Source of the DNA: Rhytidiadelphus loreus
Lineage: Eukaryota; Streptophyta; Bryopsida; Hypnales; Hylocomiaceae
Assembly (NCBI GenBank): GCA_947034895.1
Contig: OX344762.1
Coordinates: forward strand, 9,553,501-9,617,500
Length of the DNA: 64,000 nucleotides
Direction: 5' to 3'
Below the pieces are notes generated by a model, which saw only the letters and a list, made by a program, of their open reading frames with translations, made no database searches and was not told where the DNA came from. The position numbers were made by a program, and so were the translations under genes. This document shows positions 1 through 64,000 of this stretch, piece after piece (position 1 is the stretch's first letter; every line of letters starts with the position of its first letter).

Positions 1-2511
1 GAGGTCACCGTCAGCGGGGCGCACAACAACTAAGTAACCTGCATATACATCACGGCCAATACGAAATGAAGGAGGTGGACGATCACGTCTACGACCAACA
101 AAAGGTGCATCTTCTGCAAACTCCTCACGCATCGTACCATCATCTAGGTATTGGTCTTCCACCTCATCAGCAACACGAGAATTTGGCCAAAATCCATGCT
201 GCAATGTCTCATGTACCATAAGCGGAGCATTGAGAGCACTTCTCACACCTTCCCAATATTTCCGCACCGGCTCATTCTTCCTCCTAAACTCGCCAGATAA
301 GTCTTGATTTCCCATTGCCCCCCACAATGCAATGTACCCATCTAAACCCTTGCAAATCTCATCAAAGCAACGCATTTGTTGCGGTGGCAAAGGTAGAGGA
401 CTACCCCTCGGTACTTTAGGGTGCCCATCTATTGTCTCCTTCCACAAGCGAATCCCCCCACCTTCTTTTGGCAACCAATCCACATCGGTACAAAGGATCT
501 TGTACTGCATCAATGGCCACCCATTGGAATCTTTATAAAACTTGAACTGTTGCGCTTGAGAATGACCCTGTAGAGAATCATCGCCTGTATGCAAATACCC
601 GTCCACAAATCGCTTAAAATCAGGAACCTCCTCAATGAGATGAGGAATTACGGGTTGCGTTTCACAATCCATGAAAGACTTCATCAACCTTGGAAGTGTG
701 GGGTAGTCATTCGTCTTCAATTTAGTACTCCAACGACCAAATAGAGCATCAATGTCCTCATGAGTGTGTCCAACAATGAGGAAATTGATGTATATCTCTC
801 GAAAAATAGCTCTGTAGACTAGGAGAGAACAGAATGCAAAAACCCACTGATTCTTGTTGTCTCCAGAAGCATTGTCAAGCTGAAGAGTTAATGTTGGAGG
901 AAGAGGTTGAGCTTCCACCAACACTTCAGGGGGGGACCCGAGGGAGTCCGTACAAATCTCTGAGCCTATTAACAAAGCCTCTGTCAATTCAAAACGCTCT
1001 CCTCCTACAAACAATTGACGAGATGAATGCTTCGGTTGTGACTCTAGATCTCGCAATAATTTTGCAATGGACCCAATAGTATGGTTGGAGTCTGTTGGGA
1101 AGATGTCTAAGCCATAGTGTGCATATCGCACATCTCCATGACCATAAGCAATCATACCCGTAACAGCGACATGCATCTTCATGAAAGAATCATTTCCCTT
1201 ACTCTTGTGAGAGTAATGAGGAGAAACAGTCTTGGAGTGATCCATCTTGTCATGGATTATAGTGAGAACCTTGTCAGGATACATCTCAGACATAGAGCGG
1301 TTTCCATAGTACAAGTCCCTATGCGCCTTCTGTCCCGATAGGTGCACTCTCAATTTGTTCGACCATACTTCTTGTGCTCGTGAACGTGGAGTGCAAGCAC
1401 TCTTGAGTTGCCTATATCTATCGCAGGTTCTACAACAAGCAAAACTATCTCCTCTAGCCTTGGGAGCATACTCTGGAAAAGATTGACGTCGAATGTTGCT
1501 CAATCCACTAGCCGAAATATGTTGCAATTGAAGAGAAGAATTCACATTGTTGATCTGTGGCAACTTGTCCTTCCAATGAAATGCAGATGGTAGGACCATG
1601 GAGGGGACTTTCTCCCCAGACTCAAGGGTCCTCGACTTGTGGAGCATCGTATCCGCTTCATTCTCCACTAACAATCGAAGAGTTGCAGTGGCTTGCAAAG
1701 TGTGTGTTCGAGGCTTCTTCATTCCAAGGTTGCCATGATGCTCCGGTTTTTGGTCATCTTTTGCCATCTTCTTGTATCTATAAAAGGTAGCCTTCGATAC
1801 TCCATGGATGGCGCACCAAGCAACCGAACAAATCTCATGGTTTGCCAAGGTGATCATGTCCCTTCCACTGGAATCAGTGTGGGTTTGCTTGTGCACGTCT
1901 AGTAGACGTGACTTGCGCCAGAACACTCCACCGTCAATATGAAGTAGAGACCGAACAGCTTGAATCTGACCACGTGGAAATGGTTGCAAGCAATTCTTCT
2001 GGCAACATTTCATACTAGAAACATCAGCAATTGCTTGCTTTGTGAGGAGGGCTTCTTTCTTCAGGAGATTGGTAGGCTCAGTCCTCTCACGTGAACTTTC
2101 ATAGGAACGAACTCCAGTCCGAACACGCCGCCTTGAACCGTTTGAAGAGACTGCAATATTGAAGAGATGCGTTTGTTCGTGGTCATATAAGCTGGCACCA
2201 TTAAGGTAGACCCTGGAAATGTGCCAAGAGTGCATGGACCACATCCACTCCGACGGAACATCTGCCTCACACAAAGACTCTGCAATTTGAATTGCAACCC
2301 AGTCATCACCAAGTGGCTGCCCGTCCATGTCAATGACGAGATCTGCATCAACATTATGACAAATTCCTTTTGCCACCTCTACCCCCTCTTCATTTCTGAG
2401 TGTGACGCATTTGGTATACCAAGAATCTCAAGGAAATCCCTCGCAGGTTGCGACACCCGGCGGCAAAGTTGGCACTGGAACTGTAAACTCGTTGGCATCT
2501 GGAGTATCCAT
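1..2511 (-). pseudogene. DUF7869-like gene, 3' part cut by window edge, one internal stop
   Basis: On the minus strand one frame is open from 2427 to the left edge (about 809 codons) and continues upstream to an ATG at 2511 across a single TGA at 2428-2430. Visible landmarks are a Cys-rich stretch FACCRTCDRYRQLK, then IHDKMDHSKT (about 1201-1245), LQLDNASGDNKNQW (about 841-890) and VGHTHEDIDALFGRW (about 730-772). The LDN..NKN and GHTHEDID motifs are typical of the DUF7869 family of multi-copy eukaryotic genes. The three acidic motifs, spaced like a DDE/RNase H-type catalytic core, are my inference. A good pyrimidine-rich acceptor (..TTTCACGCGCAG) lies just before the ATG, so an upstream exon is possible. 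The next in-frame ATG below the stop is at 2328. The TGA could be CGA after a C-to-T change. Function unknown. Confidence 0.72.
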
Positions 2512-2552
2512 TCTGCGCGTGAAAGAATACAAATTAATTCATACTATTGTGA

Positions 2553-2843
2553 CTATCCTCGAGGCGAGGATAATAATTAGATACAACATATTGACAAAAT
2601 CAGGAGCAAAGTGACCTCCAAAGAAGTGGAGACTTGCAAACCATTTTGTGATCAAGTTTAATAATTCATCCACTTAGACTAAAAGAAGAGGAAATGCGAG
2701 GATTTAGCAGAGCAGTACCATGAAACATAAATTAATCTAATATCTTTGCATTCCTTAGAATAAATTAGAACATGCTTACATCATCCACCAAACACTCATC
2801 CCAAGGAGTAAGATAATCAAAGGTATCTTCGCTTCGAAGATAA
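2553..2843. repeat. Two single copies of the 21-bp GATAA palindrome
   Basis: Copies at 2553-2573 and 2823-2843 of the palindrome with arms TTATCYTCG and CGARGATAA around three free bases. The first lies 42 bp upstream of the probable start of the DUF7869-like gene. The first base of each copy departs from the consensus (C or G instead of T). Confidence 0.8.
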
Positions 2844-2996
2844 CACATGGAAACGATTGAGAGATATTGTGCATTCCTACACACGACATTAGAGTATCAG
2901 AGTGATTATGCATATCAACTCTAAATATCATCATAAATGACAATGAATGTTTGTGCTTCTCTATGGTTATCATTCACATACTATGCATGTTTGGAA

Positions 2997-3359
2997 TTAT
3001 CCTCGAGACGAGGATAACCTCGATCAATGTCTATGATTATCGTCGTGTCCAGGATAACCTCCATGCATGTCTGTGATTATCCTCGACTCGAGGATAATCT
3101 CCATGCATGTCTTAAATTATCGTGGAGAAAAGGATAGATCGATGCATGTCAGTGATTATCCTCGGCTCGAGGATAACCTCCATGAAAGTCTCTGATTCTC
3201 CTGGAGCCAATAATAACTCCCATTCATGTTTCTGATTCTCCTCGAGACAAGAATAACCCCAAATAACCGAGAATAACCCAAAAATGTTATGCTCGTGATT
3301 ATCCTCGGCTCGAGGATAACCTCCATGCATGTTCGTGATTATCCTCGGCTCGAGGATAA
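2997..3359. repeat. Tandem array of the GATAA palindrome, about 40-bp unit
   Basis: Nine copies of the 21-bp palindrome begin at 2997, 3040, 3077, 3117, 3156, 3195, 3236, 3299 and 3339, at intervals of 37-63 bp, mostly near 40. The filler between copies is also repeated (CTCCATGCATGT..GTGA), so the whole unit is in tandem. Copies at 3077, 3156, 3299 and 3339 have perfect arms; those at 3117, 3195 and 3236 are degraded. Short minus-strand frames across this stretch are shadows of the repeat. Confidence 0.9.
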
Positions 3360-3380
3360 CCTCCATGCATGTTCGTGATA

Positions 3381-6300
3381 GATAAATTTTTAGTTCCGAA
3401 ATTTACGGCGTAAAATTCGGTTGTTCTTTATCGAACATAACATACGATGGATTACATTTAGACGTGGAACCGGAATTCTCAATACTACAAGAATCGTAGG
3501 TCTATGGAGTACTGCATGCACCTATGCTTAAAACTGAGTAGGAAGAGCAGGAATGTAGCATTCAGTGAGAGGGGAAGAAGGGAAATAGAGGAACTCACGT
3601 TAACCCGTCAGAAACTAAGCCACCCAGTCACAAAAACATGTAAATGAAATGCAAAACACAAGTTCAAAAGCCGTGTGGTAGCAATGTCTGCAAGAGGCCG
3701 CGGAGGAGGGAAAATTGGAAAACAGAAGAGAGGAAATGAGGTGCTCAAGGATGAGAGACAATGCACACAATAGCGGGAGAATATGAGCGGGAAATACAAC
3801 GACATTTGAATGATTCATGATTTTCAAGACGTAGGGGAGAAGTACCTCCTCGGATTAGGGGGCCGTTGACATTCTCATCGCCCACATAATGACAACGACG
3901 TAGAATATGAAGGAGCTTTTTATGAATAGAATAGGAATCTGACGTAGCCAATCTTTTTAAGATTGAAATAGGGGGGGTTCATAGTTTGTGGAATTTTTGG
4001 CAGTCACCTTTTCTCAGAGAATGTGGAAATATTCTTTGAAAGCACAGCGGAATTTCAGGTTTGTCAAATTTGGCATTTCTTACACCAGCCGCCAAACAAC
4101 CTTTTTTTTAAAATAGTTTTTTCTAATGTCAGACGGTATGAATGTATAGGGATATAAACAGAATTGTAGGTTTAGGGATTAGGGTTTAGGGTTTAGGATT
4201 TAGGGTATAGGGTATAGGGTTTAGAACTTCAGGGTTTATTGGTTTAGAAGCAACAACAGTGTCTTCACAAAATGTAAATTTCATGTTCACAAATTCAATG
4301 TTCTTCACATTGTGATTTTGCAAATTATATTGAAAATTCATATTTGTTTTTGAAATTCCAATATCCAAAAATTGAAGGATTTTCGTAAACCTTGAAATTT
4401 ATTGGGTTTCAGGTATTTTTTAAATGAAAGCGGTCAATAAAACTTAATACCCTTTATTTTATATATTATTTATTTCAACTCCAGACTGATCTCCAATTTT
4501 GTGGACTTCTAAATGACCGTACATTTTCAAAATTTCTCGAAACATTGCACAATTTCTAATTTCATGTCATAAAAAATATATACAACTTTGAGCTTCATTT
4601 TCCAAAACAAAGAATAATGTACAATTGTGAATTTTTGAACATTCAATTCTATAAAATGTAGTACTTGTTATATTTTATTTCCCATAATGTTGTAACACAT
4701 TCTAATGAATTTGCATTTATAGAGGAGCACATTAAATACTTGCTATTCTTCTTGTACATTATGTTGGAAACCAAAAAAGAAATGAAGCCATTCATGCTGT
4801 ACTGTATATAATTAAAATCACTATAGCTTAAAATTTTAATGAAGATAACTATCGGAGAACAACAAAATAATGTACTAGTTAAATTAGGATAAAATTTGAA
4901 AGAAAAATGATTCTTCAACATAGTTAATTATTCTGTTCAATTGTTTTTTAAATTAGAATGATTTGGGGGGGAAAACCTAAAATTTGCACAACACTGTAAA
5001 GAACTACAATAAAAAAAGCAAAAATCTTCTATGAAGATGAAGAAAATAAAAATAAAATGTTTAAAATATTTCAAAAAGAAAGTACGAGACCAGACTATAC
5101 AAAGTAGGACACCTATTTTTACAAGCTTGGTAATTATGTAAAGAGTAAAAAAATACAAAAACCTTTATTCTAAGAAGTCATCATGTCTACTCTCATGGCA
5201 TCCCAAGCCATGATTCGAAGCATAATTGGCTTCAAATGGGTCTACTTTGTTAGTACATTAAAATGAATGATGGACTTTGAATTCATTTGCTACCAATCAT
5301 TATTATGAGCTTCATCATGGTTTAGAGACTTGAACCACTTCAATGTCTCATAAATAATCATTATGTTTGAAAGGTTCACCTCCTAGAAATGAATGTATTA
5401 CAATGTATCCCATACAATGACTTTCTAAATTCTTTAAAAATACTATTCTCTACAAGTTTTAGAAATTCTTTACATCTTGTGTTTTTAAAACACATAATTA
5501 TTCAAAAAGTGCAAGTTCTGTATAAATGAAAGACGTATCTTCTAACTACTATAAACAATTTTGAGTGCTATACTTTTATAATTTTGTCATTTTAACTTTT
5601 CAATAAACAAAATTTTATATTGAACTAATTCTTAATCTTTTTAACATGGAATTAAGAAGTAAAACAAGCCAAGCGTTCGTTGTACTTTCAAAACTAAATC
5701 CAATGCACAGGAATCATGGAATTTTAATGAAAAGGGTCAAGTAAAAAAAATGTAGAAGTTGCATTTTTTTTGTCATTCTACCCTAAACCTTATTTCATGA
5801 ATTAAGAAATAAGAGTTCTTTAAACTAGAAAATATGAATACTTAATTTTAATGTATTGTTGTGTAGTACCAAACAAATGGCACCAAATTAATTCACACAA
5901 GAATCATAAATTCATGTTCAAAATATTTTCAAATTTTACATTTTCTTTCTTGTTCCATTTAATGGTTGTTCCATACCTTTTCAAATGTTAAATCTTTAAA
6001 AAATGGTGTTCAGACCTTTATGGGTTAGAATCATCTAAAATGTAAAAGTTCTTTATAATTTTGTTTTAAAAAAATTGTAAAAACTAAATACTTTATTATT
6101 TAATTATTCTTTTATTCATGACAATAATTTAGTAGTTTAGCAAAATTTACTAAATTTTTTATTTTATAAAAAAATTTAGTATATGCAATGCCCTAAATGT
6201 AACGGAAGCTTTGAATAGGGTATGGAATTTCGGAATTGTGTTTTAGTGTACAAGTTTAAAAAATGCACGATTCATTTGATACTTTAGTTATAGTGAATTC

Positions 6301-6960
6301 CAAGAAGCTCAAAAAACACGTTGGTCATTTAGAGGGTTAGATACATAACAAATTAGAAATACTATATATTAAATTAAATTCAAATTTGTTTAGGGTTTTA
6401 GGAAATATGAAAACCACCAATGGATATGGAATTTTTTCCTTTATTTTTGTGCTAAAAAAAATTCTACATTAAATGGAAAAGTCTAAAAGAGATGAATTCA
6501 CCCATTATGTGAACTCTTTCCCTTCCTTAATCCATAAACAACTCCAAAGTCATCTCTAAGTCAATGAATGACAAAAATTTTGGTCGTATAGGACACAAAT
6601 GTAAGTATTCATCATCCAAAATTTAGGATGAAAAGGAAAGATCATCTACAATAGTTTGTCTTTCAATTAGTACTTTTTCATTTTTATGAGCCAGCAAATT
6701 ACACGGTGACAAAACAAATGATTTCCATGATGACTAGCCTGGCAAACATGGGTTAATTTTTTTTTAATTGCAACATTTAGAGAGCCCAAATGTCATGGGG
6801 TATAATTTTGTGGTTGAATTTTCAATTCTTCAAAATCAAATGTTGCTTCTTTAACATTTTTTTAAGCAAACAATTCATATGGTGATAAAATAGATGATTT
6901 CCATGATGCCCCACCTATTGTTCAAAGGTTCAAGACACATATAGGGCTCAAAGCTTAGGT
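3381..6960. other. AT-rich spacer without recognisable genes
   Basis: Strongly AT-rich DNA with many homopolymer runs. All frames are short and low in complexity. Apart from the telomere-like block at 4163-4240 I see no gene, transposon end or RNA gene. The GC-richer part at 3400-3950 could hold promoter DNA for the minus-strand gene at 1-2511, but no defined element was found. Confidence 0.5.
4163..4240 (+). repeat. Interstitial plant telomere-like repeat (TTTAGGG variants)
   Basis: About nine consecutive units of TTTAGGG or close variants (ATTAGGG, TTTAGGA, TATAGGG) lie between 4163 and about 4240. This is the Arabidopsis-type plant telomere unit in degenerate form, surrounded by AT-rich DNA. 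Confidence 0.7.
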
Positions 6961-6969
6961 TTTTTGAGA

Positions 6970-7135
6970 GGCAAGTTCGGCAAAGGTTGAAGCCATAGGT
7001 TCGGAAAAGTCGCAGGTTTGGGGAAAGCCGGAGGAGGCTTGGAACCAGTAGGTCACAAGTTTGGGGAAGCTCAAGGAGGCTTGGAACCAGGAAGACATAG
7101 GTTCGGGGAAGCCCAAGGGAGGCTTGGAAGTAGGG
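6970..7135 (+). repeat. Imperfect tandem repeat, unit about 40-45 bp
   Basis: Repeated blocks of the type GGTTCGGGGAAGCCCAAGG followed by AGGCTTGGAACC occur about four times with variations. No coding function is apparent. Confidence 0.65.
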
Positions 7136-7139
7136 TTGG

Positions 7140-8568
7140 TCCATCATCCCTCCCCACCGTCAGCAGGGTCTTCCGTGCGTTTTTGTTGTAGCTTGTCGCT
7201 TCGGTGTTGCGCAGGTGTTCTTTTGATTGAGGCGCGTCTGTTTCTTCCGGCGTGGGTGTTTTGCGCAGCTTGTGTGCACGGGGGTTTCCAAGCTTGTGCG
7301 CGCGGTGTGCTTCATTGAGGCGCGGAATTTTCTGTGTGTAAGCAGGAGGGGTTGCGGGATTGCAGCTTCAGTGTAGGCAGAGATTTCTTGGTCTTTGAGC
7401 GTGACGCGGGAGCAGCGTCAGGCAGGAGGCGGGAGTAAAGAGCAGCAGGTGCAACTAGGCTTTAGGGTTTCCAGGTTTTTTATTTAGGATTTCATTCTTC
7501 ATTTTCGTGTTCTGTTTTGTCTATTCCATTGTTGTTGTGTGCATCAATTCTTCTAGCTTTTGCAATTTGAATGCAACTATGATTGGAAATTTAGGGTGTG
7601 AAACTTCTGTTCATTTATTCCTGGATTTGTGTTTCAACGTCTGCAGGTCCCACTGGAATTTGAAAAGTCTAGGAATTTTGTAGCATTCTAGAATCTGCTG
7701 TAGTTAGTGTGAAACTAGATTAGTTTGAATGTGAGTAAGTGTTCAGTTGCAGAATTTTGTTGCTTCTATCACTGTTCTTTCTATTGTGTTCAATGTATGA
7801 TTTCAATTTCATTCTTATGCTTGTGTTGTTTGAATTTGGACTATCTTGCTGTGGTATAGTGTGTTTGTCTATGTTTTTATTCAGAGTTTGCCCAGATGAT
7901 TAGTATTACGAATAGGATTTTCGTCACAATTCTCACCAGTTATAAATGAATTATCAGCAGAAATTATCTTCGGGTCGAAGATAACCACCATCGGGACAAC
8001 GATGAACACCAGTCTACAAAAGCTAAGAACCCAAAACACTATTGACCCGCGTAAAAATTATCCTCGAGCCAAGGATAAAGAAAAACAAAAAAAACACAAA
8101 TACAATGTAGATAAATAATAAAAAAATCCACTTATCCTCGGCTCGAGGATAAACTAACAACCTCCAACCCAAAAAAATATGAAAAATTATCCTTGAGTCG
8201 AGGATAAACCAACAATCAAAGAACAAGTTAAATAAAATAAAATAATAAAAATAGTTATCTTCGGCTCGAGGATAAACCAACCAACAAGTCTACAAAACAA
8301 TAAAACAAATATGAAATAGTTATCCTCGTCTCGAGGATAAACCACACTTGAGGCAAATAACTAATAAATAACATAAATTAAAAATATTTATCCTCGGCCC
8401 GAGGATAACAACACATAAAATCACATTATCCTCTGCATAATGAAATATAGCCTGACATGATCGTTAATCAGTCATCTTTCATTAAACAGAATTTCTCTGG
8501 CCTATTATCTTCGATTCGAAGATAAAAATCGGACAGCAATTTTGATCTTAATGTTTCCCTTTTTTCAG
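7140..8568 (+). promoter_or_regulatory. Probable promoter/5' leader and leader intron of the 8581-13063 gene
   Basis: A GC-richer patch at 7140-7470 gives way to T-rich DNA and then to a strong 3' splice site (TTTCCCTTTTTTCAG ending at 8568) 12 bp before the ATG at 8581. This suggests a 5'-UTR exon spliced over the palindrome cluster at 7964-8525. The donor was not resolved; CTGCAG|GTCCCA near 7645 is one candidate. Confidence 0.4.
7964..8525. repeat. Cluster of eight dispersed GATAA palindromes
   Basis: Copies at 7964-7984, 8058-8078, 8132-8152, 8187-8207, 8255-8275, 8320-8340, 8388-8408 and 8505-8525. The three central bases differ between copies while the arms are kept. Copies at 7964 and 8505 carry TTATCTTCG with a matching CGAAGATAA; those at 8132, 8320 and 8388 carry TTATCCTCG with CGAGGATAA. 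The sequence between copies is AT-rich and not repeated, unlike the tandem array at 2997-3359. Confidence 0.9.
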
Positions 8569-10013
8569 ATTCATACGAACATGGCTGCAGATACTGAGTA
8601 CGACTACTCAGCTACCCTCCCATTTCTTGAGCCATTCAGTAAATGGGTAGAAGAGGAGCCCTTCATATCGGAGATGCCAGAGCTATACGGCAAGCTCTGG
8701 CAATTTAAAGCCGTCGTCGAGTCATGGACATTCGGTGTCAACCAGTCCAAAGACTACATCTACCTGCGTCACCGAGTGCAGGACACTGGGATGTACGTGA
8801 ATTGGAACTTGAATGAGAAGGTCGCGCTCATAGAAAACCACCAGGACAAGTACATTGTCATGACTCTGCAAGGAATCGACAACACAGGAATCGAAACCAA
8901 ACATACCCATTCAATCATCATCCATGAAGATGACCCTATGGGAGTTTTTGACTTCGACAACCTCATCGCGGACTTGCACTCGGCAAACCTCGATGCCTTG
9001 GCTGAAGAATTCATAACACGGTTTCACCCATGGGTGAAAAAGAACGCCAGAGTGACGGCGAGGAAGGTCGGATACATTTTCCATAAGCTTACGCAGCATG
9101 CTATGGAACATGTCCAGAAACCTGCTCGAGTCAATCAAGGTCGGATTCAGCAAAGGCCGGAAATTGCAACTGAGACGAGGTCAGCGTCTGGTGTGCGTGG
9201 TCGCACAGCGAGCAGAGGAAGTGGTAGAGGAACGGCCCGCGCGCAGGCCCAAAAGAGAAAGAATCAGGACACGAGTACCGGTGAGCCTAGTGAGAAACGC
9301 AGGAAACCTGTGACGGACAATCGTCCTACAACCGCCGGCAGTTCAGGTTCAATACTCACGAACGTGAGTACCCGGAAGCCAGCCGGTACGCAGTCAATCG
9401 AGAAACACGAAATTGCTGCCGCATATCAGTTGGAATTCTGGAAGAAAAATGGCAAGTGCTTCATTTTCCATCCACAGGTATTCCCTGTAAATATCAAGTA
9501 ATGCTTCCTGGCCCCGGAAAGATACATTATCCGGAAGCTTGAAATGAAGTTGGTGGATGAGCAAAAGGAGACCCTCATTCACCTTGGTTCAGAGCAGCAA
9601 AGACAAAAACTTTGCTTAACCCCTATGGACACCAGCAAGAAGCTCTTGAAGGAGTGTCCTAAAGATTGGGATTCTATCAAGGCCGGAGGCTTCTACATAA
9701 TTGACGGCCAACATAGTGTCACTGCAGTCAAAATGCTTCAACAAGGCGGATGCTGCGAGACTCGTAAGGTCGAGTTGCAGACGTGGGAGGCTGTGATCGT
9801 CTGGACTAGAGACCCCACTCAACTCACAGACATTTCGAAGTGGTACAATGCCTCCAATCACCTCGTTCATAGTCAACCGACATGGGGAAATCAAATATCC
9901 GCATGTAGGCAGGTTTGGAAGGCGCTCAAGCGGCCTACCAACACAGACAGCGAGGGGCTGGTGAGAGGGAATAAAGCAGTCTTCAACGTCTCAGCATATA
10001 AGGTACCCGTTTA

Positions 10014-10142
10014 TTATCTTCGAGGCGAAGATAAATTTCATGTCTATGTTGTAGTTGCCTTTCATATTCCTTGTAGATGGACTGTGATTTCTGAAAATTT
10101 ATTATGTGGTCTCTTTAAAAGTTATCCTCGACCCGAGGATAA
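10014..10142. repeat. Two GATAA palindromes inside intron 10003-10214
   Basis: Copies at 10014-10034 (TTATCTTCG..CGAAGATAA) and 10122-10142 (TTATCCTCG..CGAGGATAA), both with perfect 9-bp arms, lie in the 212-bp intron of the preceding gene. Confidence 0.9.
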
Positions 10143-11561
10143 TTGTCTGAAAATCTGTATATCTTCTGAATGCACTAAGATGCGTGTTGATATCGTGAAT
10201 ATCTGTTTGAGCAGGAATTTGTGGACGGTGTCATGATCCGATATGGCAGCATCAACCCGGACAAGGAGGGCGCTCAAGTCAAATTGGCGTCCGATGTCAA
10301 AAACGAAATTCGAATAATAACCTTGGCCGATGAGACCTATCAGATGTGGGAGGAGTTCCTCACGAAGCACACTGATGGGTTGCTGATTGATCCTGTGACG
10401 CGGAAACCATATAACAGCGTGAAGACCTTCAACGCAAAGAACTTCTCGCTCAAACGAGAGTTCTTCAAGCACATGGGACACTTCACGGACAAAGATCTCA
10501 AGGATTATGTCCTCCATCTGCTTGGGAGAACAGAGGGACGCACACGAGACTATCCAAAGGTCTCTGTGGGGGCGGCAAAGATCCTGTGCGAGGACAACTA
10601 CAAAGCCGAGCACTGGATAGAGCGCAGGAAGCGTAAGAAGGTCATCGTGGAGGAGTTCATGGCCCTCGACAAGTCCTTGAAATTCAAGGACAGAAATGGG
10701 GATGTCATCGATGTGAAATGGAGGCAATGGAAGCTCGACAACTTCTTTTCCTCGGCATCGTGGGATTTCCTCCTCACGGCAACGCCCAACCAATTCTTCG
10801 TAAAACGCCTTACCAACGAGGCGAAGAAGAAGACGGCCATTGACTACAAGGACAATCAAAAACTGTCAATGGTCTATCCCATGTTCAAGACTTTCTTGAA
10901 GATGAAGAAGCGAGTGGAGCCATCGGGAGGAGATGTGTTTATCCGAGGCCACCAATGCTATCCCCAAGGTCTTGTGACGACCCACATATGGCCCTACGTC
11001 AGTAGAGAACTTGGCCTCGCTGTGATTGATTTCCGAATCCTCCCAAGACTGAATCCGGGATCCGGTGATAGTCCACCCTGCTTGCCATTACTTAATTTTT
11101 TGGATGATCACCTGAGGCCAGTGTTGTCTACTCCAAACGTCTGGTTATGGATTGTGGGGAGTTCATATGATATGGACACGGCAAAGAAATTTGCGGCGTC
11201 AAAGATGTCAGGGTACGAGGTCAAGGTGTCCACCTACCTGCCAAGTAAGGCTGAGAGGTTGGACAACTTGACCAACTGAGCAGTACCCCCCCCCGTGAAG
11301 CTCCTTTTTGTCATGAAGAAACGCAATGACGGGGAGCCAAAAAACAAGGAGGCAGTGAAGAAGGTATACTGCACCGATGACATACCTTACTACACTGATT
11401 TCCAAAAGAACACGGAGGCGAAATATAGGGTCCATTCGAGTGAGCTGAGGATGGAGTTCTATATTGACATTCTGCAGAGTTTCGCCGTGACGGGAGAGAA
11501 CGTCATCGGAGTTTACACGGGCTCGAAGTTCGTGATCGCTGCAAAGGTGCGGCTCTTTGAT

Positions 11562-11676
11562 TTATCTTCGGCTCGAAGATAAATGTTTAGGATCTCTTTC
11601 TGGTGTATCATTATGTTTGGTTGTTCTGTTGCATGCATCATCATACGTTGTTGTGTTATCTTCGGGTCGATGATAA
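11562..11676. repeat. Two GATAA palindromes inside intron 11547-11737
   Basis: Copies at 11562-11582 (perfect TTATCTTCG/CGAAGATAA arms) and 11656-11676 (one mismatch, CGATGATAA). Both introns of this gene therefore carry exactly two copies. Confidence 0.88.
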
Positions 11677-12621
11677 TCTCTTAGGTTGGATCATTACAAT
11701 ATTAAAAAAGTATTGACAACTGCTTCCTGTATTGTAGATGTATGGCGTCTATTATTATGGCCTAACTGAGAGGCATGCATCACAAACACTTCGAGATATG
11801 GCGACTTATGGCAGTAAATTAGACATTAACGATTTCTGCCATGAGAACTCGCCATATCTTCCAGGTTACGTGCGTCCGCGTAACTTGGAAACTCCAGACC
11901 TGGACTCGGATTCCACACCCTCCATCGATCGCAACGTCGAAGCCCCACAAGAATTTCCTACTGATGAGGGGGCTGCCAACCTTGGGATCGATGAATTTGG
12001 GACAAACACCACTTTTGTCCAAGGAGGAAATGTGGAAATCAACGCACAGGACTTCCATGTAGGGAACCGCGGGCCCGAATCTTCGTCGAAAGAGAACGAA
12101 GAGTCAGACGCACTCACTCGCAAGAAGAAGAGGGCGGCAAGGAAGCCCGTGGAGGGCTTTGTACCGGACATCATCATCAGCGACGTAGAGGACACGTATT
12201 CGGATTTGGAAGACTTCGACTACGCTGGTCCGAATGAGGATGCCGCGGGAACCTCTAGGGGAACCCAAGGTGCAACGCCACTTGTAGAGCGACAACCTCC
12301 TTGTGATTCCACGGCCGGAGATGCTGCACATCCAATTCAAGTTCCTCTTCGTCCAGTGAAGCAGGAACTTAAGGATTTTTGGAGGCAGAGAGAGGAGAGG
12401 AAGGCCTTCAAGAGGGCTGAGGAGGCAAGAAGAAGGGCTGACGAGCTGGCAGAGAAAGAGGCACTCAAGAAGGAACTCGAGAAATTGCGTGAAGAGAATG
12501 TTTCTCTCAGAACGCGATCACAGGATCCCTCTGCTTCTTGACCTAGCCAACTTGATGCGCATGACGCTGGTGGTGCTTCAGAAGCCACAGGTCATGTGGA
12601 AACTTATCTGAGCACTGAGGG

Positions 12622-12822
12622 TTATCCTCGAGGCGAAGATGATCCTTTACCTCCCGCCCAAGAGGATGTTGCTCCCTCTTCTCCTCCTCCAATGGAACAA
12701 GAGCAGGGGTCCTCTCTTCCTGTTGATCAATCAAATCAACAGATCCAAGAAGAGATTGCTCCCTCTGGAATTGGGACAGAGGGAGCTGATAGAGCTGTGG
12801 ATTATCCTCGGGGCGAGGATAA
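12622..12822. repeat. Two GATAA palindromes inside the last exon
   Basis: Copies at 12622-12642 and 12802-12822 sit within the open frame of the 8581-13063 gene and are read as GYPRGEDD and DYPRGEDN. The second has perfect arms. The frame is not broken in either case. Confidence 0.88.
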
Positions 12823-13335
12823 TTTGAGCCAGCCCCCTACTTTGGAGGCACAGGCGGAGTCGGTCCCGGAGACGCAAGAAGAGGGTGATGTTGTACCGGA
12901 TCTTGTCCCCCCTCCGACTGAGCCGCGTGCACCGGAGACAGAGATAGAGTTCGAAAATCCCCCAAACAATGACGAAGAGACTGTCGACTACGGGGATTAT
13001 TTGGATGATGAGTTCGGCCAGGTACTCTCTCGTCCATCCTCAGACCCCTACGATATTTCATGATTGAGTCTGTCCAATGTGATATGATGGATGTTTGTTT
13101 TGGCTACCATCATGTCTATATTCGTAGTGAGAGACTCTCATGCCAATTCCTTCTGTTTGACAGGAGGGAGTGGACAGTCTCTGATTGTGAAGCGTGGACG
13201 GACTGCCACTCTGTGACTGCGTTGTAGCATAGTGTAGATACCGCAATGGACTGTAGTTGGTACTTGTATACAATCGGCTAGAGATCAACGAAACCGTTAG
13301 ACCGGGTGTATCATAAATTATTTTGAAATAAATAT

Positions 13336-14388
13336 ATGTCAAACTTCTCTTCAATGCGTGTAGTGTCTAATGAATTGATATTGCCCATGTTTGTGTCCAA
13401 CGCGGACAACTTAGAAGTGTGTACCGCCCGTTGGCACTCAAACAATCACTTAACGGAGGGGTTCTGCAGTCGCTTAGTGGGGTTCAATGCTTTTCACCGT
13501 TTTATGGGTCGCCTGATTCTGCCTTTCAACAGGTAACTACATCTCTTTCGTGTTGTGTTTGATCAGGTAGTAACGGCAGGTCGAAAAAACAGAGTGCCGC
13601 GGAGTGTGTCCTCGTTAGTGGTCCAACCACGACAGAAGTGGTTGAATATCGTGTTCGATTTGAACGGAGTGCTGTGTGAGAGCCAGGGTCAAGGGCCCCA
13701 TAAGAAGAAAAAACATTACACAGTCCGAGATAATGTATTCTCCCATCGAACCCCAACCCTCATTGGGACGAAGGCCGTCTTCGTTCGTCCCAATGTGCGC
13801 GAGTTCTTAGACGAGGTTTCAAAGATTTCGAACCGCGTCGTAGTTTGGAGCTCCATGTTCAAAAAGACGGTGGAACCCGTTGCGAGTTTCCTATTCCAGA
13901 ACTGCAAGGCTCCCTACCACATCCTAGGTCAGGACAACTGCAGGAGGGTAGAAACCTCGGAAGGGAAATTTCTTCATCAAGCTGGGAGTCCGTGGAAGAC
14001 TCTGCTCTTCAAAGTGCTTGATGAGGAATTGTTCCTAGACCCTCAGGATCCCAACTCATTCAACAAGGACAATACCATTCTCATCGATGATTCTCCGCAA
14101 AAGGGCATCCTCAATGAGAACGGGAATTGCATATACCTTGAGAGTTGGAACCCGTACATGCGTGGAGACAATGTGCTCGTCGGCACTCTCATTCCGTGGT
14201 TGAAGAAACTACACGAGGAGTGTCCACTCGGACGCCTGCGTGAGTTCGTAGATCGGAACCGCATAGGTGTGGTACCCTTGGTCGCATCGGACGATCAAGC
14301 CAATTATATATTAGATGGGATGAGGATGTCCGTCAAGGCATTCGAGTCGCGATTCGTGTTGCGGGGGATGAATCTAGTGATTGAATAA
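13336..14388 (+). pseudogene. FCP1/NIF-type (HAD) phosphatase-like gene, one in-frame stop
   Basis: An ATG at 13336 opens a frame that meets TAA at 13534-13536 and then continues in the same frame to 14388, about 350 codons in all. The main domain begins at WLNIVFDLNGVLCE (about 13643) and includes FVRPNVREFLDEV, VVWSSM and TILIDDSPQKG (about 14074). These match the FCP1 homology (NLI-interacting factor) domain, a HAD-fold family that acts on Ser/Thr phosphoproteins such as the RNA polymerase II tail. The signature aspartate motif DxDx(T/V) reads D-L-N-G-V, so the second Asp is Asn and activity may be lost; a DLNGV-type signature also occurs in other plant relatives. A short intron around the stop (13532-13566) would be only about 35 bp, too short for plants. 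It follows the previous gene on the same strand. Confidence 0.65.
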
Positions 14389-14583
14389 GAGAGACAAAGG
14401 AAGAAATAGACTTCTCAGTGTCTCAGTCAATCATAGAACTCGTTGTACATTATTCTTGTGAATACGGATTTTTATGTACATTTCATTCTTGTGAATTAGT
14501 AAAATTTTGAACTTGTAATCAAGTTTTCTGGCCTCTTTGGGTTGTACTGTTTTGTTCAACATGTGTTTGTCTTCCATGTTGAG

Positions 14584-14714
14584 TTATCTTTGGGTCGAGG
14601 ATAATTGTGGGGGATGTGTGTTATCTTTGGGTCGAGGATAATTGTGGGGGATGTGTGTTATCTTTGGGTCGAGGATAATTGTGGGGGATGTGTGTTATCT
14701 TTGGTCGAGGATAA
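14584..14714. repeat. Tandem array of four GATAA palindromes, 37-bp unit
   Basis: Copies at 14584-14604, 14621-14641, 14658-14678 and 14695-14714 (the last lacks one base). The unit TTATCTTTGGGTCGAGG + ATAATTGTGGGGGATGTGTG is almost identical in each, so this is a recent tandem expansion. It lies in the spacer just before a splice-acceptor-like CTATAG at 14744-14749. Confidence 0.9.
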
Positions 14715-14749
14715 TTGTAAAAGATGTTTGTTCACTGCCATTGCTATAG

Positions 14750-15672
14750 GTCGGAGGATCCGTTCTTCACTTTCTCCAATGGAGGGAACCACTAACGAGG
14801 AGCTTGCTGTCTGGATCGGACGTGTCACTTTCAATGAGGTTCGGCTCGATTGGAGGGAGCTTCGTGCCGTCCTCCTATTCTAAGCCTAACTTCCTGGGCT
14901 CGGCCACCGATGCGGCTTCGGCGGCCATCGACTTCTCGAAGGGGAATGTGGAGGAAGGCGTGGTAGATAGCCCACCTAGTCGGGGTCCCATGAGGACCCC
15001 GATTTGCTCACCGTCGCCGATGAAGAGGGCGAGCTCCACCCCAAGTCGATTGCGTTCAGAGTCGCCGACTTTGCGAACACCAAACATCCCGCACAAAAAA
15101 TTGTATGCGGATGACGAAGACCGGGGTATGGATCCTCGTCTCGAGGATGGAGTGTTGTTGCCGGTGACGATCGCACATCAGGCTGTCCAGAGCGAGGACC
15201 TCAATATAGATCCCAAGGTTGGGGATCGGATCAATGGCGTACCGTTGGGTGCATGTAGTGCACAGCAGGTTCCATGCCTCGTAGAGATTCCTATCTCGTT
15301 CCCCTCCAAATCCGTGGGCCGAGTATCTTTGCCTTCGGCTGTACCTATTTTCCGCCGAACGACTCTTGGAGACCTACGGCGGACAAATTATACACAATCG
15401 ACAACATCTGTCGATTCGTACATAAGCACTGTGAATAGATCGATACCATGACCGCCTCCTCGAGGTTCTAGGTCTCTTTCCAATACCGAGATTCCGCGAC
15501 GTGAACGAAAACGGAAGAGAGAGGCCAAGGATTTAATGATGATGGGCATGTTCAATACTTTCAGTAAAGATAGTGGATCACCCAAACCTTCTCGATGCGA
15601 GGATATTTTCAAAGGATTGGCCAAGCTGAAAGCCTTGGAAGCAGCCAAGGAGGCAACAAATAGCAGTTCTTA
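14750..15672 (+). pseudogene. Ser/Pro-rich basic protein gene, one in-frame stop, 5' end unresolved
   Basis: The frame is open from an acceptor-like site (CTGCCATTGCTATAG ending at 14749) to 15448, stops at TGA 15449-15451, and continues in the same frame to TAA at 15670-15672. The first ATG in frame is at 14831. The product is rich in Ser, Pro and Arg (PPSRGPMRTPICSPSPMKRA) and ends with a basic patch (RRERKRKREAK) and a helical tail. A partial palindrome is read through at 15132-15148. No family recognised. An overlapping ATG frame at 14779-14883 is a less likely alternative. It follows the phosphatase-like gene on the same strand and may belong to the same unit. Confidence 0.45.
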
Positions 15673-15683
15673 ATCCACGAACG

Positions 15684-16136
15684 ATGGTTTGCCAAGTGAT
15701 CCTCGTTCATAGTGAACTTCTTTTTTTGGAAGGATTATTACTATTAATAGAATATTCATTCATATACAAAAACCAATTTTTAGTAAGGGTGAGTGCTCTC
15801 TGTGCACATAGCCTCTACATTTTGACACAAAACATTCAATCATTAGAATTAGCAAGATTAGATATACCGGAAAGTGAAGTAAATAGAGAAGTGAGAGAAG
15901 TTGATTCAAGTAAATTCATGTTCTTCTATGTAAAGGGACCCGCTTTTATAAATATTACGTCTTATTATACAACTCATGTGGAATTGCATTTTGCACGATC
16001 ACGTTTCTTAATTGTTTTGGTGTGGGATTGCTCTATGCCTTCTATCGATTTGCCTATTTTTATCTTCGCCTTCAACAATTTATCTTTGAATGGAGGAGCC
16101 TTAAGTTCTCAAAATGACCATATTGTCTCAATTTAA
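15684..16136 (+). CDS. Unrecognised 150-codon open frame
   Basis: An open frame with hydrophobic N-terminal stretch (ELLFLEGLLLLIEYSFIY) and mixed composition afterwards (SLELARLDIPESEVNREVREV). The AT-rich codon use differs from the genes just upstream. I recognise no family. It may be an organelle-derived or transposon fragment, or chance. There is no support beyond length and composition. Confidence 0.2.
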   Translation: MVCQVILVHSELLFLEGLLLLIEYSFIYKNQFLVRVSALCAHSLYILTQNIQSLELARLDIPESEVNREVREVDSSKFMFFYVKGPAFINITSYYTTHVELHFARSRFLIVLVWDCSMPSIDLPIFIFAFNNLSLNGGALSSQNDHIVSI

Positions 16137-17463
16137 TGAATATGGGCTTATAAATCAAAAGTATTTCAATTATCTTTCCAAAAACTTTGAAGCTACCATG
16201 TCATGAGAGAAATGAGGTGTGGAGAATTACCTTGGTCTTAATGATGTAGAGCTTCATGATGTATGTGAGAAGACTTGAGGTCTTGGTGGTGAATTTTGAC
16301 ACTTTGGCTTGAATTTTTTCTAGTTTCTATACGTTTTTTCCTTCACCTTTCATTACTTAAAAAGATCATACCAATATGAGGTAAATGTAGTGGAAAAATG
16401 ACACCTTTTGCTTCAAAAAACTAGTTTTTGAGTGCTTGGGGAGTGCATATTTGTATGCTAGAGTTGCAAGAAGGGCTCAAGATTGAACCTCATAGCCATG
16501 GTTTTTAAAACCTTAGACCTTGAAAATAGGTCCTAACCCATATAGTAAGATAAGAGCATTATTAGACTTGCTTTAGAGGCCAAAGCGCGTGGATAAACCA
16601 AAAAGTGCCAATGAAGCGCTAATAGTTGGAGATACTTGCAAGTTTTGGGGAATGGTAATTGGAGGAGAAATAATGGTTGTGTCTCTTAGAAGAACAAGTG
16701 ATGTTTAATGCATGGGGAGGTTTTGGAATGCATGGGATGAATTAGTGAGGGTTGTAAGCAAATAGTAATTGAGCTTGGAATTGCAACAAGGGGATATAGT
16801 AGTGAGAGAAACCAAGGTTTGTGATTTCCATTACTGATTTTTAAGCAAACGTAGAAACTTTGTCAAATTAGTGTGTGAGATTGACTAGTTCAATTTGGGG
16901 TGAATTGAGGCAAACATACAACATGTCGTTCAAATGTAGAAGCAACTAGAATAAATTTATGATCAGGGATGCGTTGTGGAAAGGATAGAATCCTATCAAA
17001 GTGAATCCCATAAAATACAAAGCAAGCTTACAATTATAAATGAGCCTTGGAGGTGCGAGACAAAGTATAATAATGATTTAAGAGATGCAAAGAAGCTTTG
17101 AATCTTACTATTATCAAGAGCAACAAACAACTAGTTTGTTATTGAATATAGATGTTTGAATAAAAATCAAAGTTTGATAGAGTAGTAGGTTGTTGTTGTA
17201 GTATAAGATGAGGTTGAAGAATTATCTAGTGAGGGGAAATTAGTTGGTGATTTTGTGAGCATTGCATTGACAAATTCTAAATGAGTCCTATACATGAGTA
17301 TACCAGAATAGAGTCTCTAGGTTTTTTCTTTTTGTCTAGATTCATAGTGGCATGAAGGAATCAGTTTTGGTTCAAAAGAATGATGTGTTGTGTAACTAGA
17401 GATCATAACTTCCAACAAATCAAGTGATATCATCCTCTATAAACCTATAAACAATAGACAAAG
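16137..17463. other. Gene-free AT-rich stretch
   Basis: No long frame, transposon end or RNA gene recognised. Sequence character is that of old decayed repeat DNA. Confidence 0.4.
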
Positions 17464-17466
17464 GCT

Positions 17467-17619
17467 CACTACAAGAAAATGGGGGTATAAATGACTTATC
17501 CACAATGACTCCATTGACAACAATGATTGCAAATTAGTCATTTTGCAATCACTTTGAAGTCATTGTTGTTGGTGGAGTCATTGTGGACAAGTCATTTATA
17601 CCCCAATTTTCTTGTAGTG
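17467..17619. mobile_element. CACTA-type MITE, 153 bp, with GCT target duplication
   Basis: Starts CACTACAAGAAAA and ends TTTTCTTGTAGTG. The arms (GGGGTATAAATGACTTRTCCACAATGACTCCA type) are inverted repeats over about 50 bp each. GCT at 17464-17466 and again at 17620-17622 is the 3-bp duplication expected for CACTA (En/Spm) elements. It has no coding capacity. Confidence 0.93.
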
Positions 17620-17622
17620 GCT

Positions 17623-19069
17623 TTGGATCTTGAGTGTGGGCATGTTTGACAACATAGAGGACGATCACCATGACTCAATGCATGATCGATTCTTAAGGCG
17701 TGTTGTGGAAATTTCTTTACTGTATTGGAAGCTCCGCCTCCGCATTTGGATGAAAGAAAAGCATTAAAGGTCACCTAATATTAATGGCTAGCATACTTTT
17801 GAACTTCTACTTTAGCAGTTAGAGAGTGAAGCTCTCTAAACCTATGAAGAGCCGATGGAGATGAATTGACTTGAGCTTTTTGAGGTTGAGTAGTATTGGG
17901 AGACTTGTGTAGAGCTCATCAGTACCTTCAAAGAGAGTGAAACATCTTTTTTTGTACCTTTTGAAGATGTAGAAGACACAAAGCCCATGACACTAGTAGA
18001 AGGGTCTACAACTAAGGATACCAAAAAAAAGAAGCGTTGTCCTTGAAGAAGCTCAATAGTGGTCAATTCATATTACGGTAGGTCAAAGTCAACTAGTGGA
18101 TAGTCTCTCCAATGTTTTGAAATTTTGCTACACAGTAGATCAATTTATCAAATCTTTACATACCAATTTTCACCTTAATCTAAGATATTGTTCAACTTTG
18201 GTAGACATTTCCCCACTCTAACTTTGCTTAGTCATGGTTTCTACACCTGGTTGTATTTTTGTGCATTACTCATAAATATCAAGTCCAAAGAAATTAATAT
18301 TTTGACACAAGAAAGAAGGTGAGTGAAGAAAGGTACCTTCTAAGTTTCATATTTATAAAACAAAAACTCAATAAGATCTAAGCTCTTCAATGCACCCTCC
18401 TTGGTTGCCTTAAATTTCAAACACCTTCACTTTGCAGCCTCATATCTCCTTCTTTGTAATATATTTAGATCTCAAACTTGGCATCATAGTAGATCAATCT
18501 CCTAAAAACTCAGATCCAAAGGTTTCTTTGATCTAATACTTTAATTATCAAAACACAACACAAAACCCTCTACATAGATGCCTTAATATAAGATCCAACC
18601 ACAAATATATAGTTTGCACTTCAAAAGCCTTCCACACCTCAAAACTACCTCAAAACAAGAGAGAGAGACAAGGGACCAACCCTTGCCTTGAATAGCCACC
18701 ACAACCTCCAAGACAGTTAGTCGTTGGCTAACCCTAACTCTAAACCCTCCTACTAATCCTAGTATCAACTACTAACCAACCGGTTATCAACTAACCACTA
18801 ACAAAAACAACAAAAACAAGCTTTTAACACTAAGCTTCTAAGACAAAGAACTCCAAACACTAAACACCTTTTTCTCCAAACACTAAACACCTTTTTTCTA
18901 ACAAATAAAGATGTCACTGTTTCAACTACTAGACAGTCCACATCGCAAAAATGGATTATTTTAGACTATGAAGGTAGGGCCACTTTGGCCCAAGCCTTTT
19001 TAGTAGTGGAGAGGTGAGATTGGACCCTCTATTAGCACAATACTACAGACATGGTTTCTAAGTAGATGG
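17623..19069. other. Gene-free AT-rich stretch
   Basis: No convincing gene. Short frames on both strands only. The flank of the gag-like remnant at 19.1 kb may begin in the last few hundred bases. Confidence 0.35.
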
Positions 19070-19099
19070 ATGACACTTCAAAGTTCGAGAAGCCTCTTT

Positions 19100-19345
19100 A
19101 AGTTTCTTGCAATTTGGAAAATACTACATCTGATCACCAATTATATTGCTAGCATTGTGGTTAAGATGGCCACACCAAGAAAAGTCCATAATGTTCAAAG
19201 TTTCTCAAGGATCAGACTCACACTTCAAAGTCAAAGAAAAAAGAAGAAATTAAGGTTGAAGTGAAGATTGAAGCAAAACCTCAAAAGAAGCAATTGAAGT
19301 GCAATCATTGTAGTGGTACCAATCATGAGGATCAAGGTTGTCCGA
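19100..19345 (+). pseudogene. Retrotransposon gag fragment with two zinc knuckles
   Basis: On the plus strand the frame reading SKSKKKEEIKVEVKIEAK leads into KCNHCSGTNHEDQGCPSH (about 19288-19341), a perfect CX2CX4HX4C zinc knuckle as found in retroelement Gag nucleocapsid. About 50 codons upstream in the same frame is a second, damaged knuckle (C.HCG.DGHTKKSP.C, about 19145-19195) interrupted by three stop codons. Lys-rich sequence joins the two. No protease or reverse transcriptase was recognised downstream, so this is an isolated remnant of an LTR retrotransposon, probably copia-like. Confidence 0.6.
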
Positions 19346-19439
19346 GTCACGTCATGTCCGGACGTTCGGATTCATCCCCGGTGTTCGTCAGGATGAAATC
19401 TGGATGAGAATTGTCGACAGAGGATGAAAAGTACAGAAA

Positions 19440-19545
19440 TGGATGGACGTTTTTCGTTGACGGGCGGGTTGGACGGGCGGGCCTTCGTTGACGAGCATCT
19501 GGACGGGTATGTGGATGGAGAACTGGATGGGCAGGATGGACAAGC
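19440..19545 (+). repeat. GGACGGG/GGATGG-rich short repeat
   Basis: Low-complexity run of GACGGGCGGG, GGACGGG and GGATGG words directly after the gag fragment. The frames crossing it on both strands are probably not genes. Confidence 0.5.
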
Positions 19546-19624
19546 TTTGGATTTTTTGCACTTAACCCCTAAATGCTTGAGGCACCTAAATCTGGTTTGG
19601 CAAAACTTTGAAGTTAAATAAAAC

Positions 19625-22378
19625 CTAACCAAGTTGCTATTTTTAGTAGTATATATTTTTGGAAAGTTCTTCTTGAAGTCTAGTTATAGCATCAATAGTT
19701 TGTTCTTAAAAATAAATGATAGTGATTTTTCTATTCAAGACGTTGTGCAAGGGTATCCTTTGCAATCTTGACTTCTTGTAGCATTGAGAGCTCTTGGAAA
19801 TGTGCCTAAAAAATACTAGATCTTGGAGAAAAAATCACATTCAAAATTCATTTAAAATTTAAAAAAATTATGGAGTATATTTTAAGAAGCAATAAATTGA
19901 TTGGGGTTATACATGTTAGGCCCTTTAACCTCATATTTTTTTGGTCACCAACTTTTTAAATTTGACTTGTGAGAAGAGGATTGGAAGACTTCATGTCATT
20001 TTTGTAGTTTTAGCACCTTCATGGTCAAACATTATAATCTTTTATTCCATAAGTGATATTGTTGTGTTTTCTTTTCCTATGAGATTTCTAACATGTCTAG
20101 TTTGAAGTTATATAATTACAATTTAAAAAAAATTGATACACCTAATCAAAATGTTGACATTTTGTTCAATTTAGAGCAAATTCTAAGATGCTCAAAACAG
20201 GCCTTGGGCATCTAGGATTCTAGGGATTAAAGTTCGTTATTGAATTTCTAATTAGAGAAGTTGCTAAATTGATTTTACACTATATGGCAAGAAATTCAAA
20301 AACATTAATCCATGTGGGCCCTAGGCTAATTATTGCCAAAAAACACACTCCAATTTGCCATTTTTATTGCATTCATCCAGAAATGAAATGAAAAGAAAAA
20401 TTAGAATCTAAATATAAGATTGCAATTCATAAAGTCATATGTTTCAATTGATTTGGGAAAATTTTCATGTAGCGTGACCTTATCCAGTTAGCAATTGCAA
20501 GATATTAGACTTTGATCATTTAATTGCCATAATGCCATTTGAGGAAAATGTTCAATTTGTAAACTTTGAATTTAAAAATAAACATGAGGGAGTAGTCAAT
20601 TAATAGTCCAACTAAAAAAAGTTTAAAACTAAGAGAACAAAATTTGAATTATTTTTTGGTTTAATTCTTAAGACTTAAAGAAGATTTCATCAAAGATTAA
20701 GCAATAAAATTAATTGTTAATTGTTTCTTGCTTTGGTAAGGAATTTCCATTGTTCTTATTTCTCAGCGCCTAAAGTAACATACTCTCATTGTCCCTGCTA
20801 CAAGGGACAAAATGGATTAATGGGAGGCTTCGATGATCTCAATTTTTATTGAAACTTTTGGAAACTTTTTTATAAGATAGAATGATAGATAAACTTATGA
20901 GTTTATTTGGAATACAATTTCTATTCCAATCAGTGACTAGGAGCAAAGGTTATGCCACAATAACCTCAAAATAGGGGAGATCAGTTCTACCCCGGGCGGT
21001 CTGGAACTTCGGGCAACCAAAAAAATCTACAAAAGTTTGAAAAAAAAAATTTTATATTTTTTTCTTGTGAATTATATATTTTTTTAAATGGGAGGCTTTT
21101 ATTCATTCCATTTGGATTAGTAATGTGAAATTTATGGATTTTTTTGTGGAGCGGGCAATCCTAGCAACTTCTTGAAATAAATTTTCTTCTTTCACTTTGA
21201 ATGCTAATAACTTTCAATCTATACGGTCAAACATCACAAATTTTTTATCACGTCAACTAGGACAAATTAGAACAAGATTGTTTGGTTAAATTCTAAAAAA
21301 AAATTGGAAAATTTATTTCATAGGTGAACATAGCAAAAGTGGTGGTTTAGGGTGGTTTGGGCCAAAAAATGGACTTGGGACTTTAGGGCTTCACCAAAAA
21401 TAAAATAGAAGACTATTTTACCTACCATCTAAGCATACAAGCTTCTTCTACACTATTACGAAAAGGACCAATAGATTAACCCAATAGACAAAGGGAAAGC
21501 AACAATACACGAGGTGGAAAGAAAATGATAAATGTACATGTTTTATAAATCCTTCAAGTAGATGGTAAACTGGTAAAGGTTTTACATATGTCTGCTTTGT
21601 ACAACTTCCGGTATTTAATTCTATACATCTATCTAGTTATGGGTGATTGCAAGAAAGACCGGTCCTATGAGGCATCACAATGGAAGTGACAGAGTTGGTT
21701 TTGGTCGTAACTTTTGGAAATTGAAGCCAATGGACTTGAAATTTTTATGGAAGATTGCTAACTCAGAAAACATGAGATTTTTTATTTTTCAAAAAAATTG
21801 AAAAATAATTTTATAATTAAATATCAATTTAGCTAATTTGTCACACTTTGCGGTTTAGGGTTTTTTAGTACTGTGAAGTATCCAAAAAACATCTTCACTT
21901 GACTTTTTGTGGCCTATTGCCACACTAGATGGGCATATGCCCTCCAAAGGGAATTCAAAAAAACACAATTCTTTGTCCTCAACATGCATGCAAATAGGGG
22001 TCCCTTGTGCATATCACTCCAAACTTTTACGATGGTTTCAACTTCTAATTTTTGGTAAGATGTAATTACTATCAAGTCTTTATAAATGGCCAATTTTTAG
22101 TTTTTTTTATTCATGATTTTCTAATTTTTATTAATTTATACTTAATTTTATCTACTTTCTGTGACAAACTGTCATTTTTTTTAAGTAGTACTATTTCTGT
22201 ATTATAAAGTACTCAAAAGTACTATTAGTTGTTGATTTTTCGGATCAACGGTTGAGATTGCTCCATTTTGTAGTACTCCTAGTATTGTGCAAAAAAAACA
22301 CAGTTTTTGACCAAATGCTACCAAAATAGTTTGGTCTTTCTTGCAATCAAGCTTATACACAATCTCATCCAAAACTAT
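19625..22378. other. AT-rich stretch; right half resembles 57.1-58.6 kb
   Basis: No gene recognised. The part at about 20.8-22.3 kb shares phrases with 57.1-58.6 kb, for example ATTCCAATC followed by GTGAC/GTGCC..GGAGCAAAGGTTATGCC. Both stretches lie on the 3' side of a RING-finger gene copy (22379 and 58605), which suggests they are duplicated 3' flanks of one gene family. Confidence 0.35.
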
Positions 22379-23235
22379 CTATTCTACTTCTTCAATTACA
22401 ATGCCTCGTGCTATGTTGCTTCTCAAAAATCTCTGCAATTCTTGTCTTGATTGCAAAGTCGTCAGAAGCTGATGTGCGGCATGGTCGTATCTATTACATA
22501 AGTGGGAAAAAATGGCACTCACGAGCGCAAGCTCATGGAAGGTATTGTCTTCAATGGAATTCATTTCTTCCTCAAAACTCATTTCACCCTCAAATCCGAT
22601 AGGCATGCCTTGAGAGTTAAACATTGTGCATTGTGGATGTGGTGCACGCACAAAAATGGAGAGTTCTGGGTCTCAATGTTCACCGGAAATCTGACCAAAA
22701 TATAGTCGATGCCCTGAATCACCGTCTATAATCACCCTCTTGATCACCTTTGTCACTTGGTCGTCATTCTCCCAATGTATGGCAGCAAGCGTTCCTGCAA
22801 GGAGGTGTCGATTGTCGTGGCTCCACTTCCTAAGCCATGTTATGTCCTTCCCCTAATGTACTCTATTATCGAGGCCCGGTAAATTTTCTTCATTGTACTC
22901 GTAATGTGCATGCATGTGGTCTTGAAGGCAAAACATTTTGTAAAGTCGTGGATGAAATGGAGCCTTGCATTGCGCACATCTTTTTCTGGTGACCATGTGT
23001 GGAATGAGACACATGGGGTGGTATAAATGGCTACATGTACCAAGATTCCATCCACCCTCACAGCCAAATGGTTCATGGCACATTATACATGTTGTTCCAT
23101 CTTGTACAAAATTGGGAACGGAAGGCCACACTAGTGGCCTAATGCCATCGCGGTTGGCCACCACTTATCAAGGGAGGCTTAGGCAATTTTTCACAAGAGG
23201 AGGAATGACTACAAACACGAGGTCCGAAGGTGACC
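22379..23235 (-). pseudogene. Decayed RING-H2 gene, paralogue of the 58605-61104 gene
   Basis: One minus-strand frame, broken by TAG at 22853-22855 and TGA at 22673-22675, encodes PLVWPSVPNFV, then TCIMCHEPFG, GGWNLGTCSHLYHPMCL and RKRCAQCKAPFHPRLYKMF. The cysteine/histidine order C-X2-C..C-X-H-X2-H-X2-C..C-X2-C is that of a RING-H2 finger, which usually recruits an E2 ubiquitin enzyme. The sequence aligns along its length with the RING part of the gene at 58605-61104 (WPKPTHFVLDHTKCPICLEQFG, GGWALGSCTHVYHP). A C-terminal region follows to 22379. The N-terminal half of the paralogue was not found here. Confidence 0.6.
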
Positions 23236-25806
23236 TCGGCCAACTATTTTGTAACCTACAACATGAGGTAAAATATTAACCCATCCTACCCCTTCCGTAC
23301 CTTCCAAAATTCAAAGACAATACATCTAATCCTAAATAAATGTGTTCATGAAATGCCCAAAGATTACAGAACCTTAAATTTGTTGCTTGAATTTGGGGGT
23401 AGGAGACTCTCTTACACTAAAATGGCCACCGAATCTTCATCTTGGCTCCAAATGGAGCGAGTCTTAGCTTTTTGAAAAGCTAACTTGACTATCTACCACC
23501 TCTCAAAAGTTTAGTGTCTTTTATACTTAGAATTTCCTCTTGATCTCGTCCATTGAAGTTGAACATCTCGCTTAAGTTGATAGTAGACCCCCTTGCACTA
23601 AAATGGTCGATGCATCTTCATCTCTGCTCCAAATGGAGCAAGTCTTGGCTTTTTAAAAAGATAACTTGACAATTTACCACCTTTCAAAAGTTCAGCACCT
23701 TTTATACTATTGTCCTCTTGATCTTGTTTGTCAAAGTTGTTGTTCTAATCTAGGATTTGTTTCCTTACTACCTCTAACTTCAACTCAACCTTCCCCAAAC
23801 CTCGGGGGGGTCATTTAGAGTGTCCATTAGAAACCAAGTGCAAACAAAACTTTGGACCCCTATATACTTTTTGAATTTTAAATAAAACAAAATTTAAAAA
23901 ATATGAATAGATTTTCCTACTTTGAAAGTTTATGTTTTGAATTATTGATATTTTTATTTTTTAATAATAATTATTTACAAATTTTTGAAGTAAAAAGATA
24001 CACTGTAGAATTGAAAAATAACTTTCACACCTCTACATTATAAAAGAAAAAATTGTCTAAAAAATGAACAAAAAATTCCTAAAAGTAATTCATTATTGAA
24101 AGCTCATTCTGAGTTGAATATTGACTCAATGGTCATCTAAATGTGTCCTCTATAATTATTTGAGTTGAAAAACATGCCATTTTAGTTCATCTTCTAGAAA
24201 TCTCTTCTAGAAATCATTTCATATTTTATTTGAATTGGAAATCTTGGCAATAGAAAGCTATAGTCATTATTAAACAATGTTCAAAATTTTAGGTTGAAAT
24301 TATAGTTTATTAGAAACCACTTGTTTGCATGTAGTTTGTTATAGTAAACTAAGTGCACCCCCAAGCCCCAAACTCATGGCAATGATTGACGTAAACCTAC
24401 TCGGTAAATTTCTAGGTTGCTACTCTTTAATAACTCCTTCCCTCAATCTCTTCTTCATTCTCCTCCCCTAGTGTGTATTCAAGTTTTAAGAAAAAAAAAA
24501 TGCAAGATAAGAGAGAGAAGGAAAGGAAAAAAGAAGACAGTATGGGATTTAATAGGAGAAGAAAGAGAGGGTTTTCAAACCCTACTCTCCTCCAACTACC
24601 ACTTGCCTTCATCTTCCTTGCTCTTTCTCTTTCTCTTCATTTCTTCTAATTCTAGTTTTCATTTCTTCTTGTCTTTACGTTTTTTGTACTTAGACTCTAC
24701 ATTCTCGATTCACTTCTAATACTAATATCTAATTGTGGTATTTTGTTTTCAATTTTTCATTTAGCCATTTGCCTACTTTAATTAAATTTACGAGTTTTAC
24801 TTAGTGTCTTTTTAATTTAATATTTCCATTTTTAATTCCAAAGTTCTACATCATTTTCACATAATTGCAATTCCTAAACTTCACAACATTTGTTATAGAA
24901 TTTTCCTACCCACCTATTGAAGAGTCCACTAATTCATGATTATAGCTTAAATTCATCAATTAATACATTTTGACTTCTGATTTCACCTAAATGGTCTAAA
25001 TTTTCCTATTTCTAATTTGTGAGCCAATGCGGTGGCTCACAATTGGTGCAACAAAATACCCAAGCATTGAAAGTGATTTGAGTGGGGAGGACATCCAAAG
25101 AGTTTTCAATTACTTTAAGGCTTGCAAGTAGGGGTGCCTAGAAATTACCAAGGCAAGACCAAGTGGAAGAAGCTATCACACCATTTGTCTTATCACCATT
25201 GATCCAAGCCCATATTGATGTGTAGCCACAAAAAATGTCAAACTCTAAGATCATAAGTGCAAAAGTTATAAAGTTTTGGATTCAACAAAGAAGCATTCAA
25301 ATCCATTAGAGGGGATATATTTGAGGCCTCTAGAAGATTGTTTTAGGTTGTTTTCTTTTATGTGAACCAATGCATTGTTGTCATAATTTTTATAAAATTT
25401 AAAAATACTTAAAAAATAACTTAAAAATATTATTTGACATGGTAATTGTCCATCCTTATTAGACTATTGATATGGCAAAGTTCCCAAGTTCCCTACATTC
25501 TAGAGACTTGCAGGAACTCACAATCATCTAGAAGCCTCAAAAAACACCTAATGATTCATAAGCAGTGATTGGAGAGACTTGATATGAAGGCTCCTTTGCC
25601 AAGTTAGGGAAAGAATAAAAGGCAGACTTAGTCATATACCATAAGTCGTGGTGGTCCAAAAAAATGAAGATCATTAGACAAGGATTTGGAGAGCATATTA
25701 CTTTGCCAACATTTTTATTGATCTTCATGGAGTACAAGAGCCACAAGTAATTATTTCACACCACTTAGCAATGGAATCAAGGTTGGTGACTAGAAAAGGC
25801 CTCAAG
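23236..25806. other. Gene-free stretch with a 181-bp tandem duplication
   Basis: Two diverged copies of about 181 bp start at about 23411 and 23592 (both CTTRCACTAAAATGG.., TGGAGCRAGTCTTRGCTTTTT). The rest is AT-rich, and 24.4-24.7 kb is CT-rich low complexity. No gene supported. Confidence 0.4.
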
Positions 25807-25809
25807 TAT

Positions 25810-27352
25810 CACTAGTAGAAAATCTGTGTCCAAATCAACAAAAAATAGACAAGAAAGTGTTGATTTTGTTAGTTCATTTTCTGTTGATTTGGACGTGTTG
25901 ACTTGGACATTATGAAACAAGAAAGTGTTGATTTTTTTGTTACAGTTATTGTTAATTTGGTCAATAATTTTTTTTTTTTTTTTTTTCTTTAAAATTAAAA
26001 AATTAATTTAAAAAAAATGCCAAGTGGCAGAGCCACGTCGCACCACGTGGCAACCCGCCATGTGGCACACCAATGCCACGTAGGCAGCCACCACCGTGGA
26101 GGTTCGAACCTTGGACCTCACGGTTGGGGTCCAAGACTCTAACCATTGAGCCAACCCGAATTCTACATGTGATAATGAAAATTAGAATTACATTTATATT
26201 GTTTTCCATTTTTTTTGTAAGAACAGCAGACTTTGATGACCTTTCTGGCATAGTAAAACACTTTTTTTGAAAAAACTTTGAACTAAGAAAAGTTAGATAA
26301 TCAAGCTGAATTTTACCTCCAAAAATCCGTTTGACATTTGAAGTCTCCAATCAAAAGTTATGAACAAAATTCAGAGCGGGTGTTTAAAAATGTCAACGAA
26401 AAATTTCATTTCAACCCCGCTCTGAATTTTGTCCATAACTTTTGATTGGAGAGTTTATATGTTAAACGGATTTTTGGAGGTGAAAGTTAGCTTGATTGTC
26501 TAACTTTTCTTAGTTCAAAGTTTCTTGAAAAAACATATTTTACTATGCCAAAACGGTCACCAAAGCCTGCTGTTCTTACAAAAAAAAAAAAAAAATGCAA
26601 AAACAATATAAATGTAATTCAAACTCTACAATAGACATGTAGTTCTTGAATTAATAATTTTGTGTGTTTTGTAAGAACAGCAGATTTTGGTGACCATTTG
26701 GGAATAGTAAAATACTTTTTTTCAAGAAACTTTGAACTAAGAAAAGTTAGATAATTAGGCTAATTTTCACCTCCAAAAATACATTTGACATTTGAAGTCT
26801 CCAATTAAAAGTTATAAATAAAATTCAGAGCGGGGTTGAAATGGACCTTTTTGTTGACATTTTTAAACACCCGCTCTGAATTTTGTCTATAACTTTTGAT
26901 TGGAGACTTCAAATGTTAAACGGATTTTTGGAGGTGAAATTTAGCTTTATTTTCTAACCTTTTTTAATTCAAAGTTTTTTCAAAAAAAGTGTTTTACTAT
27001 GCCAAAAAGGTCACCAAAGTCTGCTGAGTTCAAAAAACACAGAATTGTGAGTAAAAAAGTGTTAAATTGTTGATTGTTTTGTTGATTTGGACGTTGACCT
27101 ACCAAAAGTAACAAAAAAATTTAACCATTTTGTTACCTTGTGCCAATTCAACAAAAAATTGTGAAAATGAACAAAAAAGTGTTTATAGTTTTGTTGATTT
27201 GGACGTTGTACTACCAAAATTAACAAAAAAATTTAACCATTTTGTTACCTTGTGCCAAATCAACAAAAAATTGTGAAAATGGTCGATACAGTGCCCACAT
27301 TAACAAAAAATTGATGATTTTTTGTTGATCTGGACATCATTTTCTACTAGTG
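25810..27352. mobile_element. Non-autonomous CACTA-like element, 1543 bp, TAT target duplication
   Basis: Terminal inverted repeats begin CACTAGTAGAAAA and stay similar for about 36 bp (..GTCCARATCAACAAAAAAT). The duplication TAT is present at 25807-25809 and 27353-27355. The interior holds several large inverted and direct repeats (for example TTCAGAGCGGG and CCCGCTCTGAA around 26370-26420 and 26825-26880) and no transposase. A SINE is nested near its left end. Confidence 0.92.
25968..26160 (-). mobile_element. tRNA-derived SINE nested in the CACTA-like element
   Basis: Read on the minus strand, a tRNA-like head contains an A box TGGCTCAATGG (26143-26153) followed by GGTTAGAG, and a B box GGTTCGAACC (26101-26110). 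A GC-rich body with CACGTGG words follows, and a 19-base A tail ends it (T run 25968-25986 on the plus strand). The order A box, B box, body, A tail is that of a Pol III-transcribed SINE. Flanking duplications were not identified. Confidence 0.7.
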
Positions 27353-27355
27353 TAT

Positions 27356-28420
27356 TTGGAATGTCTTGTCACTTATCTATATTAATGGAGAAGTTCCACA
27401 AACCCTCTACAACAATGCAATTTAGGGCATTAACAAGGCATGGATATATTAGTAGTGAAGTGTGTTATTTAAATACTTAATTAGATTAATTGTGATAGAC
27501 CAACTACATTTAAAGAGACATCTTATTTTCAAATGAAGGACTAGGAGAAGCTAATGAAGAAAGTCGGTTAGATTAAATGGAACAAACTATGGATGACAAT
27601 GGAAGAGATTCCCATATTGGCTTGGGTCTCTATGGAAAAAGACTCTATGAGAGAAATGAAGCCACAAGAAGGTAACTTTAGGGCTATTTGCCAAGTTATG
27701 AAGCAATGCATTGTTGGTCAGAATATTAAAAAATTATTAAAAACTAAAATATTAAAAATAATAAAAAATAATAGTATTTGACATAGCAATGTCTACACCA
27801 CGTCAATAACCTTTGTGTGCTCTAGATATTTAACCACAATAGGGTTTCCAACCTTGGGAACGTGTAAAGAACTTGCAGCCCTCTTGAAGCTTCATTTTCT
27901 TTCTAATGATTGTTTACATTTAGTTAGTTTTTGCATTTAACAAGATGGTAATGCTATATAGAGGGACCAATTGGAGAGTGCAACAATTCTTAGGTGCTAC
28001 TAGCATCATTGAGGTAAAAAATTTCAAGAAGAAGTTTACCATATGGTATAAATTCTAGAAGTCCTGAAATACCAAATTCAACTCTTCAGTTTTGTGGTCT
28101 AGAGGTATTATATATGTTGGTACTTGAAAGGATAGATGTATTATATTGGTACTTGAAAAGAGCACCATCATCAAATTGTGGGGACTTTGAGCTACTTACT
28201 CCATTGAGACTTTGGCATGGTGAGAGTACGGGACTATTATGCCTAGAACTATGCCGATGTATAAGGAAGAGGGCCCAAACTTGTGCCATTGGTTGTCAAG
28301 GGGAAGAAAAAAGATAGTACAGAAGCAAGTATGGAAGGCTTTGTGACCATTGTGTCCATACTAGTGGTAGATCTAGTGCATTTCAACTTGATTGTATGAT
28401 TTTTATATAGTTGTACATTG
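27356..28420. other. Gene-free AT-rich stretch
   Basis: No gene, transposon end or RNA gene recognised; only short frames. Confidence 0.4.
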
Positions 28421-28423
28421 GTA

Positions 28424-28548
28424 AAAAAATCAGTCCCAATCTGTTGTTTTGGTCGCGTTGATCATCAACAAATTTCTGTTGATCAACAAAAATTTGTTGA
28501 TGATCAACGCGACCAAAACAACAGATTGGGACTGATTTTCTACTAGTG
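28424..28548. mobile_element. Foldback CACTA-type MITE with a truncated left end
   Basis: A near-perfect hairpin: AATCAGTCCCAATCTGTTGT on the left is matched by its complement on the right, around a GTTGATCAAC-rich centre. The right end finishes TTTTCTACTAGTG, but the left end lacks the corresponding CACTAGTAG. GTA flanks both sides (28421-28423 and 28549-28551), as expected for a 3-bp duplication. Confidence 0.75.
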
Positions 28549-28551
28549 GTA

Positions 28552-29654
28552 GTGGGATTATTGTAGCCAAAGGTAAAGGTACTTCACACATTTTTATGTA
28601 GAAGTGATGAGTCCTTGCAAGAAGCACATTTGAAATTGAAGAGATTAATCTTTGCAACACATGGGGGGACTTATACAACATCTTGAACAAGGTATAAGTT
28701 GAAGACTCTTGTCCACAGTGAGACTTTGAGGTTGAATGTATCACCAACCTTGAAGAGTTGAAGTATGTATTTGAAACCTCTAAGAGAACTAAAATAAATC
28801 TTTTGGAAAAGGCAACAATGGATTTTTTGCAAAAGGAAGAAAACCATCTAAAAAGATTAAGCCAACTCAAGTTAGCCTTCCATTCAATGTTAGTAATACT
28901 GACATTATATACTTCAATTGTAGGGATGTTGACCATCGATGGTTAGACTTCAGAAGATCAAGAAGAAAGAAACCTCCAAGAGTTCTCCAACAATCTTTGC
29001 ACAACATATATTAACAGCTAAAGAACAATTGTGACAATATGTGTTTGAAAATTATTATAAAATAAGTAAAACTTAGGTAAAAAAGATAATAATGTCAACC
29101 ATGTGTCTTTCAAAGATAGGCCTACAATCTACCACATTATCAAATCTTGAAGCACCATTAGTTGCACTACAACCACATTGTAGCCACATTGCAATCACAA
29201 AACAATGACCATGAATAAATACAATCAAAATTGACAATACCATGTCAGGCTCATGCACTTTCTTCTTCAATTGTTGAGTAGACATTTTGAGGTGGCATAA
29301 TGCTCCACGTCAACATCCACATAAATTTAATGCTGGAAAAAAAAACTTTGTCCTAAACAACTTGGATCTGAAATATGACTTGTCTATAATAATTGGAGCT
29401 CTCCAAATTAGCACTAACTGTACAACACTCCTTTTTCATACAACACTCCTTTTTCTTCTGGTGATTTTTCCCTAATTTCTTCCAATGGGACCAAAAAAAT
29501 TGGAAAAAGTGAGATTAAACATTAGAAAAGTGAGATTGAAAATTTGGAACTATCCTATTGAGTTTTCTAGTTTAAAATTGTTCTATGCATTCTAATTCAA
29601 CCAAAAGTTATTCCTCATTATAAAGTTTTGATCAACTCTAAGGGAAGACGTATT
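28552..29654. other. Gene-free AT-rich stretch
   Basis: Short frames on both strands only; nothing recognised. Confidence 0.4.
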
Positions 29655-29957
29655 ATTAGATGGAATTCAGCCATCGGGGAGGGCTATGAGTTCCCTAGCC
29701 GAAACCCAGTCGAAATCCGCCAATACCCGCCGTTCCCCGCCTGTGCTAACTTAGCCAAGCGAGTGCCAGATCAGAGTTTTTGAAAAAAAAAAAAAAAAAA
29801 ATTCAACTTTGTTTTTCATTTTAAGGACTTAAATTTTATTTTATTTTATTTTATTTTTGAAAAAAAAAAAATGCCGGCGCGTTCGGTGGGGGTCCCAGGG
29901 AACGAGGCTGGGAACGACACTGAAACAGCCCTCTAGCCCTCCGGAATCCCACCTAAT
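29655..29957. mobile_element. Foldback/MITE-like element, GC-rich ends, A/T-rich middle
   Basis: Left end ATTAGATGGAATTCAGCC and right end (complement) ATTAGGTGGGATTCC are inverted relative to each other. GC-rich arms (GGGGAGGGCTA) enclose two runs of 12 to 19 A. It resembles the element at 32749-33066. The target duplication is uncertain because the end words are themselves symmetric. Confidence 0.5.
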
Positions 29958-32748
29958 GACTCCCTCTGTTTCAAAAGAAATTTGAGGTTGCAGAAAATTG
30001 GTTGTCTCAACTTAAGTTTGATGTTTTAATGATCAATAGAAATGAAAAGATAGGTGTGCTTAATGCATACTGTCATTTGGGCACTACAAAGTGACCAATA
30101 GTTCCCTTCAATGCTACATCTTGTACTTGACTACATGCAATAGCATGTAGTGATTGCTGCCATCCAATAGCTAGACCTAGACCATATATTAGTGCCAAAA
30201 GAGGAAAATTTTGTTTAACTTTTCTTTGTCTGTTCCAATTTTTTGTTGTTGTGATATGAATCAAAGAGTCAATGTCCTTTAATTAATAGGAGTTGATACT
30301 ACAATGAGTGAATAGTACAAAAGATGCATAGATCAAGAACATTCATATTGGAGTAGTTGGGAGGTTGGCGGCCGCCTTGAAGGTTTGAAGCCATCTTGCT
30401 TTTAGGGTTGTCATGACCCTCATTTTTGAGGTGTGCTCATGCCACCTTGGCGAGCAAGAGGGACATTGAAGTTGACTTCCCAAGCCTTACAAGAAATGAG
30501 GTATAAAGAATTAGGAGTCTTGAGCAATCAGAGCATTGTAACACTCTACTTGAGACAAATTAGATGGCATGTTGCACATGTTTGAAAATCTTGTAAGAAG
30601 ACGCATCCATGGATCTAAAGAATGCAAGGATATGAGTTGAGAGTCAAAAGTTATGACTCTTCAAAATTGGCAGTGTCCTGGCTGAGTCCCGAGGTGAGAC
30701 ATGGGAGTTCAGGTTTGGGAGGAATTCTTTAAGCCAAATAGGGCATGCCACATATCGTTGGAAAGTTGAGGAGACAAGATTTTTAAAATGCTAGGGCTTA
30801 TGAAGAGACACGCTATATGTTAAGAGTTATAGGCATCCAAATAGGGTAAAGCCCCACATGACTACTTTTCTAAGGACTCAGACATTTGGAGGGCCATAAC
30901 TTCTTCAATACTTGTCGTATTTGAGGAAATGATTAGTCCAAAGAGATTTAAAAAAAATTAGATCACAGAAACGGGCTTGTACTTTGGATTTGAAGTCCAA
31001 AGTTAAAAGTTATTCCGATAGAAAGATCAAGAGTCTTTTGAGGCCCTTTGTTTGAGAAGATAACTTTAAAATGAATGGCCTTCCAAGATGGGGAGTGCCT
31101 TGAGTGTTCCCAGAGACCCTTATGATAGAGGGGTTGTTGAATTCCGCAAAGAGTACTATAAGAAAGTTAGGTTGGTGAGGGAGCCTCACCATCACTTGTG
31201 TGCTACCATAGAGTGTTTGTACATTCTTTAATACCAATTGGATGTGTCCTGCTCTACACTAAGCCATGGTGTGAGTCCCATTTAGTGAGTTCAAATGAAT
31301 GAGTCCCAAGGTGAATTCCGAAGTAAGGTGAGTTGGACCTAGAAGGGAGTTGAATACCATTCAAGGGCAGTTAGCACTTAGCACTGGTGGGGAGTAGTGC
31401 CGCCACCAAGTGCTTGGACATGAATGGAAGTTCTGCCCCATGTCATCAAATGACATGCCCAATGTCTTGTAGGAATTAAATATTGGGATGTGAATAGTGG
31501 AGAGTCACAGAAGAATGAGGAACCCCTTGACTAGAGTTAGAATCTAATGGTGTGTGGCATATGCAATATTAGGAGATCATGACCTTTGGTATCATTAAAA
31601 GTTAAGTGCTACAAGAAGCACTTGGAGGTGAACTTAAGGTGATAAATGTCACTAAAAGGTGCGACAAGGTGACCACCAAATCAAGTTCATTGCCGTTGGA
31701 ATGAAACTTAGTATTGTTGAATGATAATGTTGTTGCCAATTGTGGTCTTGCTAGGCTACACACACAACCACTTCTTTTGGATTGTCAAGATAAGCTTCTA
31801 GATCTTTTTTGATAGTGCTTTCAATAGGTTTGGTTTCTATCGCTGCTATTACTTGGTTCTTTCTAGTTCTATTGTTAACTCTTGAAATAGAAAAGGAAAC
31901 ATTCCACTTTTTCCATGATCGGATAATTAGTCTTTGTATGTGTTCCATCAAGGGTGAGCCACAACTACAAGGAACATGATTTTGAAAATAAAATGTTAGT
32001 TTTCCATAGTTCTAGATGGTGGCTCTTCTTGAAGTGCCAAGTAGAAGATGACCTTCATCTCAATGAAACAAAACCACTTCTCGTCAATGCGGATCAAGTC
32101 CATCATGTCTTGAAACTATGATGGATGGGTTGGATTTAGCAAGATGAAAAACTGAATATAAGTGATCTTGTTTTATTCTGTCAAAAACATCTTGATTGAA
32201 TTCAAATAACGCTTGATATTGCCATCCATGAATTGTTGATATCGGGTCACTTTTGATATATTAATGTAGGCGGCAAGTGAGTGAATGTTTTGTTATTAGA
32301 CAATGATATCTCCTTTAGCTTATCCATTTCCAAAGCCTTTTGCTTGCACCTAATTCAACCCCATCTCCTAGTAGCAAACCCAGAACCCCTTTTCCAGATT
32401 TCGTGGCAAAGCTATACCCGTGTGAAAGGGAGGGCTATTTCCACGACCGTTCCTTTTTTCGGTGAAAAAGGGCTAATAAAAGTGGGGAAAAAAGGGGCAA
32501 TTTGTCTACCAATTTTTTTGGTACTAGTGTAAAAACTGCGATTTTGGAGAGAACTTTGGAGTTCAATAACGTTAGTTGTAGTGTTTTTTAATCTATGGAA
32601 TTACTAAGTGATATGTGGAAATGTGAAACATTCAAAGATTTTTTTGTGCAAGTGCTATGCACAAGTGCTAAATGTAAAATTGTATGACTGCAACTTCTGG
32701 TGAATAGTATTTGTGAATATAATATGTAAATAGTATTTTCCTGAATGT
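29958..32748. other. Gene-free stretch
   Basis: No coding frame beyond chance length. Composition is less AT-biased than the neighbours, suggesting old transposon DNA, but no family was recognised. Confidence 0.4.
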
Positions 32749-33066
32749 CATTAGAGGAGTGTTCGGACCCTTGGAGGGCCGTTTCAAGCAGCTTCGGGGG
32801 AACTGTCCCCCTGCAATTTTCGGGGAACGGCTGTTCTCGATAAAAAAAATTCAAAAAAATTCAAAAAATTCAAAAAAGTTTTACTCTTGAAATGCAAAAA
32901 AAAAAACAGAAAAAAAATTTCATTTTTTTTTTTGAAAAAAAAAATTATTTTTTTCCGACGTGGTAGTCGCCATTCCACGTCTGCAAGCTGTTGTGGCCCC
33001 CTTGCGAACCAGTTCCCGCAGTCTGAGAACTTACAACCCTCCGGGAGGCTGAAATCTCCTCTAATG
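32749..33066. mobile_element. Second foldback/MITE-like element of the same type
   Basis: Left CATTAGAGGAGTGTTCGG and right (complement) CATTAGAGGAGATTTCAG are inverted; both are followed by GGAGGG. The middle is A/T homopolymer-rich, as in the element at 29655-29957. A T-arm-like word GGGTTCGACTCCC lies just outside its right end (about 33070-33085, minus strand); I did not find a complete tRNA. Confidence 0.55.
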
Positions 33067-33452
33067 CATTAACAAGGGAGTCGAACCCAACTTGTGCAAT
33101 GCAAGACTGCCCAATGCAGTGTTAGTGTTTTGCACACAAGCCATACAAACCACATTAGTTTTAAAGGTTAGAGTTTCCAAAAAAAGTCACTTGCAGCTCC
33201 AATTCGCCAATCCGCTCGCAGCAGCCTCGATTAGACTCCTACCCAAAAAAGTCACAGCAAGTCCTGTGGAGCAGATGATGTTTGTCAAGGAAACATATAT
33301 ATTTGAGTTGCAAAGGTGGCAAAATCTCATGAAAACTAAGGAATAAAATTTAGTGGCTAGGATACTCACTTACTGAGTAAAGGATACCATTCAAGTATTG
33401 AGTTGCGACTATTTCACAGATCCCCTTGGCGGCCAACCTTGACAGCACTTTT

Positions 33453-36361
33453 TCAAGAATTTATAGCTTCCTTGTAAGGAAAATCCTGTAAGGAAAAATA
33501 TTGCTGGCCAAACATACGGACAACAAGGAGTAGATGCTTCCCCAATCTATTTCTCTGGCAAAATTTCAAAAATTTCAAAGTGAAAAAGCAACTCTCATCC
33601 TCCACGGACCCAAGAACCAAACAAGTCCCGATCTCTGCAAGCTTGAAGTATTCCGAAATTAGCTTACATAAGTGGCGTGACTGGGAAAGGTTACGCCACA
33701 ATTTGATGACCGGATTCACATTCAATGGAGGGCCACAGGTTGCTTCGCAGTTAGCTTACATCGTGATTCCGAACAGACCCTGCTGCAATTCTAGGGCTGA
33801 AGCGGAGAGCATTGCAGGGACGGTATGGGACACTCCACCTTCGTACAAAGGTTGGTCCCCGTTCACAGACTTATCAATACTGTAGAAGCTTTTTAAGATA
33901 GCCAAGTGATGGGCAAAGCTTGCCTCGGCCCCCTCTTGCTTCCAATACTAAGGGTAGATTATGCCAAAGGCATCTAGAAATTCTTGTTGTGGAAAGCGGC
34001 GGTCTAGCTTATTGGACAGAGATTGTGCAATGTCTGTGCCCTTAGTCCAGAGCCCAAACCAACCAAGTCAGAACTAAAAATGAGTAACTGAGATACCGAG
34101 TTCCAGTCCAACAAGCACCGTAAACTCAAGCAAACCAAACCAGCTACGTTAACAAACAAGCAAACCAGTGTACAAAAGGAAACAAACCAACTACATTAAC
34201 AAACAAGCAAACTAGCGTACAAAAGGATGTAAAGATCACAAGCAAGCACTTCAAAGTATTAATACAATAATTGAAAGTGTACAGTAGTCTAAGTAAAGAA
34301 GCACATGCCTAAAAACTTGCAAAGAAAAACAATTGGAAAGCTTAAAACCAAGAGAAGACCAAATAAAAATGCAAGCAAAGACGAAGAACATGCAAAGCAA
34401 AGACCAAAAACTTGCAAGAGACAGACCAAAGAAAAGGAAAGGAAAGAAAAAAAATGCAAAGCAAAAAAAATCCAGACTTGAAAACTGCCTCTCAATATTA
34501 TCTTGCAGGGCTGACAATGAAAATCCTGTTGCATCACAAAGATGTGTTCGTAGGCTTGCTTGTCGTGACAGGGTGAGTACACAGTGGTTACGGAGAGCTC
34601 CATCACCAAGTTTGAAATTCCAGAGTCACCCGGAACCTGATTCCACTTCGAGGAATGTCACCGCAGTGTAGTGAAATGAGGTCATTGTATCGGAGGAAGT
34701 CCTGCTTATTGTAAGCAGTGGTTCCATCGATGAATAGCCTCGCTAGTTCTTTCTGGTAGACCTTAACAACTTGCAAAAAGTCACAAATGAAGATGTCTCT
34801 TGCTTGAGAAATCTTTATCAAGCAATGAATCGCATTCACCATTGGAATGAAACAGGCCAAAGACAATAAGACTTCTACATCAGAGAGAAGGTCAAAGATA
34901 TCACCAGCACCAGCAACTGATTTGTGTCCAAGGCCTCCCGTCATGTCTACCCCCATTTTCACAAGAAAGGGTGTAAACTCCGACATGATATGTTGTGCAG
35001 GACTACGTATGGAAATCCATCGCGTCTCTACATTACGGAGCATTTTATTGCCCTTAGTTTCCATGAGATTTGCCAACATCTACAACTCAACATGCCTTTT
35101 GTTACTGCGACAGAAGTAGGAATACACTGACTGGAACATGCCCTCAAGCCTCGACACCATCAGATATTTTGAGAGAGTCTCCACAACTAAGTTAATTTTG
35201 TGGCTCACACAACTGGCTCCCAGCGTGAAGGGAGCCCATTTCTCTCGAATCTGTGCGGTAACTCCATTTTTGGCTCCCTGAAAGGTACTAATACCATCAA
35301 CACCAAAACAAACAAGTTTAGAAGCAATTTCTTTATGCATCAGACCACCCTCATCAATCAAAGCATGCATGATAACGTTGGTCAAGTTGTCCGCAGTGCC
35401 ACCATTGGACACACAAGACAAATGCAGCAAGTGTGGGATCCGTTCCCAACCATCCATGGTGTAAACATGCACACCAACCCAACAAGTTTGGTCCACTGCA
35501 GTGACCTCGTCGGCACTGATGGAGAGGACTCTTGCTGACTGCACAACACTCTTCAAAGCTGTTAGAACTGAACCATGAATGTGTTCGCTCATTTCCCAGC
35601 CAGTGCTTTCCGACCAATGCTTTCTAGGCAAACTCTTTATTTTCAAGCAAGTACTGCTGCCTTTCATAATCGCACATAGGACGGCCATGAGTAAGAACTT
35701 GAAAAAGGTTTGCGAATTGTACCCCTTTCCTCTTCAACTCACCCTCCAAACTGGCACTCAATTGATTGGCAACAATGTCCTCTTGCTTGCGGGCAGCCCA
35801 CAGCTTGACATGCATGCAATCAAACTTTTGAAATGTATCATCCTTCTTGAGATGTGGCAAGGGCACTCCATCTTCCTGACACACCCTCTTACCTTCATGT
35901 TTCTCTAAGTTGTCAAGTTTGGAGACCATGAGCTTCCTCCTACCTGTTATTGTTGTGCAACTCAAGCACACTACCGCAGTAAGATCTCCGTTAGCATCAA
36001 ACTCACCTTCCGCCCAAGCAAATTTGCAAGCCCAAACTTTTTGCCAACGTCGCGTGATCGTGCTAGGAGTAGTCTTTTGTCTCTTGCGTGCATTAGACCG
36101 TCCTTCCTTGCTCATTGTATCAGTATCCACAGGAGACACCACAGTGGCTTCAGAAGGAGGATCAAGGCCAAGTGATTGGGAGCACGATTGTAACAAGCGC
36201 ATCTCCAAAACATGGGTGACCTCAACGTCCATCGGCACGGAACCAAGTGTCGCCATCAGAGTGATTGGAGTACTCAACAAATACTTGCCAACCACTGGTG
36301 TTCCGGCTAGAACCAAAGCATCGGACACGGAAATTTCAAGTAACTTAAGTCGCGGCGCCAT
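33453..36361 (-). pseudogene. Decayed hAT transposase-like gene (copy 1)
   Basis: Reading from the ATG at 36361: a zinc-finger-like segment WACKFAWAEGEF..VVCLSC..KLDNLEKHEGKR, then (after a frameshift near 35640) RKHWSESTGWEMSEHIH, ISADEVTAVDQTCWVGVHVY, CFGVDGISTFQGAKNGVTAQI and METKGNKMLRNVETRWISI. The last exon (about 33453-34050) ends in LKLAE-like hAT dimerisation sequence: FKLAEIGTCLVLGSVEDESCF. It is a ribonuclease H-fold transposase family that cuts and pastes DNA. In-frame stops at 35080 (TAG), 33948 (TAG) and 33756 (TAA), plus the frameshift, make it inactive. Aligned with copy 2 (61827-63981), the TAG at 33948 corresponds to a Gln codon (YPQFW). Element ends were not found. Confidence 0.75.
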
Positions 36362-36659
36362 ACTCCGCGCCCATAGCAAATTAAACTCCTGCACAACACC
36401 ACGACACAACAACCGAACAATACAAAAGCTACCAGAATAACCAAGAAGGCACAAGAAAGCTAAGGAGAGAAAACAGATGAAGTAAACCAAAGCGCAGCGA
36501 TTGAATCAAAGGGGGGAAGCGAGGAAATCAAAACTTCCAAGTGAATTGCGTGAATCCAAGAGCGGTAGAAGGCACTCAGGCAGGGAATACAAGACAAGTG
36601 CAGATGAAAGCGCACTCCGAGTCCCCGGCATTATATTCACAAGCAAGTGGCAGCGATGA

Positions 36660-36895
36660 CACTAGAAGAAGCCCGTGTTTATTTGAATGTTTTAGACATC
36701 AAATTGATGGTTTTGCTAGACATCGTTTGTAACAACTTGTGTTTTTATGTCAACAATGACATCTAATGTAATGTCAAGATGTTACATTAGATGTCGTTGT
36801 TGACATAAAAACACAAGCTGTTATAAACGATGTCTAGCAAAATCCGTCAACTTTGACATCAACAAATTAAAAAAAAAAACGGGCTTCTTTTAGTG
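36660..36895. mobile_element. CACTA-type MITE, 236 bp, TGA target duplication
   Basis: Starts CACTAGAAGAAGCCCGT and ends ACGGGCTTCTTTTAGTG; long internal inverted repeat (GACATCTAATGTAATG and complement). TGA flanks it at 36657-36659 and 36896-36898. It lies upstream of the decayed hAT gene. Confidence 0.92.
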
Positions 36896-36898
36896 TGA

Positions 36899-39265
36899 AT
36901 CTGGACGACGCGACGACGGTGATGAAGTGATCGGGCGATGAATCCAGTATTCCCATTGCGCCGCCTTCGCAATTGTAGCAAATCAGCTTTCCAATTACCA
37001 TTTTCCAGCCACCACTTCCCAATTGCAGTGAATGCCAAGAAATGCACGCCTCGTGATTGCGCGCCTCCAAGATTTTTAAAGCAGCCTGAAAGTGGCGCAG
37101 GAGCGGCGGAAATCAAATTGGCAAAAGATGCCGTTTTCAAAATGAAATGAACCCATTACATTGAAGGCACCAATCTCAAGAGCTCATGACTCATGAAGTG
37201 AAGGATTGAAGGCCGCGATGCAACCACGAATACACTCGAAGACAGGAAATCAAGAATACAACATACGGAGACATCGGTGCGAAGTTGCGGAAGTGCAGGT
37301 ATTGCAGCAAGCTAACAGAGATAACTCAGGTAAGCTGGAGGAGCTCTAAACCCTAACCCCACTTGCAAAATGGAGGGCCCAGATGTTGCTGACTTAGCTC
37401 CATTTTAAGGGTTGGAGTCATGCCACGACTATCGGGACCCCAAAACCCTAGCGGACGAATGCAAAAGTTCTTTGGGATGAATACCAAGTTCTATGAAATT
37501 GTAAGTGGATGAATACCAAGTTCTGCTGAAATTTAAATTTAAATCAAAATTTTTACCAAAAGGATTTAGTACCCCATTTTTTGGGGTAGAATAGGAGCGA
37601 TTTTTAGCCAGTTTTACAAACACTGTCTCCTAGACAATACAACATTGGCAACGAGTCTTTTTGCTAGGGAACGTTGGCCTTGCTTCCAAATCCTTGATAT
37701 TGTCTTAGTAGTGATACCGAATAGCCTAGCAACTTTGGTTAGGGCTCCTCTGATCAACATATAAAGCGACTTAGGATCCTTGACGTGGACAAAAAGTTCT
37801 TTGTATACTACTCAACGTTCTTTGTAAGTTAGATTGCATTTCTTCTAGGTAGAAGAGTTGGTATTGGAATTTGGAATGCCATAGACAACATTTGAGATGT
37901 CAAAGAAGTTGCCTTCTTCATTGACTTGGAGAATTCTAGATCATGGTTTGTATCCTTCCATGATTTGATCACTTACAAGTCTCAAACTCTCAATTACCAG
38001 AGTTGATTGCAATTGGAGCATTAAAGTTGATTGTAGCAAATCAATGCATTTGAGTTGATTGAAGTTCAAAGCACTGGAAATGGTCGTAGTTTGGAGCAAA
38101 GGACTTGATTGAAGTTCAAAGCACTGGAAATGATCACAATTTGGAGCAAAGGACTTGATTGCAGTTTAGAGCACCAAAGTTAATTGTAGTTTGAAATATA
38201 AGACCTGATCATAGTTCAATGCAGGGCTTTTATTTTCAGATTTTCAAAACCAATGAGAAGGCGATTTCTGTAAGTGTTGGGGTGTTGCAGGGGCGAATTC
38301 AGTGATGAAATGGGAGTTCTGGCATGGTGATAGGGGTTGCCTTGGTGGCAGATTACTTGGCGATTTGCTTTCATTATTACATTTTTTTTTGGCAATTTGC
38401 TTTCATCACTATATTTTTTTTGGGCGATACTGTCATATCTTGAGTCATTGAATGGTGAGAAGGGGAAGACTGTGGGTGTCAGTGATATGGCAAAGTTAAC
38501 AAATGATGCAAATTAGATGACCATGAAATAAAAAATTTGAACTTCGTGCCTCCTGCAATGTGAAACCTGAACCTGCGCCCACCCAAATACCCCTCCGACG
38601 CCCAAGTAAGTCCAATGATCCAACATGCATTGAAACAAGACATACCAGAGGCATTGCATTGAAACAAGACATATAGAGGCATTGAAAACAGAACTTACAA
38701 AATACTGGTTTTTGGAAGCCACGAACTCCACGATGACCTGCACCCACCAGAACACTAAAAAGTACCTAGTAGGAATGTGCCTAAACCATCAGACATTGTT
38801 TTTACAACTAGCTGCATTGAATTTCCATTCGACAATCAAACTCTCAACGAAGCTTACCATTCTTAGAACTAGCTGCGCTGAATTTCCGTACCTTCATTTG
38901 TTCCATGATATCGATACTAGTTGCACTGCCATTCGCCACAGGTATTGTGTGCCCGTTCAAAGAAACACCATACTGCATAAAAGTATAAACTTTAGCACAT
39001 ACAACTAACTCAAAAGTTGTATACAATGGCAGGTTTGGTGTTATTACAGGAATTCAGAACAAAGTCGAGAATGACCTGCATCGGAGAGAGACGACAACAA
39101 GTACATTGTAAAAGCCAATTTTTTCCACATTGTGTACTACAATGAGAGCTGAACAGTGAGACTAAGAGCCGCCCAAGCATCATGCACATGATCTCGTAAG
39201 GAAAACTGAGATCAAGAAAAGGAAGCTAACCTATCCACTGATGACCTAAAAAGATACGATATGAA
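36899..39265. other. Gene-free stretch with a 50-bp tandem repeat
   Basis: About four units of roughly 50 bp (GATTGAAGTTCAAAGCACTGG..TTTGGAGCAAAGGACTT) start near 38061, 38111, 38161 and 38211, decaying in both directions. The right end is the left flank of the giant hAT element. No gene supported. Confidence 0.5.
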
Positions 39266-39273
39266 CTACCTAC
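39266..39273. repeat. 8-bp target-site duplication, left copy (CTACCTAC)
   Basis: CTACCTAC directly before CAGGGTTGT at 39274; the identical word follows the right end at 61786-61793. Eight bases is the diagnostic duplication length of hAT transposition. Confidence 0.93.
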
Positions 39274-39890
39274 CAGGGTTGTCTTGTCTGACATATTTTT
39301 GGGTTTAGGCGTCGTGTATGACGTCTGACGTCGCGTGTCGCGTGTCACGAAGTGTCGAGTTTACTTGACATCGCGTCGTGGAGGGGTAAAAAATTTTACC
39401 CCATGGTAAATAGATTTTGCCTACGTGGCAGGGCTTCAGAACTGACGTGGACAGCCAGCGTGGGCGACTGTGGGTGTGGGCGCGTGTAGGTCTGCCTTGG
39501 GCGACCTCGGGTGGAAAAATTGAGGCGACTATGGGTGAAGGGGCGACTGCGGGTCTGGGGCGCTAGGGCGACTTCGGGTGAAGGGGCGACTGCGGGTGGA
39601 AAAAATAGAGGTGACTGCGGGTTTAGGCTTGAAGGCGACTGCGGGTGAGTGGGCGACTGCGGGTGGAAAAAATAGAGGTGACTGCGGGTTTAGGCTTGAA
39701 GGCGACTGCGGGTGAGTGGGCGACTGCGGGTCAGGGGCTTTAGGGCGACTTCGGGTGAAGGGGCGACCGCGGCTTCGGGTACTGAGGGCGACCGCGGGTC
39801 CGACAGGTAGGGGCGACTGCGGGTTACAGGGCGACTGTGGGTCGGAGCAGCAGACAGCGACCGCGTGTTCCAGGGCGACCGCAGGTTCAG
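39274..39890. repeat. Left terminal inverted repeat and subterminal motif array of the giant hAT
   Basis: From the CAGGGTTGT terminus, 39300-39375 is rich in GACGTC and TCGCG words. From 39462 to about 39880 some 17 or more variants of GGGCGACTGCGGGT occur in the plus orientation, with G-to-T and GCG/CTC variants in the core. A 61-bp unit (GGTGACTGCGGGTTTAGG..) is repeated in tandem near 39600-39730. Confidence 0.88.
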
Positions 39891-40354
39891 TTTAGGATTT
39901 CAGTTTGGCATATTCAGTCTTTGAAGTAACACGTCACATAGGTGTTTTATAAGCGCAGAATTAGGTGCTACGTTATATTGGGGTTTACAATTTACAAGTG
40001 CAAATAATAGAGCCCATGAAATGTAAATTGGACAAACTTCTCTAATTCCAAAAATTCACCCAGTATAAGGCCACAATAATAATGTCAACAACGATTATAT
40101 TAATTAGTCATCGATATTGCTTTGAGGCGGACTTCAAATGTAGCCATACTTGCATTGCACTTTTATAACCACGTTGCAGTCATCACCTAACTGCCTACCA
40201 ATTAGAACTCAACATATATTTTAAAACCGGTAATCTGTCCCTCACTCTAATATGCTCATATGCTTGATGAAGCATTAAAAAATCCTTACACATCAGGATG
40301 AAGGCTCAAAGCTTGAACTACAAAGATTTGCTACCTAACATATAAGCTAAAACC

Positions 40355-40400
40355 TTATAATTATAATTATAACTATAACTATAACTATAACTATAATTAT
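40355..40400 (+). repeat. TATAAC/TATAAT microsatellite
   Basis: Run of (CTATAA)n-like units, about seven copies, just downstream of the transposase stop codon. Confidence 0.85.
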
Positions 40401-40419
40401 TGTCTACTTCTCTAGTACT

Positions 40420-43400
40420 CTAGTCACCAGGCGTGAATGTGGAATCACTCGGCACCTCATCAGCATTAGGGTCTGTATCTTCGTAAGACTCTTCGTTGCT
40501 CCTGTTGTCGCCCGAGCTTTCAATTTCATCATCTTCCCTTGTTACTACTTCGATTTGTACCTCACGCTCTACCTCTGAGTTCAGATTTCGAACTTCTGTA
40601 TCTACACCACTGAACCCTTCAGTTTGCACAAGTCGTTTCGTGAGCCTCAACGCATCCGTAGTTCCATCCATGTTGGATGCAGGGTGTCGCCCTCCTCTAC
40701 TTGATTGTCCAACATTCTGGGTGGAACATCCCGCTCCAATGGTACACCGTTGGACAATTTGAGTGGGTCGTTTAGGATTTCGAGGTCCTCTCTCGTCAAC
40801 CCTCCTAATACGCCTTTTCTGGCCTCTACTGTTGCGCCCTTGGATTCCTAATGATGATTCGCCAGGGCCAGACACGGATGAAGGTTGAGTGGGTTGTGGA
40901 GCTGAGCCATGAACCTCTTCATCAATCATCCGTAGAGCACCTCCACGCACCGGTGGCCTTGTTGGAAGGGTTGGGATAGACCTCCTCACTGTTGCCACAT
41001 TTGTAGTCGTCTCTGGATTCAACAGCACATTCCGACTTCGATTCATAACATATGCCAATGGCACATCATCATCATCATCTGTAGTAACAATTGTTCCGAG
41101 GGTAGATGCGTTCAATACAACGGGATTTGGTATTCCCTCGTGTACAACTTCATTGACTTCGATGGCCTCTTCTTCATGTTCGCTTCTCATTGGAACTTGT
41201 GCACTGCTTCTTAAATTGCGGGCCATATTTGGAGGCGAACTAGTTGATATTGGAGATCTAGCTTCTTCCTCTACGGGTGCCATGGGAATAGGTACGCCTT
41301 CGTCGTTGTTGTTGGGGGTGCTTTCCCTCCTCAGTGATGCATGTGCCGGCGAAATTGCATCCATATTGTGCACGACGTTCTGCGGTGGACTGCGTACAGG
41401 TGAATTTCCCGGAGAAACATACCCATCGTCACTAAAATCAAATGTATTCCCGTATATTGGTCGTGGAGGACTATATGGCGGCCTAATCATTGCATTCCAA
41501 GGATTGTTGCGCAACCGATCCTCTTCATCCCTGCAGTTCTCGCGTTTTCTCATAAAATCAGGAACAACGTCGTCTTCTTCCCCTGAAGACAAAGGCCCAT
41601 CACGCTCGTCCTCATCGTCTCCATCTGCAAGCATCTGGTCGTAAAAAATGGCTGGGTTGTGTCCACGTTTTTGACGTTCAAGTTTGTTGTTCGCGTAGAT
41701 ATACACCAATGTCTCCGCCTTTGTCGTGGCCAAGCGGTTTCGCACTTTATTGTGCACAAAGGAATACATGCTCCAATTCCTTTCACACGAAGATGCAGAG
41801 CACGTCAAACCGAGAATTCGCTTTGCAATTTTTGGAAGAGCATTGCCCCCCACACGATTCCACCATTGATGAGGCAATAATTGACATTCAATGATATCGG
41901 GAGCCTCATGTAAAGGATCGAATGCACCTGTCTTCTCTTCAAATTGAGTTAGCTCCTGCATTGCTTCCACCACTGACACGTTCAATGGTACGCTCAGTTT
42001 TCGTATGACTCGATTCAAAGCTCCCTTCGTGTAGCCATTGTTATGAATAGCCTCCACGTCACTCAAGTATGGATTTAGTAGTGCCCCCGCATAGTGTAGG
42101 TCAGTAATCATCAACTTCCAGCGAGCATCAAATTGTTTCTCACATCGTGTTGCCACCACTGGATCAAGGAAAAATGGAGCATTCTTGAGAGAATAAATGT
42201 GCTCCTTCAAGGCTGTCATCATTACTAAAGCTTTCGGCATTGCCGGGACTTTTCCATCAAAATGACGAAGACAAAGCAGCACGGGCTCTACCATATGGAG
42301 GAAATTGTCGCACTGAACCCAGAACTCTTTTGAACGGATATCTTGCCTTGCAAGTTTGGCCTTGCCCATAATGAAATGTCCATTTCTGTGGTTTTGCAAA
42401 CTCAACTCGAACGTCATGTATGTCTCATCCAGTGTCACGTTGTGCACTGCTTGCTTGCAGTCTACCAAACGATCAATCATCAAGAAATTTGTGGCAAAAC
42501 GTGTTTTGTTTGGAAGTCTCAACACTTTGTTTGGTGAAAATCTCCGAAACAACGCCAAAGTATGTTGGTATTTCTTGATGAACTTCACAATTGATGAAGC
42601 CTTTTTTACCAACTCCTTTACTCTCTGATCCTTTCCCCAGTCTTCTAAGAGTAAGTCCAAAATGTGTGCCGCACAACCCTGCCTATAAATGTGAGGGTAC
42701 CTTTCTTCCAACCTTGCCATCGCCCCCGTCATGACTGCAGCATTGTCCGTACACAATTGCACAACGTTGGTAGGCCCAACTTCCTCAATGTATCGTGCCA
42801 TCGTCTCAGTCGTGTAAGATATATCCTTCTTTTCCCCAGTACTATCCACTGATCCCCAAAAGACATCCCCGACGGGATACACCAACATCATATTTAGTAA
42901 TGGCCGCGAATTAGTATCGGACCAACCATCTGAACAAATTGTCGCTCCATACTGACTTATTGAAACCCTCGTCCGCTCCGAGACCATGGCTTCAACCGAT
43001 GCCTTCTTAACATCTATCATTTTCGTGCGAATCGCATTATACGGTGGCGGTTGGTACACGAATCCAGCTGCTGCAGTTTGTTTAACAACATTCACGAAGG
43101 CCGGGTGGCGCACAACATTAAATGAAATGTTCGCCTCGTAAAAGAAAGAAGCCCACAACCTATCCAACTCTTGTCTGCGGCCCGTCTGTAATGATTCATC
43201 CATGCTTCTTTGCCGAGAAACAGATGGCATGTTCCTCCTTCTCTCAAGCGTTGTTCCAGTAGAATCTACTGAATCAGGCGTAGGATTTGGTCTTGCATTT
43301 GATTCAAAGGGATTGAGAGACCCTTCTTCTTCGACATCCAACGCAGGTGCGACAATAGACTTTGCAACATTAACTGGTGCATCATGTCTAGTCAGTGCAT

Positions 43401-43572
43401 CATACATCTCTTCGTAACTCATGGACCTTGGAACTTGCCCCTCGCCAGTCCGAAACTTTTCTCGTACAATTCTAGGGATCTCCTTACAACGCTCCGATGT
43501 AGTCGAGCCGCCATAGCGAAAGTGAATCAATGCTCTCTTTCGTACAAATGCTTTGCTCCACCCACAAAACAC
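40420..43572 (-). CDS. hAT transposase, full-length-looking 1050-codon frame
   Basis: Cut-and-paste DNA transposase of the hAT superfamily, the likely mover of the 22.5-kb element. The first residues (KCVFCGWSKAF..H..C, starting in the same frame before the listed start, to about 43614) look like a BED-type zinc finger. The listed frame begins at a non-ATG codon, and an acceptor-like AG precedes DPWLVPC, so a 5' exon is likely. The RNase H-like core has Asp215 in CSDGWSD (DUF659 type), Asp276 in LCTDNAAV, the GCAAHILDLL motif near 300 and Glu597 in SASSCERNWS, the expected DDE set. The dimerisation region runs over about 565-640. Residues 640-1050 are an extra acidic, low-complexity tail not usual in this family. 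No stop or frameshift is present. A motif array lies upstream at 43941-44216. Confidence 0.88.
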   Translation of the reverse strand: MFCGWSKAFVRKRALIHFRYGGSTTSERCKEIPRIVREKFRTGEGQVPRSMSYEEMYDALTRHDAPVNVAKSIVAPALDVEEEGSLNPFESNARPNPTPDSVDSTGTTLERRRNMPSVSRQRSMDESLQTGRRQELDRLWASFFYEANISFNVVRHPAFVNVVKQTAAAGFVYQPPPYNAIRTKMIDVKKASVEAMVSERTRVSISQYGATICSDGWSDTNSRPLLNMMLVYPVGDVFWGSVDSTGEKKDISYTTETMARYIEEVGPTNVVQLCTDNAAVMTGAMARLEERYPHIYRQGCAAHILDLLLEDWGKDQRVKELVKKASSIVKFIKKYQHTLALFRRFSPNKVLRLPNKTRFATNFLMIDRLVDCKQAVHNVTLDETYMTFELSLQNHRNGHFIMGKAKLARQDIRSKEFWVQCDNFLHMVEPVLLCLRHFDGKVPAMPKALVMMTALKEHIYSLKNAPFFLDPVVATRCEKQFDARWKLMITDLHYAGALLNPYLSDVEAIHNNGYTKGALNRVIRKLSVPLNVSVVEAMQELTQFEEKTGAFDPLHEAPDIIECQLLPHQWWNRVGGNALPKIAKRILGLTCSASSCERNWSMYSFVHNKVRNRLATTKAETLVYIYANNKLERQKRGHNPAIFYDQMLADGDDEDERDGPLSSGEEDDVVPDFMRKRENCRDEEDRLRNNPWNAMIRPPYSPPRPIYGNTFDFSDDGYVSPGNSPVRSPPQNVVHNMDAISPAHASLRRESTPNNNDEGVPIPMAPVEEEARSPISTSSPPNMARNLRSSAQVPMRSEHEEEAIEVNEVVHEGIPNPVVLNASTLGTIVTTDDDDDVPLAYVMNRSRNVLLNPETTTNVATVRRSIPTLPTRPPVRGGALRMIDEEVHGSAPQPTQPSSVSGPGESSLGIQGRNSRGQKRRIRRVDERGPRNPKRPTQIVQRCTIGAGCSTQNVGQSSRGGRHPASNMDGTTDALRLTKRLVQTEGFSGVDTEVRNLNSEVEREVQIEVVTREDDEIESSGDNRSNEESYEDTDPNADEVPSDSTFTPGD

Positions 43573-43940
43573 GCATTTTCGAGCATGGGGGGAATTATCA
43601 ATTGGGGTACACGGTACTAGCCAAGGGTCCTAATCTTTTGTGGACCTCTGCGTATCATTCACGGTCCCCCCCCTCCCAACACCTTGTCCAGCCATGTAGT
43701 AGATCAACACTGGGTCTTCAAAGAAAATGACTACAATAATCACACTAATACTATGGAAGATGTAATGACAAAGCAACCCGCTTAGAGTGGTCTTGTAAAC
43801 CCTTCTAAACACGGTTGTTGCCCTCCGAAGAAGTTAAACGTCCGCATGAAGCCTCTTTCGAAGGTCCAAGACAAGAGTTTTATCAACGGAGCCAAGGTGA
43901 TAAAACAAGGGGTACCCCTAGAACTTTATACAAGAAAACT

Positions 43941-44216
43941 CCTTGGACCCGCGGTCGCCCCATGAGAGAATGCGGGTCCAAAAACCTGAAATCAGTCAAG
44001 TGATGGGCGACTGCGGGTCCAAAATTGGGCGACAGCGGGTCCAGAAGTGGGCGACTGCGGGTCCAGGAGTGGGCGACTGCGGGTCCAGAAGTGGGCGCCA
44101 CGGGTCCAGTAATGGGCGACTGCGGGTCCAGAAACAGGTGACTGCGGGTCAGGAACGGGCGACTGCGGGTCCAGTAATGGGCGACTGCGGGTCCAGGAAC
44201 GGGCGACTGCCATTTG
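43941..44216. repeat. GGGCGACTGCGGGT array upstream of the transposase gene
   Basis: About ten plus-strand copies spaced about 20-35 bp between 44005 and 44216 (GGGCGACTGCGGGTCCAGAAGT type), with two further words at 43941-43980. It is the same motif as at the element ends. Confidence 0.9.
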
Positions 44217-44688
44217 TTTGGATAATTCTTACATCCCCTGGGGTAATTTGGGGCCTATAATTGAAACTATGAATTCATAATTTCCACTAAAAAAATAAGC
44301 CTTGAAAATAAAAAATTCTAGTGTTTGCCCTGAAGTGGCAATGAGTAGGTCAATTCACCCTAGTCGTGACAATTGCTCTGAACTTCAATAACAAGTTCTT
44401 TTCCAATCCGGCAAGTTTTGAATTTTCCTTTTTTTTTTAATTCTCTTTTAATTCCGAAAGTCCGAACTCCCAAGGTCATTTTCCTGCCAAAATTCCTAGA
44501 ATATTCAAGTATTCACAACATTGCAAACATAAATAACCAAAAATTCATATCTATATTTATGTACTCTTGTCAAGGAACTACATAGAATTCAATGTGCTTG
44601 CATTAAAATGTTCAAAATGGATAATATCCTTTTATATATACATAAGATGGAATATACATAGTCCTCAAAAATGTGCTAAAAATGAAAA
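44217..44688. other. AT-rich intergenic spacer in the giant hAT
   Basis: Between the motif array upstream of the transposase and the stop codon of the next gene. Nothing recognised other than low-complexity AT sequence. Confidence 0.5.
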
Positions 44689-46296
44689 TCATTCAACATC
44701 CATTTTGGCCTTTTCTTTGCGGTCATGAGCCTCACGTTCCATCTCATATAAGACTTTCCTACCTTCCAACTGCAAATTCCTAAGGTATCGGTCATCCTTC
44801 CCCAACTTCTTTTCCAACCAAAATTGCTTGTATGATTTTTGGAACTTCAAAAGCGCCTTCAGTGCATCCCGATGTTCTTCCAATTTTGGATCCAATGACA
44901 AAGAAACCCCAAGCTTCTTTTTCAAGTCAACTACTTCCGTAAGAGACAATGCTTGTTTAGTAGCCACGTCTTTCCAACCACACATTTCTGCAACACGGTC
45001 AAGGGGGGCTTTGTCCTTTAATGCTTTCAAGGAATTTAATCTTGATCGTGCTTCTTCCACCCCTCGCTTCTCCAAGTCTATCTGATCTTCCTCCAGCTTG
45101 CATGCTTCCATAATTTTGGCAAGCCGTTCTTTTGCAAACTCATTGCTAGAAGAACTAGATCCTCCAGCATGCCGAGAAGAGAATCTAAGGTAAAATGCTT
45201 CCAAGTCTAAAATCTTTGTTATTTGCGTTGACAAAAGAACTTGCCGACTTTCAAGTTCAGCACGTAAGCTATTCACAATATCTCCACTCAAAGTTTGCGT
45301 TTCTTGATTGCGAAGCTTCTCACATTCTAGATGCTTTTCATCCAACTCATTTAGAAGCTTCTTGAGTTGAGCTTTGTAAACAACTTTGGTGTCCAACATT
45401 ACTGTGTCAGGGACAATTCCATCTTCAACAAATTCCTCACTTCGGTACATGTCATCAACACAATCCAATTGGAACAAAGAAGGCTTCACATCTTCTTCTG
45501 TTTCCATCTCTGTCCAAAAAATATCATCTTCTGCTTCTTGCATGCATGCAAGCACATACTGCAAAACTTCGTCTTCTTCAGTGCGAGGGACTGTAATCGG
45601 ATTCACCATAGCAAGAGGCAAAATATCAAGATTTTGTGGTTGCCTAGCTGGTTCACCCTCTTCTTCCATTCTCGGGGGAGGTAAATTTTGTGAAGTAGAA
45701 GCCACCATTGCCATGTTTTGGGGCTGCATTGGAGGGTCTTCACCAAGGTTGTCTTCCTCTCCCGAAGATGAATCAGATGACGTCCAATGAAACTGCTCAT
45801 CAGGCACTCCCTCCTTCAAGTTTTTCTTCTGGCCTAGCCCTTCACGTGGATTGGCAGATAGAGCCGCCCTTGGGATGTCTTTTGTCGGTGGAAGGCGAGC
45901 ATGCTTCACTCCCTTGATTGAACTCCAATCCACGCTTCGAAACAAAATGAGTTCCGCATACACCATTGCACATATGAAATACGGGACTTCGCTCCTGGGC
46001 ACTGAATATGTGCCATACAAGTATCGATAAATTTCGATACAACGTTGCACAAATGCATCATTACGGCATGGATGCAAATTGGCCGTATTGTTGCGCCGAT
46101 TCGTGTAGTGCCGATGATAGGGGAATAACTTGTCGATGTGGCACCACCCCACGAAGGACTTACAAGTCTTGGCGGTCCAGTGGCCCGTAATTCGATCCCA
46201 ACCTCGGTAGGCCACACACGCTGGGTCCAAAAGGATGCGTCGTTGCCTAGGGTGCATGGCTCCTTTTGCCTTGGTCTTCTTCTTGTGGTCCGCCAT
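44689..46296 (-). CDS. WCHI-domain coiled-coil protein (535 aa), cargo gene 1
   Basis: Start chosen at the ATG at 46296 (MADHKKKTKAK); the frame extends nine codons further upstream without an ATG. A basic N-terminus leads into a domain of about 110 residues with W..KTCKSFVGWCHIDKLFPYHRHY, NNTANL, FVQRCIEIYRYLY and VYAELILFRSVDWSSIK. The same pattern is found in the genes at 55442-56932 and 58605-61104, so it is a family domain; I know no named family for it. The middle is acidic (SSDSSSGEEDNLGED). From about residue 310 the protein is mostly charged helix likely to form coiled coils. Intact. Upstream lie telo-box-like words, a shared promoter block and a motif array. Structural or DNA-binding role possible but unproven. 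Confidence 0.75.
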   Translation of the reverse strand: MADHKKKTKAKGAMHPRQRRILLDPACVAYRGWDRITGHWTAKTCKSFVGWCHIDKLFPYHRHYTNRRNNTANLHPCRNDAFVQRCIEIYRYLYGTYSVPRSEVPYFICAMVYAELILFRSVDWSSIKGVKHARLPPTKDIPRAALSANPREGLGQKKNLKEGVPDEQFHWTSSDSSSGEEDNLGEDPPMQPQNMAMVASTSQNLPPPRMEEEGEPARQPQNLDILPLAMVNPITVPRTEEDEVLQYVLACMQEAEDDIFWTEMETEEDVKPSLFQLDCVDDMYRSEEFVEDGIVPDTVMLDTKVVYKAQLKKLLNELDEKHLECEKLRNQETQTLSGDIVNSLRAELESRQVLLSTQITKILDLEAFYLRFSSRHAGGSSSSSNEFAKERLAKIMEACKLEEDQIDLEKRGVEEARSRLNSLKALKDKAPLDRVAEMCGWKDVATKQALSLTEVVDLKKKLGVSLSLDPKLEEHRDALKALLKFQKSYKQFWLEKKLGKDDRYLRNLQLEGRKVLYEMEREAHDRKEKAKMDVE

Positions 46297-46323
46297 TGGA
46301 GATGCTCTTGAGATTTGGGGCAA

Positions 46324-46390
46324 GGAATCTAAACTTAACCCTAAACCGCAAAGTATTATTTAGCTAAACTTAACCCTAAACCGCAAAGTA
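46324..46390 (-). promoter_or_regulatory. Duplicated telo-box-like element upstream of cargo gene 1
   Basis: Two tandem copies of a block holding TTAACCCTAAACCGCAAAG lie directly before the gene; read with the gene it is CTTTGCGGTTTAGGG. AACCCTAAA is the core of the plant telo-box found near transcription starts. A related inverted pair (GGTTTAGG..CCTAAACCGCA) lies before the gene at 55442. Confidence 0.5.
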
Positions 46391-46471
46391 TTATCTAGCG
46401 ATTAGTGAGTGATGGAGTAAAATCAAGAACATGAGCCACATGTAAGTGAAACTCAAAACCCAAGCTCCCGG

Positions 46472-46516
46472 GCACGCAATCAGCCACTGTAAAGTAGGTG
46501 AAAGGCAGTACGCAAC
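46472..46516 (-). promoter_or_regulatory. Conserved promoter-like block of cargo gene 1
   Basis: Read with the gene: TGCGTACTGCCTTTCACCT, then TACAGTGGCTGATTGCGTGCC. It closely matches blocks before the kinase-like gene (51361-51404) and the gene at 55442 (55179-55219), and more weakly 61179-61214. It lies 175 bp upstream of the ATG. Confidence 0.6.
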
Positions 46517-46557
46517 AAGAAGAGAAAGTGGCGAAGTCGGGTGGGGAGACAGCTAAT

Positions 46558-46865
46558 TAACCCGCAATCGCCCTGGGGCGAGTGCGGGAAGGGACGCGTG
46601 CAGGTCTGAGAGCGACTGCGGGTAGGGCGACTGCGGGTCTAAGGGGCCGACTGCGGGTAGGGCGACTGCGGGTCTGGGGCTACTGGGGATGGGCGACCGC
46701 GGGTCGATGGCTATAGAAGTACTGGGGTCCTGCGCGACTGCGGGTAGGGCGACTGCGGGTCTGGGGCTACTGGGGATGGGCGACCGCGTGTGGGGCACCA
46801 CAGAGTAATTTCTGGACCCCTACAGTGGGGCGACCGCGGATGGGCGACTGCGGGTACAGGGCGGG
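46558..46865. repeat. GGGCGACTGCGGGT array upstream of cargo gene 1
   Basis: About eleven copies, mainly plus orientation (AGGGCGACTGCGGGTCTGGGGC type), beyond the promoter block. Includes an internal duplication of GACTGCGGGTAGGGCGACTG. Confidence 0.88.
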
Positions 46866-48120
46866 ATTTTGAATTTTTGAACCTCTAAGACTTTCACTTT
46901 GAAGTTCTCTTACACAAAATTGTGGACATAAATTCTAGTTACCAATGCACTTCATAAAAATGTATTGCACCTTTTCATCTTTTATTTAAAAATTTGGGTT
47001 ATGCATCTTTAGCCATTTTATTAATTATTGTTGCAACTTATTAGATTTGACATGCAAAAAGAGGATTCCCACCCTAACATCACTTCTGCAATTTCAATAA
47101 GAAAATAATCAAACATAAGAAATTTACCATCCATGATTCACATGGTTGCGTTTTATTTTCCAATGCAATCTCTATTATGTTTAGTTTGAATTTGTATGGT
47201 GAATCCATTGTAAAACAAGATCCAACTATGAAGAATGTGGGATTCTTGATCAATGTAGACCACTTTCGGAGAGCTCCAAAAGAAGGGGTTTGGGAATTGA
47301 GGAATAAATACCTTTTATTCATTTATGGTCAAGTGTGATTGACACATTATAAATTGCATGAGAGAACAAAACTCAATATAATCAATTATACAATGCATAG
47401 GATAGGTGTAGTAAGATGGTTGTTCAAATATCTCATAAGGATTGGGTGTGACAGCATGAGCTCCCATATAACTTTCATCATGTGCTTCATCAAGCACCGT
47501 GAAGGTGTAGTTGGGAACTAATTGTCACAATTAATTGTCATAGCTATTTCCCAGTTGATTTCATGGTTTTGTTCAAATTTTATTTATCTGTACATTCATA
47601 GGTATCCAAACAATAAAACTTGTTTCATATTAATTAAAAGTGTAGCCATCATATTTACAAACAAAGGGATTAAATCAAGGGCATACATTTGTACATTTTC
47701 AATATTTGGGGATTTCAAACTTGTGAACCAAGAATAACAAGCCACAACATTTATGGGTATATATTTTATTGGGGGGGTCACATTTATGGGTATATATTTT
47801 TTGGGAGGGGTCACATATGTAAACCATTAAAGTATTGGGCACTAATCAATTAAACATTCATATACCATGGACTGTTTAGCAAAATATGATCATCCATCTG
47901 AGATAAACAATCCATGCATTGTTTAGCAAAATCATAGTATAGAAATGTAAAATGAAGTTCTTTGTCAAGCACATTGCTATTTCACATGTCTAGCATGACT
48001 TTAGTACTATTATCTTCATAAATAACTTATTTCTTTTTATGATCCCAACTCAAAAATCAAAATAGGGTCTTATGCCATGGTACAAGGCTGCCGTTTGATG
48101 CACCACAACAATGTCTCTAG
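46866..48120. other. AT-rich spacer with a 37-bp duplication
   Basis: No gene recognised. A 37-bp unit with TTTATGGGTATATATTTT is repeated at about 47748-47817. The right end is the 3' flank of the spliced gene. Confidence 0.45.
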
Positions 48121-49440
48121 TCACGAACGATTTGCCCGTGGCACAAGGTTGTCCAAGTTTGCGCGAGCTTGGTTTAACCTATTATTGGTCTGCTCAAAGA
48201 TATCCGTGGTGTTGATTTGAACGCTCAGAGATTGTGTAAATGCGCGTTCCGTCCCGTGCTCATCATCCTAAGGTGGAATTGTCATTAGTACATATGATAT
48301 TTACAGAATGGGGTACAAACAATACTAACTTAGCAAATATATTAACTCGTGTTGTGGTATTGCACTAACCTTAATGAGTTGTAACAACAAGCATCCATTC
48401 TCAGACTCGGAAAGTTTCTCGACATCCTCAAATTCTTCTAATAAAGCCCTGCATCTCCCGGCCCCCCATATCAATGAATATTAAAACATAACAACTACAT
48501 ATGGGTATTTTTAGCATATAATCTTATAATACAAGTTCTATACTAGAACAACCGAACCTGAGGTTTGTGCAATCTTTTCCTTGCCGAACCCACACATATT
48601 CTTCCATCATGGCCCACCCCTCCCTAATGGCCTCATCAAATTTGGCTCCCCAAACAATATCGCGTGTGTTTTGTATCAAACACATCACTCGTCCTGCAGC
48701 AAATAAGCACTAATAGTGAGATGAAATGTCCACCACTAACTATCCAACTAGAAATGTTCATTAATACATGTTCATTTCATTATTCAAGGATTCAAATCAC
48801 CTATACAAAATGAAGGGCAATATTTTACTCACCCATTTTGCTGGCTTGGAAATGGCCTTTGGACTCATTGCATTGGCCATAATGAGCAAAGCAATACAAT
48901 TTGTAGCCTTTCCAAAAGTCCTTAATCCTATTTCAAAGATCACAAATCAATTCCAATAGAATAGTCATTGTCATGGTGATTCTCCCACCTATTAAAAAGA
49001 CATTGTCTACAATACAAGTGGATGACAATAAGGAAGTCAAACGCAAACTAAACAAATTTTTACCGGAAATATTCATGGTCGAGAATAATTATGACTTCCT
49101 CTGAGCACTTGCTAAATTGAACACCTGCCATTAAGCCTGTAAGGAGCCAAATAACTAATCATTAGCAATGCAAGAAGATTAAATTTGAATAGGCTACATA
49201 ACAATTGAGGCCCCCCTACGTTACTATAACACCCAAAAATGAAAGAGAATCAATGAAGAACCAAATGAATCATTTTCATTTGAATTGCTAATTGTTTTAA
49301 ATGTGAATTTAGTGTACCTTTTTTCGGTGACTTCACACCCATTTGTGTGTGCATCCTTATTATTCAACAACTTTGCCACAATGAATGCAATTGCCGTTTC
49401 AAGGCCCTCTACATCAAATGGCTTTGATATTCTCACTATC
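48121..49440 (-). CDS. Spliced gene of small exons, unknown function (3' part)
   Basis: On the minus strand six exons can be placed: 49318-49440, 49064-49136, 48833-48927, 48558-48693, 48370-48454 and 48121-48267, ending in TGA. All borders are GT..AG (for example ATGG|GTGAGT). Phases fit at every junction from the second exon on. The first junction fits only with an alternative donor inside the first exon, giving lower certainty there. The joined product includes CSEEVIIILDHEYFR, IKDFWKGYKLYCFAHYGQC, VMCLIQNTRDIVWGAKFDEAI and a C-terminus rich in charged helix (LLEEFEDVEKLSESE). I recognise no family. The open reading through five junctions is strong evidence of a real gene even though each exon is too short to stand out. 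Further 5' exons are likely. A motif array lies upstream. Confidence 0.6.
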
Positions 49441-49636
49441 CTAAACTAATGGAAAAGATTTTGGGTTCATTGAAGTATACAAGAAGTGTCTGCTGTATTG
49501 TTGGCTGTTTGTGGGAAACCAAAAAAACCACGAGACCTCCACAACATTGGGCCCACATTCAGCCACGACAAGGTAGGTGAACTACAAAGCGCAGTTATGA
49601 AAATTATTGACCACAGGCTGGAACAGCCCATGAAAT

Positions 49637-50330
49637 ACCCGCGGTCGCCAGGGGCGCATGCGCTAACCCTAACACGGATACTAGGGCGACTGCGCGTGGG
49701 GCGACCGCGGGTCCGGTCCAAGGATCCCTCGCGTCTTTCAAGGGCGACCTCGGGTGAGGGCGACCTCGGATCAGGGCGACTGCGGGTCAGGGCGACCTCG
49801 GGTCCTCGAGGGGGAAACACATTTCAAAATCCCCCCTCCATCAGAGCGACTGCGCATAGGGGGCGACTGCAGGTCAAGGAGAAAATGCAAACTCCTTAAC
49901 CCGCAGTCGCCCCCTACGCGCAGTCACCCATATGGAAGGGGAGGGAGACACCAAATACTTTTCCGCCCTCTATCAGGGCGACTGCGCGTAGAGGGCGACT
50001 ACGGGTCAAGGTGGGAGACACCAGAAATTTCGAAAATGCAATCTCCCCCCTTCCATCAGGGTGACTGCGCGTAAGGGGCGACTACGGGTCAAGGTGGGAG
50101 CAACCTAACTATTTCAAAATGCAATCTCCCCCCTTCAATCAGGGCGACTGCGCGTAGGGGGCGAGTGCGGGTCAAGGTGGGAGACACCAGAAATTTCGAA
50201 AATGCAATCTCCCCCCTTCCATCAGGGCGACTGCGCGTAGGGGGCGACTGCGGGTCCCCAGATCACTTCCAAAATCAGACCTGGGGTTCTAGGGCGACTG
50301 CGCTTTGGGCGACTGCGGGTATGGGCATGT
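49637..50330. repeat. Long GGGCGACTGCGGGT array with a 115-125 bp higher-order repeat
   Basis: Some 20 motif words, many as pairs GGGCGACTGCGCGTAGG / GGGCGACTGCGGGTCAAGG. Between them the phrase AATGCAATCTCCCCCCTTC recurs at about 50038, 50119 and 50202, giving a higher-order repeat. It lies upstream of the spliced gene (minus) and also of the next gene (plus). Confidence 0.88.
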
Positions 50331-50957
50331 TTCACAAGATTAATTTTTTTTTTGGGACCCCTCTCCCTTATTGTTTCTAATTCCCTTTAATCATATGTTA
50401 CTTCCTCCATTTTGTTTACAAATTCAATAAGACAAACAAATCCTAGGTTTTGCATTAGCTCTCCAACACTCCTTTGGCAAGAAGTTCCAAATGAAAGTTT
50501 TATGTACATTCTAATAGTGGGGAGGTGTAATTAGATTTATTTGGGCATGATTCACGAGATGGTGTTTTTTTTGGGACCTCTCCCTTATTGTTTCTAATTC
50601 CCTTTTATCATATGTTACTTCCTCCATTTTGTTTACAAATTCAACAAGACAAAAAAGACATGATTCTGTTTTAGGTCTAAAACACTACATCTCGTGTAGG
50701 ATGTGTAAGTATTTTATGTAGGTTTAAGGATTTGATTCTAGATAAAAGTTGTATTATTGTTTTCCAAGGTCTAGGGTCTAGGGTTTAGGGTTTGGGAAAC
50801 CCTTCACATTGTGAGAATAATTCTTCCATTGCCTTGCTATGTCTTTGATATGAACTGACGCCTAATATTTATTACCAATTTTGGATGTGAGATAAGGAAA
50901 AATCAATTAGAATATGCTGCAGATGCTAATTAGTGTTGGATCAGATTGGTTGTTGGT
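50331..50957. other. Spacer with a direct duplication of about 100 bp
   Basis: GGGCATG.TTCACRAGAT..GGGACC and CTTATTGTTTCTAATTCCC..TTACTTCCTCCATTTTG appear at about 50322-50435 and again at about 50542-50655, 220 bp apart. A telomere-like phrase (GGGTCTAGGGTTTAGGG) lies near 50773. No gene. Confidence 0.6.
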
Positions 50958-50959
50958 TT

Positions 50960-51310
50960 AGGGCGACCTCGGGTCAGGGGCAACCGCGGGTCATCGACGA
51001 AGCAAAAAACACATTTGAATCAGGGCGACTGCGCGTAGGGGGTGACTGCGGGTCGAAGAGACTTCTTTGTGGGCGACCGCGTGTGCAAGTTTTGGGATGG
51101 TTTAGTTGGTACCCGCGGTCGCCCACGATCCGCAGTCGCCCTTGATGCACAGTCGCCCATTTCAGCGCTCCAAAAACGCGCAGTCGCCCATTCCCGTTGT
51201 CTTCAGACCCGCAGTCGCCCCTCCTCAAACCCGCAGTCGCCCCACTTCAGACCCGCAGTCGCCCCCTCCCGACCCGCAGTCACCCAAACGCACGCGCCCT
51301 GAGGCGACTT
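50960..51310. repeat. GGGCGACTGCGGGT arrays in opposed orientation upstream of the kinase-like gene
   Basis: From 50960 to 51090 the words are in plus orientation (GGGCGACCTCGGGT, GGGCGACTGCGCGT). From 51110 to 51300 they are in the opposite orientation (ACCCGCGGTCGCCC, ACCCGCAGTCGCCCC). The array therefore has a centre of inversion near 51100. Confidence 0.9.
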
Positions 51311-51360
51311 TAGGTACTTAAGCGTTAGCCCCACTTTCGATTCTCACCTTACTTTAGCCT

Positions 51361-51404
51361 TGCGCACTGTCTTTCACCTACCTTCAGGTGGCTGGATGCG
51401 TGCC
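51361..51404 (+). promoter_or_regulatory. Conserved promoter-like block of the kinase-like gene
   Basis: TGCGCACTGTCTTTCACCT, then CAGGTGGCTGGATGCGTGCC. Same order and spacing as at 46472-46516 (minus) and 55179-55219. It lies about 90 bp before the ATG at 51495 and is followed by a G run and TTTTTACCCTTT, as at the 55442 gene. Confidence 0.6.
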
Positions 51405-51494
51405 CGTGGGCTGGGGTTTCAATTGGGGGGGGAATTTTTACCCTTTCAATCTACGAATTTTGAACTACGGTTTTGAATTGTTCCTAAGTACAAC

Positions 51495-53088
51495 ATGGCT
51501 TTTCCACATGAAGGCAACACTACAAGGAGAAAGTCTTTATGGGATCTGGACCTTGATGATCCAATTTTTTTCGAGGTTCCGATAGCTGTAAATGAAAACG
51601 AAGAAGGAGGGAGTCAAGAGCGACGGAAGGGCAAGAAGCAGAAGTCAGCACATGACAAGGACTCCAACTATCCTCCCCCGAGTTATACCCGATATGCATA
51701 CGAAGCGTGTCTCCAGTGGTACGCAGGGAAAAGTGTACAATTCTTGGAGGCAAGCTATTTGAGGTGTCCTACAACTGGTAGTGTGGCCTTGCCAAATGAT
51801 TTACAAGCACGGATTTTAACCAAGCTAAAGGGATCCGATGATTTCGCAGACATTGACTTGACATATTCTTCGAGACTATTTGAATGGCTTGATAACACAT
51901 TGAAAGCGGTGATGTTTCAATACCAAGAAATTGATAGAGGAACATCGACCGTTTCTTCCGATAGTAGAGGAATCAGAAGACATCAAGGCATTCCGCCAAA
52001 AAATGGAGTGGTGGTCCAGCGCAGTGAAGAAATTAGCAAGAGGCTCGGCAAGGGGTTTTAAGTGGAAAAATGTAGCGGTGCAGGCAGCATTTGCACGAGA
52101 TGGTGGATTGTGTATCACGTGGATCCCCGATACGGCGAAAGTGGTGCCCCTTAGTGCTTTTGAACGTGAAGGGGGGTATGCAAAAGTGCGTAAGGTACGC
52201 ATTGAAGGAATGGATACAATTCCAAGCTACATCGCTTTTGCTGGGAAAGTATCCAAGGCAATAAACCCGCGCGAGGGGAGAGCGCAATGATCCATGGAGG
52301 CCCTTGCATGCCCCTTGAACCACCTTGGCATCATTAAGTTTTTTGCCATTCATTCTCGCACGAATGAAGCGTACACTTTGTGGTGGAATGGGGGCCATTT
52401 GAATGAGTTGAGGCATTTAGATTGTTCTGTATCACCAACCATTGACTGGCATGAAATGCAAAAAGCCACAAGACTTCCTGAAGAGAAACAAAAAGAACTT
52501 GGTCTCTTCCGAAGGCACAAGGCAAAGTTGGCATGGGCTTTAGTATATGTGACAAATCTCATGCACAAGTGCCGCATGCTACACAATGACTTGTCTCCCA
52601 TGAACATCATGTTGCATTTTCCGGATTATTCAAACGACATAATCAACATTGGAATTTGTGATTTTGGAATATCAAGTCGTTTTGACGAAAACGTGCCTTC
52701 ACATTTTGGAAAGCCATCTGAGGCCGAGAGGGATCAATACCGAGAAGGTCGTTGGTGGGTTGCCCCGGAGTTGTTTTATGCATATGGACCTCCAAATTCC
52801 GATACAAGCATACCGATCATGCAACAACGGTATAAATATACGCAACAGTCAGACTCGTATTCTATTGGGAAGTTGACCGAATGGATGAGAATTGGTGATA
52901 TGGACGATTGGGACAAGGATTTGTTCAAGAACCGTGAGGGATCAATGTACTTTGGAATGAAGTTGCGTGAACTCGTGAACACTGACCCAAAGAAGAGACC
53001 AACGTGTATAGAGATCACAAATTCCCTTATGTCTCCACCATGGTCCATGATGCCCCCCGAATTGGTGTTCCGAGACTCACCTTTGTAA
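51495..53088 (+). pseudogene. Protein-kinase-like cargo gene with one frameshift and one stop
   Basis: Reading from the ATG at 51495, the frame encodes a polar N-terminus and RYAYEACLQWYAGKSVQFLEASYLRCP. Near 51930 it shifts by one base into IEEHRPFLPIVEESEDIKAF and runs to 53088, crossing TGA at 52288-52290. Kinase landmarks are EREGGYAKVRKV (Gly-rich loop), FAGKV (probable VAIK lysine), LHNDLSPMNIML (catalytic loop, H-N-D in place of H-R-D), ICDFGISS (DFG), RWWVAPEL (APE) and DSYSIGKL. The fold is a full Ser/Thr-type kinase domain, and the key Asp and Asn are present. The two lesions make the copy inactive unless sequencing errors or recoding explain them. It shares its promoter block with the WCHI genes. 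Confidence 0.7.
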
Positions 53089-54854
53089 TAGGATAGTCTA
53101 GAGCAAGAGTTTAGTGCTGCAAGCAATGAGCTTGGTGGCCAATTATGTGTTGCTTACTTTGTAATATTTTCCTATAATATATGAAGGAATTTTATGCTAC
53201 GCGCCTTGTCTTTAGAAAAACAATTACTCAATGGGCTATTTGTCAAATTGTATATATTGAATATGGCCTTTTACACATTGTTATGCAAAGTATAACAACT
53301 TTTGAATTCAAATGTTCTTGGTCCTTTTTGATTCCGTAGTATATAATGGACGCAAGGAAAATAAGAAAATGAAAATAAATTAGTTGGTAATTGATGTTGA
53401 AGACTTGTATTATTTCTTGAATAAAATGTGCTAGTATGCACTTGAAAGGAGTTTTACTTTCATGGTCATTGAATTCAAATAGTTGTTTTTTCAATCCCTA
53501 AAAAAATGTAAGCCATACATCATTTACATTCTCTTATTATTTTTTCTATTTCCAAAAATAAAAGCAAGTTGGTTTTTTTTTCCTATTTATTCTAATTCAA
53601 ATATAGGAAACATACATTTTAGACTTTTTTAGACTTTTCCTTTTTATTCGTACTTTACCTATTTCAAAATAGATGAGAGATGTTTTTATTTATTTATTTA
53701 ACCTTTTTCGCTCTCTTCCTATTTATTTTATTTGGAAAAAGGAAGTTCATTGACTTCTTGCGACCCCCTTTTTTTTTTGAGACAATGAAACAAGAGTGGA
53801 TATTGCAAAAAAGATATGTAGCCATAATCTTTGTCATTTATTAAACACGCAATTCGAGAAAACTTGGATGAATTCAATAATAAATGTAAATCTAGTTTTA
53901 CCATATATATTATTCCTAGTAGCATAATGTTTTCCTACCATATTCTTTTTTTTGGTATATGTCATCCAAATTGATAAAAACACACATTCTTTCATAGATG
54001 GTTGGAGTATGATATAAGTCCAACAATGACTTTCATTTATAGATTTGTGTCCGTACAAGAAATTTAGTTATTAGGCATGTAATTTACCAAAATTAGTGTG
54101 TGTAACATAGTATGTAATTTGAGTCTACATCCAAAAATACATAATGAACATCTCATGTCAAAACAATTACAAAGACATTATTGTTACAATTGCAATGGTT
54201 AATACTTAATAATCATAACATTGGTTATTAACAATTGAATTAGTTATTAACAATAAAATTAGTCATTAACAATGAAATAAGTCATTTACAATAAAATTAA
54301 GAATTAACAATGAAATTAATTAATAAGAAAAAAATTAGTTAACAAGAACTTCTTCTAAAACAATTGCAAAGATTTAACTTTTGTTCAGATAATCAATAAG
54401 GAATCCATTTGTACCACAACCGACCTCAACCCTAATGGCTCCCCAAATATAGTATAAAGTATAAACTAGTATTCCATAAATTTTGCAACACAAATGGGAT
54501 TGAGCTCACAATCCTTTTTTTTTCCCTTGAGATTTGGTGCTCAAAAGCAACAAAAAATTTTAGGCTAGCTATAAGCTATAGGAATTTTTTAGGAAAATTT
54601 TGGATGAAATTGCTAGAAAAACTTCAACTTCTAGAAAAGTCTTCGATGAAATCGCCACAATGTAAATGAAAATAGAATTTTAGATACTTAGTATCACATT
54701 TTCTATCCAGTACGTGGATGAATGTTGAAGCTTGGAGCCCCTCCGTAACATTTAGTATCGCCACTTTCCCAGCGCAAGGAAAAATGGAAAAAAATATCAC
54801 AATCTATAAACATGTACTAAGAAAGAAAAGAAAAGTCCATGCATTAATAGATGG
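53089..54854. other. AT-rich spacer with a 20-24 bp tandem repeat
   Basis: No gene recognised. TTATTAACAAT(A/G)AAATTAG-like units recur about five times between about 54200 and 54330. The remainder is low-complexity AT sequence. Confidence 0.5.
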
Positions 54855-55157
54855 ACCCGCGGTCGCCTGGGACCCAAGGTCGCCTAGGACCCGCTGTCGC
54901 CCAGGACCCGCGGTTGCCTAGGACCCGCAGTCGCCCTGGACCCGTAGTCGCCCTGGACCCGCGGTCGCCCACTCGCCCGGGCTCCTTCGACCCGTGGTCG
55001 CGTTGGAGCACCTGTCCAGACCCGCAGTTGCCCCACTCTAGAACCCGCGGTCGCCCTGGAGCACTTGCTCTGACCCGCAGTCGCCCCACTTCAAGACCCG
55101 CACGCGCCCCAGGGGCGACCTCGGGTACATCAGCGTTCTCTTCCACCCGCAGTCGCC
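54855..55157. repeat. ACCCGCAGTCGCCC array upstream of cargo gene 3
   Basis: About fifteen copies in the minus orientation of the motif (GGACCCGCGGTCGCCTAGGAC type), with one plus-orientation word GGGCGACCTCGGGT near 55114. It ends about 20 bp before the conserved promoter block. Confidence 0.9.
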
Positions 55158-55178
55158 ATTAAATTTTCCCTGGCATTC

Positions 55179-55219
55179 TGCGCACTGTCTTTCACCTGCT
55201 GACGTGGCTGAATGCGTGC
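55179..55219 (+). promoter_or_regulatory. Conserved promoter-like block of cargo gene 3
   Basis: TGCGCACTGTCTTTCACCT, then GACGTGGCTGAATGCGTGC. Nearly identical to the block before the kinase-like gene, followed again by a G run and TTTTTGTCCCTTT. A telo-box-like inverted pair lies nearer the start at about 55374-55402. Confidence 0.6.
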
Positions 55220-55441
55220 ACAGAAGCTAGGGGTTTGAGTTGTGGGGGGGGATTTTTGTCCCTTTGCACAGCTCATTTTATTCACGCTTGGATGACATAG
55301 GGTGTTTCACGAGAACATTGTATTTTTGTAAATGTTAAATGTGATAGGATTACGTTTAGCATTTTTTACACCTACGGTTTAGGCTTGCAACCCTAAACCG
55401 CATAGTACTTAGTTGGCTACTTTTGAGACGAAGTGATCGTT

Positions 55442-56932
55442 ATGGAGGGCGAGGACTCTCAACCGCCACACGGTATGTCAAGATACCGACTTCGGCTCAA
55501 CAAAAAGGCGGTTCGTGACAAGGATCGTAAAAGGAGCGGCAAACCTCGCAAGAAGCGTGTACCCATCTTGTTGCATCCAAAGATGAAGGCCTTTTTGGGA
55601 TGGGAAGTAGAACCAGAGCCTTGGACATATGAAACTGTAAACAAATATGTGGATTGGTGCCACATCAACAAGTTGTTCCCGTTTTGGCGACACCCTTTGC
55701 ACGTGAAGTCTAATAAGGCAAATTTGGCTTACTACAAGAGTGTTGTCTTCCAGCGAAGGTGTTTGGAGGTATGGCAGCAACTCTATTTGGAGTCCCAGCC
55801 TTATCGAAATGACAACTTCTCTTTCTATCTTGTGCAAATGGTGTACGTTGAAGTTCAATTGAAGAAAAAGGTAGATTGGACAACCTTGAAGGAGCTTCCT
55901 ATCGGTGACCGCCCGGACAGACCGATAGTGCTGGATGAAGAAGGACTTCTTCAAGCAAATCAGAAGCTTTTAGAGGCAAAGCCTGGCAAGTTGGCTGTTG
56001 GTGATGACCAAGTTCAATGGTCTTCAACTTCTAGCTCAGATGAGCACACTCACGAATACGATGGATATTCTTTTGAGAGTGACGACGAAGACATTGGCAA
56101 AGAAAAACAAGAGGCGGCTGAAGACGTTCAAGTTGACAAGAAGGGCAAGAGGAAGCTTGAGGAGCCGCAATCATTGTCCAAGATTCAAAAACAAAGCGAA
56201 GATGTTCATGTACCGATCAATGTGAACCGTTCTGGTGCAGACATTGGGTCTAGCGGAAGTAGTAACAATGATTCGGAAGACAATTTGGAGATGTTGGGCA
56301 CTAAGATCAAAAGTGCACGAGCAGCTTTGACTTCAACAGTAGCGGATCTTATGAATTTGAAAGAGAAGGTACAACATCTTCCAGTGAATCCAACTGTTGT
56401 GGATGGGTTGAAGAAGGAGTTAGAGGCGACTGAAAACGCCGTTGCTGAAAATGAGAAGATTTACTCTAAGTTAAACAAAAGTAGAGTAAATTATTTCAAG
56501 AAGATCGAAGACGGGCGAGCACACATTTCCGATGATTTAGCGGTGCTTCAAAATAAACTTGATCTTTTGCAACGTGATAAATGGTCCCATCAAAGCGAAA
56601 GGAGAAGCTTGAATCTTCAAATACGTGAGCTAGAGATGGAATATTATGATGATGCCTTAAAAGAAGCCAAAAAAGAGGGCATCTTGGCTTTAGCTCCGGA
56701 TTATGGTAGCAATACAGAAGAAAGAGCAACGCTTTTTTATTTGGTGAAGCTACTAGAGAAAAAACAAGAGTTGTTGCACGAGGGCATATTGGACTTGGAG
56801 CGCCACATCCTTTATTTTAAGGAATGGCGCAAGTGGGCCTATGAAGGCATAGGTGCCACCCGTGCGGAACTTCAAAGAATGAGACCGGAGCCCAAAGAAA
56901 GTGACTTTGTGAATAGTGAAAAAAATGCTTAG
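55442..56932 (+). CDS. WCHI-domain coiled-coil protein (496 aa), cargo gene 3
   Basis: Start chosen at ATG 55442 (MEGEDSQPPHG); a GTG three codons earlier is in frame. A basic N-terminus is followed by the shared domain: PEPWTYETVNKYVDWCHINK, LFPFWRHPLH, NKANL, FQRRCLEVWQQLY, MVYVEVQLKKKVDWTTLK (about residues 50-150). The region 180-300 is acidic and Ser-rich. Residues 300-490 are charged helix, probably coiled coil (RDKWSHQSERRSLNLQIREL). Intact, with no RING finger. Similar in plan and length to the gene at 44689-46296, which suggests duplication inside the element. Function unknown; a DNA- or protein-binding accessory of transposition is one possibility without direct evidence. Confidence 0.75.
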   Translation: MEGEDSQPPHGMSRYRLRLNKKAVRDKDRKRSGKPRKKRVPILLHPKMKAFLGWEVEPEPWTYETVNKYVDWCHINKLFPFWRHPLHVKSNKANLAYYKSVVFQRRCLEVWQQLYLESQPYRNDNFSFYLVQMVYVEVQLKKKVDWTTLKELPIGDRPDRPIVLDEEGLLQANQKLLEAKPGKLAVGDDQVQWSSTSSSDEHTHEYDGYSFESDDEDIGKEKQEAAEDVQVDKKGKRKLEEPQSLSKIQKQSEDVHVPINVNRSGADIGSSGSSNNDSEDNLEMLGTKIKSARAALTSTVADLMNLKEKVQHLPVNPTVVDGLKKELEATENAVAENEKIYSKLNKSRVNYFKKIEDGRAHISDDLAVLQNKLDLLQRDKWSHQSERRSLNLQIRELEMEYYDDALKEAKKEGILALAPDYGSNTEERATLFYLVKLLEKKQELLHEGILDLERHILYFKEWRKWAYEGIGATRAELQRMRPEPKESDFVNSEKNA

Positions 56933-58604
56933 TGGTTGGATCTAGTGTGGTAGAAAAAAACAATTTGGCCTTCCAATTTTTGATTTTCCAAAGGTTTTGT
57001 GGAATAAAGAAATTCACACCTTTGTTTTTGAAATGTACATATGTTTTTATTATATTTTGAATACGAGGGCTATGAATTTGGTGTCTTTGCAAGAATGGAT
57101 GTCAGAGATGGTACCTACGGGCTGAAATTTGGGACTGAATTTTTGAAACTTTATTTGAAGATAGGAAAAACGATTACCTTTGTGGTAATATAACTTTTTT
57201 TCCAATCGGTGCCCGGGAACAAAAGTTATGCCCATATAGTCCAAACTCCAAAGCAGGGGAGAATGGGCAGCAAAAAAATGTGACAAGCATTTGAATTTAT
57301 TTTTCTAAGTTTTTTTCCCTCATAGATTATAATTTTGTCTATCCGGAAAGCTTTTTTTCATTTCATTTGGATATTTTATGAGAAAGTTATGGACAATCTT
57401 GTTTATTGGGCAATTAGAGCTTCTGGTGGGAAAAATACCTTGTAAGATTAATTTAGGAACGCAATTTTGGCAATTGTTCAAGAAAAGAAGTTTGACATGG
57501 TTTAGTTTGCTTGCAACAACAATTTGACCGTGGGGATTAGTGCATTTTAATTCTATCTTAGAAAGAAAATAGATTTTCATTCAATCTCATATGTACTTCT
57601 ATTCTACAAGTTTTTTAAGAATGAAAATTAAGTTTTTTTGAAAACCTTTTTTTTATTTAGACTCTCAACTCAATTCTCCACTATATTTGTTTAAAGCTCA
57701 AAACTCTGTAGTGCAAGAAATTAAAGTGAAAAATGTTAAAAGTCAAATAATGTAGTCCAGCAATGTGCTGAAAAAATTGTTTTTTTCACTCTAAATGCGG
57801 ATATCTTGCAATCTGTAAGATGAAAAATTCTGAAATTTTTTCCACACATTCTCATACTAGTAAGGTGTAAGATCCTATGGTTATGTGTGGGAAAAAAACA
57901 ATTTTCAAAAACAATTTTGGATACTTTAAGAAATTGTTGAGTAGAAGTAGGTAAGATGTAGTTGTAAAATTTAAATAATGAATATCTCTAAAATGAAATG
58001 AAAATGGTGAGAGTGTGCTATCAAGTGAAGTTAACTATGTGACCGGACCTAATTTTTTTTTAGATTGTAGAAATTGTCTGGAGAAACAAATCCTACAAGC
58101 AACTTTTAAAAGAAGAAGCTGTAGACTCAAGTTGCCCGCCAAAGAAAATGGTCCATAACTTTCTCATAAAAAATCTGAATGGAATGAATCAAATTTTTCC
58201 ATGTAAACCAAAACATGTTGTATGAGAAAAAAATCCAAAAAGAAAAAATTCATTAAAAGATTTGAAGATAGCAATTTTGTGGGGACCGTGTATGGAATCA
58301 TTGTGCGAGGCATTACAACAAATGTATTTGCATTTCACCAATTACATTTTAGGCTACAAATGTATAAGTATGCCCAAACCTTCAAAACCAAAGCAATAGA
58401 AGGTTGTTGTCCATAAGCATAGTAGTACAATACACAGCCAAGGCGGTATAGTTTTAGAAGCCAACATCTGAACCCTAACTTTTGCTAGAGTACTACATTG
58501 TGCGAGTATGGATATACTATGGCCCTTATACTATGGGCCTTACATCTTGTATACTACTACGATTAACTAGAACCACCGTTGAAGTAAGTATCTCATAGAA
58601 ATAT
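56933..58604. other. AT-rich spacer between converging genes
   Basis: 3' flanks of the genes at 55442 and 58605. Parts resemble 20.8-22.3 kb, next to the other RING copy. No gene recognised. Confidence 0.45.
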
Positions 58605-61104
58605 TTAGTTCAAGTCCATTGGATTGTTATGAGAACCACTCGTTGCACCTTGTTCGTAATCATTGGACTCTCCAACAACAAGTTTCTTCTTAGCACGAGT
58701 CCTTGAAGCAGGTCCATCTGCTTCTAAAATAGATTCCAAGACATTGGAGTTCTTGAGAGCTTCAAGTGTCCTTTTAGTTTGCGGAGAGTGTAACTCCAAT
58801 AGATAATCGAGTGCTTGGCTTTGATAATAAGGCCCGTATGTTGAGTCGAGGTAAGCCATACTATTCAAGTCTTCTGGAGTGGCATTTTCATCACGATTAG
58901 CCCCTTGTTCACCTTCAAAATTCCAACGGTGTCCTTCCAGATGAGCACCCCACTTGAAGGTTTGGGATGTCTTATCAAAATATCCACCAAGGCATTGAAA
59001 AAAAAACGCCCTCTTCCCTGCATTGTGAGCTCCTTTTCCCATAAGGTTGAATGCCACTCTTAGAATTTCACGCGGGTCCGTTTCCCAATTCAATTGTGAG
59101 GCAGCAACTCCCATTTCTTGATCATGTAGACCTTCTCGCCAACTCCAAAGCAAGTCTCGTCCCCAAAATCGTGTCTCTGTTGTCGTGTCTCTATTGTGTT
59201 CCCAAGAAGGTGGCATGTAAGTCATCAAGTTGAACATGGTATACAAGCGATCATGGAATGGTGCTGCACAAATCACACATCGTCGTCTAATCAGACATTG
59301 AGTGATGAGACACTAAGGATGGTACACATGTGTACATGATCCAAGTGCCCATCCTCCTTCTGGCCCAAATTGTTCTAGACATATGGGGCATTTGGTATGA
59401 TCCAAGACGAAATGAGTTGGCTTTGGCCACAATAGACTTTGGTCTTTTTCGTTGAAGTGACTAGACATCTGATTTCCATGGTCCCAACCATTTTGTGCCC
59501 AGTCTATGACATTTTTTTCCGCCACGTCAAGCATGGACATGTTATCCGGAAACATGTCCTCCATCAATGCCCATGATGTCAATCCATTCTCTCGTTTAGG
59601 GGCATTTGCTACAAAGTTCTTCGAAACTTTGTCTAGCTCTTTCGCAACTTGTTGAGATCGATCCACGGAGAGAATGCACGCGACCTTCCAATGATAGTAT
59701 GTTGCTGCCAACACTGCCAACTTCTCTCGAAGCATTCTATTTTCTTCAGCCAAATCAAGTTCCTTTGATGATTGTAGATGTGGAATGGCAGGAAACGAAA
59801 GTGAATCCTGAGTCCCTTGCAAACCATCAACGTGCGGATTGCTAGAATCTCTTGAGACGAACGGAAGTGGTGCCATTGGAAGAATTGAAGAACGCTTCGT
59901 ACGCTTGGCAGGGGGAGAAAGGTGAATGACATCGCTGGTGAGGTCCCCAACAAGCTTGTCCAAGTGATGTGGATCCTGCTCAACAAAGGTTTCGTCCATG
60001 TCCGACTGTGAAAGTCTGACGCTCTTTTTCTCGAAGGCCTTGTAATTCTTTGGATTGTTGAGAAATGAGAGCATTTTTTTGTTCACATGTAGACCGCCAT
60101 TTCTTCACATCACCTTCTAAGGTTGCAATTTGTGCATCCTTGGTCTTCAAGAGGTCGAGAGCCTTCGCCAACGTCATCGCATTGTGAACAACATCAGATT
60201 CAGACTGTGGAATGGGAATGTGACTTGTGGCACATACGGGTGAGTCGTCACTTAAAGCAAAGTCGAAGACGTTGCTGGCGTCTTGTGGTGGCAAGATTGG
60301 AGTCGCAATTGTGGTTGAGGCTGATGCCAATCTAATTTTCGTGGTGGACCGTCACACCTTCGCAGGATGTTTCATCTTCTTTCCCCGTGATGATGAAGCG
60401 GCTTGAACATTTGGATCTGGAACTGGAACTGGAACTTGGACGGGGGTGATAATCTGCTCCTTCACTCGTACAAGCTTAGGAATCCGTGTGCCATCTGAAT
60501 CATTATCCTCTTCTGATTCTTCCGTGTCCACCTCTTGAGTTTCTTTGTTTTGTGGATCACTTCGAAAAGGCCCAAGTCCACCCTCCGGAAATTTGAGAAC
60601 CCCTCTTGGAATTATTCCAACTTCTGGACGCTCCACGTAGGTACTTTCTTTAATCGTGATCCAGTCAACTTGTTTGTTCAAGGCGACCTCAGCATAGGCA
60701 CCTCTAGCAATGAACAAAGGGGCCTCATTCCTATCTACAAAAGGGGTTTTGTAGAGGACCTGCCACAATTCTAAACACCTTCGTATGAAAGCTGGATTTT
60801 CACAATACTTCAAATTTGCCTTGTTATTGTGTCGGTTGTGATGATGGCGCCATGCCGGAAAGAACTTCCCGATGTGACACCATTCAATGTAGTCTTCACA
60901 CACCTGCATACTCCAAGGCTCTGGCTCCTCGTTCCACTCTTTGAAAGCTAGGTGGTTATCATTGTTCAACACATGCCATCGCTTCTTGTGAATGTTACCC
61001 CTCCTTTTTCTAGTCTTGTCTTTGGCAGCCTTCCTAATTGCACCAGGAGTGCGTACAGTGGAAAAAACCGGAAGGGACCCCTCATTGCTACCTCCAGTTG
61101 CCAT
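58605..61104 (-). pseudogene. WCHI-domain / RING-H2 fusion gene, cargo gene 4, with two stops and a frameshift
   Basis: From ATG 61104 the protein starts with a basic tail and the shared domain (EPEPWSMQVCEDYIEWCHIG, FFPAWRHHHNRHNNKANL, FIRRCLELWQVLY, AYAEVALNKQVDWITIK). The frame crosses TGA at 60352-60354 and continues into a coiled coil (DLLKTKDAQIATLEGDVKKW). Near 60010 it shifts by one base and runs on through helical sequence to HTKCPICLEQFGPEGGWALG and CTHVYHP. A TAG at 59313-59315 follows, then CLITQCLIRRRCVICAAPFHD and a C-terminal region to 58605. The Cys/His pattern is RING-H2, suggesting an E3 ubiquitin ligase. At the TAG position the paralogue at 22.4-23.2 kb has Met, so this was once a sense codon. 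This copy is probably inactive. Confidence 0.7.
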
Positions 61105-61178
61105 GAGATTTGCAGACGTCGCAAAATTCTAAGAACCAAATGATAGCAAAAAATAGTATATATATTATCCAAAAGGGT

Positions 61179-61214
61179 CACGCATGCAGCCAACAAAGGT
61201 TGCAAGACAGAAAG
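61179..61214 (-). promoter_or_regulatory. Weaker copy of the conserved promoter-like block
   Basis: Read with the gene: CTTTCTGTCTTGCAACCTTTG, then TTGGCTGCATGCGTGACCC. The GTGGCTG.ATGCGTG core is recognisable; the 5' part is diverged. It lies about 75 bp before the ATG at 61104. Confidence 0.4.
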
Positions 61215-61264
61215 CCTCAATGGAAAATGAAGGTGATAGCATGATGATGGGCTACTGGCTATAT

Positions 61265-61785
61265 AGGGCGAGTGACTTCGGTCTAGGGGGGCGAGTACGG
61301 ATAGGGCAACTGCGTATCCAGCGACTGCGGGTCTAGGTGGGGCGACTGCGGGTCCGACGTGGGTGACAACGGGTCTCGAGAGGGCGACAGTGGGTCCACC
61401 ACCAGGTCTAGGTACCTTTTGCGCACCCGCGGTCGCCCACCCAAGAACACTTCCTGAACCCGCAGTCTCCCTGCCAAACCCACAGTCGCCCACCCGCGGT
61501 CTCCCTCAGAAATCCGCAGTCGCCCACCCGCAGTCGCCCTCACCCACCCGTAGTCGCCCACCCGCAGTCGCCCTCGCCCACCCGCAGTCGCCCCTACCCG
61601 CACTCTCCTACCCGTACGCGCCCTCCAGTTTGCCAAGTGGATGCCATGTGGCATCCACCTGGAGGGGGGTAATTTCCTGTAAAGTCAAAGGTAAATTTGA
61701 CTTTTCGTGACGTCGCGCGGGCTCTACTAGACGTCGCGCGACGTCTGTCTGTCACGGTGTCGCGCTGTCGCAGCGAACAACCCTG
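61265..61785. repeat. Right subterminal motif array and terminal inverted repeat of the giant hAT
   Basis: From 61265 to 61410 the motif is in plus orientation; from about 61425 to 61625 it is in the opposite orientation (ACCCGCAGTCGCCC, GCGGTCGCCC). Beyond this comes GACGTCGCG-rich DNA and the terminal CAGGGTTGT (complement), ending at 61785. It mirrors the left end. Confidence 0.88.
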
Positions 61786-61793
61786 CTACCTAC
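61786..61793. repeat. 8-bp target-site duplication, right copy (CTACCTAC)
   Basis: Identical to 39266-39273. Lies 33 bp below the stop codon of the neighbouring hAT gene. Confidence 0.93.
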
Positions 61794-61826
61794 TAATAAG
61801 CTAAATGACTTGGAACGCGCTACGTG

Positions 61827-63981
61827 CTAGTTATTCGCTAGGTACCTGCGACGGCCACCTACAACAAACCATTCATCAAAAATTGATTGATACGGGAAGT
61901 TCTCGAGGGTGTATACACGTTGAGAGTACATCCCCAATACGACTTCAATGTGTTCGTCTAGATTGTTCCTCAGTTTCAACTTGAGGAATCCAACGCTTGA
62001 GAAGCACCGTTCATCTTCCACCGATCCAATCACATGCGCAATCGCCATCTCCGCTAGTTTGAGAAACTCGCCAAAGTTATGCGTGAGACTGTTATTACTA
62101 TCCAATACCCGCCACACCTTTGTCAAGGGATTTAGATCATATGGGGGAAGCATTGCAGGCCGCGAGTTCGATTTCATGCAGGTTTTGAACAACGACCTCT
62201 GTGACATGAGAGTGTCCCGATCTAGGATCGGTTTCAACAACACTTTCTTGTCACCGTCCTCTACAATCTTCCCGTGACCATAAGTGTCCATGAGGGTGCG
62301 AAGGTGTTTGTCAAAAACCTCCTCGGCATCACCTTGGCACCAAAATTGAGGATATAAGATCCCGAAGGCGTTCATCACATTGTGTTGTGGAAATCTGTCG
62401 TGCAGCTCCTGTACAAGCATCTGCGCGGCACCTGCGACCATGGAAACAAAATCTGTCATTGAATCATCAAGGCGACTTGAAGAAAACAAGAAACTACGAA
62501 GTGCATGCGACATACAGGAAACAAATTCAGTCATGTACACGTCTTCCCAAATAACCGAATTGACACCACCGAAATCACAGCACTGAAATCACACCACCGA
62601 CATCACAGCACAACATACTGCAAGTCTGATTCCAAGCTTTAAAGACAATTATAATCTTGTAGTAGACAACAAATTAAAGAGACAATGAACCATAGAAAAC
62701 TCACTTGTACACTCTAATTTTACTTTGCTAACCAAAGAAGCCCACAAATCACGGTCAACCGGTCGCCCCTTATGTTCTGCATGAATCTTTTCACCGTGAC
62801 AGACGAAAGACAAAATGGCAGAGTCGTCGTTGAGATCGCAAATCCACTTCAGGTGAATCTGCTCGTGGCTGTAGTCGAGGAGATTTTTGAAGCTCTAGAA
62901 CTCGTCCGTGGTGAATGATGTACAGTTGTCGTCATACATTCTATACAGTGAACTCTGGCAAATTTTCAATGCCGCTACAAAATCACAGATGTAGACGTCC
63001 TTTTTTTGAGCAAAATTGACCAGGGTATCCACTGCCTCCAATAGTGGCAACAAGGCACACATTCCCAATAAAGGATACAGATCCAGTAGCAAAACCAAGC
63101 AGGCCTGCATTCATACATTCCAAAGCAACCGTTTCAGATTTCATATTGCATATAGTATGCAAGACCTATATATTGAACATTGATAGGGATTTACAGGAAA
63201 TTGAACTACCTGTCAAATGCGAAACAAGATCCTCGAACCGGCACACTGAAATCGATTCAACTTTGCAAGAACAGTACTGGAACAACGAACCTGAAATTTG
63301 AAATGAAGAAGAACGATCTAAACTAAATAACAACCTTCATTTCGAAATCTCCTTCAATCCACAATAAACTAAATAAACAAAATTCATTTTCAAATCTCCT
63401 TCAAAGCACAATAACAAGAGAATAGTACGATACAGAGCTCTGCAGACAGACAGAGCAAACATAGAATGGTTCAACTTCAAAGGAGCACGCTTACCTCAGC
63501 TTTGGTATTTTCACCCAAATCTGTTGTCATCTTGTAGATGAGGGTTCTGTACTCCGATAGCAATCTCCTCAGAGGTTCGATGAGACTAACCCAACGGGTT
63601 TGCACATTCCTCAACATTTTCAAGCCTTTTGTATCCGTGAGCTCTGCAAGTTGCTTGAATTCAGCAAAGCGTTTAGGACTTTTACAAAAGTATGCATGAG
63701 TAACAGCAAGGAGTTTTTCGATGTCTGCAAATATGCTGAGAGTGGACAACGCTTTAAAAGCCAAGTTGCATCGGTGTGCCACGCAGTGCATTCCAATCAC
63801 AAATGGGGCATATTTCTCTTTTATTTGAGTAGTGACCTCCCCCTGATTCCTTGCAAAGTCGAAGCCCCATCTGCCCCAAAGCTGAGCCACTTGCGAGCTA
63901 TAGTATCGGAGTCCAATCCGCTTCCAGTAGCCACAACATCCATAATGAGCTTCGTCAAATTGTCAGCGTTTGGTGTACATT
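61827..63981 (-). pseudogene. Decayed hAT transposase-like gene (copy 2), 5' end outside window
   Basis: Three exon-like blocks are visible. The block from 63981 to about 63477 has FGADGASTLQGIRG, KYAPFVIGMHCVAHRCNLAF and TKGLKMLRNVQTRWVSL. The next, about 62705-63110, has KKDVYICDFVAALK, an in-frame TAG at 62895-62897, and a GTGAGT donor. The last, 61827-62540, has FPQHNVMNAFGILYPQFW, LKLAEMAIAHVIGSVEDERCF and LRNNLDEHIEVVLGMY, the hAT dimerisation region. A one-base loss in a G run near 63839 shifts the frame. It is the same family as copy 1 at 33453-36361, and less decayed. The giant hAT inserted just below its stop codon, and a CACTA-type element at 63982 splits its 5' part. Confidence 0.72.
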
Positions 63982-64000
63982 CACTAGTAGAAAATTGTGT
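63982..64000. mobile_element. Left end of a CACTA-like element, cut by window edge
   Basis: CACTAGTAGAAAATTGTGT matches the terminal repeat of the element at 25810 (CACTAGTAGAAAA). It interrupts the open frame of the hAT gene to its left. The 3-bp duplication would be CAT or ATT, depending on the right end, which lies outside. Confidence 0.7.

What the first reader, a model, noticed from the sequence alone, without database searches (positions are those of the whole stretch)
39266..61793. A 22.5-kb hAT transposon carrying its own gene set
Perfect 8-bp duplication CTACCTAC, inverted CAGGGTTGT ends, mirrored subterminal arrays and an uninterrupted hAT transposase frame define one unit of 22,512 bp with at least five cargo genes. 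Known autonomous hAT elements are mostly a few kb with one or two genes. A hAT element of this size with kinase-like, RING-like and novel-domain genes would be a new kind of giant DNA transposon, comparable in concept to Starships or Polintons.
Basis: partly seen in the sequence, partly recalled or inferred. Interest (0 to 1): 0.95.

Follow-up and report, generated by a model that had tools for sequence, protein, structure and literature searches.

The report
Giant five-gene hAT jumping element
A plant genome carries many copies of an unusually large jumping gene of a well-known kind, which moves with its own fixed set of five genes and marks each gene's start and both of its ends with the same short repeated DNA word.

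Summary
The unit is real. Window 39274-61785 (22,512 bp) is a hAT transposon with an 8-bp target duplication and CAGGGTTGT ends. In the host assembly (407 Mb) capped searches found at least 40 left ends and 43 full-length transposase genes. Both ends were read at 15 of 22 loci: 9 perfect duplications, 4 with 7 of 8, 2 none; 12 of the 15 span 22.1-23.0 kb. A diverged sister element (29,827 bp, fam2) carries the same five genes, reshuffled, inserted in a 22-kb copy. Between the two families all five genes show dN/dS 0.18-0.37, so the four extra genes look like conserved element genes, not recent passengers. Three of the five proteins share a domain without known structural match, one of them with a RING; another is a kinase. 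A 13-14-bp word occurs 95 times in the element and never in the other 41.5 kb, in arrays 210-284 bp upstream of all five genes and at both ends. A 361-bp derivative with the ends but no array has inserted, so the arrays are probably regulatory, as in VANDAL/VANC. Corrections: this copy's transposase has an early stop, two other genes are broken, and I recognise four extra genes, not five or more. Their function is inferred.

The parts
39266..39273 (.). left copy of 8-bp target-site duplication CTACCTAC
61786..61793 (.). right copy of target-site duplication CTACCTAC
39274..39388 (+). left end (CAGGGTTGT terminal repeat plus GACGTC-bearing subterminal stretch); about the part shared with the 361-bp array-less derivative
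61685..61785 (-). right end, mirrored; about the part shared with the 361-bp derivative
39463..39887 (+). left subterminal array, 18 words, all +
43947..44193 (+). array of 9 words, 252 bp upstream of the transposase start codon, 8 of 9 antisense to the gene
46560..46856 (+). array of 12 words, 264 bp upstream of ORF2, 11 of 12 antisense
49637..50321 (+). array of 19 words with an 83-bp tandem repeat; no adjacent gene recognised
50962..51285 (.). array of 12 words (5 +, then 7 - next to the gene), 210 bp upstream of the kinase gene
54855..55158 (-). array of 12 words, 284 bp upstream of ORF4, 11 of 12 antisense
61320..61609 (.). array of 13 words (3 + next to the RING gene, 10 - towards the right end), 216 bp upstream of the RING gene
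40420..43695 (-). hAT transposase gene (DUF659, hAT dimerisation domain); open 40420-43629, stop at 43630-43632 after 21 codons
   Evidence: several other copies open for 1137-1138 aa
44689..46296 (-). ORF2, 535 aa from first Met, open; shared domain (WCHIxKLFPxxRH) then a long C-terminal part
51495..53088 (+). protein kinase gene, broken here by one frameshift and one stop; open for 536 aa in copy C3:29.55 Mb
55442..56932 (+). ORF4, 496 aa, open; shared domain at the N-terminus
58605..61104 (-). RING protein gene: shared domain, middle part, RING; broken here by two stops and one frameshift

Best explanation
This is one copy of a large, recently spread family of hAT DNA transposons that carry a set of five genes. 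Shown: the unit inserts as a whole (8-bp duplications, empty sites, many copies), and all five genes show purifying selection between two diverged families. Inferred: the hAT transposase, acting on about 110 bp at each end, cuts and pastes the unit; the array word is a self-recognition tag read by element-coded protein(s), most likely the three relatives that share the WCHI domain, which switch on or un-silence every gene of the element at once; the kinase and the RING protein act on host silencing, repair or cell-cycle proteins, or on the element's own proteins, in favour of expression and movement. The confidence given is for the shown part; for the array-reading idea it is about 0.4.
For: Copies and ends. 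Interior of two further copies and of the 29.8-kb sister element. Empty sites. dN/dS transposase 0.23, ORF2 0.37, kinase 0.21, ORF4 0.35, RING part 0.18. Array 210-284 bp upstream of all five start codons; a fraction of 0.0003 of 20,000 random placements put an array within 300 bp upstream of all four genes away from the right end (the 300-bp limit was set with the distances in view). In the sister element the kinase gene is inverted and its array sits on the new upstream side. Ends-only derivative without array words inserted with a perfect duplication. Word number differs between copies (95, 107, 102). Kinase catalytic residues (loop glycine, Lys, Glu, HND, Asn, DxG) are invariant in 11 aligned sequences, two from this genome and 9 of the 57 relatives. 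Analogy: VANC binds same-orientation motif arrays in non-coding parts of VANDAL elements (PMC5735166, passages).
Against: No binding, expression, methylation or transposition data. The shared domain has no structural match, so DNA binding is not shown. The window copy is damaged in three genes. Two of 15 loci with both ends read have no target duplication (C3:29.55 Mb, C1:73.01 Mb), and at 7 of 22 the right end was not reached. Arrays also occur where I see no gene: 49637-50321 here, and three in fam2 (9587-9967, 10935-11218, 16887-17112). dS between families is 1.0-1.8, near saturation, so dN/dS is rough. Only four elements were read in full.
Confidence: 0.9

Rival explanations
1. An ordinary hAT transposase gene with captured host genes between the ends (pack-type or Starship-like passenger cargo).
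For: Kinase and RING are common host domains. Whether these genes also occur as host genes could not be tested.
Against: The same five genes are in two families whose transposases are only 57% identical, with dN/dS 0.18-0.37 for each gene and identities of 42-73%, around that of the transposase; three of them share one domain; all have the same array upstream.
Confidence: 0.06
2. The arrays are transposase-binding sites needed for movement in cis, as subterminal repeats are in other hAT and CACTA elements (recalled), and their internal copies are by-products.
For: Arrays lie mirrored near both ends.
Against: A 361-bp derivative with about 110 bp of each end and no array word inserted with a perfect 8-bp duplication. 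Internal arrays sit at a near-constant distance upstream of genes in the window, and upstream of genes in fam2 too.
Confidence: 0.25
3. The segment is a chance or composite stretch: one small hAT element with its ends split by unrelated insertions.
For: Other transposase-like ORFs lie in the window outside the element.
Against: Two other copies align over the whole length, at 96-97% in their main pieces; 95 of 95 array words lie inside; right ends lie at the predicted distance in 5 of 10 transposase-selected loci, and the same five carry the kinase at the predicted place.
Confidence: 0.01
4. The element is integrated DNA of a virus that uses a hAT transposase (Teratorn-like).
For: Large size and a multi-gene set.
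Against: No capsid, polymerase or packaging domain in Pfam scans of the main ORFs; no relatives found in the viral contig collection with transposase, RING or kinase.
Confidence: 0.02

Closest known systems
hAT superfamily transposons (Ac, Tam3, Tol2, Gulliver)
   Same: DUF659 and hAT dimerisation transposase, short CAGGG terminal repeats, 8-bp duplications, deletion derivatives and miniature elements
   Different: 22-30 kb with five conserved genes and arrays upstream of them; the longest of 276 plant hAT sequences was a consensus of 7,144 bp (PMC6027215, passages); Tol1 and Tol2 are 4.4 and 4.7 kb (PMC10175614, passage)
VANDAL elements with VANC anti-silencing proteins (Arabidopsis MULEs)
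   Same: element-specific short motif in same-orientation arrays in non-coding parts, tandem-repeat number changing between copies, extra genes beside the transposase (PMC5735166, passages)
   Different: other transposase superfamily, other motif, no likeness to VANC shown (not compared directly); arrays upstream of all five genes; kinase and RING genes added
Starships (fungi)
   Same: a large eukaryotic transposon moving several genes
   Different: tyrosine-recombinase captain (PMC12506042, passages) and accessory cargo in a few copies (PMC10175614, passages); here a hAT transposase, a shared gene set, many copies
ToxhAT (fungal, 14 kb)
   Same: name and gene carriage
   Different: its TA duplication led its authors to reassign it away from hAT as ToxTA (PMC12506042, passages)

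Membership tests
hAT superfamily | hAT transposase (DUF659 plus hAT C-terminal dimerisation) | tested here: met
   both Pfam matches above cut-off in window copy and sister element
hAT superfamily | 8-bp target-site duplication | tested here: met
   of 15 loci with both ends read, 9 perfect, 4 with 7 of 8, 2 none; 7 further loci not resolved
hAT superfamily | terminal inverted repeats of at least 8 bp, plant pattern [T/C]AGNGNNG | tested here: met
   CAGGGTTGT; pattern from PMC6027215 passages
hAT superfamily | cut-and-paste movement | tested here: inconclusive
   three empty sites show insertion; excision not observed
VANDAL/VANC anti-silencing system | element-specific same-orientation motif arrays in non-coding DNA | tested here: met
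   specificity tested against the rest of the window only, not the genome
VANDAL/VANC anti-silencing system | MULE-type (VANA) transposase | tested here: not met
   the transposase is hAT
VANDAL/VANC anti-silencing system | VANC protein | not tested
   no direct comparison with a VANC sequence; the extra ORFs gave no such Pfam name
VANDAL/VANC anti-silencing system | element protein binds the motif and removes methylation | not testable with these tools
   needs binding and methylation data
Starship | tyrosine-recombinase (DUF3435) captain at the 5' edge | tested here: not met
   no such Pfam match in the main ORFs
Polinton/Maverick | family-B DNA polymerase and integrase | tested here: not met
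   none in the main ORFs; unassigned stretches not gene-modelled

The most novel reading that the evidence does not exclude
A lineage of giant plant hAT transposons that evolved its own self-licensing system, independent of VANDAL: one DNA word placed before every element gene and at both ends, read by a trio of proteins with a possibly new fold, and backed by a kinase and a RING ubiquitin ligase aimed at host silencing or repair. Relatives of the kinase, RING and WCHI proteins on many other public contigs, mostly short, suggest that the lineage is widespread.
Probability: 0.35. Interest if true: 0.93.

Novelty: new variant of a known kind. Interest (0 to 1): 0.82.

Why it matters
hAT elements are textbook small transposons. 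A hAT lineage of 22-30 kb with five co-conserved genes, in dozens of copies or more, widens what a cut-and-paste transposon can be and how large a unit a hAT transposase may move. The upstream arrays plus three related proteins without known structural match make a possible second, independent case in which transposon anti-silencing or self-regulation can be tested, with kinase and ubiquitin-ligase-like genes as unusual helpers.

Tried and rejected

Literature: nothing like this was listed in the searches; the library lacks most subscription papers and bioRxiv, so this is not proof of novelty. PMC6431247 and PMC13317346 (word counts and passages only) hold no whole word hAT.
Full report
OBSERVATION. 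The window holds CTACCTAC / CAGGGTTGT ... ACAACCCTG / CTACCTAC with ends at 39274 and 61785, 22,512 bp in all. The word GGCGACTGCGGGT with up to two mismatches occurs 95 times, always inside these ends; 100 dinucleotide shuffles gave a mean of 0.39 and a largest value of 2. The words form seven clusters.

HOST AND COPIES. The window lies in a 407-Mb assembly of 489 contigs, five of them over 50 Mb. Of seven contig ends fetched, two read TTTAGGG repeats, as in plants, four read N and one neither. A search with 535 bp of the left end gave 40 places at 88-100% identity, the window included, whose matches begin within three bases of the element's first base (the window's own match also takes in the duplication), plus one 69% match to array sequence; only 40 of 1,214 candidates were scored. 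A search with the transposase gave 43 full-length matches at 96-100% (43 of 1,585 candidates scored); 16 of 43, the window copy included, have no stop inside the matched part. Both counts are lower bounds.

ENDS AND DUPLICATIONS. I looked at 22 loci: the window and 11 chosen from the left-end list, and 10 of the 15 other transposase matches without stops. Both ends were read at 15 of 22. Nine have perfect 8-bp duplications, four have 7 of 8, two have none (C3:29.55 Mb and C1:73.01 Mb). At seven loci the right end was not reached: three of the first twelve, four of the last ten; one of the four (C4:11.58 Mb) has a fam2-type kinase within its span, so a nested insertion may explain it. Twelve of the 15 span 22.1-23.0 kb (my subtraction of coordinates). 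Of the other three, two are 5.3-kb deletion derivatives with the same breakpoints, and one has a right end 13.6 kb away without duplication, which may not belong to the same insertion. Of the 10 transposase-selected loci all 10 have the left end; five have the right end at the predicted distance, and the same five have kinase sequence at the predicted place at 97-99% identity.

EMPTY SITES. A 29,827-bp sister element (fam2, C1:82699779-82729605) sits in a 22-kb-family copy with CCCTGGAG/CCCTAGAG; with it and one duplication removed, the flanks align to the window element in one piece over 592 bp at 97.6%. A 361-bp miniature element in another copy (GTCTCAAC on both sides) gives 398 bp at 98.2%. 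A 22,755-bp copy lies in the right-end array of another copy; its joined flanks align to window 61189-61785 at 82.9% (640 bp of flank), a weaker case because the site is a tandem array. The empty site of the window copy itself was not tested: the tool did not complete.

GENES. Five genes: transposase; ORF2; kinase; ORF4; RING protein. ORF2, ORF4 and the RING protein share an N-terminal domain of about 130 aa. It is also in relatives from public contigs, among them six proteins of 761-896 aa that have the domain and the RING region in one chain. AlphaFold gives a mostly helical domain (pLDDT 83.7) with no PDB match. The kinase keeps its catalytic residues in 11 aligned sequences, two from this genome and 9 chosen of 57 relatives. 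In the window copy three genes are damaged: transposase (early stop), kinase and RING. The interior was read in full for only four elements: window, C3:29.55 Mb, C3:36.08 Mb and fam2; in each of these, at least one of the five genes is interrupted.

SELECTION. Between the 22-kb family and fam2, from frames open as they stand: transposase 57% identity, dN/dS 0.23; ORF2 42%, 0.37; kinase 54%, 0.21; ORF4 46%, 0.35; C-terminal part of the RING protein 73%, 0.18; dS 1.0-1.8 (Nei-Gojobori, rough at this distance). Within the 22-kb family five comparisons give dS 0.008-0.024 and dN/dS 0.38-1.0, as expected for recent copies that decay after insertion. In a capped search the fam2 kinase has 92 matches at 97-100%, itself included (92 of 1,432 candidates scored), 74 of 92 without stops; I read only one fam2 element, so that these 92 lie in such elements is assumed.

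ARRAYS. Array-to-start distances in the window are 252, 264, 210, 284 and 216 bp for the five genes. With five arrays placed at random in non-coding DNA, a fraction of 0.0003 of 20,000 trials put one within 300 bp upstream of all four genes away from the right end; the 300-bp limit was set with the distances in view. The words next to each gene mostly read antisense to it; at the ends they point inward. In fam2 the kinase gene is inverted and has its array on the new upstream side; distances for three fam2 genes are 362, 198 and 357 bp. Fam2 also has three arrays away from the five genes, and the window one. Word counts differ between copies (95, 107, 102, and 96 in fam2). The consensus of the word is nearly the same in both families, with one position changed in about half of the fam2 words; these were found with the window's word, which favours likeness. 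The 361-bp derivative has about 110 bp of each end and no word, so the arrays seem not to be needed for movement in cis.

MECHANISM. Shown: insertion as a unit; a conserved gene set; arrays tied to gene starts. Inferred: the transposase acts on the ends; the WCHI proteins read the arrays for activation or anti-silencing, by analogy with VANC (PMC5735166, passages); the kinase and RING protein change host or element proteins. I put the unit and its gene set at about 0.9 and the array-reading idea at about 0.4.

KNOWN KINDS. By transposase, ends and duplication it is a hAT element. By size and gene content it is outside the hAT range that I could find in print (longest plant consensus 7,144 bp, PMC6027215, passages). 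It resembles VANDAL in anatomy but is not one. It is not a Starship: no recombinase captain in the ORFs scanned.

Noticed in passing
G000 C1:82699779-82729605 (L012-L014, L029): 29.8-kb sister element (fam2) with the same five genes reshuffled, nested in a 22-kb-family copy; its RING gene is split by a roughly 4-kb insertion with CTGTGAG/CTCACAG ends.
   Followed up: partly
L023 (copy at C4:26.79 Mb): 361-bp miniature element made of the two ends and unrelated filling, with perfect duplication GTCTCAAC.
   Followed up: yes
C1:32.39 Mb and C4:46.78 Mb (L015, L021): Two 5.3-kb deletion derivatives with the same breakpoints; both keep the middle 47331-51239 with its arrays, where I see no gene. 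Why that part is kept is unexplained.
   Followed up: partly
window 57297-57419 / 58126-58248: 72% inverted repeat of 123 nt in a stretch without recognised gene; related sequence occurs in fam2.
   Followed up: no
window 34603-36505 and 61827-62588: Other transposase-like ORFs by eye, without a confident Pfam match; the second lies just outside the right end.
   Followed up: partly
window 8461-13063: Run of plus-strand ORFs (346, 244, 362, 267, 173 aa); no confident Pfam match in the four scanned; possibly another large mobile element.
   Followed up: partly
window 13537-14388: NLI-interacting-factor-like phosphatase domain, likely an ordinary host gene.
   Followed up: no
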